Shown: positions 1 to 64,000 of the stretch, piece by piece
Layout: the number at the start of each line of letters is the position of its first letter
Numbering within the stretch: the first letter of the stretch is position 1
Assembly: GCF_013282575.1 (NCBI RefSeq)
Contig: NZ_JAAAYE010000009.1
Location: forward strand, 1-64,000
Source of the DNA: Paraburkholderia sp. NMBU_R16
GTDB lineage: Bacteria > Pseudomonadota > Gammaproteobacteria > Burkholderiales > Burkholderiaceae
DNA length: 64,000 nt
Reading direction: 5' to 3'
Translations under genes and position numbers: made by a program
Notes under the pieces: generated by a model
The model's database searches: none
The model's input: only the letters and a program-made list of their open reading frames with translations
What the model was told of the DNA's origin: nothing

Positions 1-420
1 ATGCAACATGCGCCGAGCGTCAATCAACAAACGCTTGTCAGCGTCAATCAACATCGGCATCATCAACCTCGCCGCGACATTCTCATCTTGTTTGTCGCGC
101 GTCTCTCATCCAGATTGTCGCGCCACACTATGCCGTGAGCGTGCGCTCGCCGCTCGCGGCGCCGCGCGGTGCGGACCGGCTATGCCGCGCGTTCCAGGGC
201 GGCGGTCGGGTCGGCGCGGCGGGCATCGATCATCTCGAGCGCGGCCGTTTCGACGAATTCGTTCGCGCGTTCGAGGGGGCTTTCGGCAGTGGGCGTGCGG
301 ACAGCGCGGCGTCATGACGTCGTCGAAGAGGCGACGCGATGCACGAAGGGTTGACCTGAGTCAACGCCAAGCTCCCGCTCGGGTCGATGATGAAATCTTC
401 ATTGACGTAAAGGAGGATTG
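1..420. other. Intergenic/regulatory stretch without convincing gene
   Basis: I find no convincing gene in the first 420 bases. Open frames here are arginine-rich and look like GC-driven shadows. A 13-base direct repeat (AGCGTCAATCAAC) occurs near 17-29 and 41-53. An FNR-like dyad at 351-364 lies just upstream of the small coupled ORF at 421, which suggests this is the promoter region of the cluster that follows. Confidence 0.5.
351..364. promoter_or_regulatory. FNR/ANR-like box
   Basis: The sequence TTGACctgaGTCAA is a perfect dyad with the TTGAY-N4-RTCAA layout of FNR/ANR/CRP-family sites (consensus TTGAT-N4-ATCAA). It ends 56 bases upstream of the ATG at 421. A second such box lies upstream of the PRPP synthetase gene at 3255-3268, which supports a shared oxygen-responsive control. 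This is inference from pattern only. Confidence 0.5.
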
Positions 421-516
421 ATGATGAGCGAGCCAACCAGCAAACTGCCTGTCAAGAAAGCGGACTCGCTCACGCCACGTGAACACGTTGAGTGCAACAG
501 CAAGGAGTTCCCATGA
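421..516 (+). CDS. 31-aa ORF translationally coupled to the next gene
   Basis: The ORF begins ATGATGAGC directly after a very strong ribosome-binding site (AAAGGAGGATTG at about 409-420) and encodes 31 residues, polar and charged, with no recognised domain. Its TGA overlaps the ATG of the next gene (ATGA at 513-516). It may be a real small protein or a leader ORF whose translation feeds the downstream gene. I do not recognise a family. Confidence 0.45.
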   Translation: MMSEPTSKLPVKKADSLTPREHVECNSKEFP

Positions 517-1007
517 ACGATCACATGAGGCCCTTCAAGCCGGGGGACCACAGAGACGTGTATCCCGGGCTCGAGCAAGATCCTTACGCGCTGAGGGGCA
601 AACTTCCCGAACCCGCGGTTTGCAAGATCTGCGGCGCCGTCCATCAGGGCGGACGCTGGCAATGGGCGAAGGCCCCCAAAGGCGCCGAAAAGGTTCTCTG
701 CACCGCGTGCCGTCGCACAGCGGATCAACTGCCGGCCGGGTATGTCCATATCGACGGCGAGTTCGCGGCTGCGCACCACGAAGAGGTGTTGCGGATCGTG
801 TGCGCACATGAAGCACGCGCGAAGGCCGAGCACCCGATGCAGCGGATCATGTCTGTGAGCGAGGATGATGGAACGACGGTTGTGACCACGACGGACCTTC
901 ACTTGGCCCGCGACATCGGCACGATGCTGAAGTCGGCGTTCCAGGGCGAACTCGAGTTGAAATACGGCCGTGACGAGTCGCTCGTGCGCGTCTATTGGCG
1001 ACGTTAG
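513..1007 (+). CDS. BCAM0308-like zinc-ribbon protein
   Basis: This 164-aa soluble protein carries two CxxC pairs, CKIC at about residues 36-39 and CTAC about 30 residues later, which form a likely zinc ribbon. A C-terminal alpha/beta part ends in a basic YWRR tail. It resembles the Burkholderia BCAM0308 family, which in B. cenocepacia belongs to the low-oxygen-activated lxa locus; its molecular role is not established. The ATG at 513 is chosen because it overlaps the stop of the preceding 31-aa ORF and has AAGGAG at 502-507. The FNR-like box upstream fits an oxygen-limitation role. Confidence 0.7.
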   Translation: MNDHMRPFKPGDHRDVYPGLEQDPYALRGKLPEPAVCKICGAVHQGGRWQWAKAPKGAEKVLCTACRRTADQLPAGYVHIDGEFAAAHHEEVLRIVCAHEARAKAEHPMQRIMSVSEDDGTTVVTTTDLHLARDIGTMLKSAFQGELELKYGRDESLVRVYWRR

Positions 1008-1094
1008 CGAGGCGAGCGTGACACCGCGTACGTCCTACCCTATCGAGCGCGCGCAATTGCTCGGGGCGGCACGAGGCGTGACGGAAGCCGCGTT

Positions 1095-2198
1095 GTGAGC
1101 AGGGAGAGACGCGCACGCGACATGGACAGCTCCGCGATCCGGAGGCGCGGCACCGTCTCGCTCGCCACGAAGGTGAGGCTGCTGAGCGATCCGCGGACCT
1201 GGCCGGAGTGCCCGCGCATGGTGACGGCGCTCGAAACCCATATGTCATGGGTTTTTCTGACCGTCGAGCATGCGTGGAAGCTGAAGAAGCCTGTTCACTA
1301 CGGGGAACTGGACTTCCGTCGTTTGAGCGCGAGGCAGCATTTCTGCGGCGAAGAGGTTCGCTTGAACCGGCGTCTCGCGCCGTCGGTTTATCTCGACGCG
1401 GTCCCGCTTGTCGTGGATGCTCACGGGGCGCTTAGGCCCGGCGGTGACGGCCGCGTGGTCGACTGGCTCGTGAAGATGCGGCGTCTGCCCGCGAGCGCGA
1501 TGCTCGATGCGCTGCTGGATAGCGCTCGCGTGACGCGGCGCGATGTGCGCCGGATCGTTCGGCATCTCGTCGCCTTCTATCGAACCCAACCCGCCGCCCC
1601 GATGAGCGGCGCGGCCTACAGGCGGCGCCTGCGCGAGGGCATCGACGCCAACGAAAGCGAGCTGCGTCACCCCGGGTGTTCGCCGTCTACGGAAGCCATT
1701 GCCGCGCTATGCGCTACGCAGCGTGCGTTGCTCGTTCGCCGGCGCGATCTGTTCGACCGGCGCATCGACGCAGGCCGGGTGGTCGAAGGCCACGGAGACT
1801 TGCGCCCGGAGCACGTCTATCTTGGACTACCGTTCGCGATCATCGACTGCCTCGAATTTTCGAAGGATCTGCGAACGCTCGACATCGCCGACGAGCTCGG
1901 CTTCCTGGCGCTGGAGGGCGAGCGGGTGGGCGTTCCCGAACTCGGCGCCGCGCTGTTTGCCGCATACGGCGAAGCCACCGGCGACACGCCGCCGCCCGTG
2001 CTGGTGCATTTTTACCAGAGCTATCGTGCCGCGATCCGCGCCAAGCTCGCGCTATGGCATCTGCGCGAACCCGCCTACCGGGATTCGGCGCATTGGCGCG
2101 CGAAGGCGCAGTGTTATCTGGAGCTCGCGCAGCGGCATATCGAACACTGCGCGAGCGCCCTGACGCCGGATGCTGTCAGCGCTGAAGCAGTGCGTTGA
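1095..2198 (+). CDS. COG2187-type aminoglycoside phosphotransferase-like protein
   Basis: This protein of up to 367 aa has the APH-like kinase fold of COG2187. Visible motifs are a Brenner-type catalytic segment HGDLRPEHV and the following metal-binding stretch IIDCLEFSKDLR with an ADELGFLALE helix. The usual N-terminal pattern METHMSWVFL...AWKLKKPV is present. Larger relatives carry a C-terminal P-loop kinase domain that is absent here. The GTG at 1095 is the longest start; the ATG at 1122 (MDSS) is an alternative, and neither has a strong ribosome-binding site. The 3' end overlaps the convergent PRPP synthetase gene by 23 bases. The substrate is unknown. Confidence 0.7.
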   Translation: MSRERRARDMDSSAIRRRGTVSLATKVRLLSDPRTWPECPRMVTALETHMSWVFLTVEHAWKLKKPVHYGELDFRRLSARQHFCGEEVRLNRRLAPSVYLDAVPLVVDAHGALRPGGDGRVVDWLVKMRRLPASAMLDALLDSARVTRRDVRRIVRHLVAFYRTQPAAPMSGAAYRRRLREGIDANESELRHPGCSPSTEAIAALCATQRALLVRRRDLFDRRIDAGRVVEGHGDLRPEHVYLGLPFAIIDCLEFSKDLRTLDIADELGFLALEGERVGVPELGAALFAAYGEATGDTPPPVLVHFYQSYRAAIRAKLALWHLREPAYRDSAHWRAKAQCYLELAQRHIEHCASALTPDAVSAEAVR

Positions 2199-3201
2199 TC
2201 GAACCGCCGCCGTGCAGGCGTTCGATCGCCTGCGCAAAGAGTACGCTGCAGTCGATTACGGTGAGTTTGTCTTTGAGTGTGCCGTCGGGCACGCGAAACG
2301 CCGGTACGCTATTCGTCACCACGACGCCGGTCAATGCCTCGGCCCCGAGCGCCTCGGGCGCGGACCCTACGAACAAGCCGTGCGACGCCGCGGCGTACAC
2401 GGCCTTTGCGCCGAGCGCGCGGCAATCCCTTGCCGTCGCGGCGAGGGTGCCGCCTGTGCTGATGAGGTCGTCGACGATGACCGCGCAGCGATTCCTGACA
2501 TCGCCGACGATCGGCTCGTGCGTGAGTACCCCCAGCGCGCGCAGCTTGCCAGCAAAGGCCGCCGAGACGGTGCGGCCGAGGGCGAGCGCAAGACGCTCGC
2601 GGAAATCGTCCGCGCGCCTGACGCCGCCCGCGTCGGGCGACACCACGACCACATCCTCGTCGCGCAAGCGCGGCACGAACCAGGAGACGAATAGCCCGTT
2701 CGCTTCCAGATGCTCGGTGCGGCAGCGGAACGCGTTCTGATACGCAGCGAGGTTGTGCACGTCGAGCGTGACGATCCGATCAGCGCCTACCGATTCGATG
2801 AGGCTTGCGACGTAGCGTGTCGTGACAGGGTCGCGCGGCTGTGACTTCTTGTCCTTGCGCGCATAGCAGAGGTAAGGCACGACCGCCGTGACGCTGCTCG
2901 CCGACGCATCTTTGAGCGCGCCGATGAAAAAGAGCAGCCTGCAGAGCTTGTCGTTCACGCTTTGCTCGCCTTCGCCGTATAGAGAATGGACGACATAAAC
3001 ATCGCGCCCCCGTACGCTGATGAGCGGCCGGGCTTTGTGCTCGCCGTCCTCGAAGCCGCGTTCCTCGTGTTGGGAGAGGGCGAGGCCGAGGTGTCGCGCC
3101 ACGCTTTCCCCGAGGGCGCGGCTCGCGTCCAACGCAAAGATGATCGGATCGGCTGCAATCATGGTGGCGAACATGGCCTTGGCGGAGACCGGGGACCGCA
3201 T
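2176..3201 (-). CDS. Ribose-phosphate pyrophosphokinase (PRPP synthetase) paralogue
   Basis: This 341-aa enzyme would make 5-phosphoribosyl-1-pyrophosphate from ribose 5-phosphate and ATP. It shows the family landmarks: the FEDGEH segment, the YLCYARKDKK flexible-loop region, a VSPDAGGVRRA motif, and the PRPP-binding loop VIVDDLISTGGTL. Housekeeping Prs is normally near 315 aa and adjacent to ispE/pth, so this is likely a second, accessory copy. An in-frame ATG lies at 3174 (MFATM), and either start is possible. An FNR-like box 54 bases upstream suggests low-oxygen induction, as for PRPP-related genes in the lxa locus. Confidence 0.85.
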   Translation of the reverse strand: MRSPVSAKAMFATMIAADPIIFALDASRALGESVARHLGLALSQHEERGFEDGEHKARPLISVRGRDVYVVHSLYGEGEQSVNDKLCRLLFFIGALKDASASSVTAVVPYLCYARKDKKSQPRDPVTTRYVASLIESVGADRIVTLDVHNLAAYQNAFRCRTEHLEANGLFVSWFVPRLRDEDVVVVSPDAGGVRRADDFRERLALALGRTVSAAFAGKLRALGVLTHEPIVGDVRNRCAVIVDDLISTGGTLAATARDCRALGAKAVYAAASHGLFVGSAPEALGAEALTGVVVTNSVPAFRVPDGTLKDKLTVIDCSVLFAQAIERLHGGGSINALLQR

Positions 3202-3254
3202 CGAGGCCGGTGGCCCGGGAAGTATTCAGTGTGGCCGCGTCCTGTCGTCCATGA

Positions 3255-3268
3255 TTGATGTAAGTCAA
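3255..3268. promoter_or_regulatory. FNR/ANR-like box upstream of PRPP synthetase
   Basis: TTGATgtaaGTCAA matches TTGAT-N4-ATCAA except for one base and lies 54 bases upstream of the minus-strand start at 3201, a spacing compatible with activation. It pairs with the box at 351-364, so the 421-3201 genes may form one oxygen-regulated unit. Confidence 0.55.
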
Positions 3269-3393
3269 CGGCTTGCCTTGCAACACCCGGGACGCTCGTC
3301 TGACCGGGAATGGAGCCACGGGCGGCGCTTGGTCCGCTCCTGCTGGTTCTGGAAGAAATCCGTAAAGTGATCGTTCGCCTTGATTGACCGCAG

Positions 3394-4335
3394 TTACATA
3401 CCGAGGACTCGATTTCCGCCCGCCTTCGGATCGGCGTACGCGCGCAGCGCCTTCAGCGCCACGGCCACCGCGGCCCGATTTTCGTTCTCCGCGTGCCAGT
3501 AGATCGATACAGAGCCGGAGCCCTGCAATTTCATCGGCAGGATCTGAAGCGCGTTCAACTGTTGGAAGCGGAGTGCTGGCCGATGTGAGGCGACGCCCAG
3601 CAAATCCGTGTTGTTCAACAGCGTGAGGTTCAGAACCGACGAATTGGATTCGACGCAATGAGTCGGCAGCGTGCGCCCGGCGGCTGCGAGCGCCGCCTCC
3701 AGCGCATTGCGCACCGGTGTGCCTTGCGGCCAGACGACCCACGAGTAGGCGAGCACGTCGTCCCACTCGAGCGTGGCCTTTTGCGTCAACGGATGATGGG
3801 GACGGGCGACGAAGTCGATTAGTTCTGTATAGAGCGTCTCGCTTTGCAACTGCGCGTCTTCGTACTGCTCCCCCGAGCGGCCCACGACGATATCGAGCTC
3901 GCCGCGAGCCAGCTGCGGCATCAGCTGGTTCATCGTGCTTTCGACGAGACGCACCTGCGCCCGCGGCATGCACGCGAGCAGCCGCGACACGGCGAGCGGC
4001 ACCGTGTCCGCCGCCGCTACGCCCGACGTGCCGATGCTCACGAGGCCACTGCCGCCTTCGCGCAGCGCATGCATGTCGTCGCGGGCGGTGTCGAGATGGG
4101 CTTCGATGCGCCGCGCGTGCTCGATCAGCGCCTCGCCGGGTGCTGTGGGCCGCAAGCCTCGCGCATGCCGCTCGAAAAGGGGCAGGCCGACGTCGTTCTC
4201 CAGCTCTTTCAGCCATTTCGACAGCGCCGGCTGCGTCGTATTGAGCGCCGTGGCCGATTGGCTCAGGTTGCCCGTTTCCGCCAGGCTCAGCAGCAATTGC
4301 AGGTGTCGCAGACGCAGACGGTATGTCCAGTCCAT
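3394..4335 (-). CDS. LysR-family transcriptional regulator
   Basis: This 313-aa protein has an N-terminal winged HTH (residues about 5-65, with [20 protein letters not shown] typical of LysR HTHs) and a C-terminal periplasmic-binding-like effector domain. It is transcribed divergently from the gentisate operon across a 193-base gap, the standard arrangement for a LysR activator of an aromatic catabolic operon. The GbpR-like N-terminus ([21 protein letters not shown]) fits this class. The likely inducer is gentisate or a precursor (inference). Confidence 0.85.
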
Positions 4336-4528
4336 CGCGCAGTCCTCCGGTCACGATGTCACCAGGATTCCGGAGGTATATCCGAAAACACATGGATTAG
4401 ATGATTTAACCATTTTACTAAGCATAGGTCTATCGCATATAAATAGCGCACAAGGTCCATCGAACCATCTATTCAATGCGGCGCCTGTACATCGCATCCG
4501 CCTAACGAGACACCGAAACGAGACGCAC

Positions 4529-5575
4529 ATGGCCAACAATCGTCCGGGCGCATCGCGCGCGGCCTACTACGAACAGATCGCCCGCCAGCATATGGCTGCG
4601 CTATGGGAATCGCTGCACAGCCTCGTTCCGAAAGCGCCGCAGCCGAAGGCTCGGCCCGCGATCTGGAAGTACGCACAGGTACGCGACCTCGTGATGGAGG
4701 CGGGTGGGGTGATCAGCGCCGAGGAAGCCGTTCGCCGCGTGCTGGTGCTCGAAAATCCCGGGCTGCCCGGCAAGTCGAGCATGACGCCGAACCTCTATGC
4801 GGGGCTTCAGCTGATTCTGCCCGGCGAGATCGCCCCCAGCCACCGTCATACGCAGTCGGCGCTGCGCTTCATCGTCGAGGGCAAGGGCGCGTGGACGGCC
4901 GTCGACGGCGAGCGGACGACGATGCGTCCCGGCGACTTCATCATCACGCCGTCGTGGACGTGGCACGACCACGGCAATCCGTCGATGGAAGAAGGGGGCG
5001 AGCCCGTGGTCTGGCTCGATGGCCTCGATATTCCGCTCGTCGCGCAGATGGACGCAGGTTTCGCCGAGAACTACCCTGAGGCGACCCAACCCATCTCGCG
5101 TCCCGAAGGCGACAGTTTCGCGAGATTCGGTCACAACATGGTGCCGATGCGGCATCGCGTGTCCGATCCGACGTCACCGATTTTCAGCTACCCGTATGAA
5201 CGCAGCCGCGAAGCGCTCGATGCGCTGTACCGCAACGGCGAGCTCGACGACTGGGACGGCGTGAAGCTGCGCTACGTCAACCCGGCGACGGGGGGCTGGC
5301 CGATGCCAACGATTGCCACTTTCATGCAGTACCTGCCGGCCGGCTTTACGGGCCGCGCCTATCGCAGCACGGACGCCACCGTGTATTGCGTCGTCGAAGG
5401 CACGGGCAGCGTGAAGATCGGCAGCGACGAATTCACGTTCGAGCCACATGACGTTTTCGTCGCGCCATCGTGGGAGCCCGTGCAACTTTCGGCGTCGAAG
5501 GAAAGCGTGTTGTTCAGCTACTCGGACCGTCCGGTGCTCGCCGCGCTGAATCTGCTGCGCGAAGAGCGCAGCTAG
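4529..5575 (+). CDS. Gentisate 1,2-dioxygenase
   Basis: This 348-aa bicupin dioxygenase opens the ring of gentisate (2,5-dihydroxybenzoate) to maleylpyruvate using Fe(II). The N-terminal cupin shows the metal-binding signature [16 protein letters not shown], later followed by [11 protein letters not shown] second cupin lies at residues about 245-340 ([16 protein letters not shown]). The length is typical. The ATG at 4529 starts MANNRPG; longer in-frame extensions run through the intergenic region and are rejected. It is the first gene of a three-gene pathway operon whose next two products complete the route to fumarate and pyruvate. Confidence 0.9.
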
Positions 5576-5653
5576 ACGGGCGCATCCTTGATCTTTGCGC
5601 GCCCGATCACAGGGCGCGTCCTCCATCCTTTCACTCGTCGAGTCGACCCCATC

Positions 5654-6352
5654 ATGACTTTTGTTTTCACTCCTGAAGCGCCCGTCGCCGTTCCCGTCGC
5701 CGGTCGCGACGCTCAATTCGCAGTGCGCCGCGTCTATTGCGTGGGCCGCAACTACGCGGCGCATGCGCGTGAAATGGGCTTCGATCCCGATCGCGAGCCG
5801 CCGTTCTTTTTCTGCAAGCCCGGCGATGCCGTCGTCCCTGTCGCCTATGGCGAAACGCTTGAACTGATTTATCCGTCGCAGACGCAGAACTATCACTACG
5901 AAGCGGAACTCGTTGCCGTGATCGGAAAGGGTGGGGCGGACATCGAAGTCGAGCAGGCCCTCGATCACGTGTGGGGCTACGCCGTCGGCGTCGATATGAC
6001 CCGTCGAGACCTGCAGATGAAGATGCGCGAAATGGGGCGCCCCTGGGAAATCGGCAAGGCGTTCGATCGTTCGGCGCCGATGGGCCCGATTCATCCCGCA
6101 AGCGCTGTCGGCCACATCCAAAACGCGGGACTGTGGTTGACCGTCAACGGCGAGACGAAGCAAAAGAGCGATGTGTCGCATCTGATCTGGTCGGTCGCGG
6201 AGACGGTCGCCTACCTGTCGAAGTTCTTCCGCCTCGAACCGGGTGACGTCATTTTCACAGGCACGCCGGAGGGCGTCGGCGCGGTGAAGGCGGGCGATCT
6301 GATGAAGATCGGCATCGAACATCTGGGTGAATTGGCCGTTCGCATCGTTTGA
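5654..6352 (+). CDS. Fumarylpyruvate hydrolase (FAH family)
   Basis: This 232-aa fumarylacetoacetate-hydrolase-family enzyme most likely cleaves fumarylpyruvate to fumarate and pyruvate, the last step of the glutathione-dependent gentisate pathway. Family features include RVYCVGRNYAAHAREMG, the acidic metal-binding residues in YHYEAELVAVIGKG and GVDMTRRDLQ, and the C-terminal FTGTPEGVG. The ATG at 5654 is preferred over upstream in-frame codons that lie in the spacer. It sits between the dioxygenase and the isomerase genes, which fixes the pathway assignment better than sequence alone. Confidence 0.88.
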   Translation: MTFVFTPEAPVAVPVAGRDAQFAVRRVYCVGRNYAAHAREMGFDPDREPPFFFCKPGDAVVPVAYGETLELIYPSQTQNYHYEAELVAVIGKGGADIEVEQALDHVWGYAVGVDMTRRDLQMKMREMGRPWEIGKAFDRSAPMGPIHPASAVGHIQNAGLWLTVNGETKQKSDVSHLIWSVAETVAYLSKFFRLEPGDVIFTGTPEGVGAVKAGDLMKIGIEHLGELAVRIV

Positions 6353-6385
6353 CGCAGGGCATCCCTATCAACGGAAGACACGGCC

Positions 6386-7027
6386 GTGCAACTTCATAGT
6401 TTCTTCAACAGCTCGACCTCATACCGCGTGCGCATTGCGCTGGCACTCAAGGGCCTCGCGTACGACACGCTGCCCGTCAACATTCGGATCGGCGAACATC
6501 GCGCGACCGACTATGTGGCGAACGTGAATCCATCGGCGTCGGTGCCGGCGCTGATCGACGGCGAATTCAGTCTGGGCCAGTCGCTGGCGATCCTCGACTA
6601 TCTCGACCGGAAATATCCCGATCCGCGCCTCATTCCGCTGGAACCGGAACGGCGGGCGCGCGTGCTCGAACTGGCAACAGCCATTTCGTGCGACATCCAT
6701 CCGATCAACAACCTGCGCGTCTTGCGTTATCTGGAAACGGAGCTGAAAGTTACGCCGCAACAGAAAACACAGTGGTATCGACACTGGGTTACGGAGGGCA
6801 TGGCTGCCGTCGAGCGCCTGCTCGAACGCAGCAACGAGGGCCCGTGGTGCTTCGGCGCGCAGCCTACGCTAGCGGACGTGTGCCTGGTACCGCAGATGGC
6901 CAACGCGTTGCGTGTGGACTGCAGCCTCGGGGCGTACAAGCGCAGCCTGGCGGTCTATGAGCACGCATCGCGAGACGCTGCATTCGTTGCCGCGCAGCCG
7001 CAGCGTCAGCCCGATTACGTGGCTTGA
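6386..7027 (+). CDS. Maleylpyruvate isomerase (zeta-class GST)
   Basis: This 213-aa glutathione-S-transferase-fold protein would isomerise maleylpyruvate to fumarylpyruvate using glutathione. The N-terminal thioredoxin-like domain has the zeta-class signature SSTSYRVRIALALKG with the catalytic serine, then NPSASVPALIDG and LGQSLAILDYLD for glutathione binding. The all-alpha domain shows CDIHPINNLRVL. It starts at GTG (6386), about 14 bases after GGAAG. Operon position after the dioxygenase and hydrolase supports the gentisate rather than the homogentisate pathway. Confidence 0.88.
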   Translation: MQLHSFFNSSTSYRVRIALALKGLAYDTLPVNIRIGEHRATDYVANVNPSASVPALIDGEFSLGQSLAILDYLDRKYPDPRLIPLEPERRARVLELATAISCDIHPINNLRVLRYLETELKVTPQQKTQWYRHWVTEGMAAVERLLERSNEGPWCFGAQPTLADVCLVPQMANALRVDCSLGAYKRSLAVYEHASRDAAFVAAQPQRQPDYVA

Positions 7028-7139
7028 ATGTGTCGGACCGAAGGCGATGCGCTTCGAATAGAGGATCGTCATGCAAAATGCGCTGATTGCGGCCGCTGCT
7101 TCAATGACGATCGATCGAACCCACGACAACGTCGTGCTC

Positions 7140-7565
7140 TCAATCGACTGATGTTCCGCAGTGGCTTGTTTCAGGCAGTTCCGATATCGAACCCTTGAAG
7201 AGTGCCTTGAACTTCGGGCACTCCACCAGCGGCGTATGCGTGCAACTCGCCGCGTGCCTCAGGCCATCGCGCATTCGCGAGAGCCGTGCGATCTCTTCGT
7301 CGAGTCGTTCGGCCTGCTCCGCCATTCGCGCTTGCAGATCGACATTGTTCGGCGTTGCGGCTAAGAAGCGTCCGATCTGTGCAAGCGTGAAACCTGCTGC
7401 TCGTGCGCAACTGATAAGTGCCAGCCGGCTGACCACTTCTGGATCGAAAGTGCGACGCAATCCGTTTCGGCCTCTCGAGACGATCAATTTCCGCTTCTCG
7501 TAGTACCGAAGCGCGGACGGCGCGAGGCCAGATTGCCTGGCGACCTCGGCGATATCGAGGAGCAT
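7140..7565 (-). CDS. MerR-family transcriptional regulator
   Basis: This 141-aa protein has the MerR HTH at its N-terminus (MLLDIAEVARQSGLAPSALR, then YYEKRKLI) and a coiled-coil dimerisation helix rich in L/E/R. Two cysteines follow (CTHTPLVECPKF), which could bind an effector. The ATG at 7565 is preferred over the upstream 7607 start because GGGAGGG lies 5 bases before it. It faces the broken esterase gene across a promoter with a 19-base spacer, the hallmark of MerR activation. Confidence 0.82.
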   Translation of the reverse strand: MLLDIAEVARQSGLAPSALRYYEKRKLIVSRGRNGLRRTFDPEVVSRLALISCARAAGFTLAQIGRFLAATPNNVDLQARMAEQAERLDEEIARLSRMRDGLRHAASCTHTPLVECPKFKALFKGSISELPETSHCGTSVD

Positions 7566-7577
7566 GGCGGCCCTCCC

Positions 7578-7608
7578 TTGACTTGAACCGAGCTTCAATT
7601 TGCACAAT
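7578..7608 (+). promoter_or_regulatory. MerR-type promoter with 19-bp spacer
   Basis: A -35 TTGACT (7578-7583) and a -10-like CACAAT (7603-7608) are separated by exactly 19 bases, as expected for MerR-activated promoters. The spacer contains the dyad TTGAA-ccgagc-TTCAA. It drives the esterase remnant at 7649, which keeps its AAGGAGA ribosome-binding site at 7634-7640. The regulator gene lies immediately on the opposite side. Confidence 0.65.
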
Positions 7609-7648
7609 GGCTGAACCCTTGTCGATCCTAGCTAAGGAGATCTGCGCC

Positions 7649-8193
7649 ATGCCATTGCACCCTGAAGCACATGCACATCTTGAACGCCTTGCAAAGACCA
7701 GCTTTGCGGAACTACACACGCTCCCGCCGGAGCGAATCCGAGAGGGAATGCGACGCATGGCCAAGAGCCTCGGTGAGCCCGAGACCGTCGCCGATGTCAA
7801 AGATCGAACGATCCGCACGGACCGCGGCGATCTCACTATTCGCGTCTATCACCCGGCGCGGGCGAAGTCCGGCCTTATATCAGCCGTGTCACGCAAAACT
7901 GGTTCATGAACAACTATCTCAACAGCGAAGAGGAGAAGCTCGATCCGCTCGTATCGCCGCTGCTTGCGCCGAACCTCGCGGGCCTGCCTGCTGCCTTCAT
8001 CATTACCGCCGAATATGATGCCCTGCGTGACGAAGGGGAGGGATATGGCGAACGTCTCCGCGAGGCCGGCGTCACCGTTGCGGTGAAGCGATATGAGGGG
8101 ATGATTCATGAATTCATCCGATGGCCGTTCGACGAGAGCAAGCGGGCGCTGGGCGATGCCACCGATGCATTGCGTGCCGCGTTCGGTCTTTGA
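7649..8193 (+). pseudogene. Alpha/beta hydrolase (acetyl esterase/HSL type) with internal deletion and frameshift
   Basis: The 5' part encodes an HSL-type esterase N-terminus (LHPEAHAHLERLAKTS... to DLTIRVYHPARAKS) and then shifts frame near 7865. The 3' part, in another frame from about 7874, encodes the C-terminus: YISRVTQNWFMNNYL, LVSPLLAPNLAGLPAAFIIT, AEYDALRDEGEGY with the catalytic Asp, and GMIHEF with the catalytic His. The middle, including the HGGG oxyanion hole and the GDSAGG nucleophile elbow (roughly 130-150 residues in relatives), is missing. A single out-of-frame deletion explains this. The promoter and ribosome-binding site are intact, so a short truncated peptide may still be made. 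Confidence 0.8.
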
Positions 8194-8319
8194 GTTCCGA
8201 ACCGTGACGCGTCGAGCTCACATTGAGGGTGCGCGCGGCAGTGAATCTGCCGAATAGCCAGCGCCGTTGCCTCGCGAGCGCGCGCAACGCAGGCTTGCAC
8301 GCGTTGTTGGACGGCCGCT

Positions 8320-9093
8320 TCAGGCCTTCCGACGCCCCTTTGCGACAGGTTCTCTATTCACTCGTAACCTGAACTGAAACGTATCGCCCTTGAAATACAG
8401 GTATTCGAAGTCGATGGGGCGATCGTTGCTGTCGTGCGTCAGCCGTTCGACGCGGAGCACCGGTGCATCGCGTTTGATCTCGAGTGCCCGTGCAACAGGG
8501 GAGCGTGCGGGTATAGCGTTGATGCTCAGGTCCGCGCTGCCCAGGGCAATGCCGCAGTCGTTCTCGAGCATGAGAAAGATGTCGCGCGTGGCGAGATCGG
8601 CACGCATCAGCTTCTTGCCGAGAGATTCGGGCAGGAAGGTAATTTCGTAGGAGGTCGCCTCGCGATTGAGCAGGCGCACACGATGAATCTCCGCCACCTT
8701 CTCGCCCTCGTGAAGCATGAGCTTCGCGGCGACCTCGGCGTTGGCTGGAACGAAAGTGAAAGAGACCACGCGATTGACGATCTCGTGTCCTTCGCTCGAC
8801 ATGGCCTCGGCGAAGCCTTGCAGGGACGTGATGTTCTGCGCCGCTTTGGGCTGTGACACGAATGAGCCCTTGCCGTGCACCTTGAAGATCAGCCCTTCCT
8901 TCTGAAGATCGCCGAGCGCCTGCCGGATCGTGATGCGGCTCACCTCGAACATCGCCTGCAGTTCGCTCTCCGAGGGCATGCGGCTATGCGGCGGGTACCT
9001 TCCGTCGAGGATACCGCTACGCAGCGTATCTTTGATTTGCTGATAGAGCGGAATCGGCGAGTCGGGTTCGAAGGCGATCTGGCTTGTCTGCAT
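8320..9093 (-). CDS. GntR-family regulator with UTRA domain (HutC subfamily)
   Basis: This 257-aa repressor has an N-terminal winged HTH (PLYQQIKDTLRSGILDGRYP, then RITIRQALGDLQKEGL) and a C-terminal UTRA ligand-binding domain (LQGFAEAMSSEGHEIVNRVV to the end). It is divergent from the cad-like gene and upstream of the sulfatase operon. The same operator-like sequence occurs before both of those units at 9400 and 10218, so it may control them. The ligand is unknown; a sulfonate or sulfate ester would fit the context (inference). Confidence 0.85.
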   Translation of the reverse strand: MQTSQIAFEPDSPIPLYQQIKDTLRSGILDGRYPPHSRMPSESELQAMFEVSRITIRQALGDLQKEGLIFKVHGKGSFVSQPKAAQNITSLQGFAEAMSSEGHEIVNRVVSFTFVPANAEVAAKLMLHEGEKVAEIHRVRLLNREATSYEITFLPESLGKKLMRADLATRDIFLMLENDCGIALGSADLSINAIPARSPVARALEIKRDAPVLRVERLTHDSNDRPIDFEYLYFKGDTFQFRLRVNREPVAKGRRKA

Positions 9094-9443
9094 GGTCGAT
9101 GAGCGAGAGCACGGGAGATTCCACGATGCAGCTTTGGCGATGGAAGATTATACCGCTGCATATCCACGTTGGCGACGCGAAAACCCATCATGTCATGTCA
9201 TGGGATAGCGTGTCATTTCAAGAACTCATTCTCTGACGACAATCGGTTTCGATCAGACGGCGCCACGCACCGACTTATGGCGAAAATGACTGATGCGTGT
9301 GCCAAGTCGCACCCGCTTGGCGCGCACCGCCACAAGGAACGCCCGCGCGAACCGCATTTCAACGATGGCATCGTCCTTGCTTAGAACTACACGTCATGCC
9401 TTGTTATGACGAGTAGAAGAATGAAGCACTAACGGAGAGAACA
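9094..9443. other. 350-base divergent intergenic region
   Basis: This lies between the GntR gene and the cad-like gene. I see no gene. It contains a repeated TGTCATGTCAT stretch near 9190 and an inverted repeat CGTCAT-N8-ATGACG at 9392-9411. Inside that repeat is the operator-like CTTGTTATGACGAGT. Confidence 0.5.
9400..9414. promoter_or_regulatory. Candidate GntR operator (copy 1)
   Basis: CTTGTTATGACGAGT carries the imperfect dyad CTTGT-N4-ACGAG and matches 13 of 14 bases (TTGTWATGACGAGT) of the sequence before the sulfatase operon at 10218-10235. It lies 30 bases upstream of the TTG start at 9444. Sharing by two divergent-neighbour units next to a GntR gene makes it a good operator candidate. 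Confidence 0.45.
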
Positions 9444-10067
9444 TTGGACGCTTTGCCCGCCCTGATCGTCACCGCGACCGCCGCTTACGTTTCGACCAAC
9501 GTCGATGGATATGCACTGCTGATCGGATTCTTCAGCAACGAGCGTTATCGCTCGATGGAGATTGTCGCGGGGCAATTCCTCAGCATGGCGACACAGTTGG
9601 GGATATCGATCGCGGTCATGCGCTCGGGATGGGTGGCGCATTCACCATTGGTCGGTCTAGCCGGCGCCGTGCCGCTGTTCGCCGGGCTGAAGCGAATCGC
9701 GCGATTGCGCCGTCGAAACGGGCCCCGACAAGAAAATGCGGTGTGTCGGGCGAGTCCGGGTCACGGAACGTTCGGGCGCGTCGCGACGGTGACCGTTGTG
9801 ACAACTTCCGTCGCGATCGACAACGTGATGGTTTATTCGAGCGTCATCATGGACCTCGCACCGTCCCAGATGACGTTCATTGCGGGGGCGTTTGGATTGC
9901 TCACGGCATTGCTCTGTCTTTGCGCATTCTGGACCGCAGGCTCCCGCTCGTCGATCCCGGTGTTGCAGTGCGCGGCGAATCGCGTTGCACCCTTCATGGC
10001 GGTGGCTATCGGCGTGTCTTTGTTTATTCGCTTCCGTACGTTTCCGTGGATCTATTCGCTTGCATGA
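9444..10067 (+). CDS. Cadmium resistance transporter-like membrane protein (CadD family)
   Basis: This 207-aa integral membrane protein has about five to six hydrophobic segments. It begins with the CadD/Cad family pattern ALIVTATAAYVSTNVDGYALLIGFF and contains a second NDN-like element VAIDNVMVYSSVIMD. The start is TTG at 9444, preceded by CGGAGAGA. The family includes small cation or amino-acid exporters, and the substrate cannot be told. Its position between the GntR gene and the sulfur operon, with a shared operator-like site, suggests co-regulation rather than a true cadmium function. Confidence 0.6.
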   Translation: MDALPALIVTATAAYVSTNVDGYALLIGFFSNERYRSMEIVAGQFLSMATQLGISIAVMRSGWVAHSPLVGLAGAVPLFAGLKRIARLRRRNGPRQENAVCRASPGHGTFGRVATVTVVTTSVAIDNVMVYSSVIMDLAPSQMTFIAGAFGLLTALLCLCAFWTAGSRSSIPVLQCAANRVAPFMAVAIGVSLFIRFRTFPWIYSLA

Positions 10068-10217
10068 GCCGCACAAGCTTGCACCAAGCCGGAGCCGTTT
10101 CTGCACCGGCAAGCCGTGCGCGCGCGCAATCGTGAGGCGCGAGAGACGCTGAAAGAGGGCAAGTCGGCCGGTCGGTGCCCCCGGTAAACGTTGGCATACG
10201 CCTTGCATCGATTCGAC

Positions 10218-10235
10218 AACTTGTAATGACGAGTT
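10218..10235. promoter_or_regulatory. Candidate GntR operator (copy 2)
   Basis: AACTTGTAATGACGAGTT is an 18-base imperfect dyad (AACTTGT-N4-ACGAGTT) located 121 bases upstream of the binding-protein gene of the sulfatase operon. It nearly repeats the site at 9400-9414. The 288-base gap 10068-10355 holds no gene that I can see. Confidence 0.5.
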
Positions 10236-10355
10236 ATGTCCACGGAGATCGTGTCGAAGGACAGACGGTCGATGTCGACGGTTGATGTTTCTGGCTGGAT
10301 CACACGCGGGCGGAGCAGGGACCCGATTCATGTCACTCACTCTTAGGGTTACACC

Positions 10356-11798
10356 ATGCGAATCAGAGCTTTGGTAGGCCAGGCGTTGAGCAGTGCTTCG
10401 CTCGTCGCAATCGGCGCCATGCCGGCGTTCGGAGGCGCCGCGCACGCGGAAACGATCGACATCGGTATCGGCACGCAAGACACAACGACGAACACAGTCA
10501 CGGGCGGCATCGTCATCAAGCAGCTCCATCTGCTCGACAAATATTTGCCGCATACGGGAAAGTATAAGGATGTCACCTACAACGTGACGTGGCAAAACGC
10601 GACCTCCGGGCCGCCCATCACCAACGCCATGATCGCGCGCAAGCTGCAGATCGGCATGATGGGCGACTATCCGCTGCTCGTGAACGGGGCTACGGGGCAC
10701 GCAACGAACAACGATACCGAACTCGTGGCGGTCATCGCCTATAACGCGCACGGCGGCGGCAACGGCATCGTCGTACCGAAAGATTCGCCTTACTACGATT
10801 TGAGCGATCTGAAAGGCAAGCGCGTATCGGTGCCGTTCGGCTCGGCCGCGCACGGCATGCTGCTCGCCGCCTTGCAGAGCCGGCATCTGCCGAGTGACTA
10901 CTTCGCGCTCGTGAATCAGTCGCCCGAAGTGGGCAGCACGAGCATCCAGGAAAAGCGAATCGACGCTCATGCGGACTTCGTGCCGTTCGCCGAGTTGCTG
11001 CCCTATCGCGGTTTCGCGCGCAAGATCTTCGACGGCGCCGAGACGGGACAGCCGACGTTTCATGGCGTGGTGGTCCGCAAGGACTTCGGCCAGAAGTACC
11101 CCGAGATCGTGACGGCTTACATCAGGGCTTTGATGGAAGCCGACGATTGGGTCCGCCGCGATCCGGAACAGGCCGCGGAAAAGATTCAGTCGTGGACCAA
11201 GGTGGACAAGGAGGTGGCGTACATCTTCCTTGGCCCGGGCGGCATCGATACGCTCGACCCAACCATCAAGCCACGCTGGGTCGCCGCGTTGAAGGCGGAC
11301 TATGCGGTGCTCAAGAAGCTCGACATGGTGAAAGACCTCGACATCGACAAATGGGTGAACGACGCCTTCGTGCGGGAGGCTTTCAAGGAGGCCGGGCGCG
11401 ATTACGACGCGCAGCTCGCAGACTTCTCCAACTACCAGGTCCAAGGCAACGACACCGTGTGCAACGCGCCGATCGGCGATCCCTCGCAGGCGGGACAGAT
11501 CTGGGCCGCAGGCGGCAAGGTCGCTTCGTTCAGCTCCGCTGCATGCACGCTCGAAGGTGTGAACGCGTATCGCGCGCAAGGCAGGAAAGTCGATGCGGTC
11601 TATTTGATGGACAAGACGCTCGGCGTCAAGGTCTTTGCGGATGCCGCGTTCTATACGCTCGGCGCTGCAAGTGGAAAAAGACCGGACATCGGGTCATTCA
11701 TGCTCAAGCGCGATGCCGAGGCGAGCGCGAAGAACTCGGGTGAGAAAGTCGTGAGCTTTGCGCAGGCGTTGAGCGCAGTCGGCAAGGGAGGGAAGTGA
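10356..11798 (+). CDS. ABC transporter substrate-binding protein (sulfate ester/sulfonate, AtsR-like)
   Basis: This 480-aa periplasmic protein has a signal peptide (MRIRALVGQALSSASLVAIG ending near AHAE at about residue 30) and an NMT1/SsuA-like binding fold (IGMMGDYPLLVNG, LKGKRVSVPFGSAAHGMLL). It is longer than typical SsuA (about 320 aa), with a C-terminal extension. It is the first gene of the operon binding protein - permease - ATPase - sulfatase - FGE - SulP, the layout of the Pseudomonas putida atsRBCA sulfate-ester system. I therefore infer aromatic or alkyl sulfate esters as ligand. Confidence 0.8.
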   Translation: MRIRALVGQALSSASLVAIGAMPAFGGAAHAETIDIGIGTQDTTTNTVTGGIVIKQLHLLDKYLPHTGKYKDVTYNVTWQNATSGPPITNAMIARKLQIGMMGDYPLLVNGATGHATNNDTELVAVIAYNAHGGGNGIVVPKDSPYYDLSDLKGKRVSVPFGSAAHGMLLAALQSRHLPSDYFALVNQSPEVGSTSIQEKRIDAHADFVPFAELLPYRGFARKIFDGAETGQPTFHGVVVRKDFGQKYPEIVTAYIRALMEADDWVRRDPEQAAEKIQSWTKVDKEVAYIFLGPGGIDTLDPTIKPRWVAALKADYAVLKKLDMVKDLDIDKWVNDAFVREAFKEAGRDYDAQLADFSNYQVQGNDTVCNAPIGDPSQAGQIWAAGGKVASFSSAACTLEGVNAYRAQGRKVDAVYLMDKTLGVKVFADAAFYTLGAASGKRPDIGSFMLKRDAEASAKNSGEKVVSFAQALSAVGKGGK

Positions 11799-11799
11799 C

Positions 11800-12702
11800 A
11801 TGGAAGGATCCCTCGATCTCGAGATCAAGAACGGCGCATCGTCGTTGCCTGGAGAGCAACCGCCGGAAGCTGCGTCAAGTAACCGGGTCCGTAAGGGCGC
11901 CTGTGCGCCGAACGGTGCGCAAGCGCTCGCCGTGAGGCTCGTGTTCGCGATTGCTTCGCTCGGCGCGCCGTTCCTGATCTGGTACCTCGGCACGCGCTAT
12001 CGGGTTCAGTTCTATATCCGCTTTCAGGACGTGCCGACTCCACTCGACGTGTTTCATGCGGCGGTACATGTCGCCGCGTCAAGCGCGTTTTCGACGAACA
12101 TCGGCAACAGCTTGCGACGCATCTTCCTGGGCTTTTTCATCGCACTGCTTTCGGGCGTCGGATTGGGCTTGGTGATCGGGCGATATCGCATCGTGAAGCA
12201 GTTACTCATCCCGGCGATCGAAGTGCTGCGGCCGATCCCGGCGATTGCCTGGGTGCCGTTGTCGATCATGTTGTGGCCGACGACGGAATCGTCGATCGTG
12301 TTCATCACATTCATCGGCGCGTTCTATCCGATTCTGCTCAATACGGTAGATGGCGTCGAGTCGCTCGATGGCGTACTGCTGCGCGCCGGCCGCTGTCTCG
12401 GCGCGAGCGAAGCCCAACTGTTCTGGCATGTGATCTTGCCAGGCGTCCTACCCAATATCTTCACGGGGCTCGCGGTAGGCATGGGAGTGGCTTGGGTGTC
12501 GTTGATCGCGGCCGAGATGATCGCGGGGCAGTACGGCGTCGGCTACTACACGTGGGAGGCCTATTCGCTCGTCAACTATCCGGCGATCGTCCTCGGCATG
12601 ATCACGATCGGCTCCCTTGGCCTCATATGCAGCGGCGCGATCCGTCTCGTCGGGCAGTTCTCGATGCCCTGGCTCGCATCCGTCAACGGAGCGCGCAAAT
12701 GA
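11800..12702 (+). CDS. ABC transporter permease (AtsB/SsuC-like)
   Basis: This 300-aa inner-membrane protein has six predicted helices and the binding-protein-dependent transport signature in the region EAQLFWHVILPGVLPNIFTG (EAA loop contacting the ATPase). An unusual polar N-terminal extension of about 45 residues precedes the first helix. It starts 2 bases after the stop of the binding-protein gene, and its TGA overlaps the ATG of the ATPase gene (ATGA). With those two it forms the importer for sulfur esters. Confidence 0.85.
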   Translation: MEGSLDLEIKNGASSLPGEQPPEAASSNRVRKGACAPNGAQALAVRLVFAIASLGAPFLIWYLGTRYRVQFYIRFQDVPTPLDVFHAAVHVAASSAFSTNIGNSLRRIFLGFFIALLSGVGLGLVIGRYRIVKQLLIPAIEVLRPIPAIAWVPLSIMLWPTTESSIVFITFIGAFYPILLNTVDGVESLDGVLLRAGRCLGASEAQLFWHVILPGVLPNIFTGLAVGMGVAWVSLIAAEMIAGQYGVGYYTWEAYSLVNYPAIVLGMITIGSLGLICSGAIRLVGQFSMPWLASVNGARK

Positions 12703-13559
12703 GCAACGCAAACAAAGGCCGCATCGAGTGCCGCAACGTCGGCGTCGTGTTCGGCTCGGGCAACGCCGAGACCGAAGCAGTCAAGGACGTATCGCTGACC
12801 GTCGAGCCGCATGAGTTCGTTTCGTTGATCGGTCCATCGGGCTGTGGCAAGTCCTCTTTGCTGAGCATCGCGGCGGGCTTTACGAAGCCGACGCGAGGCA
12901 CGGTCACGCTTGACGGCGTACTCATCAAAAAGCCCGGCGCGGAACGCGGCGTGGTGTTTCAGCAGTATTCGCTATTCCCTTGGCTGCGCGTGCGAGAGAA
13001 CGTCGAGTTCGGCCTGAAGATGGCAGGCGTCTCGCGTGCCAAACGCGAAAGCACTGCCCGCACGCTGCTGGGACTTGCGGGGCTGCTGGCTTTCGAAAAC
13101 CACTATCCGGATCAATTGTCGGGGGGCATGAAGCAGCGCATCGGCATCGTGCGCGCGCTTGCGGCGAACCCACAGGTGTTGCTCATGGACGAACCGTTCG
13201 GCGCGCTCGACACGCAAACGCGGACCGTCATGCAGGAGATCCTGACGAACATGTGGCAGCGCTTTCGGTTGTCGGTGCTGTTCATCACGCATGACATCGA
13301 GGAAGCCGTCTTCCTGTCGGACCGCATCTACGTGATGACGGCGCGGCCTGGGCGCATCAAGACTGAAATACACGTGCCGCTGCCGCGTCCGCGTTCGCCA
13401 GCGATGCTGAATACGCCCGAATTCATCGAATTGGTCCGTCGCCTGAAAGACCTGATTCGCGAGGAATCGCTCGCCGCGATGGGATCCGAACTCGGGCCGG
13501 GCGGCGTCGAGGGTTTCAGTATGGAGATGGGACCGAACGGCGTCGAAGAGATGCTCTGA
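12699..13559 (+). CDS. ABC transporter ATP-binding protein (AtsC/SsuB-like)
   Basis: This 286-aa ATPase has Walker A GPSGCGKSS, a Q-loop FQQYSLFPW, signature LSGGMKQR, Walker B VLLMDEPFGALD and switch His in ITHDIEEA. A C-terminal glycine/methionine-rich tail (GPGGVEGFSMEMGPNGVEEM) contains an odd near-repeat of unknown role. The ATG at 12699 overlaps the permease stop; longer upstream frames are shadows. It energises import through the adjacent permease. Confidence 0.88.
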   Translation: MSNANKGRIECRNVGVVFGSGNAETEAVKDVSLTVEPHEFVSLIGPSGCGKSSLLSIAAGFTKPTRGTVTLDGVLIKKPGAERGVVFQQYSLFPWLRVRENVEFGLKMAGVSRAKRESTARTLLGLAGLLAFENHYPDQLSGGMKQRIGIVRALAANPQVLLMDEPFGALDTQTRTVMQEILTNMWQRFRLSVLFITHDIEEAVFLSDRIYVMTARPGRIKTEIHVPLPRPRSPAMLNTPEFIELVRRLKDLIREESLAAMGSELGPGGVEGFSMEMGPNGVEEML

Positions 13560-13656
13560 TCCTGTCAAGCCAGCATTTGGAGCAGTAAGACACCACGCGA
13601 AAAGCGTCCCTAACCGAGGGCGGGGGATAACGTTCTCGATCCGATGGAGTTTTGCA

Positions 13657-15024
13657 ATGAGCAAGAAACCGAACATCCTGTTCTTCCACGTCGACAATCT
13701 GGGTATGGGGGAACTCGGCTGCTACGGCGGCGGCAAACTGCGCGGCGCGGATACCAAGCGTATCGATGCCTTCTGCAAGGAGGGCACCAAACTCACGCAC
13801 TACGTGGTCGAGCCGCAATGCACGCCGACACGTTCAGCGTTGATGACGGGCCGCTACCCGATCCGTTCCGGCAATCACACGATTGCGCTGGGGGGCAACG
13901 GGGGCGGCCTCGTGACCTGGGAGGTCACCATCGCCGAACTGCTCGCGCAAGGGGGATACAAGTCCTCGTGCCTCGGAAAATGGCACATCGGCGCGGAAGA
14001 CGGGCGTTTCCCGACCGATCACGGTTTCGACGAATGGTACGGCCCATTGCGTACTTATGACGAGTGCATGTGGTTGGAGGATCCCCACTACGTGCCCGAG
14101 CGCGATGGCTACTCTCACATGCACGAGGGCTTCAAGGGCAAGGGCGCGAGGCCGCTGCTCGACGAGCAGCTCACGATGGCAACCAAGAAGACCTGCGATC
14201 TCGAGTATCAGAAGCGCGGAATAGACTTCATGCAGCGTTGCGTGAAAAACGACGAGCCGTTCTTCCTTTACTTCAATCACTCGCTGATGCATTTCCCGAT
14301 GTCGCCGCGCGACGAGTTCGTCGGCAAGAGCACCAACGGTGAATGGGGCGATTGCCTGCTGATGCTCGATCACGATTTCGGCGTGCTGCTCGATGAACTC
14401 GACCGTCTCGGCGTGGCGGACGACACGATCGTCATCTTGTGCGGCGACAATGGCGCGGAGGATCATTTGGCAGGCCGCGGCACCGGCGGATTCTTCGACG
14501 GCTCGTACTTCAGTTCGGCGGAAGGCGGCATCCGCACGCCGCTACTCGCGCGCTGGCCGGGCCGCATTCCGGCGGGCGTGGAGAGCAACGAGATGGTCCA
14601 CGTCACCGATCTTTTCACGACGCTGCTCAAGTTCGCGGGAAGCGACACGCCGAAGGACCGGCTCATCGATGGTAAGGACCAGACCGCGTTTTTCCTCGGT
14701 GAACAAGCGACCTCGAACCGCGAGTCGTGCATGGTATGGCTCAAGGATGAACTGCATGCGGTGAAGTGGAAAGACTTCAAGATCAACTTCAAGCGCCAAC
14801 AGCATTTTCACGACCCCGAGCTGCCGCTCGGCTTCGCGCGCATCACGCATCTGCAGGAAGATCCCAAGGAACGCGAGGCGGTCAATCAGCGCTACGTGCG
14901 GTGGTGGGTGATGCAGCACGCGCATCGCGTCGTACGGGAGTTCGAGGACAGCGTGAAACAGGAGGCGCTGATTCCGCCGGGCTCCGAGCTCGACTTCGTG
15001 CCGAAGTCGGTCTTCAACGCGTAA
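13657..15024 (+). CDS. Cys-type sulfatase (arylsulfatase)
   Basis: This 455-aa alkaline-phosphatase-superfamily sulfatase hydrolyses sulfate esters to release inorganic sulfate. The sulfatase signature C-T-P-T-R at residues 55-59 (CTPTRSALMTGRYP) carries the cysteine that must be oxidised to formylglycine. The metal-binding N-terminal segment NILFFHVDNLG and the GKWHIG motif are present. There is no signal peptide, so it acts in the cytoplasm on imported esters. The gene immediately downstream encodes the matching formylglycine-generating enzyme. Substrate preference is not visible from sequence. Confidence 0.9.
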   Translation: MSKKPNILFFHVDNLGMGELGCYGGGKLRGADTKRIDAFCKEGTKLTHYVVEPQCTPTRSALMTGRYPIRSGNHTIALGGNGGGLVTWEVTIAELLAQGGYKSSCLGKWHIGAEDGRFPTDHGFDEWYGPLRTYDECMWLEDPHYVPERDGYSHMHEGFKGKGARPLLDEQLTMATKKTCDLEYQKRGIDFMQRCVKNDEPFFLYFNHSLMHFPMSPRDEFVGKSTNGEWGDCLLMLDHDFGVLLDELDRLGVADDTIVILCGDNGAEDHLAGRGTGGFFDGSYFSSAEGGIRTPLLARWPGRIPAGVESNEMVHVTDLFTTLLKFAGSDTPKDRLIDGKDQTAFFLGEQATSNRESCMVWLKDELHAVKWKDFKINFKRQQHFHDPELPLGFARITHLQEDPKEREAVNQRYVRWWVMQHAHRVVREFEDSVKQEALIPPGSELDFVPKSVFNA

Positions 15025-15043
15025 CGCCACGGGCGCGCCGATC

Positions 15044-16000
15044 ATGGACATCAAACCCGAGAAGCCCGCATGCTGCTGCTCCGCGAAAGCGGCGGCGCCC
15101 GCCATGAACGCCGTTCGCACCGAAGGCATGGTGTGGATCAGAGGCGGCGACTTCACGATGGGCTCCGATGTTTTTTATCGCGAGGAACGTCCGGCGCGGC
15201 GCGCCGCTGCGCCGGATTTTTGGATCGACGCGCACCCGGTGACAAACGCGCAGTTCGCTGCTTTCGTCGATGCGACCGGCTACGTCACGCTCGCGGAGCG
15301 GCAGCCCGATCCGGCGTTGTATCCCGACGCCGACCTGGCGCTTCTGTGCCCCGGCTCCTTGGTTTTCACGCAGCCGCAATCGCGGGTGACCTTGCACGAC
15401 TTTCGGCAATGGTGGGCCTATGTGCCGGGCGCGTGCTGGCGGCACCCGCAAGGGCCGGGCACCGATCTGGGCGGTCTGGCCGACCATCCGGTCGTGCATG
15501 TGTCGTTCGCGGACGCGAGCGCCTACGCGGCATGGGCAGGGAAGTCTTTGCCGAACGAGATCGAGTGGGAGTATGCGGCCCGCGGCGGCCTCGATGGTGC
15601 GGTGTATCCCTGGGGCGATGAATTCGCGCCCGAGGGTCTGCAGATGGCGAATACGTGGCAAGGCGAATTTCCGTGGAGCAACGCTGCGCTCGATGGCTTT
15701 GAACGCACTTCGCCGGTGAAGTCGTTCCCGCCGAATGGTTATGGGCTTTACGACGTCGCGGGCAACGTGTGGGAGTGGACCGTGACCCGCTACGGCCAGC
15801 CGCCTGGCGTCGCGGATGTGAAGTCGTGCTGCATCCCGTCGACGGGCTCCGACGCTCCGGACGTGCGCAATGTGGTGAAGGGCGGATCGCATTTATGCGC
15901 GCCGGGCTATTGCCTGCGCTACCGGCCTGCGGCACGTCAGGGCCAGACGCTCGATACGTCGACCAGCCATATCGGCTTTCGATGCATCGTGCGGACGTGA
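15044..16000 (+). CDS. Formylglycine-generating enzyme
   Basis: This 318-aa SUMF1/FGE-type oxidase converts the active-site cysteine of the adjacent sulfatase to formylglycine. The C-terminal catalytic core GGSHLCAPGYCLRYRPAAR carries both redox/copper cysteines (C285 and C290), matching the human Cys336/Cys341 pair, and ends with SHIGFRC. FGE landmarks [27 protein letters not shown] and NVWEWT are present. An N-terminal CCC run (residues about 7-9) is unusual. It starts 20 bases after the sulfatase stop, so the two are probably co-translated. Confidence 0.92.
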   Translation: MDIKPEKPACCCSAKAAAPAMNAVRTEGMVWIRGGDFTMGSDVFYREERPARRAAAPDFWIDAHPVTNAQFAAFVDATGYVTLAERQPDPALYPDADLALLCPGSLVFTQPQSRVTLHDFRQWWAYVPGACWRHPQGPGTDLGGLADHPVVHVSFADASAYAAWAGKSLPNEIEWEYAARGGLDGAVYPWGDEFAPEGLQMANTWQGEFPWSNAALDGFERTSPVKSFPPNGYGLYDVAGNVWEWTVTRYGQPPGVADVKSCCIPSTGSDAPDVRNVVKGGSHLCAPGYCLRYRPAARQGQTLDTSTSHIGFRCIVRT

Positions 16001-16068
16001 TCCGTTCGCGGCGCTCCACACGCGATGACGTGTGCCGCGTCTTATGTCTCAAACAACCGAGTACCGAC

Positions 16069-17571
16069 ATGACACATCCTGTGAGCAGGATCGATACGCC
16101 GCGCGCCGAGTCGCGCGTTGCATTGCCCGCGTCGCGCGCCGAACTGCGGCGCGAAATCCTCGCGGGCGTGATGACGAGCCTCGCGCTGATCCCCGAGGTC
16201 ATCTCCTTCTCGTTTATCTCGGGGGTCGAGCCGTATTCCGCGCTCTTTGCCTCTGTGGTGCTGCTTCTCGTTACATCGCTGTTCGGGGGGCGGCCCGCGA
16301 TGGTCACGGCGGCGGCGGGCTCGGTGGCGCTCGTCGTCGGCCCGATGGTTCGCGCGCATGGCGCAGGCTACATTTTGCCGGCGGTGCTGCTCGGCGGGAC
16401 GGTCCAGGTGGCATTCGGCTTGATGGGCTTCTCGCGTATCGTGCGCGTCATTCCGCGGTCGGTGATGCTCGGCTTCGTCAACGCGCTGGGCATTCTGATT
16501 TTTTGTGCACAGCTGCCGCACGTGATCGACGAGCCATTCGAGGTATATGTGGTCTTCGCGATCACGCTCGCTATCGTGCTGGTCGGCCCGCGATTCTTGC
16601 GATCCGTGCCTTCTCCGCTGATCGCGATCGTGGTCGCGACCGGCATTGCCGTCGGGCTGCAATGGAGCGTGCCGACAGTCAGCGGTGCGCATCCCGGCCG
16701 AGCGGAGTTGCCGGGGCTCACGGCATGGACAGTACCGCTCGACTTGAGTACGCTGACGATCGTATGGCAGACCGCGACGAGCATCGCGTTCGTGGGGTTG
16801 CTGGAAACCTTGCTGACGGCCAAACTCGTCGACGAAATGACGCAGACGCGCTCCAACAAGGGGCGCGAATCTTGGGCGCTCGGGCTCGGCAATCTTTGCG
16901 CGGGGGCGTTCGGCGGGATCGCGGGTTGCGCGATGATCGGCCAGACGGTGGTGAACGTCGGTATCGGGCGCGCGCGCACGCGCGTCTCCACGCTCGCCGC
17001 TGCATTCACACTGCTTTTGCTCATGACCGGGCTAAGCCCGGTCATGGCGCGTATCCCGACGGCCGCCCTTGCCGCGGTGATGATGGTTGTGGCGGTGAAG
17101 ACCGTCGATTGGCACAGCTTGCGCCCCGCTACGTTAAAGCGGATGCCGCTGATGGAAACGTCGGTGATGTTTGTCTCCGTCGCGTTGACCGTGTATACCG
17201 GCAATCTTGCTCTTGGGGTGCTGGGCGGCGTGCTGCTGGCGATGGTGTTGTTCGCGCGCCGCGTCGCGCATGTCATCAGTACCACGCGCGCCACGTCCGC
17301 CGACGGACAAAGCGTGCGTTACGAGGTGCACGGTCCGCTATTCTTCGGCAGCAGCAACGATCTCGTGGACCGCTTCGAGTACGCGACCGATCCGCGCTCG
17401 GTGGTCATCGATTTCTCGAAGTCGCAGATCTGGGACGCATCGACGGTGGCCGCGCTCGATTCCATCCAGATGAAGTATCGGCAGCACGACATCGCCGTGG
17501 CGTTCACCGGGCTAGACGAACGAAGTCGCGCGTTCCACGCACGACTCAGCGGTAATCTTAACGTCAGCTGA
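16069..17571 (+). CDS. SulP-family sulfate/anion transporter with STAS domain
   Basis: This 500-aa membrane protein has an SLC26/SulP transport domain (LALIPEVISFSFISGVEP, AAGSVALVVGPMV, GNLCAGAFGGIAGCAMIGQT) and a C-terminal STAS domain (LFFGSSNDLVDRFE, VVIDFSKSQIWDASTVAALD). The ATG at 16069 is preferred over longer frames that overlap the FGE gene. As the last gene of the sulfatase operon it could import sulfate or export excess sulfate released by the cytoplasmic sulfatase; direction is inference. Confidence 0.85.
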   Translation: MTHPVSRIDTPRAESRVALPASRAELRREILAGVMTSLALIPEVISFSFISGVEPYSALFASVVLLLVTSLFGGRPAMVTAAAGSVALVVGPMVRAHGAGYILPAVLLGGTVQVAFGLMGFSRIVRVIPRSVMLGFVNALGILIFCAQLPHVIDEPFEVYVVFAITLAIVLVGPRFLRSVPSPLIAIVVATGIAVGLQWSVPTVSGAHPGRAELPGLTAWTVPLDLSTLTIVWQTATSIAFVGLLETLLTAKLVDEMTQTRSNKGRESWALGLGNLCAGAFGGIAGCAMIGQTVVNVGIGRARTRVSTLAAAFTLLLLMTGLSPVMARIPTAALAAVMMVVAVKTVDWHSLRPATLKRMPLMETSVMFVSVALTVYTGNLALGVLGGVLLAMVLFARRVAHVISTTRATSADGQSVRYEVHGPLFFGSSNDLVDRFEYATDPRSVVIDFSKSQIWDASTVAALDSIQMKYRQHDIAVAFTGLDERSRAFHARLSGNLNVS

Positions 17572-17647
17572 GGGGGCGCGTTGGTGACCCAGTTGCCGAT
17601 ATGTTTTTGCCGAAGACGACAGCCGACGGCGCGCTCGCGCTCGCCGC

Positions 17648-18808
17648 TCACTTCATATCGCGCGCCACGCGAAAACCATTTGCCGTATAGCGGACGCTGC
17701 CGTCGTACTTGAAGCGTGTCGACGACAGCATATACCCCGCGCCGTCGAGCCAGGAGCCGCCGCGAATGACGCGCGATTGGCAAAACGGGTCTTCCCATGA
17801 CCGCCCGTCGGACGGCGCGTTCTTGTACGAGCTATGCCAGCAATCGCTGACCCATTCCCATACGCCGCCATTCATGTCGTAAAAACCGAGCGGGTTGGGG
17901 GCGAACGATCCGACGTCGACCGGCGAATCGGCGCGCCATGGCGGGCCGCAGTCCTTGCAGTTCGCGTGGCCCTTGCTCATCGCATCGCCCCACCAGTAGC
18001 GCGTCGTCGTGCCGCCGCGCGCTGCGTATTCCCATTCGGCTTCGGTCGGCAGCCGATAGGGCTTGCCGGTCGTTTTCGTGAGCCACTTCAGATATTGCTG
18101 CGCGTCGTCCCAACTTACGTCATGCACAGGTGCGTTCGGAATCTGCGCGCCCTCGCTCGCAGGGCGTTGGCATGCGCCGGCGGCGACACACGTGTTCCAT
18201 TGGGCGACCGTGACCGGGTATTTGGCAAGCGCGAAGCGATGAGCGATCGTCACCCGATGGGCCGGCTTTTCCGATGGGTCGTCGGAATTGTTGCCCATCG
18301 TGAATGTGCCGGAATCGACCTCGATCAGAGCCGGGCAAGTGGCGCAGTCCCTTATCTCATGGCTTGCCGGCAATGCCGGTGAGCGCGGCGGCATCGCGGC
18401 CGTAGGCGGTGCGGCCACGGGCGGGGACGCGGGTCGCGAGTAGGTCTGCCCGGGCGATGCAGGCGGTGACGTTGCCGATGGCGGCGGCGAGGGCGGCGGC
18501 GAGGGCGGCGGCGAGGGCGGCTGCCCGGCGTTCTGTCGGGCCGCCGGCGACTGCCCTGGGGGGGTCGCGGAAGCCGCCGCACGCAGGCGGGCGATCCGCG
18601 CCTGCGCGAGCGGAGCGAAACGGCCGTTCGGATAGGCCTTCAGGTACGCTTCATAGTCGCCCGCGTAAGTGCTGTCCTTGATCGAATCCCAGAACGTGAT
18701 TTCGTACTGCTCCGCGCTGTCTTTCGGCAGCACCCCTGCGCCGGACCATCCAGGCCCCGCAGCCAATGTCGACGCGATGAGGCCTAGGAAGACGAGTCGT
18801 CGCCACAT
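17648..18808 (-). CDS. Secreted SUMF1/FGE-sulfatase-domain protein without catalytic cysteines
   Basis: This 386-aa protein has a signal peptide ([20 protein letters not shown]), a short tetratricopeptide-like segment ([21 protein letters not shown]), a Pro/Ser/Ala-rich linker (about residues 85-140) and a SUMF1 domain ([20 protein letters not shown] to the end). The position of the FGE cysteines reads [17 protein letters not shown], so it is not an FGE. Start 18808 is chosen because GAGGAG lies 7 bases upstream. Such domains accompany Ser/Thr-kinase signalling loci, including T6SS, and this one borders the kinase/FHA peptide-export region. A link to it is inference. Confidence 0.75.
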
Positions 18809-18994
18809 GGTCAGTCTCCTCATTGTTCTGTCCAAGCATCCATCGCGATAGACCCGTAGTGTGCGCGCAGGAAAGAGCCGATAGTCTGTGCGCCAACGCG
18901 CAGTACCGGACCTCGCTCATAAGCGAGGATAGGTGCTCGCCGGCATGGATGCGAACCGCCCGGCGCGATGAATCGACGAACGAGGGGACACACC

Positions 18995-19417
18995 ATGCAG
19001 CGAAGAACGATGCTCATCGCGTGGGCGGCGGCGGTGCTTGCACCGCGGACGTCGTTCGCTGGTCCGACGGCTTCGCCGCCGGGTGCCGAGGTTTATATCA
19101 TCTGGCCTTACGACGGCGCTGTCATCAAGGGCGGGTTCTGGGTGCGCATGGGCCTGCGCAACATGGGCCTCTGTCCGAAAGGCATCGATCGCCCCAACGT
19201 CGGGCATCATCATCTGCTGATCGATACCGATCTGCCGCCGATGGATCAGCCGATCCCGTCGGACCGAAACCATCTGCATTTCGGTGCCGGCGAAACCGAG
19301 GCGCGCATCGAGCTTGCCCCCGGAAGACATACGCTGCAATTGCTGATGGGGGACTACAACCACGTGCCGCACAACCCGCCCGTTCAATCGAAAAAGATCA
19401 CGATCACTGTGACGTAG
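18995..19417 (+). CDS. DUF4399 periplasmic protein (copy 1)
   Basis: This 140-aa protein has a short Tat/Sec-like signal (MQRRTMLIAWAAAVLAPRTSFA) and a DUF4399 domain. The conserved His-rich motif GHHHLLIDTDLP and the segments SDRNHLHFGAGETE and GRHTLQLLMGDYNHVPH, typical of the family, are visible. Start 18995 has GAGGGG 8 bases upstream. It is followed 21 bases later by a paralogue, so this is a tandem duplication. Function is not established for the family. A hairpin CCTCGCT-N4-AGCGAGG lies at 18911-18928 in the divergent spacer. Confidence 0.75.
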   Translation: MQRRTMLIAWAAAVLAPRTSFAGPTASPPGAEVYIIWPYDGAVIKGGFWVRMGLRNMGLCPKGIDRPNVGHHHLLIDTDLPPMDQPIPSDRNHLHFGAGETEARIELAPGRHTLQLLMGDYNHVPHNPPVQSKKITITVT

Positions 19418-19438
19418 CCAGACTCGGAGACAGACGCC

Positions 19439-19909
19439 ATGAACAAGAGATTTGCCTTCGCCGCAGGTGTCGCCCCATTCGTCGCCCCATTCGTCGTCCG
19501 AACGATCGCTGCCGCGCTGCTCGTATCGGCACCGCTTGCGTGGGCCGGCAGCACCCCGGCCGACCCGCGCGCCACCGTCTATATCGGCTGGCCCAACAAC
19601 GGCCAGGTGTTGCCGGCAGGCAAGCCGTTTCGCGTCTGGTTCGGGCTGCGCTACATGGGCGTCGCGCCAGCCGGTGTCAAGTTTCCCAATACGGGGCACC
19701 ACCATCTGTTGGTCGATACGGACCTGCCGTCCATGGACGACAAAATTCCTTCGGACAGGAATCATCTGCACTTCGGGGCAGGCCAGACCGAGACCATGCT
19801 CGATCTTCCGCCCGGCAAGCACACGCTGCAGTTGCTGATGGGCGACTTCGATCACACGCCGCACAATCCCCCCCTCTATTCGAAGAAGATCACGATCATC
19901 GTCAAATGA
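19439..19909 (+). CDS. DUF4399 periplasmic protein (copy 2)
   Basis: This 156-aa paralogue of the preceding gene has a longer signal region (residues 1-36, ending LAWAG) and the same core: GHHHLLVDTDLPSMDD, PSDRNHLHFGAGQTE and GKHTLQLLMGDFDHTPH. The histidine and aspartate pattern is fully conserved, suggesting metal or ligand binding (inference). The activator-like palindrome at 19916 begins 6 bases after its stop, so the next transcription unit starts immediately downstream. Confidence 0.75.
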   Translation: MNKRFAFAAGVAPFVAPFVVRTIAAALLVSAPLAWAGSTPADPRATVYIGWPNNGQVLPAGKPFRVWFGLRYMGVAPAGVKFPNTGHHHLLVDTDLPSMDDKIPSDRNHLHFGAGQTETMLDLPPGKHTLQLLMGDFDHTPHNPPLYSKKITIIVK

Positions 19910-19915
19910 CGTGAG

Positions 19916-19934
19916 TGTCGGCTCGCGGCCGACA
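19916..19934. promoter_or_regulatory. Candidate sigma-54 activator site (UAS), copy A
   Basis: TGTCGGCTCGCGGCCGACA is a perfect 6-7-6 palindrome (TGTCGG-N7-CCGACA). The same arms and spacing recur at 32101-32119 between two divergent sigma-54 promoters and, degenerate, at 34501-34519. It lies about 180 bases upstream of the transcription start predicted from the -24/-12 element at 20078. Position and recurrence fit an enhancer for the bacterial enhancer-binding protein encoded at 29455. Confidence 0.7.
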
Positions 19935-20077
19935 CGTTCTCCGCAATCTGTTGTCCGCGCACCGTCATACGCCGTTCGAAGCATCGCGAGCGGCGGCACC
20001 TGCCTCGGTTCCCCTCATCGCTCAGCGCCAATGCCGGCAAGCCTTCGCGCGCTGCCGAGAGCCTCGCGTCGCGCGCC

Positions 20078-20093
20078 TGGCATAGCCTGTGCA
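20078..20093 (+). promoter_or_regulatory. Sigma-54 promoter of peptide/TolC operon
   Basis: TGGCATAGCCTGTGCA has the invariant GG (20079-20080) and GC (20091-20092) separated by exactly 10 bases, against consensus TGGCAYG-N4-TTGCW. The predicted start is near 20104, about 66 bases before the peptide ATG. Copies precede the duplicate peptide gene (34374-34389), and similar elements precede the genes at 31880 and 32392. Confidence 0.8.
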
Positions 20094-20169
20094 GTATGAG
20101 GTCCGAGCCCGCAACACTTGCAGCTCACTATCCTCGAAGTCCCTTTGCTTAATCTTTTGGAGAACTGTC

Positions 20170-20439
20170 ATGAAAGCGCTGATGATCGAAGACCTGAGCG
20201 TCACCAAAGAACTCGACGGCCGTGCAATGTCCGCAGTACGCGGCGGCACGCTGGGCTACTACTGGCCGCTGGCGTATTCGCCCGTGCATGTCACCGATAC
20301 GACCAATTTCAGTGCGCAGCAGGTCATCGGTCAAACGAACAGTATCGTGAACAACACGGGCAACAACGTCGCTTTCGCGAGCGACATCCACTCGACGGTC
20401 AAGCCCCAGCAAACCGCCTCGAACACGATCAACTTCTGA
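20170..20439 (+). CDS. Double-glycine leader peptide precursor P1 (copy A)
   Basis: This 89-aa precursor has a 26-residue leader (MKALMIEDLSVTKELDGR, then AMSAVRGG) and a 63-residue core TLGYYWPLAY... rich in Asn, Thr, Gln and Ser with no Cys. The GG at 25-26 is the expected cut site for the C39 peptidase of the exporter encoded at 26390. The core segment QQVIGQTNSIVNNTGNN resembles that of precursor P2. GGAG lies about 8 bases before the ATG. A near-identical copy lies at 34028-34297 (two residue changes). Function (toxin, signal, fibre) is unknown. Confidence 0.85.
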   Translation: MKALMIEDLSVTKELDGRAMSAVRGGTLGYYWPLAYSPVHVTDTTNFSAQQVIGQTNSIVNNTGNNVAFASDIHSTVKPQQTASNTINF

Positions 20440-20456
20440 TCGTGCGGGCCCCGCCG

Positions 20457-20481
20457 CCGTGGAGGCGTCAAGCCTCCACGG
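20457..20481 (+). terminator. Hairpin between peptide gene and TolC-like gene
   Basis: CCGTGGAGGC-gtcaa-GCCTCCACGG forms a perfect 10-bp stem with a 5-base loop, 18 bases after the peptide stop; a T-run follows only at about 20513. It probably acts as a partial terminator or 3' stabiliser, giving more peptide than outer-membrane protein. The same hairpin (6-bp core) is kept in the inverted copy at 33991-34007. Confidence 0.55.
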
Positions 20482-20591
20482 CCGGCGCGGCCGGGCAGCC
20501 GCCGGGCACTCGCTTTTTTCGCGGCAGCATACGAGAACGCCACTTCCTCCGCAGTTCGTCCCATCGATAAACGTCATCCCAGGAGCAGAAC

Positions 20592-22085
20592 GTGAACCAT
20601 TCGACAGGCCCGGCTCGCGCGTCGATCTTCCGCAGCCACACGCGCGCGTTCTTCGGGCACGCTATCGCAGCGGGTCTCGGTGCAATCGTCCTCTCCGGCT
20701 GCATGGACCTGAAAATCCCCGCTTACCAGCGCCCCGACATGCCCGAGAAGACCACCTGGGCGCATACGGAGCGACCGGTGTCGGCGTCCGACACGGTGGA
20801 CCCGCAGTGGTGGCGTTCATTCGACGACGCATATCTCGATTCGCTCATCGACAAGGCGATCGCCGGCAATGTGGACATCAAGGTGCTCGCCGCGCGCATT
20901 CGTGTCGCGGGGGCCGAGATCGGCGAAGTGCGCGCCGGCGCATTGCCGAGCGCCGATTTGGGCGCCGGTGCCGATTTCGAAAAGAGCACGCACCAGCGGC
21001 TCACGAAAACCATCAATCTAGGCACCCAGGTCAACTGGGACATCGACATCTGGGGCAAGGTCGAGAAGGGCGTCCAAGCGCAAAAGGCCGAATACCACGC
21101 TTCCGAGGCGGACTGGCGCGCCGGTTATCTGACGCTCGTCGCGGGCGTATCGAGCACGTACTTCCAGATTCTTCAATTCGACGATCAGATCGAGCAGGAG
21201 CAAAAGACGCTCGCCAAGAACAAGCAGATTCTCGCCATCTATCAGTCCATGCTCGCCGGCGGTCTCGTGCCGCAAACCGAAGTGCTGCGCCAGCGGGCGG
21301 AGATCAACGGGCTGGCGAACGAACTCATCGATTTACAGCGCTCGAGAGATCTCGCCGAGAACGCGCTTGCCACGCTCGTCGGCGTCCCGGCCGGCGAGTT
21401 CAAGATGCCCGCCGGACACTTGCGCGAGCGCGTCAAGCTGCCCGAGGTGCCGATGGGCTTACCGGCACAGTTGCTGGGCCGCCGCCCCGATGTCGTCGCC
21501 GCACAGTACCGCGTGCTCGAATCGTATGACTCGATCGGAGCGGCGAAGCTGGCGCAGTTGCCGAGTATCAGTCTCACCGGCCGAGGCGGCACGGCGGCGT
21601 TCGCACTTTCCGATCTGTTCAAGGCGTTCACATTCAGCTTCTTGCCGAGCATCAATCTGCCCATGTTCGATCCGAGCGTGAAAGCGCACATCAGGACGAC
21701 AGAGGCCCAAAGCGAGGTGGTGGAGCAGCAGTACCGGCAGACTGTGTTCGCCGCCTTCGAGGAGGTCGAGAACGCGCTCGTCAATCTCGACGCGCACAAG
21801 AAGCAACGCCTCGAGCTTCAGCAGCAAAACGCGCATCTGCGCGTCGTGGCCGCCCAGATCGAAGCGCAGTTGAAAGAGGGCGTGGTGTCGCAGCTGGAAG
21901 TGTTCGAATCGGAGCGCTCGCTCGCAGCCGCGGAACTCGCGCTCGTCGCGAATCATCAGCAGATTCTTACCGATACGGTCACGCTGTACAAGGCGATCGG
22001 CGGTGGCTGGCCTGCTGTCGTCGTCGAGAATGCGAGCAGCGATGCCGCGCGCGGCGCCGGGGCCGGCGCTCCAATCGTCAAGTGA
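20592..22085 (+). CDS. TolC/NodT-type outer-membrane efflux lipoprotein
   Basis: This 497-aa outer-membrane channel subunit has a lipobox LSGC at about residues 34-37, the NodT-family element QWWRSFDDAYLDSLIDKA and two OEP repeats rich in coiled-coil helices. It starts at GTG (20592) with AGGAG at 20581-20585. It sits downstream of the sigma-54-driven peptide gene and upstream of the adaptor and ABC genes. I infer it is the outer-membrane exit of the peptide exporter rather than a drug pump; the usual RND partner is absent. Confidence 0.85.
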   Translation: MNHSTGPARASIFRSHTRAFFGHAIAAGLGAIVLSGCMDLKIPAYQRPDMPEKTTWAHTERPVSASDTVDPQWWRSFDDAYLDSLIDKAIAGNVDIKVLAARIRVAGAEIGEVRAGALPSADLGAGADFEKSTHQRLTKTINLGTQVNWDIDIWGKVEKGVQAQKAEYHASEADWRAGYLTLVAGVSSTYFQILQFDDQIEQEQKTLAKNKQILAIYQSMLAGGLVPQTEVLRQRAEINGLANELIDLQRSRDLAENALATLVGVPAGEFKMPAGHLRERVKLPEVPMGLPAQLLGRRPDVVAAQYRVLESYDSIGAAKLAQLPSISLTGRGGTAAFALSDLFKAFTFSFLPSINLPMFDPSVKAHIRTTEAQSEVVEQQYRQTVFAAFEEVENALVNLDAHKKQRLELQQQNAHLRVVAAQIEAQLKEGVVSQLEVFESERSLAAAELALVANHQQILTDTVTLYKAIGGGWPAVVVENASSDAARGAGAGAPIVK

Positions 22086-22131
22086 ACGGTGCACACGTGT
22101 AGGTAACCCGACGAGCCCCGATCGGTCCGGA

Positions 22132-22159
22132 TTGACTGCCGTCTTACGTCGCCTACACT
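22132..22159 (+). promoter_or_regulatory. Sigma-70-type promoter for exporter/signalling operon
   Basis: TTGACT (22132-22137), a 16-base spacer and TACACT (22154-22159) form a fair sigma-70 promoter about 90 bases before the FHA gene. No -24/-12 element is seen in this gap. The exporter and activator genes may thus be expressed basally while the peptide genes await sigma-54 activation. Confidence 0.45.
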
Positions 22160-22252
22160 TTCCTCACGCTCTCCCCGCTTCGCACGACCCCTTCGTCTCA
22201 GGGGAAGCAAGAAAACTGGGGCGGCCCGGCGCTCATCTGCAGGTGTCGAACC

Positions 22253-24199
22253 ATGGCTTCCGATGGTCTTCCGATTGCCGAAATGGAGATGCCGCTCACG
22301 CGGCGCTTCGATGTCGTCTTGAAACCGGTATCGCATCCGGAGATCGGCGATATTCGCATCGAGAACGATCTGTTCGCGATAGGACGGGCCGAACCGCCAT
22401 TTGCGTCCGCGCGTGCCGAGATCGTCGCGGAGCTGTCGCGCCGCCATGCGAAGCTCTTTATCGAGAACGGCGCCGCATACATCGCCGATCTCGGCAGCAA
22501 GAACGGTACGATGCTCAACGGTCGCGACGTGCGCGAGAAGCCGCAAGTGCTCCAAGACGGGGATGAGTTGCGCTTTGCCGGGGTACTCGTTTGCCGCGTC
22601 GCACTCGTGCCGCGCACGGCAAATCGCGCGGTACGCGATGCGCGTTCGGTGGTCCTTACGCTGACGCCGGAGCGCGCCGACCTCGGTCTCGAGCCGATCG
22701 TCGTGACGAGTTTTCCGTTCCTCGTCAGCAAGACGGACGAGACCTTTGCGCGATACCGCGATGCTTATCCCCATCAAGTGAATTACCTGTCGCGCCGTCA
22801 CGCGCACGTGTTCGCCGAAAACGGCGAGCTGTTCGTCGAGGATCTCGGCAGCACGAATGGCACGTTCGTCGAGGGAACCCGTCTCGAGGAGCGTGCGGTA
22901 CGACTCGAAGACGGCGCGCTGCTCGCTTTTGGCGGCAATCACTTCGCGTATCGCGTGGGTATTCGCCGCGGCAGCGTTGCCGATCCGACGCTGACGCAGA
23001 TGCAAGCGCAAGCCCGGACGCAGATCGAAGCCCCGGCAGATGCTGGGCAGCGCGCCGAGCCCGCGAACGCCGGATCCGCCACCGTACCCGCGGCCATGCC
23101 GTTGGCGGATATGGACAGGACGACGTTCATCGCTGCCCCGCACTCGTTTCTCGACATCTTCTGCGTCGATCCCGCGGGAACGCAGGAAGACGGAGCGAGC
23201 CGCGGCACCGCGGCGGCGAAATCGAGCGGCGCCGCGCATGAAGCGCCAAGGCGCCGGGGCGCAATCGAGACGTTCATCGACGAACTATCCATCGCGCTGG
23301 GCGGCAACGCCGCGCCGGACATGCGGCGCATCGGCCGCTGGGGCGCAATCGCATTCGCGCTCGTCTGTGCGCTCGTCGCAACGCTCTATCTGCGAGGCAG
23401 CCCGCAACGCGATATGAGAGCGCTCATGGCGGCTGGACGCTTCGATGCGGCGGCGCAATTGGCGAACGGCTACCTGGCACGGCATCCGGGCGACGCCGCG
23501 TTCGAGGCGGCAGGCGCCGAAGCGCTGATCAAGGCGAAGGTGCCGGACTGGCTTGCGGCGTTAAAGGCGAACGCGTTCGACCGGGCGCGCGCCATGGCCG
23601 CCGAGATGCAGGGATTGGCGAGCCACAACCGGGAGGCGGCGCCGCTCATTGCCGAGCTCGTCTGGATGGGCGAGCTCGAATCGTTCTGGAGGGGACGCGG
23701 CGGCTCGGACGCGCCGATCAGGATCTATCGCGACGAGGTCCCGATCACGTCACTGATCACGCGCTGGAACGATGACCCGAACGAGCATCAGCGCGCACTC
23801 GAGCAAATCCTGTCGTATCTGCCAGCGTTCAGCGAACCGTATGCTGACGCCCTTAGCCATCTGCGCAAGCTTCAAACCGACGACTCGGTGTACGTGGCCG
23901 CGCTCGAGCGTCTGAAAGCGGCCATCGAAGCCGCGCTCAACGACGCGCGCACCGACCGGCTCGATGCGCTGCCCGCGATGATCGACGACTACAGCGAGCG
24001 GTATCCGCGCCTGGCGGGCTTGTCGCTCCTGCGCGACGATCTGCGCGCTTATCGGCAGATCGAGCGCGATGCGCGTGCCGGCCGGGCGCAGGCGGCAGCG
24101 GACGAACTCGCGTCGGTACACTTCGCGACGCCGCCGTTTCAAGTGCGAATTCCAAAACTGCAAGCGCTGAGCGCATCGGCATCGGGGAGTGCGAGGTGA
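22253..24199 (+). CDS. Membrane protein with two cytoplasmic FHA domains
   Basis: This 648-aa protein has two FHA phosphothreonine-binding domains: FHA1 at about 20-118 (IGRAE, LSRRHAKL, LGSKNGT) and FHA2 at about 134-236 (LSRRHAHVF, LGSTNGTF). A linker containing DRTTFIAAP is followed by one membrane helix (about 364-380) and a roughly 265-residue helical domain on the far side. Both FHA domains keep the Arg/Ser/His/Asn binding residues. It is a likely reader of threonines phosphorylated by the kinase at 34714. Its stop overlaps the GTG of the HlyD gene. Confidence 0.85.
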   Translation: MASDGLPIAEMEMPLTRRFDVVLKPVSHPEIGDIRIENDLFAIGRAEPPFASARAEIVAELSRRHAKLFIENGAAYIADLGSKNGTMLNGRDVREKPQVLQDGDELRFAGVLVCRVALVPRTANRAVRDARSVVLTLTPERADLGLEPIVVTSFPFLVSKTDETFARYRDAYPHQVNYLSRRHAHVFAENGELFVEDLGSTNGTFVEGTRLEERAVRLEDGALLAFGGNHFAYRVGIRRGSVADPTLTQMQAQARTQIEAPADAGQRAEPANAGSATVPAAMPLADMDRTTFIAAPHSFLDIFCVDPAGTQEDGASRGTAAAKSSGAAHEAPRRRGAIETFIDELSIALGGNAAPDMRRIGRWGAIAFALVCALVATLYLRGSPQRDMRALMAAGRFDAAAQLANGYLARHPGDAAFEAAGAEALIKAKVPDWLAALKANAFDRARAMAAEMQGLASHNREAAPLIAELVWMGELESFWRGRGGSDAPIRIYRDEVPITSLITRWNDDPNEHQRALEQILSYLPAFSEPYADALSHLRKLQTDDSVYVAALERLKAAIEAALNDARTDRLDALPAMIDDYSERYPRLAGLSLLRDDLRAYRQIERDARAGRAQAAADELASVHFATPPFQVRIPKLQALSASASGSAR

Positions 24200-25578
24200 G
24201 CGCCGCGCGCGAGCCGCGTCGCCTCGAGCCGTTGAACGAGGCGCTCGAGGAGCACGGTGCCGAGGGCATCGCGATCCTCACCGAAGAGCCGCGGCGAATC
24301 ATCGAGGCAGCCGTCGTCGCAGTTGCGGCACTGATCGTCATCGCGCTCGCGTGGTCGTTCATCGGACGGGCGGACGTGATCGTGACAGCCGATGGCGCGC
24401 TTGCACCCGAATCGGAAGTGCGTCGCATCTATGCGCCTGTCGACGGCGAGCTCGCCGATATCTATATCGCCGAAGGGCAGCCTGTGAAGAAGGACGACGT
24501 GATCGGCCGCATCAACGCGCGCGGCGCCATCGAAGCCGCGACGAACGCGCTCGACGCACGCTTGAAACTCGAGGACGCCGAGCATGAATGGCAGCAGTTT
24601 CCGCAAAAAAAAGCATTGATGCAGCGTAAGGCAGACGCGCTCAAAGCGCAGATCGAAGTGGCGGAGCACCAGCACGAAAACCGCATCGCCGAGGGCACGA
24701 GCAAGCTCGCGCAAGCGCAAAAGGCGCAGCTCGACGCGGCGCGCAGCAACATCGACAACGCGGCGCGTGCGCGCGATCTCGCGAAAGGCGAGGCGGACAA
24801 GTTCGCACGCCTTTTCACGTTGCCCGGCGGCGGAGGCGTATCGCAAACGCAGGTCGAGGAAAAGAAAAGCGCATACCTGCAATCCGAGAACAACGTGCGC
24901 ATCGCACAGGCCAAGCTCGCGGAACTCGAGGCGCAATCGAGCCACGAGTTCGCGCAGGCCAAGGCGCAGCTCGAAGGCAGTGGCGAGACGCTCACGAATC
25001 TGCGCATCGAATACGACGCGACGCTGCGCGACATCGCCAATACGGAAGACAAGCTGCGCCTCCAGGTGCAAACAGCACGCCTTGCCGCCGATGCCGCTGC
25101 GCGCATTCGCTTCGAAAATATCGACAAGGACAATTTTCTGCTCGTACTTGCGCCGGTCTCGGGGGTCATTACCGACGTGACGACCACGCAGCCCGGCGAC
25201 AAGATCCAGGCCAACACGCCGCTCGGCGGCATCGCGCCGGCCAACGCGCGGCCCGTCGTGAAGGTGGAGATCGCCGAACAGGATCGCGCCTTCTTGCGAG
25301 AGGGCCAGCGCGTGAAGCTCAAGTTCAACGCGTTCGCCTATCAGCGCTACGGCGTGATCTCGGGCGTACTCGAATACATTTCGCCGGCGACGAAGCCCTC
25401 GGCGCGCACGAAGCTGCCGGTCTATGAAGGCCGTGTCACGCTGGCGCGCGACTATTACGCGATCGGCGATACCAAATACCCGTTGCGCTACGGCATGACG
25501 GCGACCGCGGAAATCGTCGTGCGCGAGCGCCGCCTCATCGATTTTGCGCTCGACCCGTTCCGTCAGGTCGCCGGATAA
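24196..25578 (+). CDS. HlyD-type membrane fusion protein
   Basis: This 460-aa periplasmic adaptor has a cytoplasmic tail of about 33 residues, one membrane helix (about 34-56), a lipoyl-like half (APVDGELADIYIAEGQPVKK), a long coiled coil (about 110-300) and a beta-barrel (VKVEIAEQDRAFLREGQRVKLK). It starts at GTG (24196), overlapping the FHA stop. It would link the C39-ABC transporter in the inner membrane to the TolC/NodT protein. Confidence 0.88.
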   Translation: MSAAREPRRLEPLNEALEEHGAEGIAILTEEPRRIIEAAVVAVAALIVIALAWSFIGRADVIVTADGALAPESEVRRIYAPVDGELADIYIAEGQPVKKDDVIGRINARGAIEAATNALDARLKLEDAEHEWQQFPQKKALMQRKADALKAQIEVAEHQHENRIAEGTSKLAQAQKAQLDAARSNIDNAARARDLAKGEADKFARLFTLPGGGGVSQTQVEEKKSAYLQSENNVRIAQAKLAELEAQSSHEFAQAKAQLEGSGETLTNLRIEYDATLRDIANTEDKLRLQVQTARLAADAAARIRFENIDKDNFLLVLAPVSGVITDVTTTQPGDKIQANTPLGGIAPANARPVVKVEIAEQDRAFLREGQRVKLKFNAFAYQRYGVISGVLEYISPATKPSARTKLPVYEGRVTLARDYYAIGDTKYPLRYGMTATAEIVVRERRLIDFALDPFRQVAG

Positions 25579-25613
25579 GCGGCAAGGATACGAACCAGGC
25601 ATAGGAGACCGAT

Positions 25614-26366
25614 ATGGCGTCAATCGTGCGAATCGACGACGAAGTCATCGATACCGAAGACTTCGTCAGAATGCTGAAGCTCACGGGGCAATTCGAAAGC
25701 CTCGTCGAGCAGCAAGTCCGCGACCGGCTCACGGTCATCGCCGCGAAAAAGCTCGGCGTGAGCGTGTCGGACGACGAGATTCAGGCGCGCGCCGACCAGT
25801 TTCGGCGGGTGCGCGGCTTGCACCGCGCGGCGGACATGAACCGCTATCTCGACGCGTTCGGGGTGAGCCTCGACGAGTTCGAGGCATTCGTGACCGACAC
25901 GCTCTACCAGGAGAAGATGCTTGCCGAGATCGGCTCCGACGAGGCGGTCGAGGCGTACTTCAAGCTCAATTCGCCGAAGTTCGACAGCGTCGAGGTGAGT
26001 CATATCGTACTCGAGTCGGAAGGGCAGGCACGCGAGATGATGTCGATCCTTGCCGACGATCCGGAGAGCTTCGCTGACATGGCACGCGAACATTCGATCG
26101 CCGACACGCGCGAGAGTGGAGGCGTGATCGGCAAAGTGCTGCGCGGCTCGCTCAAGACCGAGATCGAAGCGAAGGTCTTCAATGCGCAAGCCGGCGACCT
26201 GATTGGCCCCTTCGCGGCTCCCGACGGCTCTTTCTACGAGATTTTCTCGGTGACGGCGAAATATCCGGCGACGCTCGACGCCGACGTCGCATCCGAAGTA
26301 CGGCGCGTCTTGCGTGAGGAATGGTTGGCCGCGCGAGCTCAGGAACACATCATCGAAGCGCGCTGA
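25614..26366 (+). CDS. Cytosolic PpiC/parvulin-type peptidyl-prolyl isomerase
   Basis: This 250-aa protein has a SurA-like N-terminal helical domain (residues 1-105) and a parvulin domain (about 120-225; VSHIVLESEGQA, FADMAREHS, GGVIGKVLRG, GDLIGPF). There is no signal peptide, unlike SurA/PpiD. It lies between the adaptor and the C39-ABC gene. Cyanobacterial peptide-export clusters also pair such rotamases with C39-ABC transporters. It may chaperone the precursor peptides before export (inference). Confidence 0.82.
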   Translation: MASIVRIDDEVIDTEDFVRMLKLTGQFESLVEQQVRDRLTVIAAKKLGVSVSDDEIQARADQFRRVRGLHRAADMNRYLDAFGVSLDEFEAFVTDTLYQEKMLAEIGSDEAVEAYFKLNSPKFDSVEVSHIVLESEGQAREMMSILADDPESFADMAREHSIADTRESGGVIGKVLRGSLKTEIEAKVFNAQAGDLIGPFAAPDGSFYEIFSVTAKYPATLDADVASEVRRVLREEWLAARAQEHIIEAR

Positions 26367-26389
26367 AACGCGACGAAAGGCGAATATCC

Positions 26390-29300
26390 ATGGACGCGCA
26401 AATCCCGGTACCGGCCGAAGTTCAGTCCCTAGTGGAATTTCTGTCCACGGTCGAACCGTTGTCGCTCTTTACGCGCGATGAACTCGAGCGCCTCGCCGGG
26501 CAGGCGCTGCCGCGCACGTTTGCATTCGGCGATACCGTGTGCAGCCGCGGTGAGCCCGCCGACGGGCTTTTCGTGGTACGTGCCGGCACGGTGCGTCTTT
26601 TCATCGAGGAGCACGGCAAGGAGACGAGCCTCGGCGTGCGCAAGGCCGGCGAAGCGTTCGGCGAAATCGCCATGTTGCGCACGTACTGGCATGAGGCCTC
26701 GGTGCGAGCCTCGTCGAAGGCCGAACTGGTGTTCATTCCGCGCACGGCGATCGAGGCGGCGCTTGCCGGCAACGACGCCGCGCGTTCGTTCGTGACGAGT
26801 TACGTGGCGCTCAGCTCGGCCGGCGGTTTTGTCGCACGGCTTTTCGATTTGCGCGGCAAGCTGACACGCGCGGAGCTTGCCGAATACGTTTCGAGCGTAG
26901 GCGTCAAGCGTGTCGGGGCGGGCAAGGCCATCCTGGAGCAGGGGTCTCGCGACGATATGCGGCTTTACGTCGTACGCCAAGGCGAAGTACGCGTGACATA
27001 TCGAGCGGACAGTGAGGATTATCCGCTCGCCACGCTCGGCGCCGGCGCCGTTTTCGGTGAGCGCGCTTGCGTGCTGCGGCAGGAACAGCAGGCCACGGTG
27101 ACGGCCGTCACGGAAGTGCGGCTCATCGTGATTCCCGAAAAGACGCTGCACTTCATGCTCGAGCGCAACCCGAAGCTGCGCGAAGTACTCGAAGAGCGCA
27201 TCCGCTTCATGGACCGCGAGCTGCAGCGGCACAAGCTCCTCGCCGAGCGGCGTAAGCGTCCCGTCACGCTCGATCTCGGCGCAAGCGAGGAATTCGGCGC
27301 GAAGCTCATCAAGCGCTTCGCGCTCGTCGAGCAGGCGGAGGAGATGGATTGCGGTGCGGCCTGTCTCGCGATGATCTGCCGCCACCACGGTATTCCGATG
27401 ACACTCGGCAAGCTGCGCGAGCTCGCCAATGTCACGACACAAGGCGCAACGCTCGATAGCCTCGCGCGCGCGGGGGAGTCGCTCGGCTTCACGGCACGCG
27501 GCGTGCAATGCACCTACGAGGCAATGCGCGGTTTCGATTTGCCGTTCATCGTGCACTGGGAGGGCTATCACTACGTCGTCGTCTATGGTGTCTCGAAGCG
27601 CTGGGTGCGTGTCGCGGACCCGGCGCTCGGGTTTCGCAAGCTCACGCTCGAGGAGTTCGAGCGCGGCTGGAGCGGCACATGTCTGCTCCTGGCGGCCGGC
27701 GAGGCAAGCACGCGAGACGCGGCGTCGCGCTCGCCATGGGTGCGCTTCGTCGGCTATCTGAGGCCGTACAAGAAGATCCTTGCGCATCTTTTTCTTGCGA
27801 CGTTCGTCATTCAGGTGCTCGGCATTGTCCCGCCGCTCATCATTCAGAACATCCTCGATGGCGTCGTCGTTCACCAGAACGTGAGCCTGCTCAATCTGCT
27901 CATCGTCGGCCTCGTCATTTCGAATCTGTTCACGCAACTGATGTCGACGATTCGTGCGTATCTCTCGAACTTCATGGTGCGCAGCCTCGACTTTTCGATG
28001 ATGTCGCAGTTCTTCAAGCACACGATGTCGCTGCCGCTCGGGTTTTTCGCCAAACGCAAGACGGGCGATGTCTTCGCACGCTTCCAGGAGAACCAGACGA
28101 TCCGCGCGTTCCTGACCGAATCGACGGTGACGACGGTGCTCAATCTGCTGATGATCGTCATCTACTTCACGGTGATGTTTCTCTATAACGTGCAGATGAC
28201 GTTGCTCCTGATTGCGTTCGTCTTGCCGATCATGGCGTTGACAGCGATCGCCACGCCGAGGATCAAGCGGTTTGCGCGCGACGTGTTCGCGGCGTCGACG
28301 GACGCGAAATCGCTACTGATGGAGACGCTGGGCGGCATCGAAACCGTCAAGGGCATGGGCATCGAGCGGCCCGTGCGGCTCAAGTGGGAGCGCAAGTACG
28401 CGAAAGCGCTCGACGTGCAGTACCGCGCCCAATCGTTTCATATCCTGGTTGCGCTTGGCAGCCAGTTGCTCAATGCCGCCACGACGATCGTGATCCTCTG
28501 GGTTGGCGCGAAGCTGGTGCTCGCACAGGAGTTGAGCATCGGTCAGTTGATTGCGTTCAACGCTTTCATGGGTAGCGTGCTCGCGCCGTTGATGGGGCTC
28601 GTGGGGCTGTGGAGCCTGATGAACGATGCGGCGGTGGCGATGGAGCGGCTCGGCGACGTGCTCGACATCGAGCCCGAGCAAAAGCCCGCCGAATGCGCCT
28701 CACGCGTGCTGCTCCCGGACCTGCAGGGCGATATCAAGCTGAGCGGCGTCTACTTTCGCTACGGCAGCAACGAAACGCCCTATGTGCTCGAGAACATCAG
28801 CTTCGACATCAAGCCGGGCGAAATGGTGGCGATCGTCGGCAGAAGCGGCTCGGGCAAGACGACGCTCGCGAAGCTGCTCGTCGGTTTCTATACGCCGACG
28901 GATGGCAAGATCGTCGTCGACGGCTACGACATGAGCAACGTCGATCAAGCGTATTACCGCGCGCAGATAGGCTACGTCATGCAGACCAACCTGGTGTTTT
29001 CGGGCTCGATCGCCGAGAACATCGCGTGCGGCGATGCAAGTCCGGACCGGCGCCGCATCGAGGAGGTCGCGAAGATGGCCGACGCGCATGCGTTCATCAG
29101 CAAGATGCCGCTCGGCTATGAGCAGATCGTCGGCGAGCGCGGCGTGGGGCTGTCGGGCGGTCAGATCCAACGGCTTTGCATCGCGCGTGCGCTTTATCAC
29201 AACCCGAGGCTGATCGTGTTCGATGAAGCGACTTCGTCGCTCGACACGCAATCGGAGAGCAACATCCTCGCTAACATGCAGGAGATCCTGGCGGGACGCA

Positions 29301-29458
29301 CGGCCGTGATCATCGCCCACCGTCTGAGCACGATCATGCGCGCCGACAAGATTCTTGTACTGTATGACGGCGCGATCGTCGAAGACGGGCGGCACGATGA
29401 ACTCGTGCAGCGCAAGGGCATGTACTACCAGCTGGTTCAGAAGCAGTTGACGCCATGA
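26390..29458 (+). CDS. C39-peptidase ABC exporter (PCAT) with tandem cNMP-binding-like domains
   Basis: This 1022-aa protein has five parts. Two cyclic-nucleotide-binding-like domains (about 15-135 with FGEIAM, and 150-275 with FGERA) lack the usual phosphate-contacting arginine. A C39 peptidase (about 305-435) has Q315, D320-C321-G, H394 and D410. Six membrane helices occupy about 455-740. The ABC ATPase has Walker A GRSGSGKTT at 817, LSGGQIQR at 921 and Walker B LIVFDEATSSLD. It should cut precursors after Gly-Gly and pump the core out. ATG 26390 (MDAQ) has GAAAGG upstream; its stop overlaps the activator ATG. Confidence 0.93.
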   Translation: MDAQIPVPAEVQSLVEFLSTVEPLSLFTRDELERLAGQALPRTFAFGDTVCSRGEPADGLFVVRAGTVRLFIEEHGKETSLGVRKAGEAFGEIAMLRTYWHEASVRASSKAELVFIPRTAIEAALAGNDAARSFVTSYVALSSAGGFVARLFDLRGKLTRAELAEYVSSVGVKRVGAGKAILEQGSRDDMRLYVVRQGEVRVTYRADSEDYPLATLGAGAVFGERACVLRQEQQATVTAVTEVRLIVIPEKTLHFMLERNPKLREVLEERIRFMDRELQRHKLLAERRKRPVTLDLGASEEFGAKLIKRFALVEQAEEMDCGAACLAMICRHHGIPMTLGKLRELANVTTQGATLDSLARAGESLGFTARGVQCTYEAMRGFDLPFIVHWEGYHYVVVYGVSKRWVRVADPALGFRKLTLEEFERGWSGTCLLLAAGEASTRDAASRSPWVRFVGYLRPYKKILAHLFLATFVIQVLGIVPPLIIQNILDGVVVHQNVSLLNLLIVGLVISNLFTQLMSTIRAYLSNFMVRSLDFSMMSQFFKHTMSLPLGFFAKRKTGDVFARFQENQTIRAFLTESTVTTVLNLLMIVIYFTVMFLYNVQMTLLLIAFVLPIMALTAIATPRIKRFARDVFAASTDAKSLLMETLGGIETVKGMGIERPVRLKWERKYAKALDVQYRAQSFHILVALGSQLLNAATTIVILWVGAKLVLAQELSIGQLIAFNAFMGSVLAPLMGLVGLWSLMNDAAVAMERLGDVLDIEPEQKPAECASRVLLPDLQGDIKLSGVYFRYGSNETPYVLENISFDIKPGEMVAIVGRSGSGKTTLAKLLVGFYTPTDGKIVVDGYDMSNVDQAYYRAQIGYVMQTNLVFSGSIAENIACGDASPDRRRIEEVAKMADAHAFISKMPLGYEQIVGERGVGLSGGQIQRLCIARALYHNPRLIVFDEATSSLDTQSESNILANMQEILAGRTAVIIAHRLSTIMRADKILVLYDGAIVEDGRHDELVQRKGMYYQLVQKQLTP

Positions 29459-30789
29459 AACTCTTCAACCCTGTCGGCCTCGGCAGCACGACCGTCTCCT
29501 ACGCCGGCCTTTTGGAGAAGATCGAGATCTTCCGCTCGATGCTGCGCTGGGCGCCCAAGCTCGAGCGCGGCGATATCGAGAAGCTCCTCAATCAGGCGAA
29601 CACGCTGCGCGACGACGTCATGCAGCTCTCGCGCAAGGAGCGTTTCGTCGAGGCCGCGGAGGTCGAGCCGACGAACGCTGTCAGCGCGCCCGAACTCACG
29701 GCTCGCATGCGCAGGCAGGCGCTCATCGATCGCAGCTTCATCTTCGAAGGGACCTTCGGCGACAATCCGACGCTGCTCGCCGCGCTCGAGATCGCAGAAA
29801 AGGCCGCGCCGACGGACCTGCCGGTGCTCATCGATGGCGAGAGCGGCACGGGCAAGGAACTGATGGCGAAGGTCATTCACGCGAACGGCTCTCGCCCGGA
29901 CAAACCCTATATCTCCGTGAACTGCGGCGCCATTCCGGACAATCTGCTCGAGTCCGAACTCTTCGGCCATAAGAAGGGTGCGTTCACGGGGGCGTCCAGC
30001 GATCGCAAAGGCAAGTTCGAAAGCGCGCACACGGGTACGATCTTTCTCGACGAGATCGGTGAGCTGCCGCTAAGCGGCCAAGTGAAACTCTTGCGCGTGC
30101 TCGAGGCCCATGAAATCCAGCGCGTGGGATCGGACGAGACGATCGCGGTCGACACCCGCATCGTCGCCGCGACCAACCGCAACCTGCGTCAGATGAGCGA
30201 GCAGGGCCGCTTTCGCGAGGATCTTTTCTATCGGCTCAGTGTGATTCACCTGACGCTCCCGGCCTTGCGCGAGCGGCGCGACGAAATCCCGCTGCTTTTC
30301 TCGTACTTCGGTGACGAGGCGGCGGAAGTGCTCAAGCGTCGGCCTGTCAAAATGACGCCGAAGCTGCGCGAGTTTCTGCTCAACTACGCATATCCCGGCA
30401 ACATCCGCGAGTTGCGCAATCTCATCTATCGAATCTCCTGTCTCGCGGGCGACGTAGCCGAGCTCCATCATCTGCCCGAGGACATTCGACCGCGCGAGCA
30501 GCCTGGACTCGCCGCGGTTTCGGCGATGAACCGGGATGCGGACAGCGGCGACGGCATTCAGAGCGCCGCGTCAGCGCCGATCTCGCTCTCGGAGGCAAAG
30601 CGCGCCGCGAGCGATGAGGCCGAACGCGCTTTTCTCGAACGCGGGCTGCAGGAAACGGGCGGCACGGTGGCCGAACTCGCGCGACGCTGCGAGATGAATC
30701 GCTCGCATCTGCAAATGCTGCTCAAGAAGCACGGCATTCGATCGAAGGACTTTCGTCATCAGAGCGGCACCGCGTCGGGGAAGGGCTAG
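29455..30789 (+). CDS. Sigma-54-dependent activator (enhancer-binding protein)
   Basis: This 444-aa AAA+ activator has Walker A GESGTGKE (128-135), the sigma-54 contact loop GAFTGA (175-180), Walker B TIFLDE and arginine fingers (FREDLFYRL). A Fis-type HTH lies at the C-terminus (VAELARRCEMNRSHLQMLLKKHG). The N-terminal 100 residues match no receiver, GAF or PAS domain I recognise; FHA readers or the kinase may modulate it (inference). It probably binds TGTCGG-N7-CCGACA and drives the -24/-12 promoters here. ATGA overlap with the exporter gene couples their translation. Confidence 0.9.
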   Translation: MKLFNPVGLGSTTVSYAGLLEKIEIFRSMLRWAPKLERGDIEKLLNQANTLRDDVMQLSRKERFVEAAEVEPTNAVSAPELTARMRRQALIDRSFIFEGTFGDNPTLLAALEIAEKAAPTDLPVLIDGESGTGKELMAKVIHANGSRPDKPYISVNCGAIPDNLLESELFGHKKGAFTGASSDRKGKFESAHTGTIFLDEIGELPLSGQVKLLRVLEAHEIQRVGSDETIAVDTRIVAATNRNLRQMSEQGRFREDLFYRLSVIHLTLPALRERRDEIPLLFSYFGDEAAEVLKRRPVKMTPKLREFLLNYAYPGNIRELRNLIYRISCLAGDVAELHHLPEDIRPREQPGLAAVSAMNRDADSGDGIQSAASAPISLSEAKRAASDEAERAFLERGLQETGGTVAELARRCEMNRSHLQMLLKKHGIRSKDFRHQSGTASGKG

Positions 30790-30798
30790 CCGTAGCCG

Positions 30799-31575
30799 TT
30801 ACCGCGCGACGGAAGGATTGACGAGCGTCCGGTCGGCGGCACCCGGGTCGTCGACGCGTATGACGATGACGGATACGTTGTCGCGACCGCCTTCGCGCAG
30901 CGCCATCTCGACGAGCGCATGCGCGGCCTCGGCGCACTCGCTTCGCGCAAGTGCGAGGGTGAGCGCGATGTTCGTGTCGCCGACTTCGTTCGTGAGCCCG
31001 TCGCTGCAAAGGAGGAACACGTCGCCGTCGCACAGGTCGACACGCGCCTCCTCGATCTCGAGCCAATCCGCCGCGCCGATTGCGCGCGTGATCAGGTGAT
31101 GTGCCGGATGATTACGCGCTTCTTCGCCCGTCAGATAGCCCTGCGCTCTCAGTTCTTCGACTTGGCTGTGGTCGCGCGTGAGCTGCCGCAGCGATGTATC
31201 GCGGTAGCGGTAGACGCGGCTGTCGCCCGCCCATAGCAGGGCACAACTGCGTCCGCTCGCGAGGCACGCTACCACCGTGCTGCCGATCGCGCGCACGCCG
31301 CGCCGCGCAGCTTCCTCGCGCAACCGCAGGTTCACCGATTGAAGCGCGTCGCGTGCCGCGGCGACGAACTCAGCGAGGCTGTCGGGCTCCGGAAGCGCCG
31401 CGAGTGCATCGACGACCAGGCGGCTTGCCACGTCTCCCGCCGCGTGCCCGCCCATGCCATCGGCAACGGCCCACAGGCCGCGCTGCGGCATATCGAGGCA
31501 AGCATCCTCGTTGATGTTGCGCACGTGGCCGACGTCGCTGCGCGATGCCGATGTCCAGATGAGTTCGGTTGCCAT
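30799..31575 (-). CDS. PP2C-family Ser/Thr phosphatase
   Basis: This 258-aa soluble PPM phosphatase shows the metal-binding motifs RNINEDA, AVADGMGGHAAG, LWAGDSRVYRYRD, LTRDHSQVEEL and LLCSDGLTNEV, plus the C-terminal GGRDNVSVIVIRV. It would dephosphorylate targets of the Ser/Thr kinase encoded at 34714. It lies 20 bases downstream of peptide gene P2 on the same strand, so it should be induced by the same sigma-54 promoter, a possible negative feedback. It is convergent with the activator gene. Confidence 0.9.
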   Translation of the reverse strand: MATELIWTSASRSDVGHVRNINEDACLDMPQRGLWAVADGMGGHAAGDVASRLVVDALAALPEPDSLAEFVAAARDALQSVNLRLREEAARRGVRAIGSTVVACLASGRSCALLWAGDSRVYRYRDTSLRQLTRDHSQVEELRAQGYLTGEEARNHPAHHLITRAIGAADWLEIEEARVDLCDGDVFLLCSDGLTNEVGDTNIALTLALARSECAEAAHALVEMALREGGRDNVSVIVIRVDDPGAADRTLVNPSVAR

Positions 31576-31595
31576 GAGCCACCGCCTGAATCGTT

Positions 31596-31880
31596 TCAGC
31601 CCAGCCCGTTCCTGCCGTTTTCACCCGCGACGACGGTGAGATTCGCGTTCGAGCCCGCGTTGTTCACATCGATATTCTGAAACTGATTGACGATCTGATT
31701 CGCGTAGAACGTGTTGTTGGTCTGATAAAGATTGACGACGGGGCCGACACTCGGCACGGGTGGCGCGAATGGCTGAATCCAGCCGAAGACCCAGGGCGCG
31801 CCTGCGCCCCGGATGAGCGACATCGCGTGGCGCGGCATTTCACGCGTCGTATTCAAGTCGGTGATCCTGATGACGGCCAT
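31596..31880 (-). CDS. Double-glycine-type leader peptide precursor P2
   Basis: This 94-aa precursor has a leader in exact register with P1 (D8, L9, E14, A19, M20, S21, I23, R24, G25), but position 26 is Ala (GA instead of GG), as in some C39 substrates. The 68-residue core begins with a Pro/Trp-rich stretch (GAPWVFGWIQPFAPPVPSVG) and then ANQIVNQFQNIDVNNAGSN, similar to the P1 core. There is no Cys. AGGAGA lies 7 bases before the ATG. It is the first gene of an operon with the PP2C phosphatase. Confidence 0.8.
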   Translation of the reverse strand: MAVIRITDLNTTREMPRHAMSLIRGAGAPWVFGWIQPFAPPVPSVGPVVNLYQTNNTFYANQIVNQFQNIDVNNAGSNANLTVVAGENGRNGLG

Positions 31881-31967
31881 GACCGATCTCCTTCATGTTG
31901 CGGTGGCGGGTGCTTAGGAACGATACGCGGGAGGACGGAGGACCGCCACGCGCTTCTCGCCGGATCA

Positions 31968-31983
31968 CGCAAGCGTTATGCCA
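31968..31983 (-). promoter_or_regulatory. Sigma-54 promoter of P2-phosphatase operon
   Basis: Read on the minus strand, TGGCATAACGCTTGCG has GG (31982-31981) and GC (31970-31969) 10 bases apart and matches both consensus halves well (TGGCA and TTGC). The predicted start is near 31958, about 78 bases before the P2 ATG. Confidence 0.8.
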
Positions 31984-32100
31984 TGAGGCCCTGTGCGTGC
32001 GATGTGAGCAGTGCCCTCGTTGGAAGCCGCGTCCCGCAAGCCGCCGGCGCACGCGGCGCCATAGCCGTCGTCTCCCCGCATTCCGCTCGCCCGTGCGAAG

Positions 32101-32119
32101 TGTCGGTGCACGGCCGACA
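32101..32119. promoter_or_regulatory. Candidate sigma-54 activator site (UAS), copy B
   Basis: TGTCGGTGCACGGCCGACA is a perfect TGTCGG-N7-CCGACA palindrome, about 150 bases from the minus-strand and 220 bases from the plus-strand predicted starts. It has arms and spacing identical to 19916-19934. The spacer also ends in CGG in both. Confidence 0.7.
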
Positions 32120-32305
32120 ACGACGTTGCGGCAGTGCGAGCCGAACCAACACGAGACCGCCCCCGCCGGGTGATCGTCGATATCGATCGAGCGATGCTCA
32201 CACACCAACACAATGCCGCTTGGAATGTTGGGCCCAGACAGACGAATCGCTCCCGTGAGCAGCAGTGAATTCCGCACAGCCTTGCTGCATAAGGCTTCGA
32301 GCAAT

Positions 32306-32321
32306 TGGCATAGTCGATGCA
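32306..32321 (+). promoter_or_regulatory. Sigma-54 promoter of LRAT-protein gene
   Basis: TGGCATAGTCGATGCA has GG (32307-32308) and GC (32319-32320) at 10-base spacing, nearly the same as the P1 promoter. The predicted start is near 32332, about 60 bases before the ATG at 32392. Confidence 0.78.
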
Positions 32322-32391
32322 GAGTAGTCGGCAACAGGCAAACCTCTTCGAACCGTGGAACTTGCCGATATCACTCAGACGGACGAGCGCC

Positions 32392-32871
32392 ATGAACACC
32401 GACCTCCAACCAGCCGAAACCGAATACGCCATCGGCGCTCATTTGGTCTCGCGTCGTGCCGGCTACAGCCATCACGGCATCTACGTCGGCAACGGCAACG
32501 TCGTTCACTACGCGGGCTTTTGCACGACCCTCCATCGCGGTCCGGTGGAAGAAGTGTCGCTCGAGCGGTTTGCCGCGGGGCATGGGATAGAGGTCATCGA
32601 TGAATCGAATGCCCGCTACGCCGGCCTCGAAGCCGTACAACGCGCGCGCTCGCGCCTTGGCGAAAACCACTACCGGCTGCTGACCAACAACTGCGAGCAC
32701 TTTTGCACGTGGTGCCTCGAAGGGGCGGCCCGCAGCGAACAGGTCCGCGAGTGCGTGCGGCATCCGGCCATTGCGATGCGTGCGATGACGGGCATGTATC
32801 GCGCCTTCATCGCAGCTCGCCGTCAGTACCACGCGCCGTCCGACATCGGCCGCATGGCGCTCACGGCGTGA
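32392..32871 (+). CDS. LRAT-domain (NlpC/P60-superfamily) protein
   Basis: This 159-aa protein carries an LRAT-type thiol acyltransferase/hydrolase fold: catalytic His in the segment YSHHGIYVGNGNVVHYAG and catalytic Cys in NNCEHFCTWC. It has no signal peptide and no GG leader. It is driven by its own sigma-54 promoter facing the P2 operon, so it belongs to the same regulon. Possible roles are acylation of a peptide, lipid remodelling during export, or self-protection; none can be chosen from sequence. ATG 32392 has only a weak ribosome-binding site. Confidence 0.75.
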   Translation: MNTDLQPAETEYAIGAHLVSRRAGYSHHGIYVGNGNVVHYAGFCTTLHRGPVEEVSLERFAAGHGIEVIDESNARYAGLEAVQRARSRLGENHYRLLTNNCEHFCTWCLEGAARSEQVRECVRHPAIAMRAMTGMYRAFIAARRQYHAPSDIGRMALTA

Positions 32872-32944
32872 GCACAAGACCCTTCACCCATCACTGACAG
32901 CCGCACGACGACTGCCCGCCACCGAACCGACAGGGAGACGACAA

Positions 32945-33199
32945 ATGAATACCGACCACGCATCCTCTGCCACAGCGCTTCGTCAACTGGTCGACAAGTG
33001 GCTGGCTCCCACGCCGTCCGTACCGGCTCGCGTAACGCGCGTTGGCCGCATGACGCCCGCCCGGCATCGCTATGTGCTCGTTGAAACCGCCCATACGACA
33101 GGCACGCTCTCGATCTTCTTCTTCCGGCACGACGATGGTTCGTGGTGCGTATTCCCGCCTGCCATTACACGTCCTGCGATGTTGCGACTCGCTGCTTGA
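32945..33199 (+). CDS. Small 84-aa protein of unknown function
   Basis: This 84-aa, Cys-poor soluble protein (MNTDHASSATALRQLVDKWL...) has an AGGGAG ribosome-binding site about 7 bases upstream. It follows the LRAT gene by 73 bases and is probably in the same sigma-54 transcript. The middle shows alternating basic and hydrophobic residues (ARVTRVGRMTPARHRYVLVE) and an aromatic strand FFFRHDDGSW. I do not recognise a family. A role as accessory or immunity protein would be speculation. Confidence 0.6.
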   Translation: MNTDHASSATALRQLVDKWLAPTPSVPARVTRVGRMTPARHRYVLVETAHTTGTLSIFFFRHDDGSWCVFPPAITRPAMLRLAA

Positions 33200-33250
33200 T
33201 TCCGAGATACGCGGGAGTTCGAGCGTCGAGTATGACGGTCCCGGTGCGCG

Positions 33251-33469
33251 CTAACGCAGCAGCGTGGTGCGCACGCTGCCCTTGCCGAAGAACGGCCCGA
33301 CCGATTCCGCCTTTTCGACGACGGTTGTCTGAGGAAAACCGGTGAATGTTTGCCGACGCGTGAACAGCGTTCGATGGACTTGAACCATCGAGCCGCCTGT
33401 GATAGCGGACATCGCTTGCCTGTCGAGCTCGACGCTCTCCGGTAGATCTTGAATCACGAGCGTGGCCAT
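33251..33469 (-). CDS. Double-glycine leader peptide precursor P3
   Basis: This 72-aa precursor has a 26-residue leader in exact register with the others (MATLVIQDLPESVELDRQ, AMSAITGG). The short 46-residue core is basic (SMVQVHRTLFTRRQTF... ending RTTLLR), unlike the Asn-rich cores of P1, P2 and P4. There is no Cys. The start at 33469 is set by leader register. It may have its own weaker sigma-54 promoter at 33536-33551. Confidence 0.78.
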   Translation of the reverse strand: MATLVIQDLPESVELDRQAMSAITGGSMVQVHRTLFTRRQTFTGFPQTTVVEKAESVGPFFGKGSVRTTLLR

Positions 33470-33535
33470 GGGGGACTCCGCGCGACGAAATGGCGTGACG
33501 ATGTGTCGGCGCCTCCGAGGCCTGCCGGCCGAGCA

Positions 33536-33551
33536 AGCGCGCAACGTGCCA
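33536..33551 (-). promoter_or_regulatory. Possible sigma-54 promoter of P3
   Basis: On the minus strand TGGCACGTTGCGCGCT has a perfect -24 half TGGCACG and GC at the right 10-base spacing, but the -12 half is otherwise poor (GCGCT for TTGCA). The predicted start is about 57 bases before the P3 ATG. No clear activator palindrome is near. Confidence 0.35.
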
Positions 33552-33598
33552 TTCAGTATAGGAGGCGATGCGGGTATTCGCACGCCGAGCGCTGCCAT

Positions 33599-33636
33599 AA
33601 AAAAGGCAACCGAGACGGGGGAGCCTCGGTTGCCTT
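33599..33636 (-). terminator. Rho-independent terminator after P4
   Basis: On the minus strand AAGGCAACCGAG and CTCGGTTGCCTT form a 12-bp perfect stem with a 10-base loop, followed by a T-run (33604-33599 region). It lies 24 bases after the P4 stop and should end the P1(copy B)-P4 transcript. Confidence 0.85.
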
Positions 33637-33659
33637 GATCGGCGAGTGCCGCCGGCGGC

Positions 33660-33926
33660 TCACAGACGAAAGCCGGTACTCGCGAACTGCGACGGATTGA
33701 CGTTGAACTTGAGCGGGCCCAAATCCGCGCCGATGACGCCGTTGTTGTTGAGAGCATTGACGACGACAGCCTGATTCTGCTCGATGTTCTGGCTCACGCC
33801 GACAGTGACATTGGCGATGGGGCCGAGCCCCGCGAGCCACGAATTGGTGCCGCCGCGAATCCGGGACATGACCTTGCGGTCGAGTTCCGAGTCGGGCGCC
33901 AACTCGCGAATGACGATGGATGACAT
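33660..33926 (-). CDS. Double-glycine leader peptide precursor P4
   Basis: This 88-aa precursor has a 26-residue leader in exact register (MSSIVIRELAPDSELDRK, VMSRIRGG). The 62-residue core contains Asn/Gln/Val-rich stretches such as SQNIEQNQAVVVNALNNNG, resembling P1 and P2 cores, and has no Cys. CGGAG lies about 8 bases before the ATG. It is the second gene after P1 copy B, separated by a hairpin, and ends at a strong terminator. Confidence 0.8.
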   Translation of the reverse strand: MSSIVIRELAPDSELDRKVMSRIRGGTNSWLAGLGPIANVTVGVSQNIEQNQAVVVNALNNNGVIGADLGPLKFNVNPSQFASTGFRL

Positions 33927-34027
33927 GGCGTTACTCCGAAAAAGGGTGGTGGCGGGGCGAGAGAGGCGGCGCCCGGCCGGGGCCGGCCATGGAGGCTTGA
34001 CGCCTCCGCAGCGGCGGGTTCGCACGA

Positions 34028-34297
34028 TCAGAAGTTGATCGTGTTCGAGGCGGTTTGCTTGGGCTTGACCGTCGAGTGGATGTCGCTCGCGAAAGCGACG
34101 TTGTTGCCCGTGTTGTTCACGATATCGTTCGTTTGACCGATGACCTGCTGCGCACTGAAATTGGTCGTATCGGTGACATGCACGGGCGAATACGCCAGCG
34201 GCCAGTAGTAGCCCAGCGTGCCGCCGCGTACTGCGGACATTGCACGGCCGTCGAGTTCTTTGGTGACGCTCAGGTCTTCGATCATCAGCGCTTTCAT
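34028..34297 (-). CDS. Double-glycine leader peptide precursor P1 (copy B)
   Basis: This 89-aa protein is identical to copy A at 20170-20439 except S-to-D in QTNDIVNN and Q-to-K in TVKPKQTA, both in the core; the leader is invariant. It has the same sigma-54 promoter, 5' leader and ribosome-binding site. It is followed by a hairpin (33991-34007) and by P4. Whether both copies are expressed together is unknown. Confidence 0.85.
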   Translation of the reverse strand: MKALMIEDLSVTKELDGRAMSAVRGGTLGYYWPLAYSPVHVTDTTNFSAQQVIGQTNDIVNNTGNNVAFASDIHSTVKPKQTASNTINF

Positions 34298-34373
34298 GAC
34301 AGTTCTCCAAAAGATTAAGCAAAGGGACTTCGAGGATAGTGAGCTGCAAGTGTTGCGGGCTCGGACCTCATAC

Positions 34374-34389
34374 TGCACAGGCTATGCCA
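34374..34389 (-). promoter_or_regulatory. Sigma-54 promoter of P1 copy B / P4 operon
   Basis: On the minus strand TGGCATAGCCTGTGCA is identical to the copy A promoter, with GG at 34388-34387 and GC at 34376-34375. The predicted start is near 34364, about 67 bases before the ATG. Confidence 0.8.
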
Positions 34390-34500
34390 GGTGCGCGATC
34401 CGGGCCTTCCGATTGGGCGAAGAAGGCCATGGGGCAAGCCTTTGCGGCATTTCGACGGGGCATTGCGCACGGCGAGCGATAGCGCATCGCGCGCCCGCGG

Positions 34501-34519
34501 TGATGGTCGTGTGCCGACA
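34501..34519. promoter_or_regulatory. Degenerate activator site (UAS), copy C
   Basis: TGATGG-N7-CCGACA keeps one perfect arm (CCGACA, 34514-34519) and 4 of 6 bases of the other arm, at the same 7-base spacing as copies A and B. It lies about 146 bases upstream of the predicted start of P1 copy B. Confidence 0.45.
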
Positions 34520-34588
34520 CACTGCGCCCACCTGTTGTCTGCCCGGCAACAGCTATGTGTCGCTTCGCACGCTGAGTTCGGGCACCGA

Positions 34589-34617
34589 TTGCGCAAGGTC
34601 TCGGCGCAGACTAGTAT
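34589..34617 (+). promoter_or_regulatory. Sigma-70-type promoter of kinase gene
   Basis: TTGCGC (34589-34594), a 17-base spacer and TAGTAT (34612-34617) lie about 97 bases before the kinase ATG. This is a moderate match; no sigma-54 element faces the kinase. Confidence 0.4.
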
Positions 34618-34713
34618 CGATCGACGAGCGCGCGTTTGAACTGGCGTGAAAGGACGGTGAAGCGTCGCGCACGTTGGAAAAACGCGTTGTTTAGAAGCCT
34701 GAGAGGCGCATGC

Positions 34714-36867
34714 ATGACGAGCCTTGCGGAGCTGATCCAGACCTTCCGAAGGGGTGCGCTGTCGCACGACGCGTTCATCATGCAGATCGATCGCACGCTG
34801 GCGCTCGACCACGCCAACTGTGCGCGGCTGCGTGAAACGCTCGACGAAACGCAGACAAAAGATCCGCTGCCCGACGACATCTATGCCGAGCTCATTCGCC
34901 ACATCGAACGGTTTGCGGGCGCGCAAGCCGGCTTTGGCGATGAAACGCGCGTGCAAGTCGCGTCTCCGCCGCCGGTGCGGCGGGCGGCGGCGCCGGGCCC
35001 CGCGGCCGAGCCCGCCGAAGGCACGTTCGAGCGTGCGAAGGGCATCGGCGATACGCTCAATGGTCGTTTCGTACTCGAGGAATGCCTCGGCGTGGGCGGC
35101 ATGGGCACCGTCTACAAGGCGCTCGATCTGCGCAAGCTCGAAGCAGCGGACCGCAAGCCGTATATCGCGATCAAGGTGTTGAACGTTCAATTCCGCGGCC
35201 AGCCCACTTCGCTCATCGCCTTGCAGCGCGAAGCGCGCAAAGCGCAGACGCTCGCACATCGCAACATCGTCACCGTCTACGACTTCGACCGCGACGGTCC
35301 GATCGTCTATATCACGATGGAGTACCTCTCGGGCAATCCGCTCAGCAAGCTGTTGCGCGAGCCCGGCTTTGCGGGCATGCCCTACGAGAAGGCGTTGCCG
35401 GTCATCGCGGGTATGGGGCGCGCGCTGGCTTATGCGCACGAGCGCGGCTTCGTGCATTGCGACTTCAAGCCGGCCAACGTGTTTCTCACCGATGCCGGCG
35501 AAGTGAAGGTGATCGACTTCGGCATCGCACGTGCGCTCACGCGTCCGGAGGAAGAGAGCGATGTGACGGTGTTCGATCCGGCGACGCTCGGCGGCATCAC
35601 GCCCGCCTACGCGAGCCCCGAAATGTTCGAACATCGCGAGCCGGATCCGCGAGACGATGTCTATGCCCTCGGTTGTGTGACCTATGAACTGCTGACGGGA
35701 CGTCATCCGTTCAACCGCGTATCGGCCATCCAGGCGCGCGGCGAGAAGCGGCAGCCGGAGCGCCCGAAGGACCTCGATCGACGGCAGTGGCGAACCCTCA
35801 GCGAGTCGCTATCGTTCGATCGTGCGACGCGCACGTCGAGCGTCGAACGGTTTCTCGAGGGCATGGGCGCCCAATTGCACACGCGGCCGTCGCCGCCGCC
35901 ATCGCGACCTTCGCAGCCGATCAAGGCCCCGCAACCGGCGGGCGCTGCGCAGCCTTCGCACATGGCGACGCCTCGCCTAAGCCTTACGGTGTGGAAGGGG
36001 GCGGGCGTTTCGTTAGCTGCGCTGATCGCTGTCGCGACACTTTGGTATGGCTACCACGAGTGGTCCGGCCCGCGCTCGAGCGCCGACTCAAAGGTGAATG
36101 CCGGCTCCGGCTCGGGCACCGGCAGTGGCCAACCTCAGCCGCCTGCCGCGGCGCAAACGCACGCATCGCCACCGCCACCCGTGCCGCTGTCGCTTGCAGC
36201 GGTGAGCCTGGTGCTCGCCGCGCAGCCGTGCTCGTCGTTGAGCGCATCGATCGACGGCAAGGCGTTGCAGGTTCGAGGCTATGTCGAAGGGCACACAGGC
36301 GTCACGCATTTGCGCGATGCGCTTGCGCGATTCGCCGGAGCAACGGCGCCAAGCATCGACGTGCAGCCGGTTAGCGAGAACAACTGCGACGTGGTGACAG
36401 CTTTGGCGCCGTACTGGACGTCGACGCATCAAGCGGGCAGTGTCGCTGCGGGCACATCGATCCGCACGAAGGCTCCGAACGGACAACTGACTGAAGGCAG
36501 TCCGCTCGTGCTGGACGTGACGACACCCGGCTATGACACGTATGTCAACGTGGATTACTACGTCCTCGACGGAAGCGTGGTGCATCTCGTGCCGAGCCGA
36601 CGTGCAAAAGACAACCAGGCGCCGCCGAACTACAAGGCGACGATCGGGAGCATGGGTGACTGGGTCATCGGCAAGCCGTTCGGCACTGAGATGATCGTTG
36701 TCGTCGTAACGCCCGCGCCGCTTTTCGACACGATGCGACCGGATTCGGAACCGCGTGCGGACTATCTTGCCGCGATGAAAGAGCGCTTGAGGCAAATGGG
36801 CGAGAAGTACGGGGCCGCCCGTATCGGCGTCGACTATGCGCAGATCACGACGCGCGCGGGGCATTGA
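34714..36867 (+). CDS. Transmembrane Ser/Thr protein kinase
   Basis: This 717-aa Hanks-type kinase has a glycine loop GVGGMGTVYK (126-135), catalytic Lys154 (IAIKVL), a catalytic loop HCDFKPANVFL with Asp250 and Asn255, DFG at 268-270 and ASPEM near 300. HCD replaces HRD, so it is a non-RD kinase. A Pro-rich linker, one membrane helix (about 425-445) and a C-terminal domain resembling DUF4384 (DGSVVHLVPSRRAKDNQ) follow, probably in the periplasm. With the FHA protein and PP2C phosphatase it forms a threonine-phosphorylation circuit. GAGAGG lies 7 bases before ATG 34714. Confidence 0.9.
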   Translation: MTSLAELIQTFRRGALSHDAFIMQIDRTLALDHANCARLRETLDETQTKDPLPDDIYAELIRHIERFAGAQAGFGDETRVQVASPPPVRRAAAPGPAAEPAEGTFERAKGIGDTLNGRFVLEECLGVGGMGTVYKALDLRKLEAADRKPYIAIKVLNVQFRGQPTSLIALQREARKAQTLAHRNIVTVYDFDRDGPIVYITMEYLSGNPLSKLLREPGFAGMPYEKALPVIAGMGRALAYAHERGFVHCDFKPANVFLTDAGEVKVIDFGIARALTRPEEESDVTVFDPATLGGITPAYASPEMFEHREPDPRDDVYALGCVTYELLTGRHPFNRVSAIQARGEKRQPERPKDLDRRQWRTLSESLSFDRATRTSSVERFLEGMGAQLHTRPSPPPSRPSQPIKAPQPAGAAQPSHMATPRLSLTVWKGAGVSLAALIAVATLWYGYHEWSGPRSSADSKVNAGSGSGTGSGQPQPPAAAQTHASPPPPVPLSLAAVSLVLAAQPCSSLSASIDGKALQVRGYVEGHTGVTHLRDALARFAGATAPSIDVQPVSENNCDVVTALAPYWTSTHQAGSVAAGTSIRTKAPNGQLTEGSPLVLDVTTPGYDTYVNVDYYVLDGSVVHLVPSRRAKDNQAPPNYKATIGSMGDWVIGKPFGTEMIVVVVTPAPLFDTMRPDSEPRADYLAAMKERLRQMGEKYGAARIGVDYAQITTRAGH

Positions 36868-36910
36868 GCAGGCTCGAAATTGCGAAGCAACGACTTGCGC
36901 CGGACAAATC

Positions 36911-36928
36911 CCTACGTATTCCTACGTA
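36911..36928. promoter_or_regulatory. Direct repeat CCTACGTA before symporter operon
   Basis: CCTACGTA occurs at 36911-36918 and 36921-36928 (10-base period), with a relative CCTAAGTAG at 36934. The same half-site forms a palindrome before the PAS-LuxR gene (50349-50366), and CCTAGGTA forms occur before the MHS transporter. It is a candidate regulator site. The rest of the gap 36868-37142 shows no gene. Confidence 0.4.
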
Positions 36929-37142
36929 GCGGTCCTAAGTAGTTATGCGCTTGCGGACGACGTACCGACCGCGAATACTACGCCCGTCAATCGCACCCGA
37001 TTTGCATAAGGACAGGCCAGTTCCTCCAAGCAAGCTTCGCGTTTGGCTCGATTCTTCCCACGATAGTTCAAAAAAAGACAACGAATGTCGGCCCGCAGCC
37101 GCGGAACGCCGCTCCATTCTTCGTCAGCCCTAAGGAGATGGT

Positions 37143-37340
37143 ATGGAGACCTCCAGCCCACCACGCCGCGCGTGGTTGCCGTTGATTTTGCTGTTGCCTT
37201 ATTTCGCACTGCTATGGCTGCCGTTCTATAACGGCGCGCGTCCTTCGCTGCTCGGCTTTCCATTCTTCTACTGGTACCAGTTCCTTTGGGTGCCCATCAC
37301 TTCATTGCTGATGTACGCCGTCTATCGGAGCGCCAAATGA
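37143..37340 (+). CDS. DUF3311 small membrane protein
   Basis: This 65-aa protein has two hydrophobic helices (LPLILLLPYFALLWLPFY and YQFLWVPITSLLMYAVYR). DUF3311 proteins are encoded directly upstream of sodium:solute symporters of the MctP type, as here (4-base ATGA overlap with the next gene). It is probably an accessory subunit. GGAG precedes the ATG at 7 bases. Confidence 0.85.
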   Translation: METSSPPRRAWLPLILLLPYFALLWLPFYNGARPSLLGFPFFYWYQFLWVPITSLLMYAVYRSAK

Positions 37341-38833
37341 CCGAGCCGACTGCGATCAACACCACCGCCCTCGCGATCTTCATCGCGTTCTTCGCACTCA
37401 TCACGGTGCTCGGCTTCGTCGCCGCGCGCTGGAAACGCGGCGATCTCACGCAATTGCATGAATGGGGACTCGGAGGACGCCAATTCGGCACAGTCATCTC
37501 TTGGTTCCTCGTAGGCGGCGATTTCTACACCGCGTATACGGTCATTGCCGTGCCCGCGCTCGTTTATTCGGTGGGTGCCTATGGCTTCTTCGCCTTGCCC
37601 TACACGATCATCGTCTATCCGTTCGTGTTCGCCGTCATGCCCAAGCTCTGGCAGGCGTGCCATAAAGGCAATCACATCACCGCGGCCGACTACGTCCAAG
37701 GCGTGTTCGGCGGCAAGTGGTTCCCGGCAGCTATCGCGGTGACCGGCATCGTCGCCACGATGCCCTACATTGCGCTGCAGCTCGTCGGCATGCAAGTCGT
37801 CATCAAGAGCCTCGGCGTCACGGGCGAGTTGCCGCTCATCGTCGCGTTCGTGATTCTCGCGCTCTATACGTATGCGAGCGGACTGCGCGCGCCCGCGATG
37901 ATCGCGTTCGTGAAGGACATCATGATCTACATCGTCGTGATCGTCGCGATTTGCTGGATTCCGGCCAAGCTCGGCGGCTACGGCGCGCTGTTTGACACCG
38001 CGGACAAGTACTTCACGGCCAAAGGCGGCGCAACGGGCATTTTGCTGAAGCCGTCGCAGTTCACGGCTTATGCGACGCTCGCGCTGGGCTCCGCGCTGGC
38101 GGCGTTCATGTATCCGCACACGATGACGGGCGTGCTCTCGTCGAGTTCCGCCGCCACCGTCAAGAAGAACGCGATTTTCCTGCCGGCCTATACGGTGCTG
38201 CTCGGCTTGATCGCGCTGCTCGGGTACATGGCGATCGCCGCGGGCGTGCACGTGAAGTCGCCGTCCGATGTGGTGCCGACGCTGTTCCTCACGTTGTTCC
38301 CTTCGTGGTTCGTGGGCTTTGCCGCTGCGGCCATCGCGATCAGTGCGCTGGTGCCGGCCGCGATCATGTCGATCGGTGCGGCCAACTTGTTCACGCGGAA
38401 TCTTTATAAACCTTTGATTGCGCCGAACGCCACGCCTGAAAAGGAAGCATCGAACGCTAAGCTCGTCTCGCTCGTCGTGAAGTTCGGCGCGCTGCTGTTC
38501 ATCATCGCGCTGCCGACGCAATATGCGATCGACATGCAGTTGCTCGGCGGCGTATGGATTCTGCAAATCTTCCCGGCCGTGGTGTTTTCGCTCTATACGC
38601 GTCGTCTGACGACGCAGGGCTTGTTCCTGGGTTGGCTCGCGGGTATCTCGCTCGGCACGATTCTCGCCGCGATGCAAGGTCTGAAGCCGGTCTACGCGCT
38701 GCATATCGCAGGCGCGACCTATCCGACTTATATTGGTTTGATCGCGCTGGTGGTCAACGTTGTCGTTACGGTCGCCGTGTCGGCGGTGACGGCAAAGAGC
38801 CGCGCGGCGCAACCGAATATTGCCGCGCAGTAA
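37337..38833 (+). CDS. Sodium:solute symporter (monocarboxylate/MctP-like)
   Basis: This 498-aa SSS-family transporter has about 13 membrane helices. Its features are typical: EWGLGGRQFGTVISWFLVGGDFYTAYT near the N-terminus and GSALAAFMYPHTMTGVLSSSS in the core. Relatives import pyruvate, lactate and other short monocarboxylates, and the exact substrate is inference. The ATG at 37337 overlaps the DUF3311 stop. It is followed by a strong terminator. Confidence 0.85.
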   Translation: MTEPTAINTTALAIFIAFFALITVLGFVAARWKRGDLTQLHEWGLGGRQFGTVISWFLVGGDFYTAYTVIAVPALVYSVGAYGFFALPYTIIVYPFVFAVMPKLWQACHKGNHITAADYVQGVFGGKWFPAAIAVTGIVATMPYIALQLVGMQVVIKSLGVTGELPLIVAFVILALYTYASGLRAPAMIAFVKDIMIYIVVIVAICWIPAKLGGYGALFDTADKYFTAKGGATGILLKPSQFTAYATLALGSALAAFMYPHTMTGVLSSSSAATVKKNAIFLPAYTVLLGLIALLGYMAIAAGVHVKSPSDVVPTLFLTLFPSWFVGFAAAAIAISALVPAAIMSIGAANLFTRNLYKPLIAPNATPEKEASNAKLVSLVVKFGALLFIIALPTQYAIDMQLLGGVWILQIFPAVVFSLYTRRLTTQGLFLGWLAGISLGTILAAMQGLKPVYALHIAGATYPTYIGLIALVVNVVVTVAVSAVTAKSRAAQPNIAAQ

Positions 38834-38858
38834 GCGGCTCCGCCTCTCGCAGCATGCA

Positions 38859-38888
38859 ACGGCCATCGATCGACGATGGCCGTTTTTT
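38859..38888 (+). terminator. Rho-independent terminator
   Basis: ACGGCCATCG and CGATGGCCGT form a 10-bp stem with a short loop, followed by seven T. It lies 25 bases after the symporter stop. Confidence 0.9.
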
Positions 38889-38937
38889 TGCTAGTTGCGA
38901 CTTGCAGGTCAACGGACTCGCGGCGGGGCTGGACAAA

Positions 38938-38966
38938 TTACGTAAGATACGTAAAATGCGTAGTAT
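38938..38966. promoter_or_regulatory. TACGTA-rich operator before toxin-antitoxin genes
   Basis: Repeated TTACGTA, ATACGTAA and TGCGTAG elements lie 20-45 bases before the antitoxin ATG. They form overlapping dyads typical of autoregulated antitoxin operators. Confidence 0.5.
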
Positions 38967-38983
38967 TCTGACCGGGGGTCGTC

Positions 38984-39238
38984 ATGACTACTGTAACCGC
39001 CACCGATCTCGCCCGGCGCACCAACCAGGTGCTCGACGCGTTAGCGCGGGGGGAGTCGGTCACAATCACGCGCAATAACACGGTGCTTGGCACGATCAAC
39101 CCGCCAATGCGGGCTGTCACACTTCGCGAAGCGTTCGAGCGCATCCCTAAGATGTCGCCCGACGTCGCCGATCGGTACATGGCCGACATCCGTCACGCTG
39201 ATTTCGACGACGAGGTGCGTGATCCGTGGCAGAAGTAA
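38984..39238 (+). CDS. Phd/YefM-type antitoxin
   Basis: This 84-aa antitoxin has the N-terminal Phd fold (TATDLARRTNQVLDALARGE, then SVTITRNNTVLGTINP) and an acidic C-terminal tail (MADIRHADFDDEVRDPWQ) that would wrap the toxin. It overlaps the toxin gene by 13 bases. It likely represses its own operon through the TACGTA dyads upstream. Confidence 0.85.
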   Translation: MTTVTATDLARRTNQVLDALARGESVTITRNNTVLGTINPPMRAVTLREAFERIPKMSPDVADRYMADIRHADFDDEVRDPWQK

Positions 39239-39648
39239 TCGTTGATACGTGTGTGTGGATCGATCTCAGTAAAGGCGCTCTCGATATTGAAGCGATCTAC
39301 AACGTCGCTGGATCTCAATTGGTCCATGTCTCCGCGGTCTCGCTTGGTGAATTGGAGTTCGGCGCACAACTTCCAAGTGACGCCCGAGAACGAGCGCAGC
39401 GCACAGCGTTTCTGCGTGCCGTGGAACGCATGTCGGTGCTGGCAGTGACGCGTGAGACCGCTCGTTCATTCGGGCTGCTCGCGACTGTAATGAAGTCGGC
39501 GGGTCGCAGCCCACGCCCGCGTTATAACGATCTCTGGATCGCTGCTCAGGCTCATGAACATCATCTGCCGCTTCTCACCAGCAACCCTGATGATTTTCGC
39601 GCGCTGGACATGATCGAAATCATCGATGCTCCCAAGACGGCTCATTGA
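39226..39648 (+). CDS. VapC-type PIN-domain toxin
   Basis: This 140-aa PIN ribonuclease has acidic active-site residues in VDTCVWIDL (Asp7), SLGELEFG (Glu), YNDLWIAAQA (Asp) and a distal Asp in NPDDFRAL. It starts at GTG (39226) inside the antitoxin gene, so translation is coupled. VapC toxins cleave initiator tRNA or rRNA; the target here is not predictable. Confidence 0.88.
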   Translation: MAEVIVDTCVWIDLSKGALDIEAIYNVAGSQLVHVSAVSLGELEFGAQLPSDARERAQRTAFLRAVERMSVLAVTRETARSFGLLATVMKSAGRSPRPRYNDLWIAAQAHEHHLPLLTSNPDDFRALDMIEIIDAPKTAH

Positions 39649-39680
39649 ACCGGCTCCGGCATCGGCGAAAAAGTGTAAAG

Positions 39681-39977
39681 CTATGCCGTTTTGGCGAGCT
39701 TGATCGCGCGTTCAGGGCATGCCGTCACGCAAAGACCGCACGACCGGCAGGCGTGTGCGTTCGGCGTGTAGGCGACTTTCATTCCATGCACGCGCAGCTT
39801 CAGGCGATGCATCAAATCGAGGCCGAGATAATCGAGTTCATCGATACGCCGGACCTCGAACACCTTTTCCGGGCAGACCTTCAGGCAATCGCCTTTACCT
39901 TCGCAACGTTTCAAGTCGACGACTGGCGCGATCACGCCCGGCTCCTGTTTGCAGTCGCGCATCGAGTTCTGGCGCAT
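39681..39977 (-). CDS. Two-[4Fe-4S] ferredoxin-like protein
   Basis: This 98-aa protein has two cysteine clusters, CEGKGDCLKVCP and CRSCGLCVTACP. The first has a non-standard C-x5-C-x3-CP spacing, so one cluster may be altered. ATG 39977 has AAGGA upstream; longer frames into the neighbour are rejected. It ends with ERAIKLAKTA. It is next to a small membrane protein; the electron partner is unknown. Confidence 0.78.
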   Translation of the reverse strand: MRQNSMRDCKQEPGVIAPVVDLKRCEGKGDCLKVCPEKVFEVRRIDELDYLGLDLMHRLKLRVHGMKVAYTPNAHACRSCGLCVTACPERAIKLAKTA

Positions 39978-39979
39978 GT

Positions 39980-40285
39980 TCAATCCTTCGTGGGCCGGGT
40001 ATCGCGCGAGCGCCACACTGTCTGAAAATGCTCCTGTTCCTCGGGCGTCATCGCTTCCCATTTGCGCCAATGACGCCGTGCGCGCCAGCCGCCGTATCCA
40101 CGGAATCCGCCAAAGAAGATGCGGCTCAAAACCAGCAAGCCCAACGCATGGGCGAAGTCGATCGCACGGGCGCCAACGAATAGGCTGGGAATCACCCAAT
40201 TCCATAGCGCCATGACGACCCACCCCAACACGCCTATGGCGACGACCCCAAGCAGCGCTTTACCGGCAAGCCCGAACGAATTCAT
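39980..40285 (-). CDS. Small membrane protein of unknown function
   Basis: This 101-aa protein has two hydrophobic segments (LLGVVAIGVLGWVVMALWNW and ALGLLVLSRIFFGGF) and a basic, Arg/Trp-rich tail (GGWRARRHWRKWEAMTPEEQ). Related small proteins accompany ECF sigma factor genes in Burkholderia. ATG 40285 lies inside the truncated sigma-factor frame, and the ferredoxin starts 2 bases downstream of its stop. Function unknown. Confidence 0.65.
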   Translation of the reverse strand: MNSFGLAGKALLGVVAIGVLGWVVMALWNWVIPSLFVGARAIDFAHALGLLVLSRIFFGGFRGYGGWRARRHWRKWEAMTPEEQEHFQTVWRSRDTRPTKD

Positions 40286-40409
40286 GGAAGACATCCTGCA
40301 GGATGTCCTCGGCATCGTCCGGGTCGCGGATTCGACGCCGGATGAAATTGACGAGCCTCGTGCGCTCACGCACGACCGTTGCGGTGATGTCGCTGTCTCG
40401 GTCGGTCAT
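40260..40409 (-). pseudogene. Truncated ECF sigma factor (49 aa)
   Basis: The frame encodes MTDRDSDITATVVRERTRLV, then a region 2 segment ending IRDPDDAEDILQDVFHEFVRACR before a stop. This is the start of an ECF-type sigma factor; regions 2.3 to 4 are missing. The break coincides with the 5' end of the small membrane protein gene, so a deletion probably fused the two. Confidence 0.75.
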
Positions 40410-40503
40410 CGGACACGGGGTAGGTGCCGGTTCCATGCGCCTGAAGACGTTTCAGGAGCGCGAATATTGTGGCGAGCGCCAAAAAATATTTTCTTGCGCG
40501 ACA

Positions 40504-40596
40504 GCCGGCGGCGATCCGGCATTTCCCGGGCGCAGCCCCGTGGACGAATGGACGCCGATCGCCTTGGACTACACCTCGGGCACGACCGGACGGCCA
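40504..40596 (+). pseudogene. Acyl-CoA synthetase fragment
   Basis: About 31 codons read GDPAFPGRSPVDEWTPIALD then YTSGTTGRP, the AMP-binding P-loop region of fatty-acyl-CoA ligases. The flanking sequence on either side does not continue the gene. It is a short relic in a scrambled zone between 40410 and 40643, where I see no intact gene. Confidence 0.7.
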
Positions 40597-40643
40597 ATGT
40601 TCTTTCTGCGATCGCGAAACACGGCGGCGGTCACTTTTGTGCG

Positions 40644-41063
40644 TCACCCATCGTTCTGGCAGGCATCGCGAGCATGCCGATGACGTCGAGCGTTACTGCG
40701 GACATTCGGCCGTCGCCGTCGATCAGGCAGCCAGGCTACTTTTCTGCCGTTCGCACCACCGCGGTCGCCTTTACTGGCTTCCCCCGTGCGGTAGACCTGC
40801 ATGTCCGCCGGCTCCGGCCGGAGCGTCGATCGCATGAGCAGGGGGGGCGGAGCGGGAGCAGGGGTGGCAGGAGCGGGAGCAGAAGCAGCGGCGGCAGGAG
40901 CAGAAGCGGCAGCGACGGGGGCTTCGCTAGAGGCAGCGCTGACAGCGCTCGAAGTTGCGGCTGCGTCCGACGCAGCGGGTGCAGCAGATTCATCGCTGCC
41001 CTTGCTGCATGCGGCCAGGGACATAGCCGCCAACAGGGATGCCATGAGGAGGGATTTCTTCAA
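40644..41063 (-). CDS. Ala/Pro-rich lipoprotein, tail probably altered
   Basis: The 139-aa product starts with a lipoprotein signal (MKKSLLMASLLAAMSLAAC, lipobox LAAC) from a TTG codon at 41063 with AAGGA about 8 bases upstream. A long Ala/Ser/Pro low-complexity region follows (about residues 25-75). The last 60 residues are Arg-rich and unlike the rest, and run into the rearranged zone. The original C-terminus may have been lost. Function unknown. Confidence 0.55.
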   Translation of the reverse strand: MKKSLLMASLLAAMSLAACSKGSDESAAPAASDAAATSSAVSAASSEAPVAAASAPAAAASAPAPATPAPAPPPLLMRSTLRPEPADMQVYRTGEASKGDRGGANGRKVAWLPDRRRRPNVRSNARRHRHARDACQNDG

Positions 41064-41677
41064 GATCGCGTCCTTTTACGGTTACAGAAGAGCTCGAGAT
41101 CATGCCGCTATACCGCCAACCGGCATCGACCTCCAGATTCACCCAAAGCGGCCGTTCGGCGCTAGAGGTCTAAGGTCGATTGGATTCCGGCTTCATCCGT
41201 TTCATTGAATATCTTTTGATACTTGTCATGTGTTCGCGTTCCCCACGCGGGCGGGGAGGGAGCAGAAAGACTGTTTGCTTTAGGCAAGCCCGATCTGAAA
41301 CGATACGCGAGCGTGACGCCCGGGCCGATTTCGGGAGAGGGTGAGCGTCGATAGCTGCGTATTTCGGAAGAACGTGACCGGTCGTTCCGGGATCGTGACC
41401 GATGATTTCGGCAACGTGACCCGTCATTTCGGGAACGCGACCGAGCGGACAGGAAGGCAGGATTGGCGTTGCGCATGACATCAACCACGCGGGCTATGCT
41501 CGCCGGCTTTGGCCGGAGAGAACATGCCCGCGCACCGGATGAACATGCGCATGATCGTTCGAAAGGCTCTCGATGGAATGGGACCTTCGGTGTCATAATG
41601 CGCACGCGCATCGCGCGATCGATTCCGCGTCCATGTCATGCATTTCGCATGCCGTGAACGTACTGGAGGCACTCCAG
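41064..41677. other. Gene-poor stretch with IS-end-like repeats
   Basis: These 614 bases between the lipoprotein and the hydrogenase-4-like operon hold no gene I can support. They contain a 21-bp tandem repeat (41370-41450). The spacer also includes a GC-rich CCCACGCGGGCGGGG stretch near 41246. The region probably marks an old insertion or deletion point. Confidence 0.5.
41370..41450. repeat. 21-bp tandem repeats resembling IS21-family ends
   Basis: The unit GAACGTGACCGGTCGTTCCGG is repeated about 3.5 times with drift (gatcgtgaccgatgatttcgg, caacgtgacccgtcatttcgg, gaacgcgaccgagcgg). GTGACCG...TTTCGG repeats are known from the terminal regions of IS21-like elements. No transposase gene is present, so this would be a solo end. 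Confidence 0.55.
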
Positions 41678-43684
41678 ATGGCGCTTGTCCCTGTCGTCCA
41701 TCTCGTCCTGCTGGTCTCGGCCACCTGGCTCGTCACCGGTACGCTTGGGCTCGGGGTTCTGCATCGCACTCGGCTCGTCGCACACGGGCTGTTTCCGCTC
41801 GGCGCACTGGGAGGCCTGCTGTTGGGTGCAGCAGGCCTCGTCGGCATCTTTGCCGAGCCGTCCGTGGCGGTGCTGCCAATCGGGCTGCCCGGCTTGCCCT
41901 TCCATTTACGCGTAGACAGGTTGTCCAGCTATTTCCTGTTTGTGCTCGGCGTCGTCAGCGCGGGGATCGGCGCCTTTTCGGCCGGCTATTTTCGCAAGGG
42001 CGAGGGCGCCGCGCCGGGGCTCATCTGCTTCGAATACCACCTCTGCCTGGCGAGCATCGCCCTTGTACTCATTGCGGACGATGCGTACGCGTTCATGGTC
42101 GCCTGGGAAACACTGACGCTGTCCGCGACGTTTCTCGTGATGACCAACCACCGGATCGCCGAGATACGACGCGCGGGCTATCTGTATTTCCTGATCTCTC
42201 ACGTCGGCGCGCTTGCGCTGCTGCTGTGCTTCGGCATCCTACAGGCGCGCACCGGCGACTACACGTTCGCCAACATGCGCGCGCAATCGCTCGATGCGTT
42301 CTGGGCGTCGCTTGCGTTCCTGTTCGCGCTCGTCGGTTTTGGTGCGAAGGCCGGCGTGTTCCCGCTGCATGTGTGGCTGCCGGAGGCGCATCCGGCAGCG
42401 CCGTCGCCCGTGTCGGCGCTGTTGAGTGGCGTCGTGCTCAAAGTCGGCCTGTATGGCCTGCTGCGTACCGTGTTCGACCTGCTGCACGTGCAGATCGCGT
42501 GGTGGGGCGTGCTGTTGCTCGTGCTGGGTGTCGCTACCGCGCTGCTCGGCGTTGTGTTCAGCACCATCCAGGTCGACATGAAGCGCTTGCTCGCGTATTC
42601 CTCGATCGACAACGTCGGCCTGATGATCGTCTCGCTCGGTGTCGCGGTGCTGTTTCGCGCGTACGGGATGACGGGCCTATCGGCGCTCGCGCTCACCGCG
42701 ATGTTTTACCAGATCCTCGCACACGCGACTTTCAAAAGTTTGTTGTTCCTCGGCACGGGCGCCGTGCTGCATGCCACTGGGGAGCGCAACCTCGGCAAGC
42801 TCGGCGGGCTGATTCGCTTCATGCCTTGGACCGCGTGGGCAGTCCTCGTGGGCGTCGCGGCAAGTGCGGGCCTGCCGCCGCTGAGCGGGTTCGCCGCCGA
42901 GTGGTTGTTGCTTCAGAGCGTCCTGTTCACGCCGCGCTTGCCGGACTCGGTGCTCGCGATGACGGTGCCGCTCGCGGCCGCGCTGATCGCGATGTCGGCC
43001 GCGCTAGCCGGCTATACGATGGTCAAGTTCTTCGGCATCGTGTTCCTCGGGCAGCCGAGAGAGACGAAGCTGAACAGCGCGCGCGACGCAAACGCGTGGG
43101 AGCGGCTCGCGTTCGGATGGTTCGCGGCTGCCAGCGTGCTGCTCGGCCTGTTGCCCGCACAATTCGTCAAGCTGCTGGATCGGGTTACGCGCGGGCTAGT
43201 CGGCGCCGGCATCGGCGGGGAGAATCACGGCTGGCTGCTGTTCGTGCCGGTGTCGGCCGCGCGTGCGAGCTATATGCCCGCGGTGTTCATGCTGTTTTTC
43301 ATTGCATGCTGCGCTCTCGCGTGGCTGCTGGTGCGGCGCTTCTATCACGGCCGGCTGCGACGCGCACAGCCGTGGAGCTGCGGTTTCCCGTTTACGACGG
43401 CGCGGATGCAGGATACGGCGGAAGGATTCGGGCAGCCGATTCGCGAGATCTTCGCGCCGCTATTGAGCATCGAGCGGCAATTGCCGTCGCCGTTCGACAC
43501 ACGGCCGGCGTATTGGGTATCGGTTACCGACCGCACCTGGCCCGCGCTCTACGAACGCATCGCGGCGTTGACGCAGCGTGCCGCCGACTGGGCGGGCCGG
43601 CTGCAGACAGGCAAGATCGCGGTCTACCTGACCTATAGCTTCGCAGTGTTGATCTTGCTCCTGATGCTGGTGAGAAGATGGTGA
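41678..43684 (+). CDS. HyfB-like proton-conducting membrane subunit
   Basis: This 668-aa NuoL/NuoN/HyfB-type antiporter-like subunit has about 14-16 helices. Conserved charged-helix elements include FMVAWETLTLSATFLVMTNH, FGAKAGVFPLHVWLPEAHPA and ATFKSLLFLGTGAVLHATG. ATG 41678 has TGGAGG 9 bases upstream; the longer frame is rejected. It is the first gene of a six-gene complex operon; its end overlaps the next start by 7 bases. Confidence 0.85.
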   Translation: MALVPVVHLVLLVSATWLVTGTLGLGVLHRTRLVAHGLFPLGALGGLLLGAAGLVGIFAEPSVAVLPIGLPGLPFHLRVDRLSSYFLFVLGVVSAGIGAFSAGYFRKGEGAAPGLICFEYHLCLASIALVLIADDAYAFMVAWETLTLSATFLVMTNHRIAEIRRAGYLYFLISHVGALALLLCFGILQARTGDYTFANMRAQSLDAFWASLAFLFALVGFGAKAGVFPLHVWLPEAHPAAPSPVSALLSGVVLKVGLYGLLRTVFDLLHVQIAWWGVLLLVLGVATALLGVVFSTIQVDMKRLLAYSSIDNVGLMIVSLGVAVLFRAYGMTGLSALALTAMFYQILAHATFKSLLFLGTGAVLHATGERNLGKLGGLIRFMPWTAWAVLVGVAASAGLPPLSGFAAEWLLLQSVLFTPRLPDSVLAMTVPLAAALIAMSAALAGYTMVKFFGIVFLGQPRETKLNSARDANAWERLAFGWFAAASVLLGLLPAQFVKLLDRVTRGLVGAGIGGENHGWLLFVPVSAARASYMPAVFMLFFIACCALAWLLVRRFYHGRLRRAQPWSCGFPFTTARMQDTAEGFGQPIREIFAPLLSIERQLPSPFDTRPAYWVSVTDRTWPALYERIAALTQRAADWAGRLQTGKIAVYLTYSFAVLILLLMLVRRW

Positions 43685-44628
43685 CCTTGTCGGGCGCGAT
43701 ATCGCAGGCCCTTGAGATCGTGGTCGCGCTAGCAGCGGCGCCCTTGCTTACGGGCTGGGTGAACCAGTGGCGAGCGTGGCTTCAGAACCGGCGCGCGCCG
43801 TCTATCTGGCAGCCTTACCGGATGCTGCACAAGCTGTTCAACAAGGAATCGGTCGTTGCGCACGGCGCAAGCCCGATTTTCCGCGGCGCACCCTATGTCG
43901 TCTGGGCCGCGATGACCCTGGCGTGCGCGATCGTGCCGACGCTGTCGATCGATCTTCCGCTGTCGCCCGCCGCGGACGCGATCGCGCTCGTCGGCCTGTT
44001 CGCACTCGCGCGCGTCGCGCTGTCGCTCGCGGCGATGGACGTCGGGACGGCGTTCGGCACGCTCGGCGCCCGTCGCGAAATGCTGATCGGTTTCCTTGCG
44101 GAGCCGGCGCTGCTGATGGTGCTGTTGTCCGCTTCGCTGATCACTCAGTCAACGCTGCTGACGAGGATCGTCGCGACGATCGGCCGGGGCGAACTCGTGA
44201 TCTATCCGAGCCTCGCCTTCGCCGGCATCGCATTTACGCTCGTGTCGCTTGCCGAAAACGCGCGGTTGCCAGTCGACAATCCGGCGACCCACCTCGAGCT
44301 GACGATGATCCACGAGGCGCTCATCCTCGAATATTCGGGCCGGCACCTCGCGCTGATGGAGTGGGCGGCCAGCCTCAAGTTGTTTGCGTATTCCTGCATC
44401 GGCCTGGCGCTGTTCCTGCCGTGGGGCATCGCGAGCGCGGGCAATCCGGCCGCGCTACTGCTGGCCGTGCCCGCGCTCTTCGTCAAGCTGATGGTGGGCG
44501 GCATCGCGCTCGCCGTCGTCGAGACCACCAACGCAAAGATGCGGATCTTTCGGGTTCCGGAGTTTCTCGCGACTGCTTTCCTGCTCGCGGTCATCGGCAT
44601 GCTCGTCCATCTGTTGCTGGGGGCATGA
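43678..44628 (+). CDS. HyfC-like (NuoH-type) membrane subunit
   Basis: This 316-aa membrane protein of the respiratory complex I subunit 1 family has about 8 helices, with FNKESVVAHGASPIFRGAPY and the conserved acidic loop ENARLPVDNPATHLELTMIH. It would anchor the soluble HyfG/HyfI module to the membrane arm. Start and stop overlap both neighbours. Confidence 0.85.
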   Translation: MVTLSGAISQALEIVVALAAAPLLTGWVNQWRAWLQNRRAPSIWQPYRMLHKLFNKESVVAHGASPIFRGAPYVVWAAMTLACAIVPTLSIDLPLSPAADAIALVGLFALARVALSLAAMDVGTAFGTLGARREMLIGFLAEPALLMVLLSASLITQSTLLTRIVATIGRGELVIYPSLAFAGIAFTLVSLAENARLPVDNPATHLELTMIHEALILEYSGRHLALMEWAASLKLFAYSCIGLALFLPWGIASAGNPAALLLAVPALFVKLMVGGIALAVVETTNAKMRIFRVPEFLATAFLLAVIGMLVHLLLGA

Positions 44629-45287
44629 TGCACGGCTATGCGACGCAGTTGATCAATTTCCTCGCGGCGTTGCTGCTGCTGCTGTCGTTCGCGATGCTGA
44701 GCCAGCGCCGCATCCTGTCTCTGATCCATCTCTATACGTTGCAGGGCGTCGCGCTCGTGTCGGCAAATCTGGTCCTCGGCTTCGTGACGGATGACGCGCA
44801 CCTATATGTGTCCGCCGGGCTGACGCTCGTGCTGAAGGTTGGCCTGATTCCGTGGATCCTGTATCGGCTCGTTCGCAGGCTCGACGTCCAGACTGACGTC
44901 GAGCCGCTCATCAATATTCCGACGACGCTGCTGATCGGCATAGTGCTCGTGATCGTCGCATTCAATGTCGCGTCCCCGATCAGCCAGCTCGCGACGTCAG
45001 TTGCGCGCGGCACGCTTGGCATCGCGCTCGCGTGCGTGCTGCTGTCGTTCATGGCGATGATTACGCGCGCGAAGGCGATTCCGCAGGTGATCGGCTTCCT
45101 GTCGATGGAAAACGGACTATTTTTCGCGGCCACCGCCGCCACCAACGGCATGCCGATGATCGTCGAACTCGGTATCGGGCTCGACGTGCTGATCGGCATC
45201 CTGATCCTCGGTGTGTTCATGTTCCAGATTCGCGAGCAGTTCGACAGCCTGGACATCCGTCACCTCGAGAAACTCAAAGATGAATGA
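44625..45287 (+). CDS. HyfE-like membrane subunit
   Basis: This 220-aa, NuoK-related protein of the hydrogenase-4 E family has six to seven helices (LINFLAALLLLLSFAMLSQRR, LYTLQGVALVSANLVLGFV, GFLSMENGLFFAATAATNGMP). ATG 44625 overlaps the previous stop (ATGA); a second ATG follows at 44628. The conserved Glu in GFLSMENG is kept. Confidence 0.82.
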   Translation: MMHGYATQLINFLAALLLLLSFAMLSQRRILSLIHLYTLQGVALVSANLVLGFVTDDAHLYVSAGLTLVLKVGLIPWILYRLVRRLDVQTDVEPLINIPTTLLIGIVLVIVAFNVASPISQLATSVARGTLGIALACVLLSFMAMITRAKAIPQVIGFLSMENGLFFAATAATNGMPMIVELGIGLDVLIGILILGVFMFQIREQFDSLDIRHLEKLKDE

Positions 45288-46743
45288 CGCCCACGTCGTG
45301 CTCGCTGTGGTCGGCATCCCGCTCGTCGCGGCCGCTTGCCTCGCGTGCGTGCGGCCGAGCCACGTCGCGCGCAACCTGAACGCCGGCTTTAGCTTTCTGA
45401 CATTCGTGGCGACGCTCGTGCTCGCCGCGCGCACTGTCGAACACGGCCCGTCGTTTGCATTCGGCCGGGCATTTTTCGTTGACCCGCTCAACGTCTATCT
45501 GGTCGCGCTGACCGCGTTCGTCGGCTGGACGACATCGCTGTTCTCGCGGCCGTACATGCAGATCGAGCAAGCACGCGGCCGGATGACGGGCGCGCGGATG
45601 CGGCTTTATCACAGCATGTATCAGCTCTTCATGTTCGCGATGCTGCTTGCGCTCCTGACTGACAACCTCGGCGTGCTGTGGGTCGCGATGGAGGCCGCGA
45701 CGCTCGCGACGGTGCTGCTCGTCAGTGTCTATCGGACCGCTGCGAGCCTCGAGGCCGCGTGGAAGTACTTCATCTTGTGCGGCGTCGGCATCGCCCAGGC
45801 GCTATTCGGCACGATCCTGCTCTATCTCGCCGCGAGCCGGCAACTGACCGGGGGCGATGCGCTGCTATGGACGAGCCTGGCAGCCGTCAAGACGCACCTC
45901 GATCCGACGATCGTGTCGATCGCATTCGTGTTCCTGTTCGTCGGCTATGGGACCAAGGTCGGGCTCGTACCGATGCACAACTGGCTGCCCGATGCGCATG
46001 CCGAAGGCCCGACACCGATCTCGGCGGTGCTGTCCGGTTTGCTGCTGAACGTCGCGCTGTACGCGGTGCTGCGCTGCAAGGTGCTTGCGGACGGCGCGCT
46101 CGGAAACGGCATGCCGGGGCGGCTGTTGGTCGGCTTCGGGCTTGTGTCGGTGCTGATCGCGTCGTTTTCGCTCTTTCGGCAGAAAGACGTCAAGCGCCTG
46201 TTCTCTTATTCATCGATCGAGCACATGGGGCTGATGACGTTCGCCTTCGGACTCGGGGGGCCGATCGCGACGTTCGCAGGTCTGCTGCACATGACGGTTC
46301 ACTCACTCGTCAAGTCGGCGATCTTCTTTGCAGTCGGCCACGCGGTGCAGAAGGCCGGCACGCAGGCGATCGACGGCATTCGGGGGCTGCTGCAGGTCAG
46401 CCCGGCGATCGGCTGGGGAATGATGCTCGGCACGCTCGCGATTCTCGGTCTGCCGCCGTTCGGCGTGTTCGCAAGTGAATTCCTGATTCTGACGACCGCC
46501 ATGAACTCACTGCCATGGACTGCGCCGTTGCTGCTGCTCGGGCTCGCTGTCGCATTCGCGGCGATCTTCGCGCGCACACAGCAGATGGTGTTCGGTGGAA
46601 CGACGACCGCGAAGCAGCTTGCGCACCGGCCGGCGCTGCTGCCGGTGTTCGTGCATCTCGGTCTCGGCCTGATGCTCGGCCTTTACGTACCACCTTACCT
46701 GGCGACGTGGTATCGCCAGGCCGCAACGATGCTGGCAGGGTAG
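45280..46743 (+). CDS. HyfF-like proton-conducting membrane subunit
   Basis: This 487-aa NuoN/HyfF-type antiporter-like protein has about 13 helices. Key motifs are GVLWVAMEAATLATVLLVS, YGTKVGLVPMHNWLPDAHAE and SYSSIEHMGLMTFAFGLGG. It is the second antiporter-like subunit of the complex. It starts inside the HyfE gene (8-base overlap). Confidence 0.85.
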   Translation: MNDAHVVLAVVGIPLVAAACLACVRPSHVARNLNAGFSFLTFVATLVLAARTVEHGPSFAFGRAFFVDPLNVYLVALTAFVGWTTSLFSRPYMQIEQARGRMTGARMRLYHSMYQLFMFAMLLALLTDNLGVLWVAMEAATLATVLLVSVYRTAASLEAAWKYFILCGVGIAQALFGTILLYLAASRQLTGGDALLWTSLAAVKTHLDPTIVSIAFVFLFVGYGTKVGLVPMHNWLPDAHAEGPTPISAVLSGLLLNVALYAVLRCKVLADGALGNGMPGRLLVGFGLVSVLIASFSLFRQKDVKRLFSYSSIEHMGLMTFAFGLGGPIATFAGLLHMTVHSLVKSAIFFAVGHAVQKAGTQAIDGIRGLLQVSPAIGWGMMLGTLAILGLPPFGVFASEFLILTTAMNSLPWTAPLLLLGLAVAFAAIFARTQQMVFGGTTTAKQLAHRPALLPVFVHLGLGLMLGLYVPPYLATWYRQAATMLAG

Positions 46744-46746
46744 ACA

Positions 46747-48309
46747 ATGCGACTCGATTTGATGTTGCGTGAGCATTCGACTCGCCTCGCGGATGGCTTG
46801 GGCCGGGTTTCGGCGGTTGTGACCGACGTCGACGAACCGCGATGGCTCGAGATTGCGCATGCTGCGCGGTCCCAACGAAGCCGGCTGATTGCGATGTGGG
46901 GTGGCGCAGCGCCCACGCGAGAATGCTCATTGAACGCCGCGTACGAATGCGAGGATGGAATCCTGTGGGCGCGCCTCGTGTCGGGCGACACGTTGCAACC
47001 TGAAGGGGACTTTCCCGATTTGGCCTCGATCTTTCCGTCCGCTGTTCGTATGCAGCGGGCGATATTCGATTTGACGGGCTTGCGCGCGCGCGGCGCGCAG
47101 GACGTCCGCCCGTGGCTCAATCACGGGAACTGGCCTCGAGACTACTTTCCGCTGCACAAGCAAGCGACTGGCACGGAGAAGTTCGAGTCTCGAGAAGCGG
47201 ATTATTCATTCGTTCCGGTTGCCGGCGACGGGGTACATGAAATCGCTGTCGGGCCGATTCACGCTGGCATCATCGAGCCGGGTCATTTCCGGTTTTCGGT
47301 CGTCGGTGAGAAGGTGCTGCGGCTCGAAGAGCGGCTCGGGTATGCGCATCGTGGGATCGAACGGTTATTCGAACGCACGCCTGCGTCGCACGGCCACCGC
47401 GTCGCCAGCAGGATTGCTGGCGACTCGACGGTAGCGTTCTCGTGGGCCTATTGCATGGCGCTCGAGCAGGCGTGCGGCACCGTATTGTCGAAGCGCGCGC
47501 TGTACCTACGTGCGCTCATGCTTGAGCGCGAGCGCGTCGCCAATCATCTGGGCGACCTCGGCGCGCTCGGCAACGACGCCGGATTCGCGTTCGGTCTCGC
47601 GCAGTTCTCGAGGCTCAAGGAGGACTGGATACGGGCGAACGCTCGCGTGTTCGGGCATCGATACCTGATGGATCGGATCGTGCCGGGAGGTGTGGCGGAC
47701 GACGTACGCCCCGAGCACCTGGCCATGCAGGCGGAGCAATGCCAAAGCATCGAGCGTGAAGTCCACGTGATGCGGCAAATCTATGACGATCAGTCGGGGC
47801 TGCAGGATCGCTTTCTCGGTGCGGGCCGATTGACCGCCGACGTCGTCGAGCATTTCGGCGTGCGCGGCATGGCAGCCCGCGCCAGCGGCCGGACGTTCGA
47901 CGTGCGTGCGGCCTTGCGGCCGGCGCCGTACGACGAGGTGGCAGTCAAGGCGGCAAGCGACCCGCGCGGCGATGTTGCCGCGCGTGTCGCCGTACGCTTT
48001 GCCGAAATCGACGAATCCCTGCGTCTGATACGGACGCTGTTGGCCGATCTTCCAGACGGCCCTATCGTGGTCGACGTTACGCCTCCCGGCGCGCCCTCTA
48101 AAGGGATCGGCTGGGTCGAGGGCTGGCGTGGCGACGTGTTCGTCGCACTCGAGGCCGAACCGGGCGATAAGATTGCGAGATGCCATTGCCATGATCCGTC
48201 GTGGCAAAACTGGCCGGCACTCGAGCACGCGATCATCGGCAACATCGTTCCTGATTTTCCGTTGATCAACAAATCGTTCAACCTGAACTATGCGGGGCAC
48301 GATCTCTGA
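46747..48309 (+). CDS. HyfG-like large subunit lacking NiFe ligands
   Basis: This 520-aa fusion has a NuoC-like N-terminal part (about 1-150) and a NuoD/hydrogenase-large-subunit part (GPIHAGIIEPGHFRFSVVGE, LEERLGYAHRGIERLFE). Where NiFe hydrogenases have RxCGxC it reads SRIAGDSTVAFS (about 221-232), and the C-terminal DPCxxC region reads CHDPSWQNW. No NiFe site can form, so it is not a hydrogenase. It belongs with energy-converting-hydrogenase-related complexes of unknown electron donor. Confidence 0.85.
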   Translation: MRLDLMLREHSTRLADGLGRVSAVVTDVDEPRWLEIAHAARSQRSRLIAMWGGAAPTRECSLNAAYECEDGILWARLVSGDTLQPEGDFPDLASIFPSAVRMQRAIFDLTGLRARGAQDVRPWLNHGNWPRDYFPLHKQATGTEKFESREADYSFVPVAGDGVHEIAVGPIHAGIIEPGHFRFSVVGEKVLRLEERLGYAHRGIERLFERTPASHGHRVASRIAGDSTVAFSWAYCMALEQACGTVLSKRALYLRALMLERERVANHLGDLGALGNDAGFAFGLAQFSRLKEDWIRANARVFGHRYLMDRIVPGGVADDVRPEHLAMQAEQCQSIEREVHVMRQIYDDQSGLQDRFLGAGRLTADVVEHFGVRGMAARASGRTFDVRAALRPAPYDEVAVKAASDPRGDVAARVAVRFAEIDESLRLIRTLLADLPDGPIVVDVTPPGAPSKGIGWVEGWRGDVFVALEAEPGDKIARCHCHDPSWQNWPALEHAIIGNIVPDFPLINKSFNLNYAGHDL

Positions 48310-48824
48310 TGTGGCAACTCATCCGGCAGTTCGCGCGCACCGATTTTCCGGACGAACCCGTGCCGGCGGCGGAAGACGCTTGGCGTCACGAGGAACAGGG
48401 GCTTCGCCAGGGCGTTCTCGACTTGCTCGGACGGGCGCTGTGCATTCGGCAGATCGACGCGGGCTCATGCAATGGTTGCGAGTTGGAGATCCATGCGCTG
48501 AGCAACCCGTACTACAACCTTGAAGGCCTTGGGATCAAATTCGTCGCCAGCCCGCGGCACGCGGACCTGCTACTCGTGACCGGACCCGTGACACTGAACA
48601 TGAGAGAGGCCATGCTTGCGGCGTACGAAGCAACACCCGCTCCGAAGCTGGTGGTCGCGGCGGGCGAATGCGCATGTACGGGAGGCATCTTCGCTGAAAG
48701 CTACGCAGTGTGCGGACCCGTTGCGTCGATGCTGCCGGTCGACGTTTCGATCCCGGGGTGCCCGCCGGCGCCCATCGACTTGCTGCGCGGGATCTTTGCG
48801 GCCTGTCGAGTGCGCCAGCGCTGA
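48309..48824 (+). CDS. HyfI/NuoB-like [4Fe-4S] small subunit
   Basis: This 171-aa protein has the four N2-type cluster cysteines in DAGSCNGCELE, GECACTGGIF and IPGCPPAP. The proximal FeS cluster is thus intact although the partner HyfG has lost its metal site. Its ATG overlaps the HyfG stop by one base. It is the last gene of the complex. Confidence 0.88.
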   Translation: MWQLIRQFARTDFPDEPVPAAEDAWRHEEQGLRQGVLDLLGRALCIRQIDAGSCNGCELEIHALSNPYYNLEGLGIKFVASPRHADLLLVTGPVTLNMREAMLAAYEATPAPKLVVAAGECACTGGIFAESYAVCGPVASMLPVDVSIPGCPPAPIDLLRGIFAACRVRQR

Positions 48825-48860
48825 TTACCTAGGTAATCGGCACGTATAGACCTAGGTAAT
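48824..48860. promoter_or_regulatory. Paired CCTAGGTA palindromes before MHS transporter
   Basis: ATTACCTAGGTAAT (48824-48837) is a perfect palindrome, and ACCTAGGTAAT repeats at 48850-48860, centres 23 bases apart, about two helical turns. It lies 61-97 bases before the transporter ATG. The half-sites resemble CCTACGTA before the LuxR gene and the symporter operon. Confidence 0.5.
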
Positions 48861-48920
48861 TTGAGCCTCTACCCTCGTTTCGATGCGGGAAGGAACCGAA
48901 ACTTGAAGAGGGAGTGAACC

Positions 48921-50282
48921 ATGCCAGCTCAGCGCAGCCAGGAAGTCGATACCAGGACGCTACGGCGAGTCATCGCCGCTGCATCGATCGGCAACTTCGT
49001 CGAGTGGTTCGATTTCGCCGCGTACGGATTTTTGGCGACCATCCTGACGCGCGAGTTTTTCCCCAGTGGCGATCCTACGGTCGGGCTGCTGAAGACATTT
49101 GCGGTGTTTGCGGTTGCGTTCGCGCTTCGTCCTTTGGGCGGCATGTTCTTCGGAAGCGTCGGCGACCGCATCGGACGCAAGCGTACGCTTGCGGTCACGA
49201 TCCTCATGATGGCCGGCTCCACGACATTGATCGGCCTGCTGCCCACTTACGCGCGCATCGGCTACTGGGCGCCGCTGATGCTCACGATCATTCGGTGCGT
49301 ACAGGGTTTCTCCGCAGGTGGCGAGTACGCGGGCGCGTGTGCCTACGTGATGGAACATGCGCCGCGCCGCCGCCGGGCGTTTTTTGGCAGCTTCGTTCCG
49401 GTTTCGACGTTCTCGTCGTTCGCGTGCGCGGCGGTTGTCGCTTATGCGCTCGAGTCTTCGCTGTCCTCGGCCTCGATGATCGAATGGGGCTGGCGCATTC
49501 CGTTCCTGATCGCGGCGCCGGTCGGTCTCATCGGTGTCTATCTGCGCGTCAATCTGCACGAAACGCCGGCGTTCACGGCTCTCGAAGGCAAGCATGAAGT
49601 CGCGCATGCGCCTTTGGCTGAGACTCTGAAGTCCCAGTCGGGGAATATGCTCAAGCTCGGTGCGTTCATATCGGTGACGGCGCTGTCGTTCTATACGTTC
49701 ACGACTTACTTCGCGACCTACCTTCAAGTGGCCGGCCATTTGTCTCGCGGTGCGTCGCTCCTGGTGACGGTGCTCGCCCTTTGCTTCGCCGCGGCCTTTT
49801 GCCCGCTCGCGGGCCTGTTCTCCGACCGCGTGGGCCGCCGCATGACGATTGCGACCACTGGCATCTTCATCATCGCGGCTGTCTATCCGGCGTTCTCGCT
49901 CGGTGGCTCGGGCGTCATGTTGCAGTCGTTGCTCGGCGTTGCGCTGCTCGCCGTCGGCGCCGTGCTCTCGGGCGTGGTCACAGCGCCGCTCATGTCGGAA
50001 GTGTTTGCGACGAAGACGCGATACACCGCGTCCGCGATTACCTACAACGTCGCATATACGATCTTCGGCGGCACCGCGCCGCTGGTCGCCACGTGGCTGA
50101 TCGCCTCCACCGGCACCAATCTGTCGCCTGCGTACTACCTGATGGCAGTGGCGATCTTCGCGATGATCGGCGGTCTCTCACTGCGTGAGACATCGAAAAC
50201 CGCGCTGGAAGACGCAGGTGCCGCAATCGATGGGCGAAGCGATGCAGCGCCGGTCGAGCCTGTCTTCAAACGCACTATGTGA
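48921..50282 (+). CDS. MHS-family MFS transporter
   Basis: This 453-aa metabolite:H+ symporter has 12 helices. It starts with the MHS signature AASIGNFVEWFDFAAYGFLA, then RPLGGMFFGSVGDRIGRKRT and QGFSAGGEYAGACAYVMEHAP. Relatives carry dicarboxylates, citrate, shikimate or betaine; the substrate is not determined. GAGGGAG precedes the ATG. The PAS-LuxR regulator is next downstream. Confidence 0.85.
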   Translation: MPAQRSQEVDTRTLRRVIAAASIGNFVEWFDFAAYGFLATILTREFFPSGDPTVGLLKTFAVFAVAFALRPLGGMFFGSVGDRIGRKRTLAVTILMMAGSTTLIGLLPTYARIGYWAPLMLTIIRCVQGFSAGGEYAGACAYVMEHAPRRRRAFFGSFVPVSTFSSFACAAVVAYALESSLSSASMIEWGWRIPFLIAAPVGLIGVYLRVNLHETPAFTALEGKHEVAHAPLAETLKSQSGNMLKLGAFISVTALSFYTFTTYFATYLQVAGHLSRGASLLVTVLALCFAAAFCPLAGLFSDRVGRRMTIATTGIFIIAAVYPAFSLGGSGVMLQSLLGVALLAVGAVLSGVVTAPLMSEVFATKTRYTASAITYNVAYTIFGGTAPLVATWLIASTGTNLSPAYYLMAVAIFAMIGGLSLRETSKTALEDAGAAIDGRSDAAPVEPVFKRTM

Positions 50283-50348
50283 AGCAGAAACGCCGGCCTT
50301 TGCGAATGGACGGTGAAATCTGGGCCGGCTGAATTTGGGCGCTACACT

Positions 50349-50366
50349 TACGTAGGAGCCTACGTA
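50349..50366. promoter_or_regulatory. TACGTAGG palindrome before PAS-LuxR gene
   Basis: TACGTAGGAGCCTACGTA has perfect 8-base arms around AG, 38 bases before the regulator ATG. This is a likely autoregulatory site. Its CCTACGTA half-site is shared with 36911-36928. Confidence 0.5.
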
Positions 50367-50403
50367 TCTCCGGTTCAGAAGGCAGTCCGCATCGACCGAC
50401 ATA

Positions 50404-50976
50404 ATGCCGAGCATGGCCGACACGATGTCCCCTCTCGACTACGAGGATCTCTTCAGACACCTACCCGTGGCGGTCATCGTGGCCAGGGAGCGAATCATGG
50501 TGGACTGCAATGCGCGCGCGCTGGAACTGTTCAGGGCGAAACGCAGCGATATCGTCGACCAATCGTTCTCCAAGCTTTATCCGCAGCGGAAGGACTTCAC
50601 GGCGATCGGCCGGCGACTCGCGCCGCTCATTGCGAAACGTGAGGCGTTCAGCGATGACCGCATCATGCGCCGGATCGACGGTAGTCATTTCTGGGTCACG
50701 GTTTGCGGCTTCGGATATAACCCGAAGCGGCCTTTCGAACTGGCCATCTGGACTTTTACCGACCTGTCGGAGAGCGCGAAGCAGACTCACGTCGCGGGTA
50801 CCTTGACGGAGCGCGAGCGCGATGTCGCCGCCTTTCTAGTACACGGCTTGACGAGCAAAGAGATCGGCAAGGAGTTGAACATCAGCCCCCGCACGGTCGA
50901 CATTCATCGCGCGAGCCTGCTGCGAAAGTATGAAGTGCGGACGACCCCCGACCTCATCGCACGGCTTCTAGCCTGA
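50404..50976 (+). CDS. PAS-domain LuxR-type transcriptional regulator
   Basis: This 190-aa protein has an N-terminal PAS domain (YEDLFRHLPVAVIVARERIM, about 10-115) and a C-terminal LuxR/FixJ HTH (LTERERDVAAFLVHGLTSKE, ISPRTVDIHRASLLRKY). There is no receiver domain. Proteins of this type control acetate, ethanol or dicarboxylate use in Burkholderia and Pseudomonas relatives. It may govern the adjacent MHS gene and the distant symporter operon, based on shared half-sites (inference). Confidence 0.8.
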   Translation: MPSMADTMSPLDYEDLFRHLPVAVIVARERIMVDCNARALELFRAKRSDIVDQSFSKLYPQRKDFTAIGRRLAPLIAKREAFSDDRIMRRIDGSHFWVTVCGFGYNPKRPFELAIWTFTDLSESAKQTHVAGTLTERERDVAAFLVHGLTSKEIGKELNISPRTVDIHRASLLRKYEVRTTPDLIARLLA

Positions 50977-51010
50977 AGGTGAGCATACGTCGCGCGAGTA
51001 GGGGACTGAG

Positions 51011-51970
51011 CTATGCCGCCAATCGATGTTCGTAGTACGGCCGCTCGCGGTCGTCGAGGATGTCATACAGCGCTGCCAGATCGTCGGGCGAGGGGTTCAG
51101 CCATGCATCCAAGTTTTTCTCGCGAAGCGCAATGACGAAGCGGTCATGGCCGACTGCCGCGACTTCCGGTGGTGGCTCGTCTGTGATCGCCGCAAATGAC
51201 ATTAGGTCGGGCTCGTTCTTCTCTTGCCAGTGGGACCAAAGGCAAGCGACGAACATGTCTCCTTCGGGGCGGGGTTTGAACTCCAACACAACGTTTTCGT
51301 CTCGCTCTCCTGGCCGTAGCTCTCGCCCCTCGATCCGCGTGTTCTTGACGTTTTCATAGAAAGCGTTTGCGATCATCACAGCGTGTGAGCGACCGAAGAG
51401 CGCCTTCCAGAACCCTTCGAGATTGTCCCTTCGGGCGTTGTAGAGTCCGGGGTACTTCGTGTCGTAGGACGCCGGCTTTCCGCTAGGGCGGCACTGATAT
51501 CGCATCGGTTTGACAACGCGTTCCCCGCCCTCCATGACGATGACGGGCGCGTAGTTTCCCGGGAAAATCCGCGCATCTCGGTCTATCAATTCCGGGCGAC
51601 GCAAGTCGGCAAGTCTGCGGAGGGCAGCCGCAATCTTTTCGCTCGCTATTCGCTTGCTTTCCGTGGCGGCCTTCGTCGTCTTTGTCTGCAATGCACGCTC
51701 GGCGTCGGTGAGGCGGGCGCGCTGTTGGAACAGTTCCTTTTGGAGCTTCGCCGTTCGGAGCGCGTTGAATCGGACGATCATCTCGTGGATGCGGCGCTCC
51801 TCGTCTGTCTGGGGATCGCTGAACATCGCATCGACCGCCTTCGGAATTGTGATTGCTCGGCCTTGCTCGCGCTCCCAGTACAGGCGCACGAATTCGCGCA
51901 AGTCTATCCTCGCCCCGAAACGTCGGACAAATCGCCGATAGTCCGCCTGTATCTGCGCTGAGTAACACAT
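51011..51970 (-). CDS. SRAP/YedK-type abasic-site protein
   Basis: This 319-aa SOS response-associated peptidase family (HMCES/YedK) protein would crosslink to abasic sites in single-stranded DNA through Cys2, exposed after Met removal (MCYSAQ). The active-site Glu lies in NAFYENV and the His in GHDRFVIAL. It is longer than E. coli YedK (222 aa), with a helical insertion about residues 60-150. ATG 51970 sets Cys at position 2. It diverges from a small gene across a LexA box. Confidence 0.88.
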   Translation of the reverse strand: MCYSAQIQADYRRFVRRFGARIDLREFVRLYWEREQGRAITIPKAVDAMFSDPQTDEERRIHEMIVRFNALRTAKLQKELFQQRARLTDAERALQTKTTKAATESKRIASEKIAAALRRLADLRRPELIDRDARIFPGNYAPVIVMEGGERVVKPMRYQCRPSGKPASYDTKYPGLYNARRDNLEGFWKALFGRSHAVMIANAFYENVKNTRIEGRELRPGERDENVVLEFKPRPEGDMFVACLWSHWQEKNEPDLMSFAAITDEPPPEVAAVGHDRFVIALREKNLDAWLNPSPDDLAALYDILDDRERPYYEHRLAA

Positions 51971-52011
51971 GGTGGCCGTCCCCTTGAGGCTCCATGATAG
52001 TACTCGATATA

Positions 52012-52027
52012 CTGTACATCCATACAG
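52012..52027. promoter_or_regulatory. LexA (SOS) box
   Basis: CTGTACATCCATACAG fits CTGT-N8-ACAG perfectly. It lies 42 bases from the SRAP start (minus) and 19 bases from the plus-strand ATG at 52046, so both genes should be SOS-induced. Confidence 0.8.
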
Positions 52028-52045
52028 TTGCCGCGGGGAACAACC

Positions 52046-52324
52046 ATGAGCCTGGCGCCGGACAACTTTGAACCGATCACGGACAGTGAGCTGCGCGAGC
52101 TTTGGCGGCAGTACCGTGATCCGGACGTTCGTCGGCTGATCCTCGAAGTGCATCGTGCGCGAGGCGTAGTGGACGCCGCGCATGCCGACGCCCTCAGGGC
52201 GCTCTATGCGTCTTGGGACAAGCAGCCGGGGGACGTGAAGGCATCCTTGCAGGCAGTCATCGACCGCCTCTTGGGCGAGAAGGTGCGACTGGGGGCCATC
52301 GGAGGTAAGCCCCTAAAGGGGTAG
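52046..52324 (+). CDS. Small SOS-linked protein of unknown function
   Basis: This 92-aa, all-alpha protein (MSLAPDNFEPITDSELRELW...) has heptad-like acidic/basic helices and no domain I recognise. ATG 52046 is preferred because GGGGA lies 6 bases upstream and the LexA box is just before it. It shares that box with the SRAP gene, suggesting a DNA-damage role (inference). Confidence 0.6.
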   Translation: MSLAPDNFEPITDSELRELWRQYRDPDVRRLILEVHRARGVVDAAHADALRALYASWDKQPGDVKASLQAVIDRLLGEKVRLGAIGGKPLKG

Positions 52325-52435
52325 CGGGTGGTTTTCGAAGGCTGACCGTTTGCCCGTATCAAACGAATGGAAGTCCCCGCTGGCATGTCCGTTGCTGCTA
52401 TCGGTGGCGAAAATTCTCGCGAGGAGGTACAGCAA

Positions 52436-52660
52436 ATGGCAGGCGATAATTCGTTCCGACCGGGCGAAATTGTGAAGACTTCCGGCATCTATTCGGTCGT
52501 TCACGATGACGGACACGGCGCCTTCGAAGTGACATGCGTAGAAGGCGAACATTTCCCGCCCACTCGCAGCGGCAAAGGCGCTCGTTACGAGCTCAAGCAC
52601 GCGGCCACGCATGCGCACCGGCATAGCGAGCTGAAAGGCAGTGAGGCCCGAGGCAGCTAG
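52436..52660 (+). CDS. YjzC-like small protein
   Basis: This 74-aa protein shows the YjzC family pattern FRPGEIVKTSGIYSVVHDDG, then VEGEHFPPTRSGKGARYELK, with a His-rich tail (HAATHAHRHSE). ATG 52436 follows GAGGAGG at good spacing; the longer frame is rejected. It overlaps the end of the convergent LigD gene by 4 bases. Confidence 0.65.
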   Translation: MAGDNSFRPGEIVKTSGIYSVVHDDGHGAFEVTCVEGEHFPPTRSGKGARYELKHAATHAHRHSELKGSEARGS

Positions 52661-54627
52661 CGCTTCATACCGACAGCACGGCGCATTGCGGCGGTGATTC
52701 CTTGCTGCGTGCGCCAGTAACCTTCCCAGGGGTCTGCTTTTAGCCTTCTTTGCCGCTCAACGGCTTTGGACATCGACCATTGGTCGCCGCGCGTCACTTC
52801 GTTCAGTTCCTCCCACGATACCGGCATCGAGACTGCCATGCCGCTGCGGGCGCGAACCGAAAAAGCAGTGACGGTGCTGGCTCCGCGGCTGTTGCGCAGG
52901 TAGTCGATGAAAATGCGGCCGACACGATTCCTCGCTCCCATCACCGCGGAAAAGCGGTCGGGTATCGTGCGCGCCATATGCTGCGCCACGGCGTGCGCGA
53001 AGTCCTTGACCTCGTCCCAGCCCTGCCGGCGCGTCAGGGGCACGACGATATGGAAGCCCTTGCCGCCACTGGTTTTTGGAAACGACCGCAGGCCGACTTC
53101 ATCAAGAACGACTTTCAGCAAAGAGGCCGCGTCGATCATCGCTGCCCAGGGCAGAGCCGGATCTGGGTCCAAGTCGAAAACTACGCGGTCGGGATGAGCC
53201 AAGTCGGGTGCTACTGCGTTCCATGTATGCAATTCGACCACGCTCATTTGCGCGAGACCAACCAGTGCTTCAGTCGTATTCGCAACGAGCAGCGGCGGAT
53301 GACCAGGGTGAAGTTCGATGGGCAACTCCACGATGCCGGGAATGCGTGCCCGCTCACTGTGTTTCTGGAAAAACAGCTGGCCCTGAATGCCGTCCGGCGC
53401 GCGAACTAGCGCGAGGGGCCGGTTGCGCAGATGCGGAAGCGCCCATTCGGCGATTGCCTCGTAGTACCTGACCATCTCGAGCTTGGTGCGTCCGCTCACT
53501 GGGTCCATCACGCGACCAGGATTGCTCACACGCACCGTACCAATCGTGACGGTCCCCTTGGGGTTGCGACGAGCCCGCGTCAACCCAGCGTCCGCATCCG
53601 CCCGTCCAGCGCCTGCGAGCGCTACCACTGGTTCTTCAACTACGGCGGCAGCGGGCTTGTCGTCGCGCACGGCATGAAACACCGCATGACGAACCTCGCC
53701 CCCAGGCGTCCATTCGAGAAACGAGCATTCGACGACGATGGACGGCGCAAGCCAGAAATAGTCGCGGTCCTTTTCCGGAGTCGGCGGGTTATAAAAGGGG
53801 CATTCTCGTTGCCTCAGGGGATCGGCGCGTCGCGCAAACGACGTTGCTTCCCGCGAGTGAAAATGTGGTTTGACGCTGCCGGCATACCGTAGAGAGCCGT
53901 CGTTTTCATGGACGCCAAGCAGGAGCGCATGCACACCCGCTTTCGCGCCTTTTATCCGGCTGAAACCGCCCACCACAAATTCCTGTCGCTGGTTGCACTT
54001 GAGCTTGATCCAGTCCATTGACCGGCCGGTCCGATAGGGGGCATCGCCCCGCTTGCCGATGATGCCCTCCAGCTTCATCTTGCATGCCGCTGCGACAAGG
54101 GAGGAAGGGTCTTCGGCGAAGTCCTGGGAGAATCGTAATAGTGGCGTGTCGGTGTGCTCCATCAGCTCGCGCAGGAGGGCACGGCGGGCCCGTAACGGCT
54201 GCTCGCGAATGTCCGTGCCGTTCAGCCACAACAAGTCGAAAACGAACATGACGATTTCCGATGTGCTGCGCCGATCAAACGCGTTCTGCAGAGCATTGAA
54301 GTCTGGCGTGCCGTTAGCATCGAGCACGACCGCTTCCCCGTCGATCCAAGCGTTCTCGATTGGCAAGCTGGCGAATGCGTGGGTCAGGCTCTCGAGCCGC
54401 GCTGTCCAGTCGTGGCCGTTGCGAGTGAAGATGCGGACGTTGCCCCTATCGAGCCGGGCAAGCATTCGATACCCGTCAAACTTGATTTCGTATGACCAGT
54501 CGCCTCCTGCAGGCGTGCGGTCAACTAGCGTTGCGAGCTCGGGTTCGACGTGGGTTGGCATTTCGCCGTACGCGGCAGCTGGTGCGCGTACACGACGAGT
54601 GCCTGCCGATTTCCAGCGCCCGCCCAT
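52657..54627 (-). CDS. ATP-dependent DNA ligase LigD without phosphoesterase domain
   Basis: This 656-aa non-homologous end-joining ligase has a ligase domain at about 25-315 (adenylation motif EIKFDGYR with Lys49, then DGEAVV and EGIIGKR) and a primase/polymerase domain at about 355-650 (VFDLDPDP, KTSGGKGFHIVVPL). The N-terminal 3'-phosphoesterase domain found in Pseudomonas LigD is absent. The frame is closed by a stop just upstream. No ku gene is in the window. An alternative start is MPTHVEPEL (54561). Confidence 0.88.
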   Translation of the reverse strand: MGGRWKSAGTRRVRAPAAAYGEMPTHVEPELATLVDRTPAGGDWSYEIKFDGYRMLARLDRGNVRIFTRNGHDWTARLESLTHAFASLPIENAWIDGEAVVLDANGTPDFNALQNAFDRRSTSEIVMFVFDLLWLNGTDIREQPLRARRALLRELMEHTDTPLLRFSQDFAEDPSSLVAAACKMKLEGIIGKRGDAPYRTGRSMDWIKLKCNQRQEFVVGGFSRIKGAKAGVHALLLGVHENDGSLRYAGSVKPHFHSREATSFARRADPLRQRECPFYNPPTPEKDRDYFWLAPSIVVECSFLEWTPGGEVRHAVFHAVRDDKPAAAVVEEPVVALAGAGRADADAGLTRARRNPKGTVTIGTVRVSNPGRVMDPVSGRTKLEMVRYYEAIAEWALPHLRNRPLALVRAPDGIQGQLFFQKHSERARIPGIVELPIELHPGHPPLLVANTTEALVGLAQMSVVELHTWNAVAPDLAHPDRVVFDLDPDPALPWAAMIDAASLLKVVLDEVGLRSFPKTSGGKGFHIVVPLTRRQGWDEVKDFAHAVAQHMARTIPDRFSAVMGARNRVGRIFIDYLRNSRGASTVTAFSVRARSGMAVSMPVSWEELNEVTRGDQWSMSKAVERQRRLKADPWEGYWRTQQGITAAMRRAVGMKR

Positions 54628-55095
54628 TTACAGTTCCGCGTGGAACAGCGGCGCAGCCATACAATCAGGGCGCAGGGCGACAGTGCCAGGGCTCCGCTGG
54701 TGACGGAGAGACGCCAGACCGCACTCAAAATTCGCTTTCATCGTCGCAATCATGATGGTCGGTGGCTTATGAAAGCGGACCATGCAACGGTCGGACAGAT
54801 AGCGTCGAAAGTGAGATCCAGCGTGCGAGCGCCGCATTGAGCGCTCACGGCCGGTTCATGTCATGCTCGGCAATGGGAATATGCCAGAGAAGGCCACCAT
54901 CTTCCGTCCTTCATTGGGTGAGCACAAATTGGACCGCAACTCTCGCCGCCCAAACGATGATCAGCTCGCCGCGAATTCCCAAAGGTCCGGACTCAAAGCT
55001 GCCGAATAGGTCATCGGTCTCGATGACTTGCTCGCTTTTGCTACTCAGCCTCGTTGCCTGCAGAAGGCCGTTACGCCAAATTTGCGCCAAACGAA
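54628..55095. other. Intergenic stretch without recognised gene
   Basis: About 470 bases between LigD and the tRNA terminator. A minus-strand frame near 54942-55045 (…DDLFGSFESGPLGIRGELII…) has no good start and might be a relic. I see nothing else. Confidence 0.4.
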
Positions 55096-55124
55096 AAAGG
55101 CCCAGCCTTGCGGGCTGGGCCTTT
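55096..55124. terminator. Bidirectional rho-independent terminator
   Basis: AAAGGCCCAGCC and GGCTGGGCCTTT form a 12-bp stem with A-run and T-run flanks. It lies 13 bases after the tRNA-Leu 3' end on the minus strand. Confidence 0.85.
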
Positions 55125-55136
55125 CACGTCAATCTT

Positions 55137-55223
55137 TGGTGCCCAGGAGAGGACTCGAACCTCCACGATGTTGCCACCGCTAGGACCTGAACCTAGTGCG
55201 TCTACCAATTCCGCCACCTGGGC
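55137..55223 (-). tRNA. tRNA-Leu (anticodon CAG)
   Basis: An 87-nt class II tRNA. The acceptor stem GCCCAGG/CCTGGGC is followed by encoded ACCA. The D-loop reads GGCGGAATTGG, the anticodon stem-loop CTAGG-TTCAGGT-CCTAG gives CAG, there is a long variable arm, and the T-arm contains GGTTCGAGTCC. It reads CUG codons. It diverges from rnr. Confidence 0.97.
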
Positions 55224-55433
55224 AGGTGTGCGTTGTGCAGCAAAGATCGCCATTATATGGGCCCTGAAATTGCTGTCAAGCGCTTTATCGCGCTTCGTCG
55301 CAACTCGTCGGTCGGCGCGGGCAATACCGCCCCATTACGGCCGCAACGCGCGCGCGAAGCCGCCCGGTTCCGTGCCGCGGCCCGCCGGCTGCCCGGTGCC
55401 TCGATCCACAGTGTTAGAATCGCCCGCATTGCC

Positions 55434-57941
<2,508 letters not shown>

Positions 57942-58109
57942 CCGCGGTAGCTGCCGGCGCGGCGCGCGGCGGCTTACCGTCCACGCATGTCGGATGCTTC
58001 GGTGCCGGGCATCCCACCGTCGCATGTCAGCATGTCCGCATGCCCGTGATAGCGAGCGGCTTTTATCGGCTGCTCGCATCGCACATTCACACGATTTATC
58101 GATTCAGCT

Positions 58110-58853
58110 ATGGCACGTCTCAAGGTTCTCTACGGATTTCACGCGGTGACGGCGCGTTTGCGTCACGACGCATCGACAGTCGAGGAAGTGTTTTACGATG
58201 CAACGCGGCGTGACCGTCGCATGCAGGATTTCCTGCACACGGCGAAGGAAGCGGGCGTCCGGTTGATTGCGGCTGACGAGACACGTCTTTGGGGCCTTGC
58301 GCATACCGAGCGTCATCAAGGCGTCGTGGCGCGCGCAAGCGATTTGCCGCTCGCGCAAAACCTTGCCGAATTGCTCGACGGGATTCAGGGCTCGGCGCTC
58401 TTGCTCGTGCTCGATGGCGTGACCGATCCTCACAATCTCGGCGCGTGTCTTCGCGTGGCCGATGCGGCCGGTGCGCATGCGGTCATTGCACCGCGCGACC
58501 GCGCGGTCGGGCTCAACGCGACTGCGGCCAAAGTCGCGAGCGGCGCGGCCGACACAGTGCCCTACATCACGGTGACCAACCTCGCACGCGCATTGCGCGA
58601 ACTGAAGGATGCGGGCGTATGGGTGGTCGGCACGTCGGGCGATGCGTCGGCGAGCCTTTACGACACCAAGCTCGACGGGCCCGTGGCACTCGTCATGGGC
58701 GCGGAGGGTGAGGGCATGCGGCGTCTCACGCGCGATACCTGCGACGAAGTCATGCAGATTCCGATGGCGGGGACGGTGGAGAGCCTCAATGTCTCCGTGG
58801 CGAGCGGTGTCTGTTTGTTCGAAGCGGTGAGACAGCGGACGGCTAAGCGCTGA
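58110..58853 (+). CDS. rlmB: 23S rRNA (Gm2251) 2'-O-methyltransferase
   Basis: This 247-aa SPOUT methyltransferase has an N-terminal substrate-binding domain ([17 protein letters not shown]) and a TrmH-like knot domain with [28 protein letters not shown] and [20 protein letters not shown]. It methylates the ribosomal P-loop. The rnr-rlmB order is common in beta- and gammaproteobacteria. Confidence 0.95.
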
Positions 58854-58865
58854 CGTCGTCAAATG

Positions 58866-58905
58866 GCACGCCACCGAGCCACTGTAAGTGGCAGCGTTGG
58901 CGTGC
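58866..58905. terminator. Long hairpin between convergent genes
   Basis: GCACGCCA pairs with TGGCGTGC, and inside it GCCACT pairs with AGTGGC. No T-run follows, so it may be a transcript-end stabiliser or weak bidirectional terminator between rlmB and the binding-protein gene. Confidence 0.5.
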
Positions 58906-58915
58906 GGATCCCTTA

Positions 58916-59965
58916 TCAGCGCTCGATCTGCTGATTCCAGCGCTTATCCCATTCGGGCCGGCGCGCATTGATCGAATCCCAATCGACGACGGTGACCTTG
59001 CTCAGCAAGCTCTCGACGTTCCCGAGGCTCTTTTGCATCGATGCCGGCATCGTAGCCAGCCGGTTGGTCGGAATCTGTTTGCCCGCCTCCGCCGCTTTTT
59101 CCTGCGCGGGCTTCGACAGCAGGAACTGCGCAAGCTTCTGCGCGAGTTGCGGATCGGGGTTGTGCTTGACGACGCATACATCGACGAGCAGCAACACCGG
59201 CCCTTCCTTGGGCGAAACGTAGGCCACGGGCAAGCCCTTGTCTTGCAGATCGGCCACGGCGGTCGGTGTCAGCGGAAAGAGGCCGGCTTCGCCCGTTTGC
59301 ACCATCTCCGAAATCTTCGCGGAATTCGGGACGTACTCGACGACGTTGGGCCCGACGGTATTCGGCCATTTGGTAAATCCCGGCTCGACGTTTTTCTCGC
59401 TGCCGCCCCAGAGGCGATTGAGCGCGAGAAAACCGTGCAGCCCGAACGTGCTGCTCGATTCGGACTGGAACACCACTTTGCCCTTGTATTTCGGATCGGC
59501 GAAATCGAGCCACGAGCTGGGGGCGGTCCATCCCTTCTGCGTAAACAGTTTCGTGTTATACGCGATGCCGGTCATGCCGAGTTGAACGCCCGCGCCGACA
59601 TCGTCTTTCATTCGCGCAAACGGATAGAGCTCCTTGAGCACGGGCGAATCGTCGAGCTTTTCGCACAGGCCCATGCTGACGGCTCGCGCCATGACACCGT
59701 CGTCGAGAAAGGCGACATGAATCTGCGGCTTATCGCGATTGGCGAGCAGCTTCGCGAGAATGTCGGACGAAGTGCCGGGCGCGACAACCACCTTCGCATT
59801 GTTGGCCTGCTCGAACATCGGCAGGACCTGGCTCGTATAGGCCTTTTCCATCGGCCCGCCATTCATGCCGATATACAGCGTTTTCGATTGGGCGTGAACG
59901 GCTGTCGCGGCAGCGGCGAAGCACAGAGTGACGGCAACAGACGACAAGATCGACGACGGTTTCAC
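58916..59965 (-). CDS. ABC transporter substrate-binding protein (PotD-like)
   Basis: This 349-aa periplasmic protein has a signal peptide ending AVHAQ and a spermidine/putrescine- or iron-type class II fold (LYIGMNGGPMEKAYTSQVLP, LLVDVCVVKHNPDP). GTG 59965 follows AGGAGA by 6 bases; an ATG at 59980 overlaps the previous stop but has no ribosome-binding site. It is the last gene of the dehydrogenase/ABC operon. The ligand is probably an amine, opine or imino acid (inference). Confidence 0.82.
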   Translation of the reverse strand: MKPSSILSSVAVTLCFAAAATAVHAQSKTLYIGMNGGPMEKAYTSQVLPMFEQANNAKVVVAPGTSSDILAKLLANRDKPQIHVAFLDDGVMARAVSMGLCEKLDDSPVLKELYPFARMKDDVGAGVQLGMTGIAYNTKLFTQKGWTAPSSWLDFADPKYKGKVVFQSESSSTFGLHGFLALNRLWGGSEKNVEPGFTKWPNTVGPNVVEYVPNSAKISEMVQTGEAGLFPLTPTAVADLQDKGLPVAYVSPKEGPVLLLVDVCVVKHNPDPQLAQKLAQFLLSKPAQEKAAEAGKQIPTNRLATMPASMQKSLGNVESLLSKVTVVDWDSINARRPEWDKRWNQQIER

Positions 59966-59976
59966 GGCGGGTCTCC

Positions 59977-61116
59977 TCATGACGAAGTAATGCTGGGCAG
60001 CGAAGCTGCAGCGGGAACGAATCGGTCGACATCGAACGCGGCAAGCGGCGTTGCGGTTTCCCCGGAGATCACGAGCTCGGCAACCACTTCGCCGACGCCC
60101 GGGGCAAGCAAAAAGCCGCCGCCAGAAAAACCGAACGCATGTAACAGGCGCGGTACCCGGTGGCTCGCACCGATGATCGGGTTGTGATCGGGCGTGCATC
60201 CCTCGACGCCGCTCCATGAGCGGATCAAAAGCGCTTCCCGCAGCATCGGCAGCAACGCACACGCATCGCGCATGACCGTGCGCGTAGTGTCGGAACAAGG
60301 CTGTGCATATTGACCGTCGCCATAACCGCGGCCGCCTCCAATGATGCAGTTGCCGCGCGCGACTTGGCGTGCGTAGATGCCACCGCCGTAGACGCCCAGG
60401 TTGTGCGTGATGAATTGCGGTAGCGGTTCCGTCACCCACATGTTCGGGTAGATCGGCTGCATCGGGACTGCGTCGCCGAAGCGTTGCGCGATCGTATTGG
60501 CCCACGCGCCGGCGGCATTGACGAGCCAATCCGCGCTGAACCGCCGGCCGTTTGCCGACAATTGAAAACGCGCGCCGTCATACGTCACATCGTCGAGCGG
60601 GGTCAGCTCGAGTACATCGGCGCCCGCGCGGCGTGCCGCCTGCGCAAACGCCGGAGACACGAGCCGCGGATTGGCGTGCCCGTCGGTCTCGCAGAGCGAT
60701 CCGCCGATTGCGGCTGAGCCGAGCCACGGATAACGCGTGCGAAACGCCCGGCCTGCGATGAGCTCGAGATGCAGTCCGTGCTCGGCGGCCATGCGCGCGT
60801 ACTCGGCGAGTCCCGCCAGGTCGGCTTCGCTGCGGGCGAGCCGCAGATGGCCCGAGACGACGAACTCGCCATCGATACCGATCGATTCGGGCAAACGTCG
60901 CCAGACCTCGCGCGCGCGCATCGCGAGCGGCAATTGCTCGGCGGGCCGGCCTTGGCAACGTACGCCACCGTAATTGACACCGCTGGCCTGAGCGCCGCAG
61001 TAGCGGCGCTCGAACAGCACGACGCGCAAGCCGGCCCGTGCGAGCGCGAGTGCCGCCGAAGCCCCGACGAGCCCGCCGCCCGCTATCGCCACGTCATAGT
61101 GATGGAGCTCACTCAT
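59977..61116 (-). CDS. FAD-dependent oxidoreductase, DAO family (beta-type subunit)
   Basis: This 379-aa protein has an N-terminal FAD-binding Rossmann motif (DVAIAGGGLVGASAALALARAG, in which GGGLVG is the dinucleotide turn) and a DAO C-terminal domain (WSGVEGCTPDHNPIIG, FSGGGFLLAPGVGEVV). Relatives include HcnC, the octopine/nopaline oxidase beta subunit and D-hydroxyproline dehydrogenase. ATG 61116 overlaps the upstream stop by 8 bases, indicating co-translation with the alpha-like subunit. Confidence 0.82.
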   Translation of the reverse strand: MSELHHYDVAIAGGGLVGASAALALARAGLRVVLFERRYCGAQASGVNYGGVRCQGRPAEQLPLAMRAREVWRRLPESIGIDGEFVVSGHLRLARSEADLAGLAEYARMAAEHGLHLELIAGRAFRTRYPWLGSAAIGGSLCETDGHANPRLVSPAFAQAARRAGADVLELTPLDDVTYDGARFQLSANGRRFSADWLVNAAGAWANTIAQRFGDAVPMQPIYPNMWVTEPLPQFITHNLGVYGGGIYARQVARGNCIIGGGRGYGDGQYAQPCSDTTRTVMRDACALLPMLREALLIRSWSGVEGCTPDHNPIIGASHRVPRLLHAFGFSGGGFLLAPGVGEVVAELVISGETATPLAAFDVDRFVPAAASLPSITSS

Positions 61117-62569
61117 CGCGCGCATGCTCCGGAATGGCGGCGAGCGCAGCGTCCCCGAGCGCGGCTGCGAGCGGAATCGGCTTGACGGGCGCCTGCGCCC
61201 GCAAGCGCCCCACGGTTTGCATCGAACGATCGGTCTCGTAGGCGATCAGCGCAAGCGCTGCTTCACCGCACATGCGCCCTTGGCAGCGACCCATACCGAC
61301 ACGCGTCAACGCTTTCAGACGATTGATCTCCGTGGCGTCACCCGCGCGCACGCAGCGTCGCAGCGTGCCTGCGTCGATCTGCTCGCAACGGCACACGATC
61401 GTGTCATCCGGCCAAGATGCAGCACGACCAAAAGGCGGCGGGAACGCGGCTTCCAATCCCGAGCGGAACACAGCGATCCGCTTCAATGCGCGTTCGAGCG
61501 AGGCCGCTTCTTCACGATGCGCATCAGGCGAGGCTTCGCACTGCAAATCTTCGAGCACCGCGAGCGCCGCGCGCCGGCCGGCAAGTTCCGCAGCATCGGC
61601 TCCGGCTATCCCCGCACCGTCGCCCGCGAGATAGATCCCCGCAATTGAACTGCGTCCTGCCGCATCGCGCTCGGGCAGCCAGCACTGGGTGGTGTCGTCG
61701 AAGCGGAAGCTGCAACCCGCAATGTCGGCCAGTTGGGTTTCGGGACGCAGCCCAAAGCCGAGCGCGAGTGCGTCGCACCGGATCGTTTCGGCGATGGCCT
61801 GGTCGCCGTTCCCTGCGTCAGTTCGACGCCATGCGAGCCCCGTGACGGACCGCTCTCCGTGCACGCGCTCCAGCGTCACGTTGCGCTCGATCCGCACGCC
61901 GTGCGCCTGGAGCCAGCCGACGTAGTAGAGGCCTTTCGCCAACGTGGCTGGCTGGCGAGCGAGCTTCGGCAGCGCTCGAGCTTGCGCGGCGAGCGGGCTC
62001 GTATCGAGCACGGCGGCGACGCGCGCACCGGCTTTTGCATATTGGTATGCGACGAGGTAAAGGAGCGGCCCCGTACCGGCGAATACGATCTGTGAGCCGA
62101 TCGCGCAACCTTGCGCCTTGAGCGCTGTTTGGGCACCGCCCAGCGTATAGACGCCGGGCAGCGTCCATCCGGGTATCGGCAAGACACGATCGGTCGCGCC
62201 TGTTGCGAGGATCAGGTGGGAGAAAGGCACGTTCTGCTCGCGTGCGTCATGCAGCGCCACGAGCCGGCCGCCTTGTCCATTGCGCGCTTCGCAGTCCCAG
62301 ACCAGCGTATCGGACTGATAGTCGATATGGGGGAGCAGCGCCGCCATCGTCGAATGGAGCGCATGGGCTTTGGCTGCCTCGAACCCGTAGAGCGTACGCT
62401 TCGAGCGTTCGAAACCGGCACCGGCGGCCGGCTGCCGATAGACCTGCCCGCCGCAACGCGATTGCTCGTCGAGCACGAGCGGACGCAATCCAGCTGCCAC
62501 GAGCGTTTCGGCCGCCCGCACGCCCGCGGGACCCGCGCCGACGATGACGATGCGCGCAGCGTCGGTCAT
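61109..62569 (-). CDS. FAD/NAD-dependent oxidoreductase with BFD-like [2Fe-2S] domain (alpha-type subunit)
   Basis: This 486-aa protein has an FAD-binding motif VIVGAGPAGVRAAE, a second dinucleotide motif IVFAGTGPLLYLVAYQYAKA, AGDGAGIAGADAA and a C-terminal BFD-like cluster (CRCEQIDAGTLRRC, GMGRCQGRMCG). It matches the alpha subunits of HcnB/OoxA/hydroxyproline-dehydrogenase-type enzymes. It lies between the small 2Fe-2S subunit and the DAO subunit genes. Confidence 0.82.
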   Translation of the reverse strand: MTDAARIVIVGAGPAGVRAAETLVAAGLRPLVLDEQSRCGGQVYRQPAAGAGFERSKRTLYGFEAAKAHALHSTMAALLPHIDYQSDTLVWDCEARNGQGGRLVALHDAREQNVPFSHLILATGATDRVLPIPGWTLPGVYTLGGAQTALKAQGCAIGSQIVFAGTGPLLYLVAYQYAKAGARVAAVLDTSPLAAQARALPKLARQPATLAKGLYYVGWLQAHGVRIERNVTLERVHGERSVTGLAWRRTDAGNGDQAIAETIRCDALALGFGLRPETQLADIAGCSFRFDDTTQCWLPERDAAGRSSIAGIYLAGDGAGIAGADAAELAGRRAALAVLEDLQCEASPDAHREEAASLERALKRIAVFRSGLEAAFPPPFGRAASWPDDTIVCRCEQIDAGTLRRCVRAGDATEINRLKALTRVGMGRCQGRMCGEAALALIAYETDRSMQTVGRLRAQAPVKPIPLAAALGDAALAAIPEHARDE

Positions 62570-62964
62570 CGTTCGCCGTTCCGCGTCATGCCGTCACCGG
62601 GCGCGGCCGCACGGTCCCCGTCGCATTTCATGCCGCTGGCCCTGACACGCGTGACGAGGCGCATGCCTGCCGCGATCGGCGTCGAGCATCCGCGTATGCG
62701 CTCGCCGGTTTCGGTGTGCAGCCAGCAGTCCTGGCATGCGCCGATGAGACAAAAGCCGGCACGCGGCTCGTCGTTGAATTCGCTGTGGCGCACGAACCGC
62801 TGCTGCAAAAGCACCGCGGTGAGCACCGTATCGCCGACCAGCGCTTGTGCCTCGCGGCCGTCGAGAAAGAAGGAGACGCTCGCACGACGCGTCTCGGCGA
62901 TCCGAACGAATTGCGGATCGCTGCGGTCGCAGGCGTCGGCTTGCCGATCAGGAGTGCCAAGCAT
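62566..62964 (-). CDS. Small [2Fe-2S] ferredoxin-type subunit (HcnA-like)
   Basis: This 132-aa protein has the four plant-type 2Fe-2S cysteines in GFCLIGACQDC...RGC and the VSFFLDGREAQALVGDTVLTA fold start of sarcosine-oxidase-alpha N-termini. The ATG at 62964 overlaps the permease stop (TGATG), and its own stop overlaps the next gene. It completes a three-subunit dehydrogenase. Confidence 0.82.
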   Translation of the reverse strand: MLGTPDRQADACDRSDPQFVRIAETRRASVSFFLDGREAQALVGDTVLTAVLLQQRFVRHSEFNDEPRAGFCLIGACQDCWLHTETGERIRGCSTPIAAGMRLVTRVRASGMKCDGDRAAAPGDGMTRNGER

Positions 62965-63758
62965 CAATGATTGCCGATCAGGACGCGGTTGAGCCCGTAT
63001 ATGCGGTCAAGCAGCAGCATCGCCGCGGCAGAGATCGCGATTACGAGCGTGGAGACGGATGCCATCATCGGATCGATGGATTCCGTCGCATACATGTACA
63101 TGCGCACCGGCAAGGTGACGGTTTGCGGCGACGTGACGAAGATCGACATGGTCAGTTCGTCGAAGCTGTTGATGAATGCGAGCAACCAGCCGCCGGTGAT
63201 GCCGGGCAGAATCATCGGCAACGTGATGCGACGGAACGTGGTCCATGCGCTCGCCCCGAGCGAGAACGCGGCGTGCTCGACGCTGCGATCGAGCCCGCTC
63301 GCGGCGGCCAGGATCAGACGCAATACGAACGGCGTGACGATGACCACGTGCGCGATGACGAGCCAGGCAAACGAGCCCGTCGCACCGATCACGGCAAAGA
63401 ACCGCAAAAACGCGATACCGAGCACGAGCCCGGGAATGACGAGCGGCGAGAGCATCAACGCGTTCAGAAAGTTCCGCCCCGGAAAACGCGCGCGGGCAAT
63501 CGCGAGTCCGGCCGGCAGTGCGATCGCGAGCGAGAGCGTTGACGCAAGGAACGCGAGTTTCACGCTGTTGAAGAACGCGCCAATGAAATCGGGGTAGTTG
63601 AGGATGGCGCGAAACCAGCGCAGCGAAAGCCCGTGCGTCGGCAACGTCAGTGTCTCGTCGGGCGTGAATGCCACGAGCACGACGATGGCGAGCGGTGCAA
63701 GCACGAACAGGATCACGAGCGTATGAAACGCGAGTGCGAGAGGTCCGTTACGTCTCAT
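62964..63758 (-). CDS. ABC transporter permease (PotC-like)
   Basis: This 264-aa inner-membrane permease has six helices and an EAA-type loop (GASAWTTFRRITLPMILPGI). It sits between the first permease and the dehydrogenase subunits in one minus-strand operon. It pairs with the partial gene to its right. The ATP-binding gene is not in the window and is presumably upstream, beyond 64000. Confidence 0.85.
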   Translation of the reverse strand: MRRNGPLALAFHTLVILFVLAPLAIVVLVAFTPDETLTLPTHGLSLRWFRAILNYPDFIGAFFNSVKLAFLASTLSLAIALPAGLAIARARFPGRNFLNALMLSPLVIPGLVLGIAFLRFFAVIGATGSFAWLVIAHVVIVTPFVLRLILAAASGLDRSVEHAAFSLGASAWTTFRRITLPMILPGITGGWLLAFINSFDELTMSIFVTSPQTVTLPVRMYMYATESIDPMMASVSTLVIAISAAAMLLLDRIYGLNRVLIGNH

Positions 63759-63773
63759 GGCGAAATTCCGGTC

Positions 63774-64000
63774 TCAACCCATGCTGCGCGCGTAACGGCG
63801 CTCGAGCACGCGGTAGTAAGTGAGCATGACGGCGAGATTGGCGGCAAGCAGCAAGAGCGCGATCGTTGCGCCGAGCGGCCAGTCGAGCGAGCCGAGAAAT
63901 TGATCGTAGACCGCGGTGGCGGCCATTTTCAGGCGCCGCCCTCCCAGCAGGCCCGGAATCGCGAACGCACTCGCCGATAGACCGAACACCATCAGGCTGC
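63774..64000 (-). CDS. ABC transporter permease (PotB-like), partial
   Basis: Only the C-terminal part is present; the gene runs off the window edge. It shows LSASAFAIPGLLGGRRLKM and a last helix TIALLLLAANLAVMLTYYRV. It is the partner of the PotC-like permease, 15 bases upstream of it. Confidence 0.8.
   Translation of the reverse strand, partial: SLMVFGLSASAFAIPGLLGGRRLKMAATAVYDQFLGSLDWPLGATIALLLLAANLAVMLTYYRVLERRYARSMG

Follow-up and report, generated by a model that had tools for sequence, protein, structure and literature searches.

The locus considered here raises the question of whether a membrane Ser/Thr kinase, a PP2C phosphatase, an FHA protein and a sigma-54 activator (bEBP), encoded together with a type I peptide exporter, form one system with that exporter or are mere neighbours of it and, in the former case, what they might control. 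The window, i.e., the whole stretch of DNA analysed, covers 64,000 nt of Paraburkholderia sp. NMBU_R16 (contig NZ_JAAAYE010000009.1, positions 1 to 64,000; genome of 6.28 Mb).

Gene content of the locus

The locus embeds five precursor genes and the genes for the exporter, a HlyD adaptor, a NodT channel, a rotamase, a dual-FHA protein, the bEBP, the PP2C phosphatase, an LRAT-fold protein and the kinase (Table 1). Every gene of the set named in the initial annotation is indeed present with the expected Pfam domain (among them OEP, two FHA stretches, HlyD_3, Rotamase, Sigma54_activat, PP2C_2, and Pkinase with DUF4384), and the two overlaps that it reported are real, the HlyD gene starting at 24196 within the FHA gene (22253-24199) and the activator gene at 29455, before the exporter gene ends at 29458. 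The genes within the extent first assigned to the locus (20070..36867) are real as well; the locus is, however, larger, since the FGE-sulfatase gene and the two DUF4399 genes upstream are also syntenic.

Table 1. Features of the locus, with positions in the window (a dot marks a site given without strand)
Feature	Position	Strand	Evidence or remark
FGE-sulfatase-domain protein, apparent signal peptide, syntenic neighbour	17648..18835	-	Pfam FGE-sulfatase; 62/71 loci with enough flank
DUF4399 protein a, syntenic neighbour	18968..19417	+	Pfam DUF4399; 66/71 loci
DUF4399 protein b, syntenic neighbour	19439..19909	+	Pfam DUF4399; 66/71 loci
Activator site for pepA, perfect TGTCGG-N7-CCGACA	19916..19934	.	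Palindrome scan
Second activator-like site for pepA, 2 mismatches	19949..19967	.	Palindrome scan; 33 bp downstream of first
pepA sigma-54 -24/-12 site TGGCATAGCCTGTGCA	20078..20093	+	Sigma-54 score
pepA, GG-leader precursor, family A	20170..20439	+	Leader profile E 7.6e-16
NodT-type outer-membrane channel	20592..22085	+	OEP; TIGR01845 above cut-off
Membrane protein, two N-terminal FHA domains, TM segment (by eye), C-terminal domain	22253..24199	+	Pfam FHA
HlyD-type adaptor	24196..25578	+	HlyD_3; 4 bp overlap with FHA gene
PpiC-type rotamase	25614..26366	+	Rotamase; TIGR04500 below cut-off
Exporter, cNMP-cNMP-C39 peptidase-ABC	26390..29458	+	Pfam; solved-structure match
Sigma-54 activator (bEBP), no receiver domain, GAFTGA, Fis-type HTH (presumed)	29455..30789	+	Sigma54_activat E 2.3e-70
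PP2C phosphatase	30799..31575	-	PP2C_2; 20 nt behind pepB; C-terminal T-x-x-N-P tail
pepB, precursor family B, leader ending RGA	31596..31880	-	Leader profile E 1.2e-7
pepB-PP2C sigma-54 site TGGCATAACGCTTGCG	31968..31983	-	Sigma-54 score
Perfect activator site between pepB and LRAT gene	32101..32119	.	Palindrome scan
LRAT gene sigma-54 site TGGCATAGTCGATGCA	32306..32321	+	Sigma-54 score
LRAT-fold (cysteine acyltransferase/hydrolase-like) protein of regulon	32392..32871	+	Pfam LRAT E 2.1e-23; sigma-54 site 49/60
Conserved 84-residue protein, unknown family	32945..33199	+	54/80 loci; no Pfam match
pepC, leader with basic core, family C	33251..33469	-	Leader profile; -24/-12-like site, no activator site
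Terminator-like stem and T run after pepE-pepD	33603..33636	-	14-pair stem; such matches in region not above shuffles
pepD, precursor family D, behind pepE	33660..33926	-	Leader profile; 101 nt from pepE
pepE, precursor family A, near-identical pepA copy	34028..34297	-	98% identity; leader profile
pepE sigma-54 site TGGCATAGCCTGTGCA	34374..34389	-	Sigma-54 score
pepE activator site, 1 mismatch	34501..34519	.	Palindrome scan
pepE second activator site, 2 mismatches	34533..34551	.	Palindrome scan; 32 bp away
Membrane Ser/Thr kinase, C-terminal DUF4384	34714..36867	+	Pkinase E 1.5e-40, DUF4384

The exporter carries, in this order, two cNMP_binding stretches, Peptidase_C39, ABC_membrane and ABC_tran, that is, the fusion of a C39 peptidase to ABC membrane and ATPase domains that is typical of PCATs, and double-glycine-leader precursors, likewise expected near a PCAT, are encoded nearby. 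Among solved structures it is closest to an ABC-type bacteriocin transporter (E 1.6e-142), which we take to be PCAT1, with HlyB also among the best; it scores below the NCBIfam cut-offs for HlyB (622/725.6 bits), NHLP (550/853.3), bacteriocin_ABC (488/523.9) and LssB. The orthologue motif counts given here, like the bEBP alignment and the -24/-12 control below, include two repeats, the extended regions L134 and L136 repeating the named loci L041 and L046. Walker A and LSGGQ are found in 88/88 exporter orthologues, the Q..DCG..C pattern in 84/88, the Asp pattern in 82/88 and the strict His pattern in 57/88. The C39-cNMP-ABC architecture initially described stands as far as the domains are concerned; a cyclic-nucleotide control of the exporter is not indicated and was set aside, since the usual phosphate-contacting Arg motif of cNMP domains is missing from both (HEASVRA, QQATVTA). 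The rotamase is probably cytoplasmic, as no signal peptide is obvious by eye.

As for the signalling proteins, the kinase motifs HCDFKPAN, AIKVL and DFGIAR occur in 20/20 sequences, and the T-x-x-N-P tail of the phosphatase in 75/75 (58 by the strict pattern, 17 by variants). The description of the FHA protein as dual holds for its two FHA stretches, of which the first keeps the phospho-site Gly-Arg in 80/82 orthologues; the second is without it (FPFLVSK, with FPxxxSK fitting 71/82 orthologues). No solved chain was matched by this protein at E<=1e-4. In the bEBP, GAFTGA stands in the 95% line of 85 aligned orthologues. No route by which a phospho-signal might enter this receiver-less activator is visible. 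The PADLOC matches obtained for the exporter, activator, phosphatase and kinase seem to reflect generic domain similarity, and a defence role is not supported.

At E<=1e-6 the leader profile found five matches in the whole genome, all in the locus, and one further weak match at E=0.02. The five leaders agree with the GG-leader precursors of the initial annotation, with the correction that only four end in GG, pepB ending in GA; in family B as a whole, the leader ends in GG in 39/63, GA in 23/63 and GR in 1/63. None of the five precursors of the window has a Pfam or NCBIfam family above cut-off, and profiles of families A and B revealed no convincing relative among solved structures (for B one match at E 0.4, an antibody chain; for A none).

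Promoters of the precursor genes and distribution among relatives

The leader profile gave 220 matches, of which 196 remained once duplicate entries and ORFs lacking a clear GG-type motif had been removed (195 with 200 nt upstream); these were assigned to families A-D by simple patterns. A sigma-54 score of 0.85 or more, computed with approximate weights, was reached by 142/195 precursor upstream regions and by 11/975 shuffles preserving single-base content only. The -24/-12 sites stand at fixed distances in 141/171 members of families A and B (A 81/108, B 60/63); a good match was found in 1/24 of families C and D. Transcription from the A promoter can account for family D, but not for family C. 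Upstream of the control genes no such site was found (exporter 0/87, bEBP 0/85, FHA 0/81, PP2C 0/72, kinase 0/21, DUF4399a 0/75, DUF4399b 0/69); the LRAT gene has one in 49/60 cases and NodT a good one in 10/80 loci. Since the sites precede the precursors and not the exporter, they suggest that the switch activates the peptide genes and not the pump.

Upstream of the -24/-12 site, with its centre in most cases 100-160 nt ahead of the -26 position, lies the palindrome TGTYGG-N7-CCRACA. As an activator site (UAS) within 2 mismatches it accompanies 143/145 promoters, picked by a sigma-54 score of at least 0.8 within 130 nt, against 38/1450 shuffles drawn from dinucleotide frequencies, and in 81/145 it forms pairs spaced 32 or 33 bp. 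Within 1 mismatch there are 156 copies in 35.8 kb of promoter DNA versus 64 in 1764 kb elsewhere. The genome of the window holds only two perfect copies, both in the locus, and five further ones, a base short, elsewhere. Copies within 1 mismatch were also found in the 400 nt before the genes for FHA (16/81), kinase (15/21) and DUF4399a (5/75), there with no -24/-12 site. Outside the discovery set, both promoter and UAS were present in 8/8 precursors beside displaced kinases (promoter scores 0.83-0.93), in 2/2 isolated precursors (score 0.86) and in only 1/4 of a divergent tandem group. Scans of the whole window showed no excess over chance for the sigma-54 consensus (14 matches vs 12.9 expected), the palindrome at 2 mismatches (11 vs 9.2) or a simple sigma-70 model (3 vs 2.9), and 13 terminator-like matches vs 15.1; the sigma-54 sites and the palindrome stand above chance by position and conservation only. 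The features expected of a bEBP are found both in the protein, an AAA+ domain with GAFTGA and an HTH that we take to be of Fis type, and at its putative target genes, and the sites link a sigma-54 activator to the precursor genes.

Among 299 Burkholderiaceae genomes, 103 harbor the exporter; the full set of exporter, FHA, kinase and leaders was found in 102, not one of these in 192 and a mixture in 5 (Fisher p = 5e-77 for exporter against FHA, without correction for phylogeny). Exporters accompanied only at random by signalling genes, which the initial annotation had named as the finding that would speak against its interpretation, were not seen, and this supports that interpretation. Where 9.9 kb or more of DNA is available on the relevant flank (71 loci), PpiC (71/71), HlyD, FHA and NodT (68/71 each) are conserved upstream, and bEBP (71/71), PP2C and pepB (66/71 each) downstream. 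Two Noviherbaspirillum loci and one Herbaspirillum locus lack FHA, HlyD and NodT upstream of the exporter, yet their genomes encode FHA and kinase all the same; genomes checked for off-locus FHA and kinase genes had both in 5/5 cases. Ten genomes, all from the same genus, have retained both kinase and exporter although 101-191 kb separate the two. The system was found in Paraburkholderia, Caballeronia, Cupriavidus and Trinickia, and in records named Noviherbaspirillum, Herbaspirillum and Aromatoleum. Seven more distant exporters (33-38% identity) each have an adjoining FHA gene (6/7 by tblastn, the seventh by Pfam); bEBP and PpiC genes precede three of them, and one locus with ample upstream DNA (L132) has neither and a kinase instead.

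A probable regulated peptide secretion system and its alternatives

On the basis of these sequence comparisons, we consider it likely that the locus represents one inherited secretion system with its own regulon, in which precursor genes would be driven by the activator, control would be exerted by kinase, FHA protein and phosphatase, and the exported cores might assemble at the surface or in the matrix. The activator encoded in the exporter operon would bind the palindrome, and precursors would thereby be made on demand. In this transporter family the C39 domain cuts the leaders and an ABC-HlyD-NodT conduit exports the cores; the same might be expected here. The C-terminal domains of kinase and FHA protein, presumably periplasmic, might report the state of the envelope or the exporter, and threonine phosphorylation read by FHA1 might set whether the activator is free to work. 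Other receiver-less activators are controlled by partner proteins. The position of the PP2C gene, directly behind pepB on the same strand, suggests a negative feedback: induction of pepB would also make the phosphatase and reset the circuit.

What the peptides do is read from the composition of their cores only, because AlphaFold gave no usable core model (mean pLDDT of 43.8 for family B and 55.2 for A). Cores from families A, B and D carry little net charge, and Asn/Gln make up about 20-22% of their residues; we would tentatively picture the peptides as surface or matrix components that assemble outside the cell, rather than as toxins. We also considered whether the LRAT protein might acylate the cores; neither A nor B has a lysine among its invariant or nearly invariant columns. 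The alternative of an ordinary class II microcin/bacteriocin locus, with GG-leader toxins, exporter, regulators and an unrecognised immunity gene, would account for the leaders, the C39-ABC exporter and the several precursor paralogues per locus, all typical of such loci, and for the basic cores of family C. It would also suit the fast variation of the family A cores, for which purifying selection is not clear-cut (median dN/dS 0.89, paralogues being mixed; dN/dS was informative for B only). The cores of family B, however, have stayed alike in Trinickia, Aromatoleum and Noviherbaspirillum and show purifying selection (median dN/dS 0.32, with 0/1099 pairs above 1), those of A, B and D are close to neutral and N/Q-rich, and no small membrane immunity-like gene was seen by eye beside the precursors in the window, where a gene of unknown family could hide. 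We regard a microcin locus as unlikely.

We give a similarly low probability to a pheromone system, in which the outer parts of the kinase or of the FHA protein would sense the exported peptides, and these would induce their own genes through the activator. The DUF4384 domain of the kinase, placed behind a TM segment identified by eye, precursor genes that adjoin displaced kinases even far from the exporter, and a regulon consisting of precursor genes fit this idea, whereas a pheromone would be expected to be shorter than these cores, with their length of about 65 residues, and up to 20 leader genes occur in a single genome. Such sensing is compatible with the main regulatory claim. That the kinase, phosphatase and FHA genes are mere neighbours controlling something else appears very improbable: phosphorylation is deduced from the genes, and kinase and FHA are not always next to the exporter, but the nearly all-or-none co-occurrence, the FHA-HlyD overlap, PP2C directly behind pepB and the FHA genes beside the distant exporters all argue against it.

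Relation to known systems

The preferred reading, a secretion system with its own regulon, has several partial counterparts. PCAT1 and its relatives and the type I secretion of Gram-negative class II microcins share the C39-ABC fusion, the double-glycine leaders, the HlyD adaptor and an outer-membrane channel, but the locus differs in the two N-terminal cNMP-fold domains, the NodT-type channel in the operon, the cytoplasmic-looking rotamase and the dedicated kinase/phosphatase/FHA/sigma-54 genes. PspF-like receiver-less bEBPs have the same AAA+ sigma-54 domain, Fis-type HTH and short N-terminal region; the activator gene of this locus, unlike theirs, lies in an exporter operon, with a paired palindrome before secreted-peptide genes. 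NHLP/NHLM-type and TIGR04500-associated maturation systems likewise combine a C39-ABC exporter, a HlyD-type adaptor and a PpiC-like protein, but TIGR03796 (550 vs 853 bits), TIGR03794 (61 vs 156) and TIGR04500 (90 vs 180) all remain below cut-off.

The threonine-phosphorylation pathway of type VI secretion, PpkA-PppA-Fha, also has a membrane Ser/Thr kinase, a PP2C phosphatase and an FHA protein encoded with a secretion machine, and the three coexist here, FHA and kinase co-occurring and PP2C being conserved in synteny as given above. Here, by contrast, the trio accompanies a type I peptide exporter, sigma-54 transcription would be part of the output and the kinase carries DUF4384; no type VI family was found by Pfam among the 10 locus proteins scanned, so the trio is not encoded with type VI structural genes there. 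A more far-reaching scenario, which we put forward tentatively and hold to be less probable than not, is that a type VI-like phosphorylation circuit was adopted by a type I exporter and acquired a transcriptional output, with an FHA hub at the exporter, a phosphatase docking on FHA1 via T-x-x-N-P, a kinase sensing the envelope, precursor supply following the state of the exporter, and N/Q-rich cores assembling on the surface. If this were true, the distant C39-FHA loci in other families would make it a class of secretion systems that is old, widespread and as yet without a name.

In agreement with the initial statement that no such exporter was known, no description of an equivalent system was found in the full text of open papers; in their available text, a paper on a Burkholderia insect-symbiosis region deals with other genes (PMC9088363), and an Azoarcus study tested a different, weak C39 candidate (PMC3262810).

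Roughly a third of the Burkholderiaceae genomes sampled carry the package. With it, the idea that Ser/Thr phosphorylation governs both peptide secretion and sigma-54 transcription can be put to the test, and its DNA signature may serve to locate peptide genes in such genomes, even at a distance from the exporter.

Conservation and inheritance of the locus

The peptide-exporter locus is read on both strands over 17.6–36.9 kb of the window (see table), and its gene order is repeated in 80 named loci of other genomes; one carrier of the locus is Paraburkholderia xenovorans LB400 (L039). The domain calls made for its proteins in the initial annotation were borne out by Pfam, and the gene overlaps described there measure 4 bp each (FHA/HlyD and exporter/activator). 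The four best named matches of the exporter all belong to Trinickia (84–88% identity), so that the window probably comes from this genus or one near to it.

Genes of the exporter locus, in locus order, with neighbouring features of the window
Feature	Position	Strand	Remark
Sulfatase-like gene, then formylglycine-generating-enzyme-like gene	13657-16000		both by eye; just upstream of the locus, additional to the conserved FGE-domain gene
FGE-domain gene	17648-18835	-	first gene of the locus
Two DUF4399 genes		+
pepA	20076-20439, including the 94 nt before the start codon	+
NodT, FHA, HlyD, PpiC, exporter, activator		+	in that order
PP2C, then pepB		-	both on this strand
LRAT gene, 84-residue gene (hyp84)		+
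pepC, pepD		-
pepE	34028-34391, including the 94 nt before the start codon	-
Kinase		+	last gene of the locus
Overlapping pair of a short antitoxin-like and a PIN-domain-like gene	38984-39648		by eye; VapBC-type pair in appearance
Operon resembling a hydrogenase-4/formate hydrogenlyase-type complex	41573-48824		by eye

When the tally is restricted to loci that have 9.9 kb or more of DNA on the side concerned (71 per side), the exporter is accompanied upstream by PpiC in 71, by HlyD, FHA and NodT in 68 each, by DUF4399 in 66 and by FGE in 62, and downstream by the sigma-54 activator (bEBP) in 71, by PP2C and pepB in 66 each and by LRAT in 56. Some Paraburkholderia and related genomes (loci L047, L072 and L086) carry about 2–4 kb of extra DNA between the bEBP and PP2C genes. 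A kinase match within 10 kb of the exporter, on either side, was found in 20 of the 80 loci; the kinase is frequently located upstream, adjoining FGE (six of seven extended regions).

The proposed coupling of export and signalling survived a comparison with relatives, in which the exporter might have occurred at random without the signalling genes. Among 299 Burkholderiaceae genomes, the exporter was found in 103, the FHA protein and the kinase in 104 each and the leaders in 107, with all four present in 102, none in 192 and a mixed set in five. In the mixed genomes, exporter and kinase are present as a fragment only (G241), the FHA gene is interrupted by stops (G214), leaders alone occur (G178 and G190), or no exporter was seen (G296), which may be an assembly gap, since this assembly consists of 350 contigs. 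The kinase is still kept when it lies 101–191 kb from the exporter, as in ten genomes of one genus selected for carrying both genes on one contig; the distance is about 1.05 Mb on one contig of G116, and the two genes lie on different contigs in G196 and G291. FHA and kinase genes were also found in all five genomes picked for disturbed gene order or distant lineage (two Noviherbaspirillum, a Herbaspirillum, an Aromatoleum and an Oxalobacteraceae MAG).

In a broader sample of 398 Pseudomonadota genomes, the exporter (E ≤ 1e-170) was detected in ten, three of them close (one being the window's own) and seven at 36–38% identity. An FHA gene adjoins six of these seven distant exporters according to tblastn and the seventh, L129, according to Pfam; the coupling between C39 exporter and FHA protein is therefore older than the Burkholderiaceae. 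Among the distant loci, bEBP and kinase genes occur less regularly. Upstream of the exporter, bEBP and PpiC occur together in three, and PpiC lies at a contig end in one more; in two, the contig ends too early to show upstream genes, and the 10 kb upstream in L132 contain neither bEBP nor PpiC. L132 harbors instead a cNMP-binding domain fused to a Ser/Thr kinase (L132:7913-9403) upstream of HlyD, exporter and FHA, and three consecutive outer-membrane channel (OEP) genes follow the FHA gene in L129 (L129:1061-6899).

Signalling proteins and precursor peptides

The kinase looks catalytically intact, since AIKVL, HCDFKPAN and DFGIAR are found in 20 of 20 sequences, although HCDFKPAN has Cys in place of the usual Arg of HRD. 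In the FHA protein, both SRRH motifs are kept in 81 of 82 sequences, Gly-Arg is present in FHA1 in 80 and Ser-Lys occurs near that place of FHA2 in 71; the conserved stretch D-x-TTF...HSFLDIF after the two domains follows the strict pattern in 48. All 75 PP2C sequences end in T-x-x-N-P, and we propose this tail as a plausible candidate ligand of an FHA domain. The activator combines GAFTGA with a highly conserved C-terminal helix-turn-helix; no receiver domain was found in it with Pfam, its N terminus showing only a conserved region some 60 residues long.

The precursors share the leader consensus MxxLxIxDLxxxxxLDRKAMSAVRGG; an in silico survey of Gram-negative double-glycine peptides (Dirix et al., 2004; cited in PMC3262810) may cover some of these leaders. 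None of the five precursors of the window matched a Pfam family above the cut-off. Their cores fall into family A (109 sequences, whose Gln and Asn stand in NGNN.AF contexts), family B (63; GAPWVFGWIQPY...NQFQ..DV.N), family D (13; N.NV...QN..Q.Q.V.VNALNN.G.IGAGFGPL) and family C (11; basic cores whose last residues are TLLR or similar). Asn and Gln together account for 20–22% of the A, B and D cores, as against 2–9% in the eight locus proteins for which this was determined. Purifying selection acts on family B (median dN/dS 0.32), and the estimate for family A is confounded by mixed-in paralogues. We favour structural or matrix peptides over microcins or signals as the role of the cores, and this choice is the weakest point of our interpretation.

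pepA and pepE of the window are 98% identical, and the 94 nt preceding their start codons, promoter included, are identical; the two genes lie 14 kb apart on opposite strands with differing activator sites, a likeness pointing to recent duplication or gene conversion. Twenty leader matches occur in a single genome, G295 (contig C9, L166-L168). They include tandem groups situated some 0.75 Mb from the exporter and one solitary leader gene at a distance of some 0.94 Mb; the activator site is absent in three of the four tandem-group genes tested.

Predicted sigma-54 promoters and the putative activator site

Predicted −24/−12 sites lie in the gaps before pepA and pepE (TGGCATAGCCTGTGCA), pepB (TGGCATAACGCTTGCG) and the LRAT gene (TGGCATAGTCGATGCA) of the window. 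In relatives, 142 of the 195 regions preceding precursor genes contain a site scoring at least 0.85, compared with 11 of 975 shuffled sequences (family A 81/108, B 60/63, C 1/11, D 0/13); the sites are mostly located 70–89 nt before the start codon in family A and 40–79 nt before it in family B. The same test was positive for LRAT in 49/60, NodT in 10/80, hyp84 in 3/55, FGE in 2/56, HlyD in 1/83 and PpiC in 1/86, and it gave no site before the exporter (0/87), bEBP (0/85), FHA (0/81), PP2C (0/72), the kinase (0/21) or the two DUF4399 genes (0/75 and 0/69). The PP2C gene follows pepB on the same strand at a distance of 20 nt and lacks its own sigma-54 site; the phosphatase is therefore predicted to be made on induction and to exert negative feedback. 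pepE and pepD probably form one unit, given the terminator-like stem 3' of pepD.

When the 200 nt preceding the predicted promoters were screened for over-represented words, CCAACA/TGTTGG emerged (118 of 135 non-redundant regions, 12.4 expected); it resolves to the palindrome TGTYGG-N7-CCRACA, the putative activator site. Within two mismatches, it accompanies 143 of 145 promoters versus 38 of 1450 shuffles; sites within one mismatch are 120 times as dense there as elsewhere in the loci, and 81 of the 145 promoters carry paired palindromes 32 or 33 bp apart, that is, three helical turns. Only two perfect copies exist in the window's genome, both within the locus, and five copies one base short were found elsewhere. 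Palindromes without a −24/−12 site lie within 400 nt before FHA in 16/81 cases and before the kinase in 15/21, the one before the kinase of the window falling in the gap shared with pepE. Among genes outside the discovery set, the eight precursors beside displaced kinases, such as that of G116, all have a promoter (scores 0.83–0.93, seven of at least 0.85) and at least one site within two mismatches, as do both isolated precursors (promoter 0.86); one genome contributes a divergent tandem group, in which promoter and site occur together in only one of four.

Proposed mechanism and novelty

How PCAT exporters and sigma-54 activators behave in general is established. In the most likely scheme, the kinase and the FHA protein would watch the envelope or the exporter, and binding of phosphothreonine by FHA1 would determine how active the activator is. 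Production of precursors, LRAT protein and phosphatase would follow, the exporter would trim and export the cores, and the phosphatase would reset the circuit.

Full-text searches of open papers returned no description of such a system; the reviews PMC8277102, PMC6363468 and PMC10233263 give a general treatment of tripartite exporters, PCAT and microcins. Each component of the locus is of a known kind, and what appears to be new is their combination, their nearly all-or-none inheritance and the dedicated regulon. The initial interpretation, peptide export wired to a kinase/phosphatase/FHA/sigma-54 circuit, stands and acquires a proposed mechanism.
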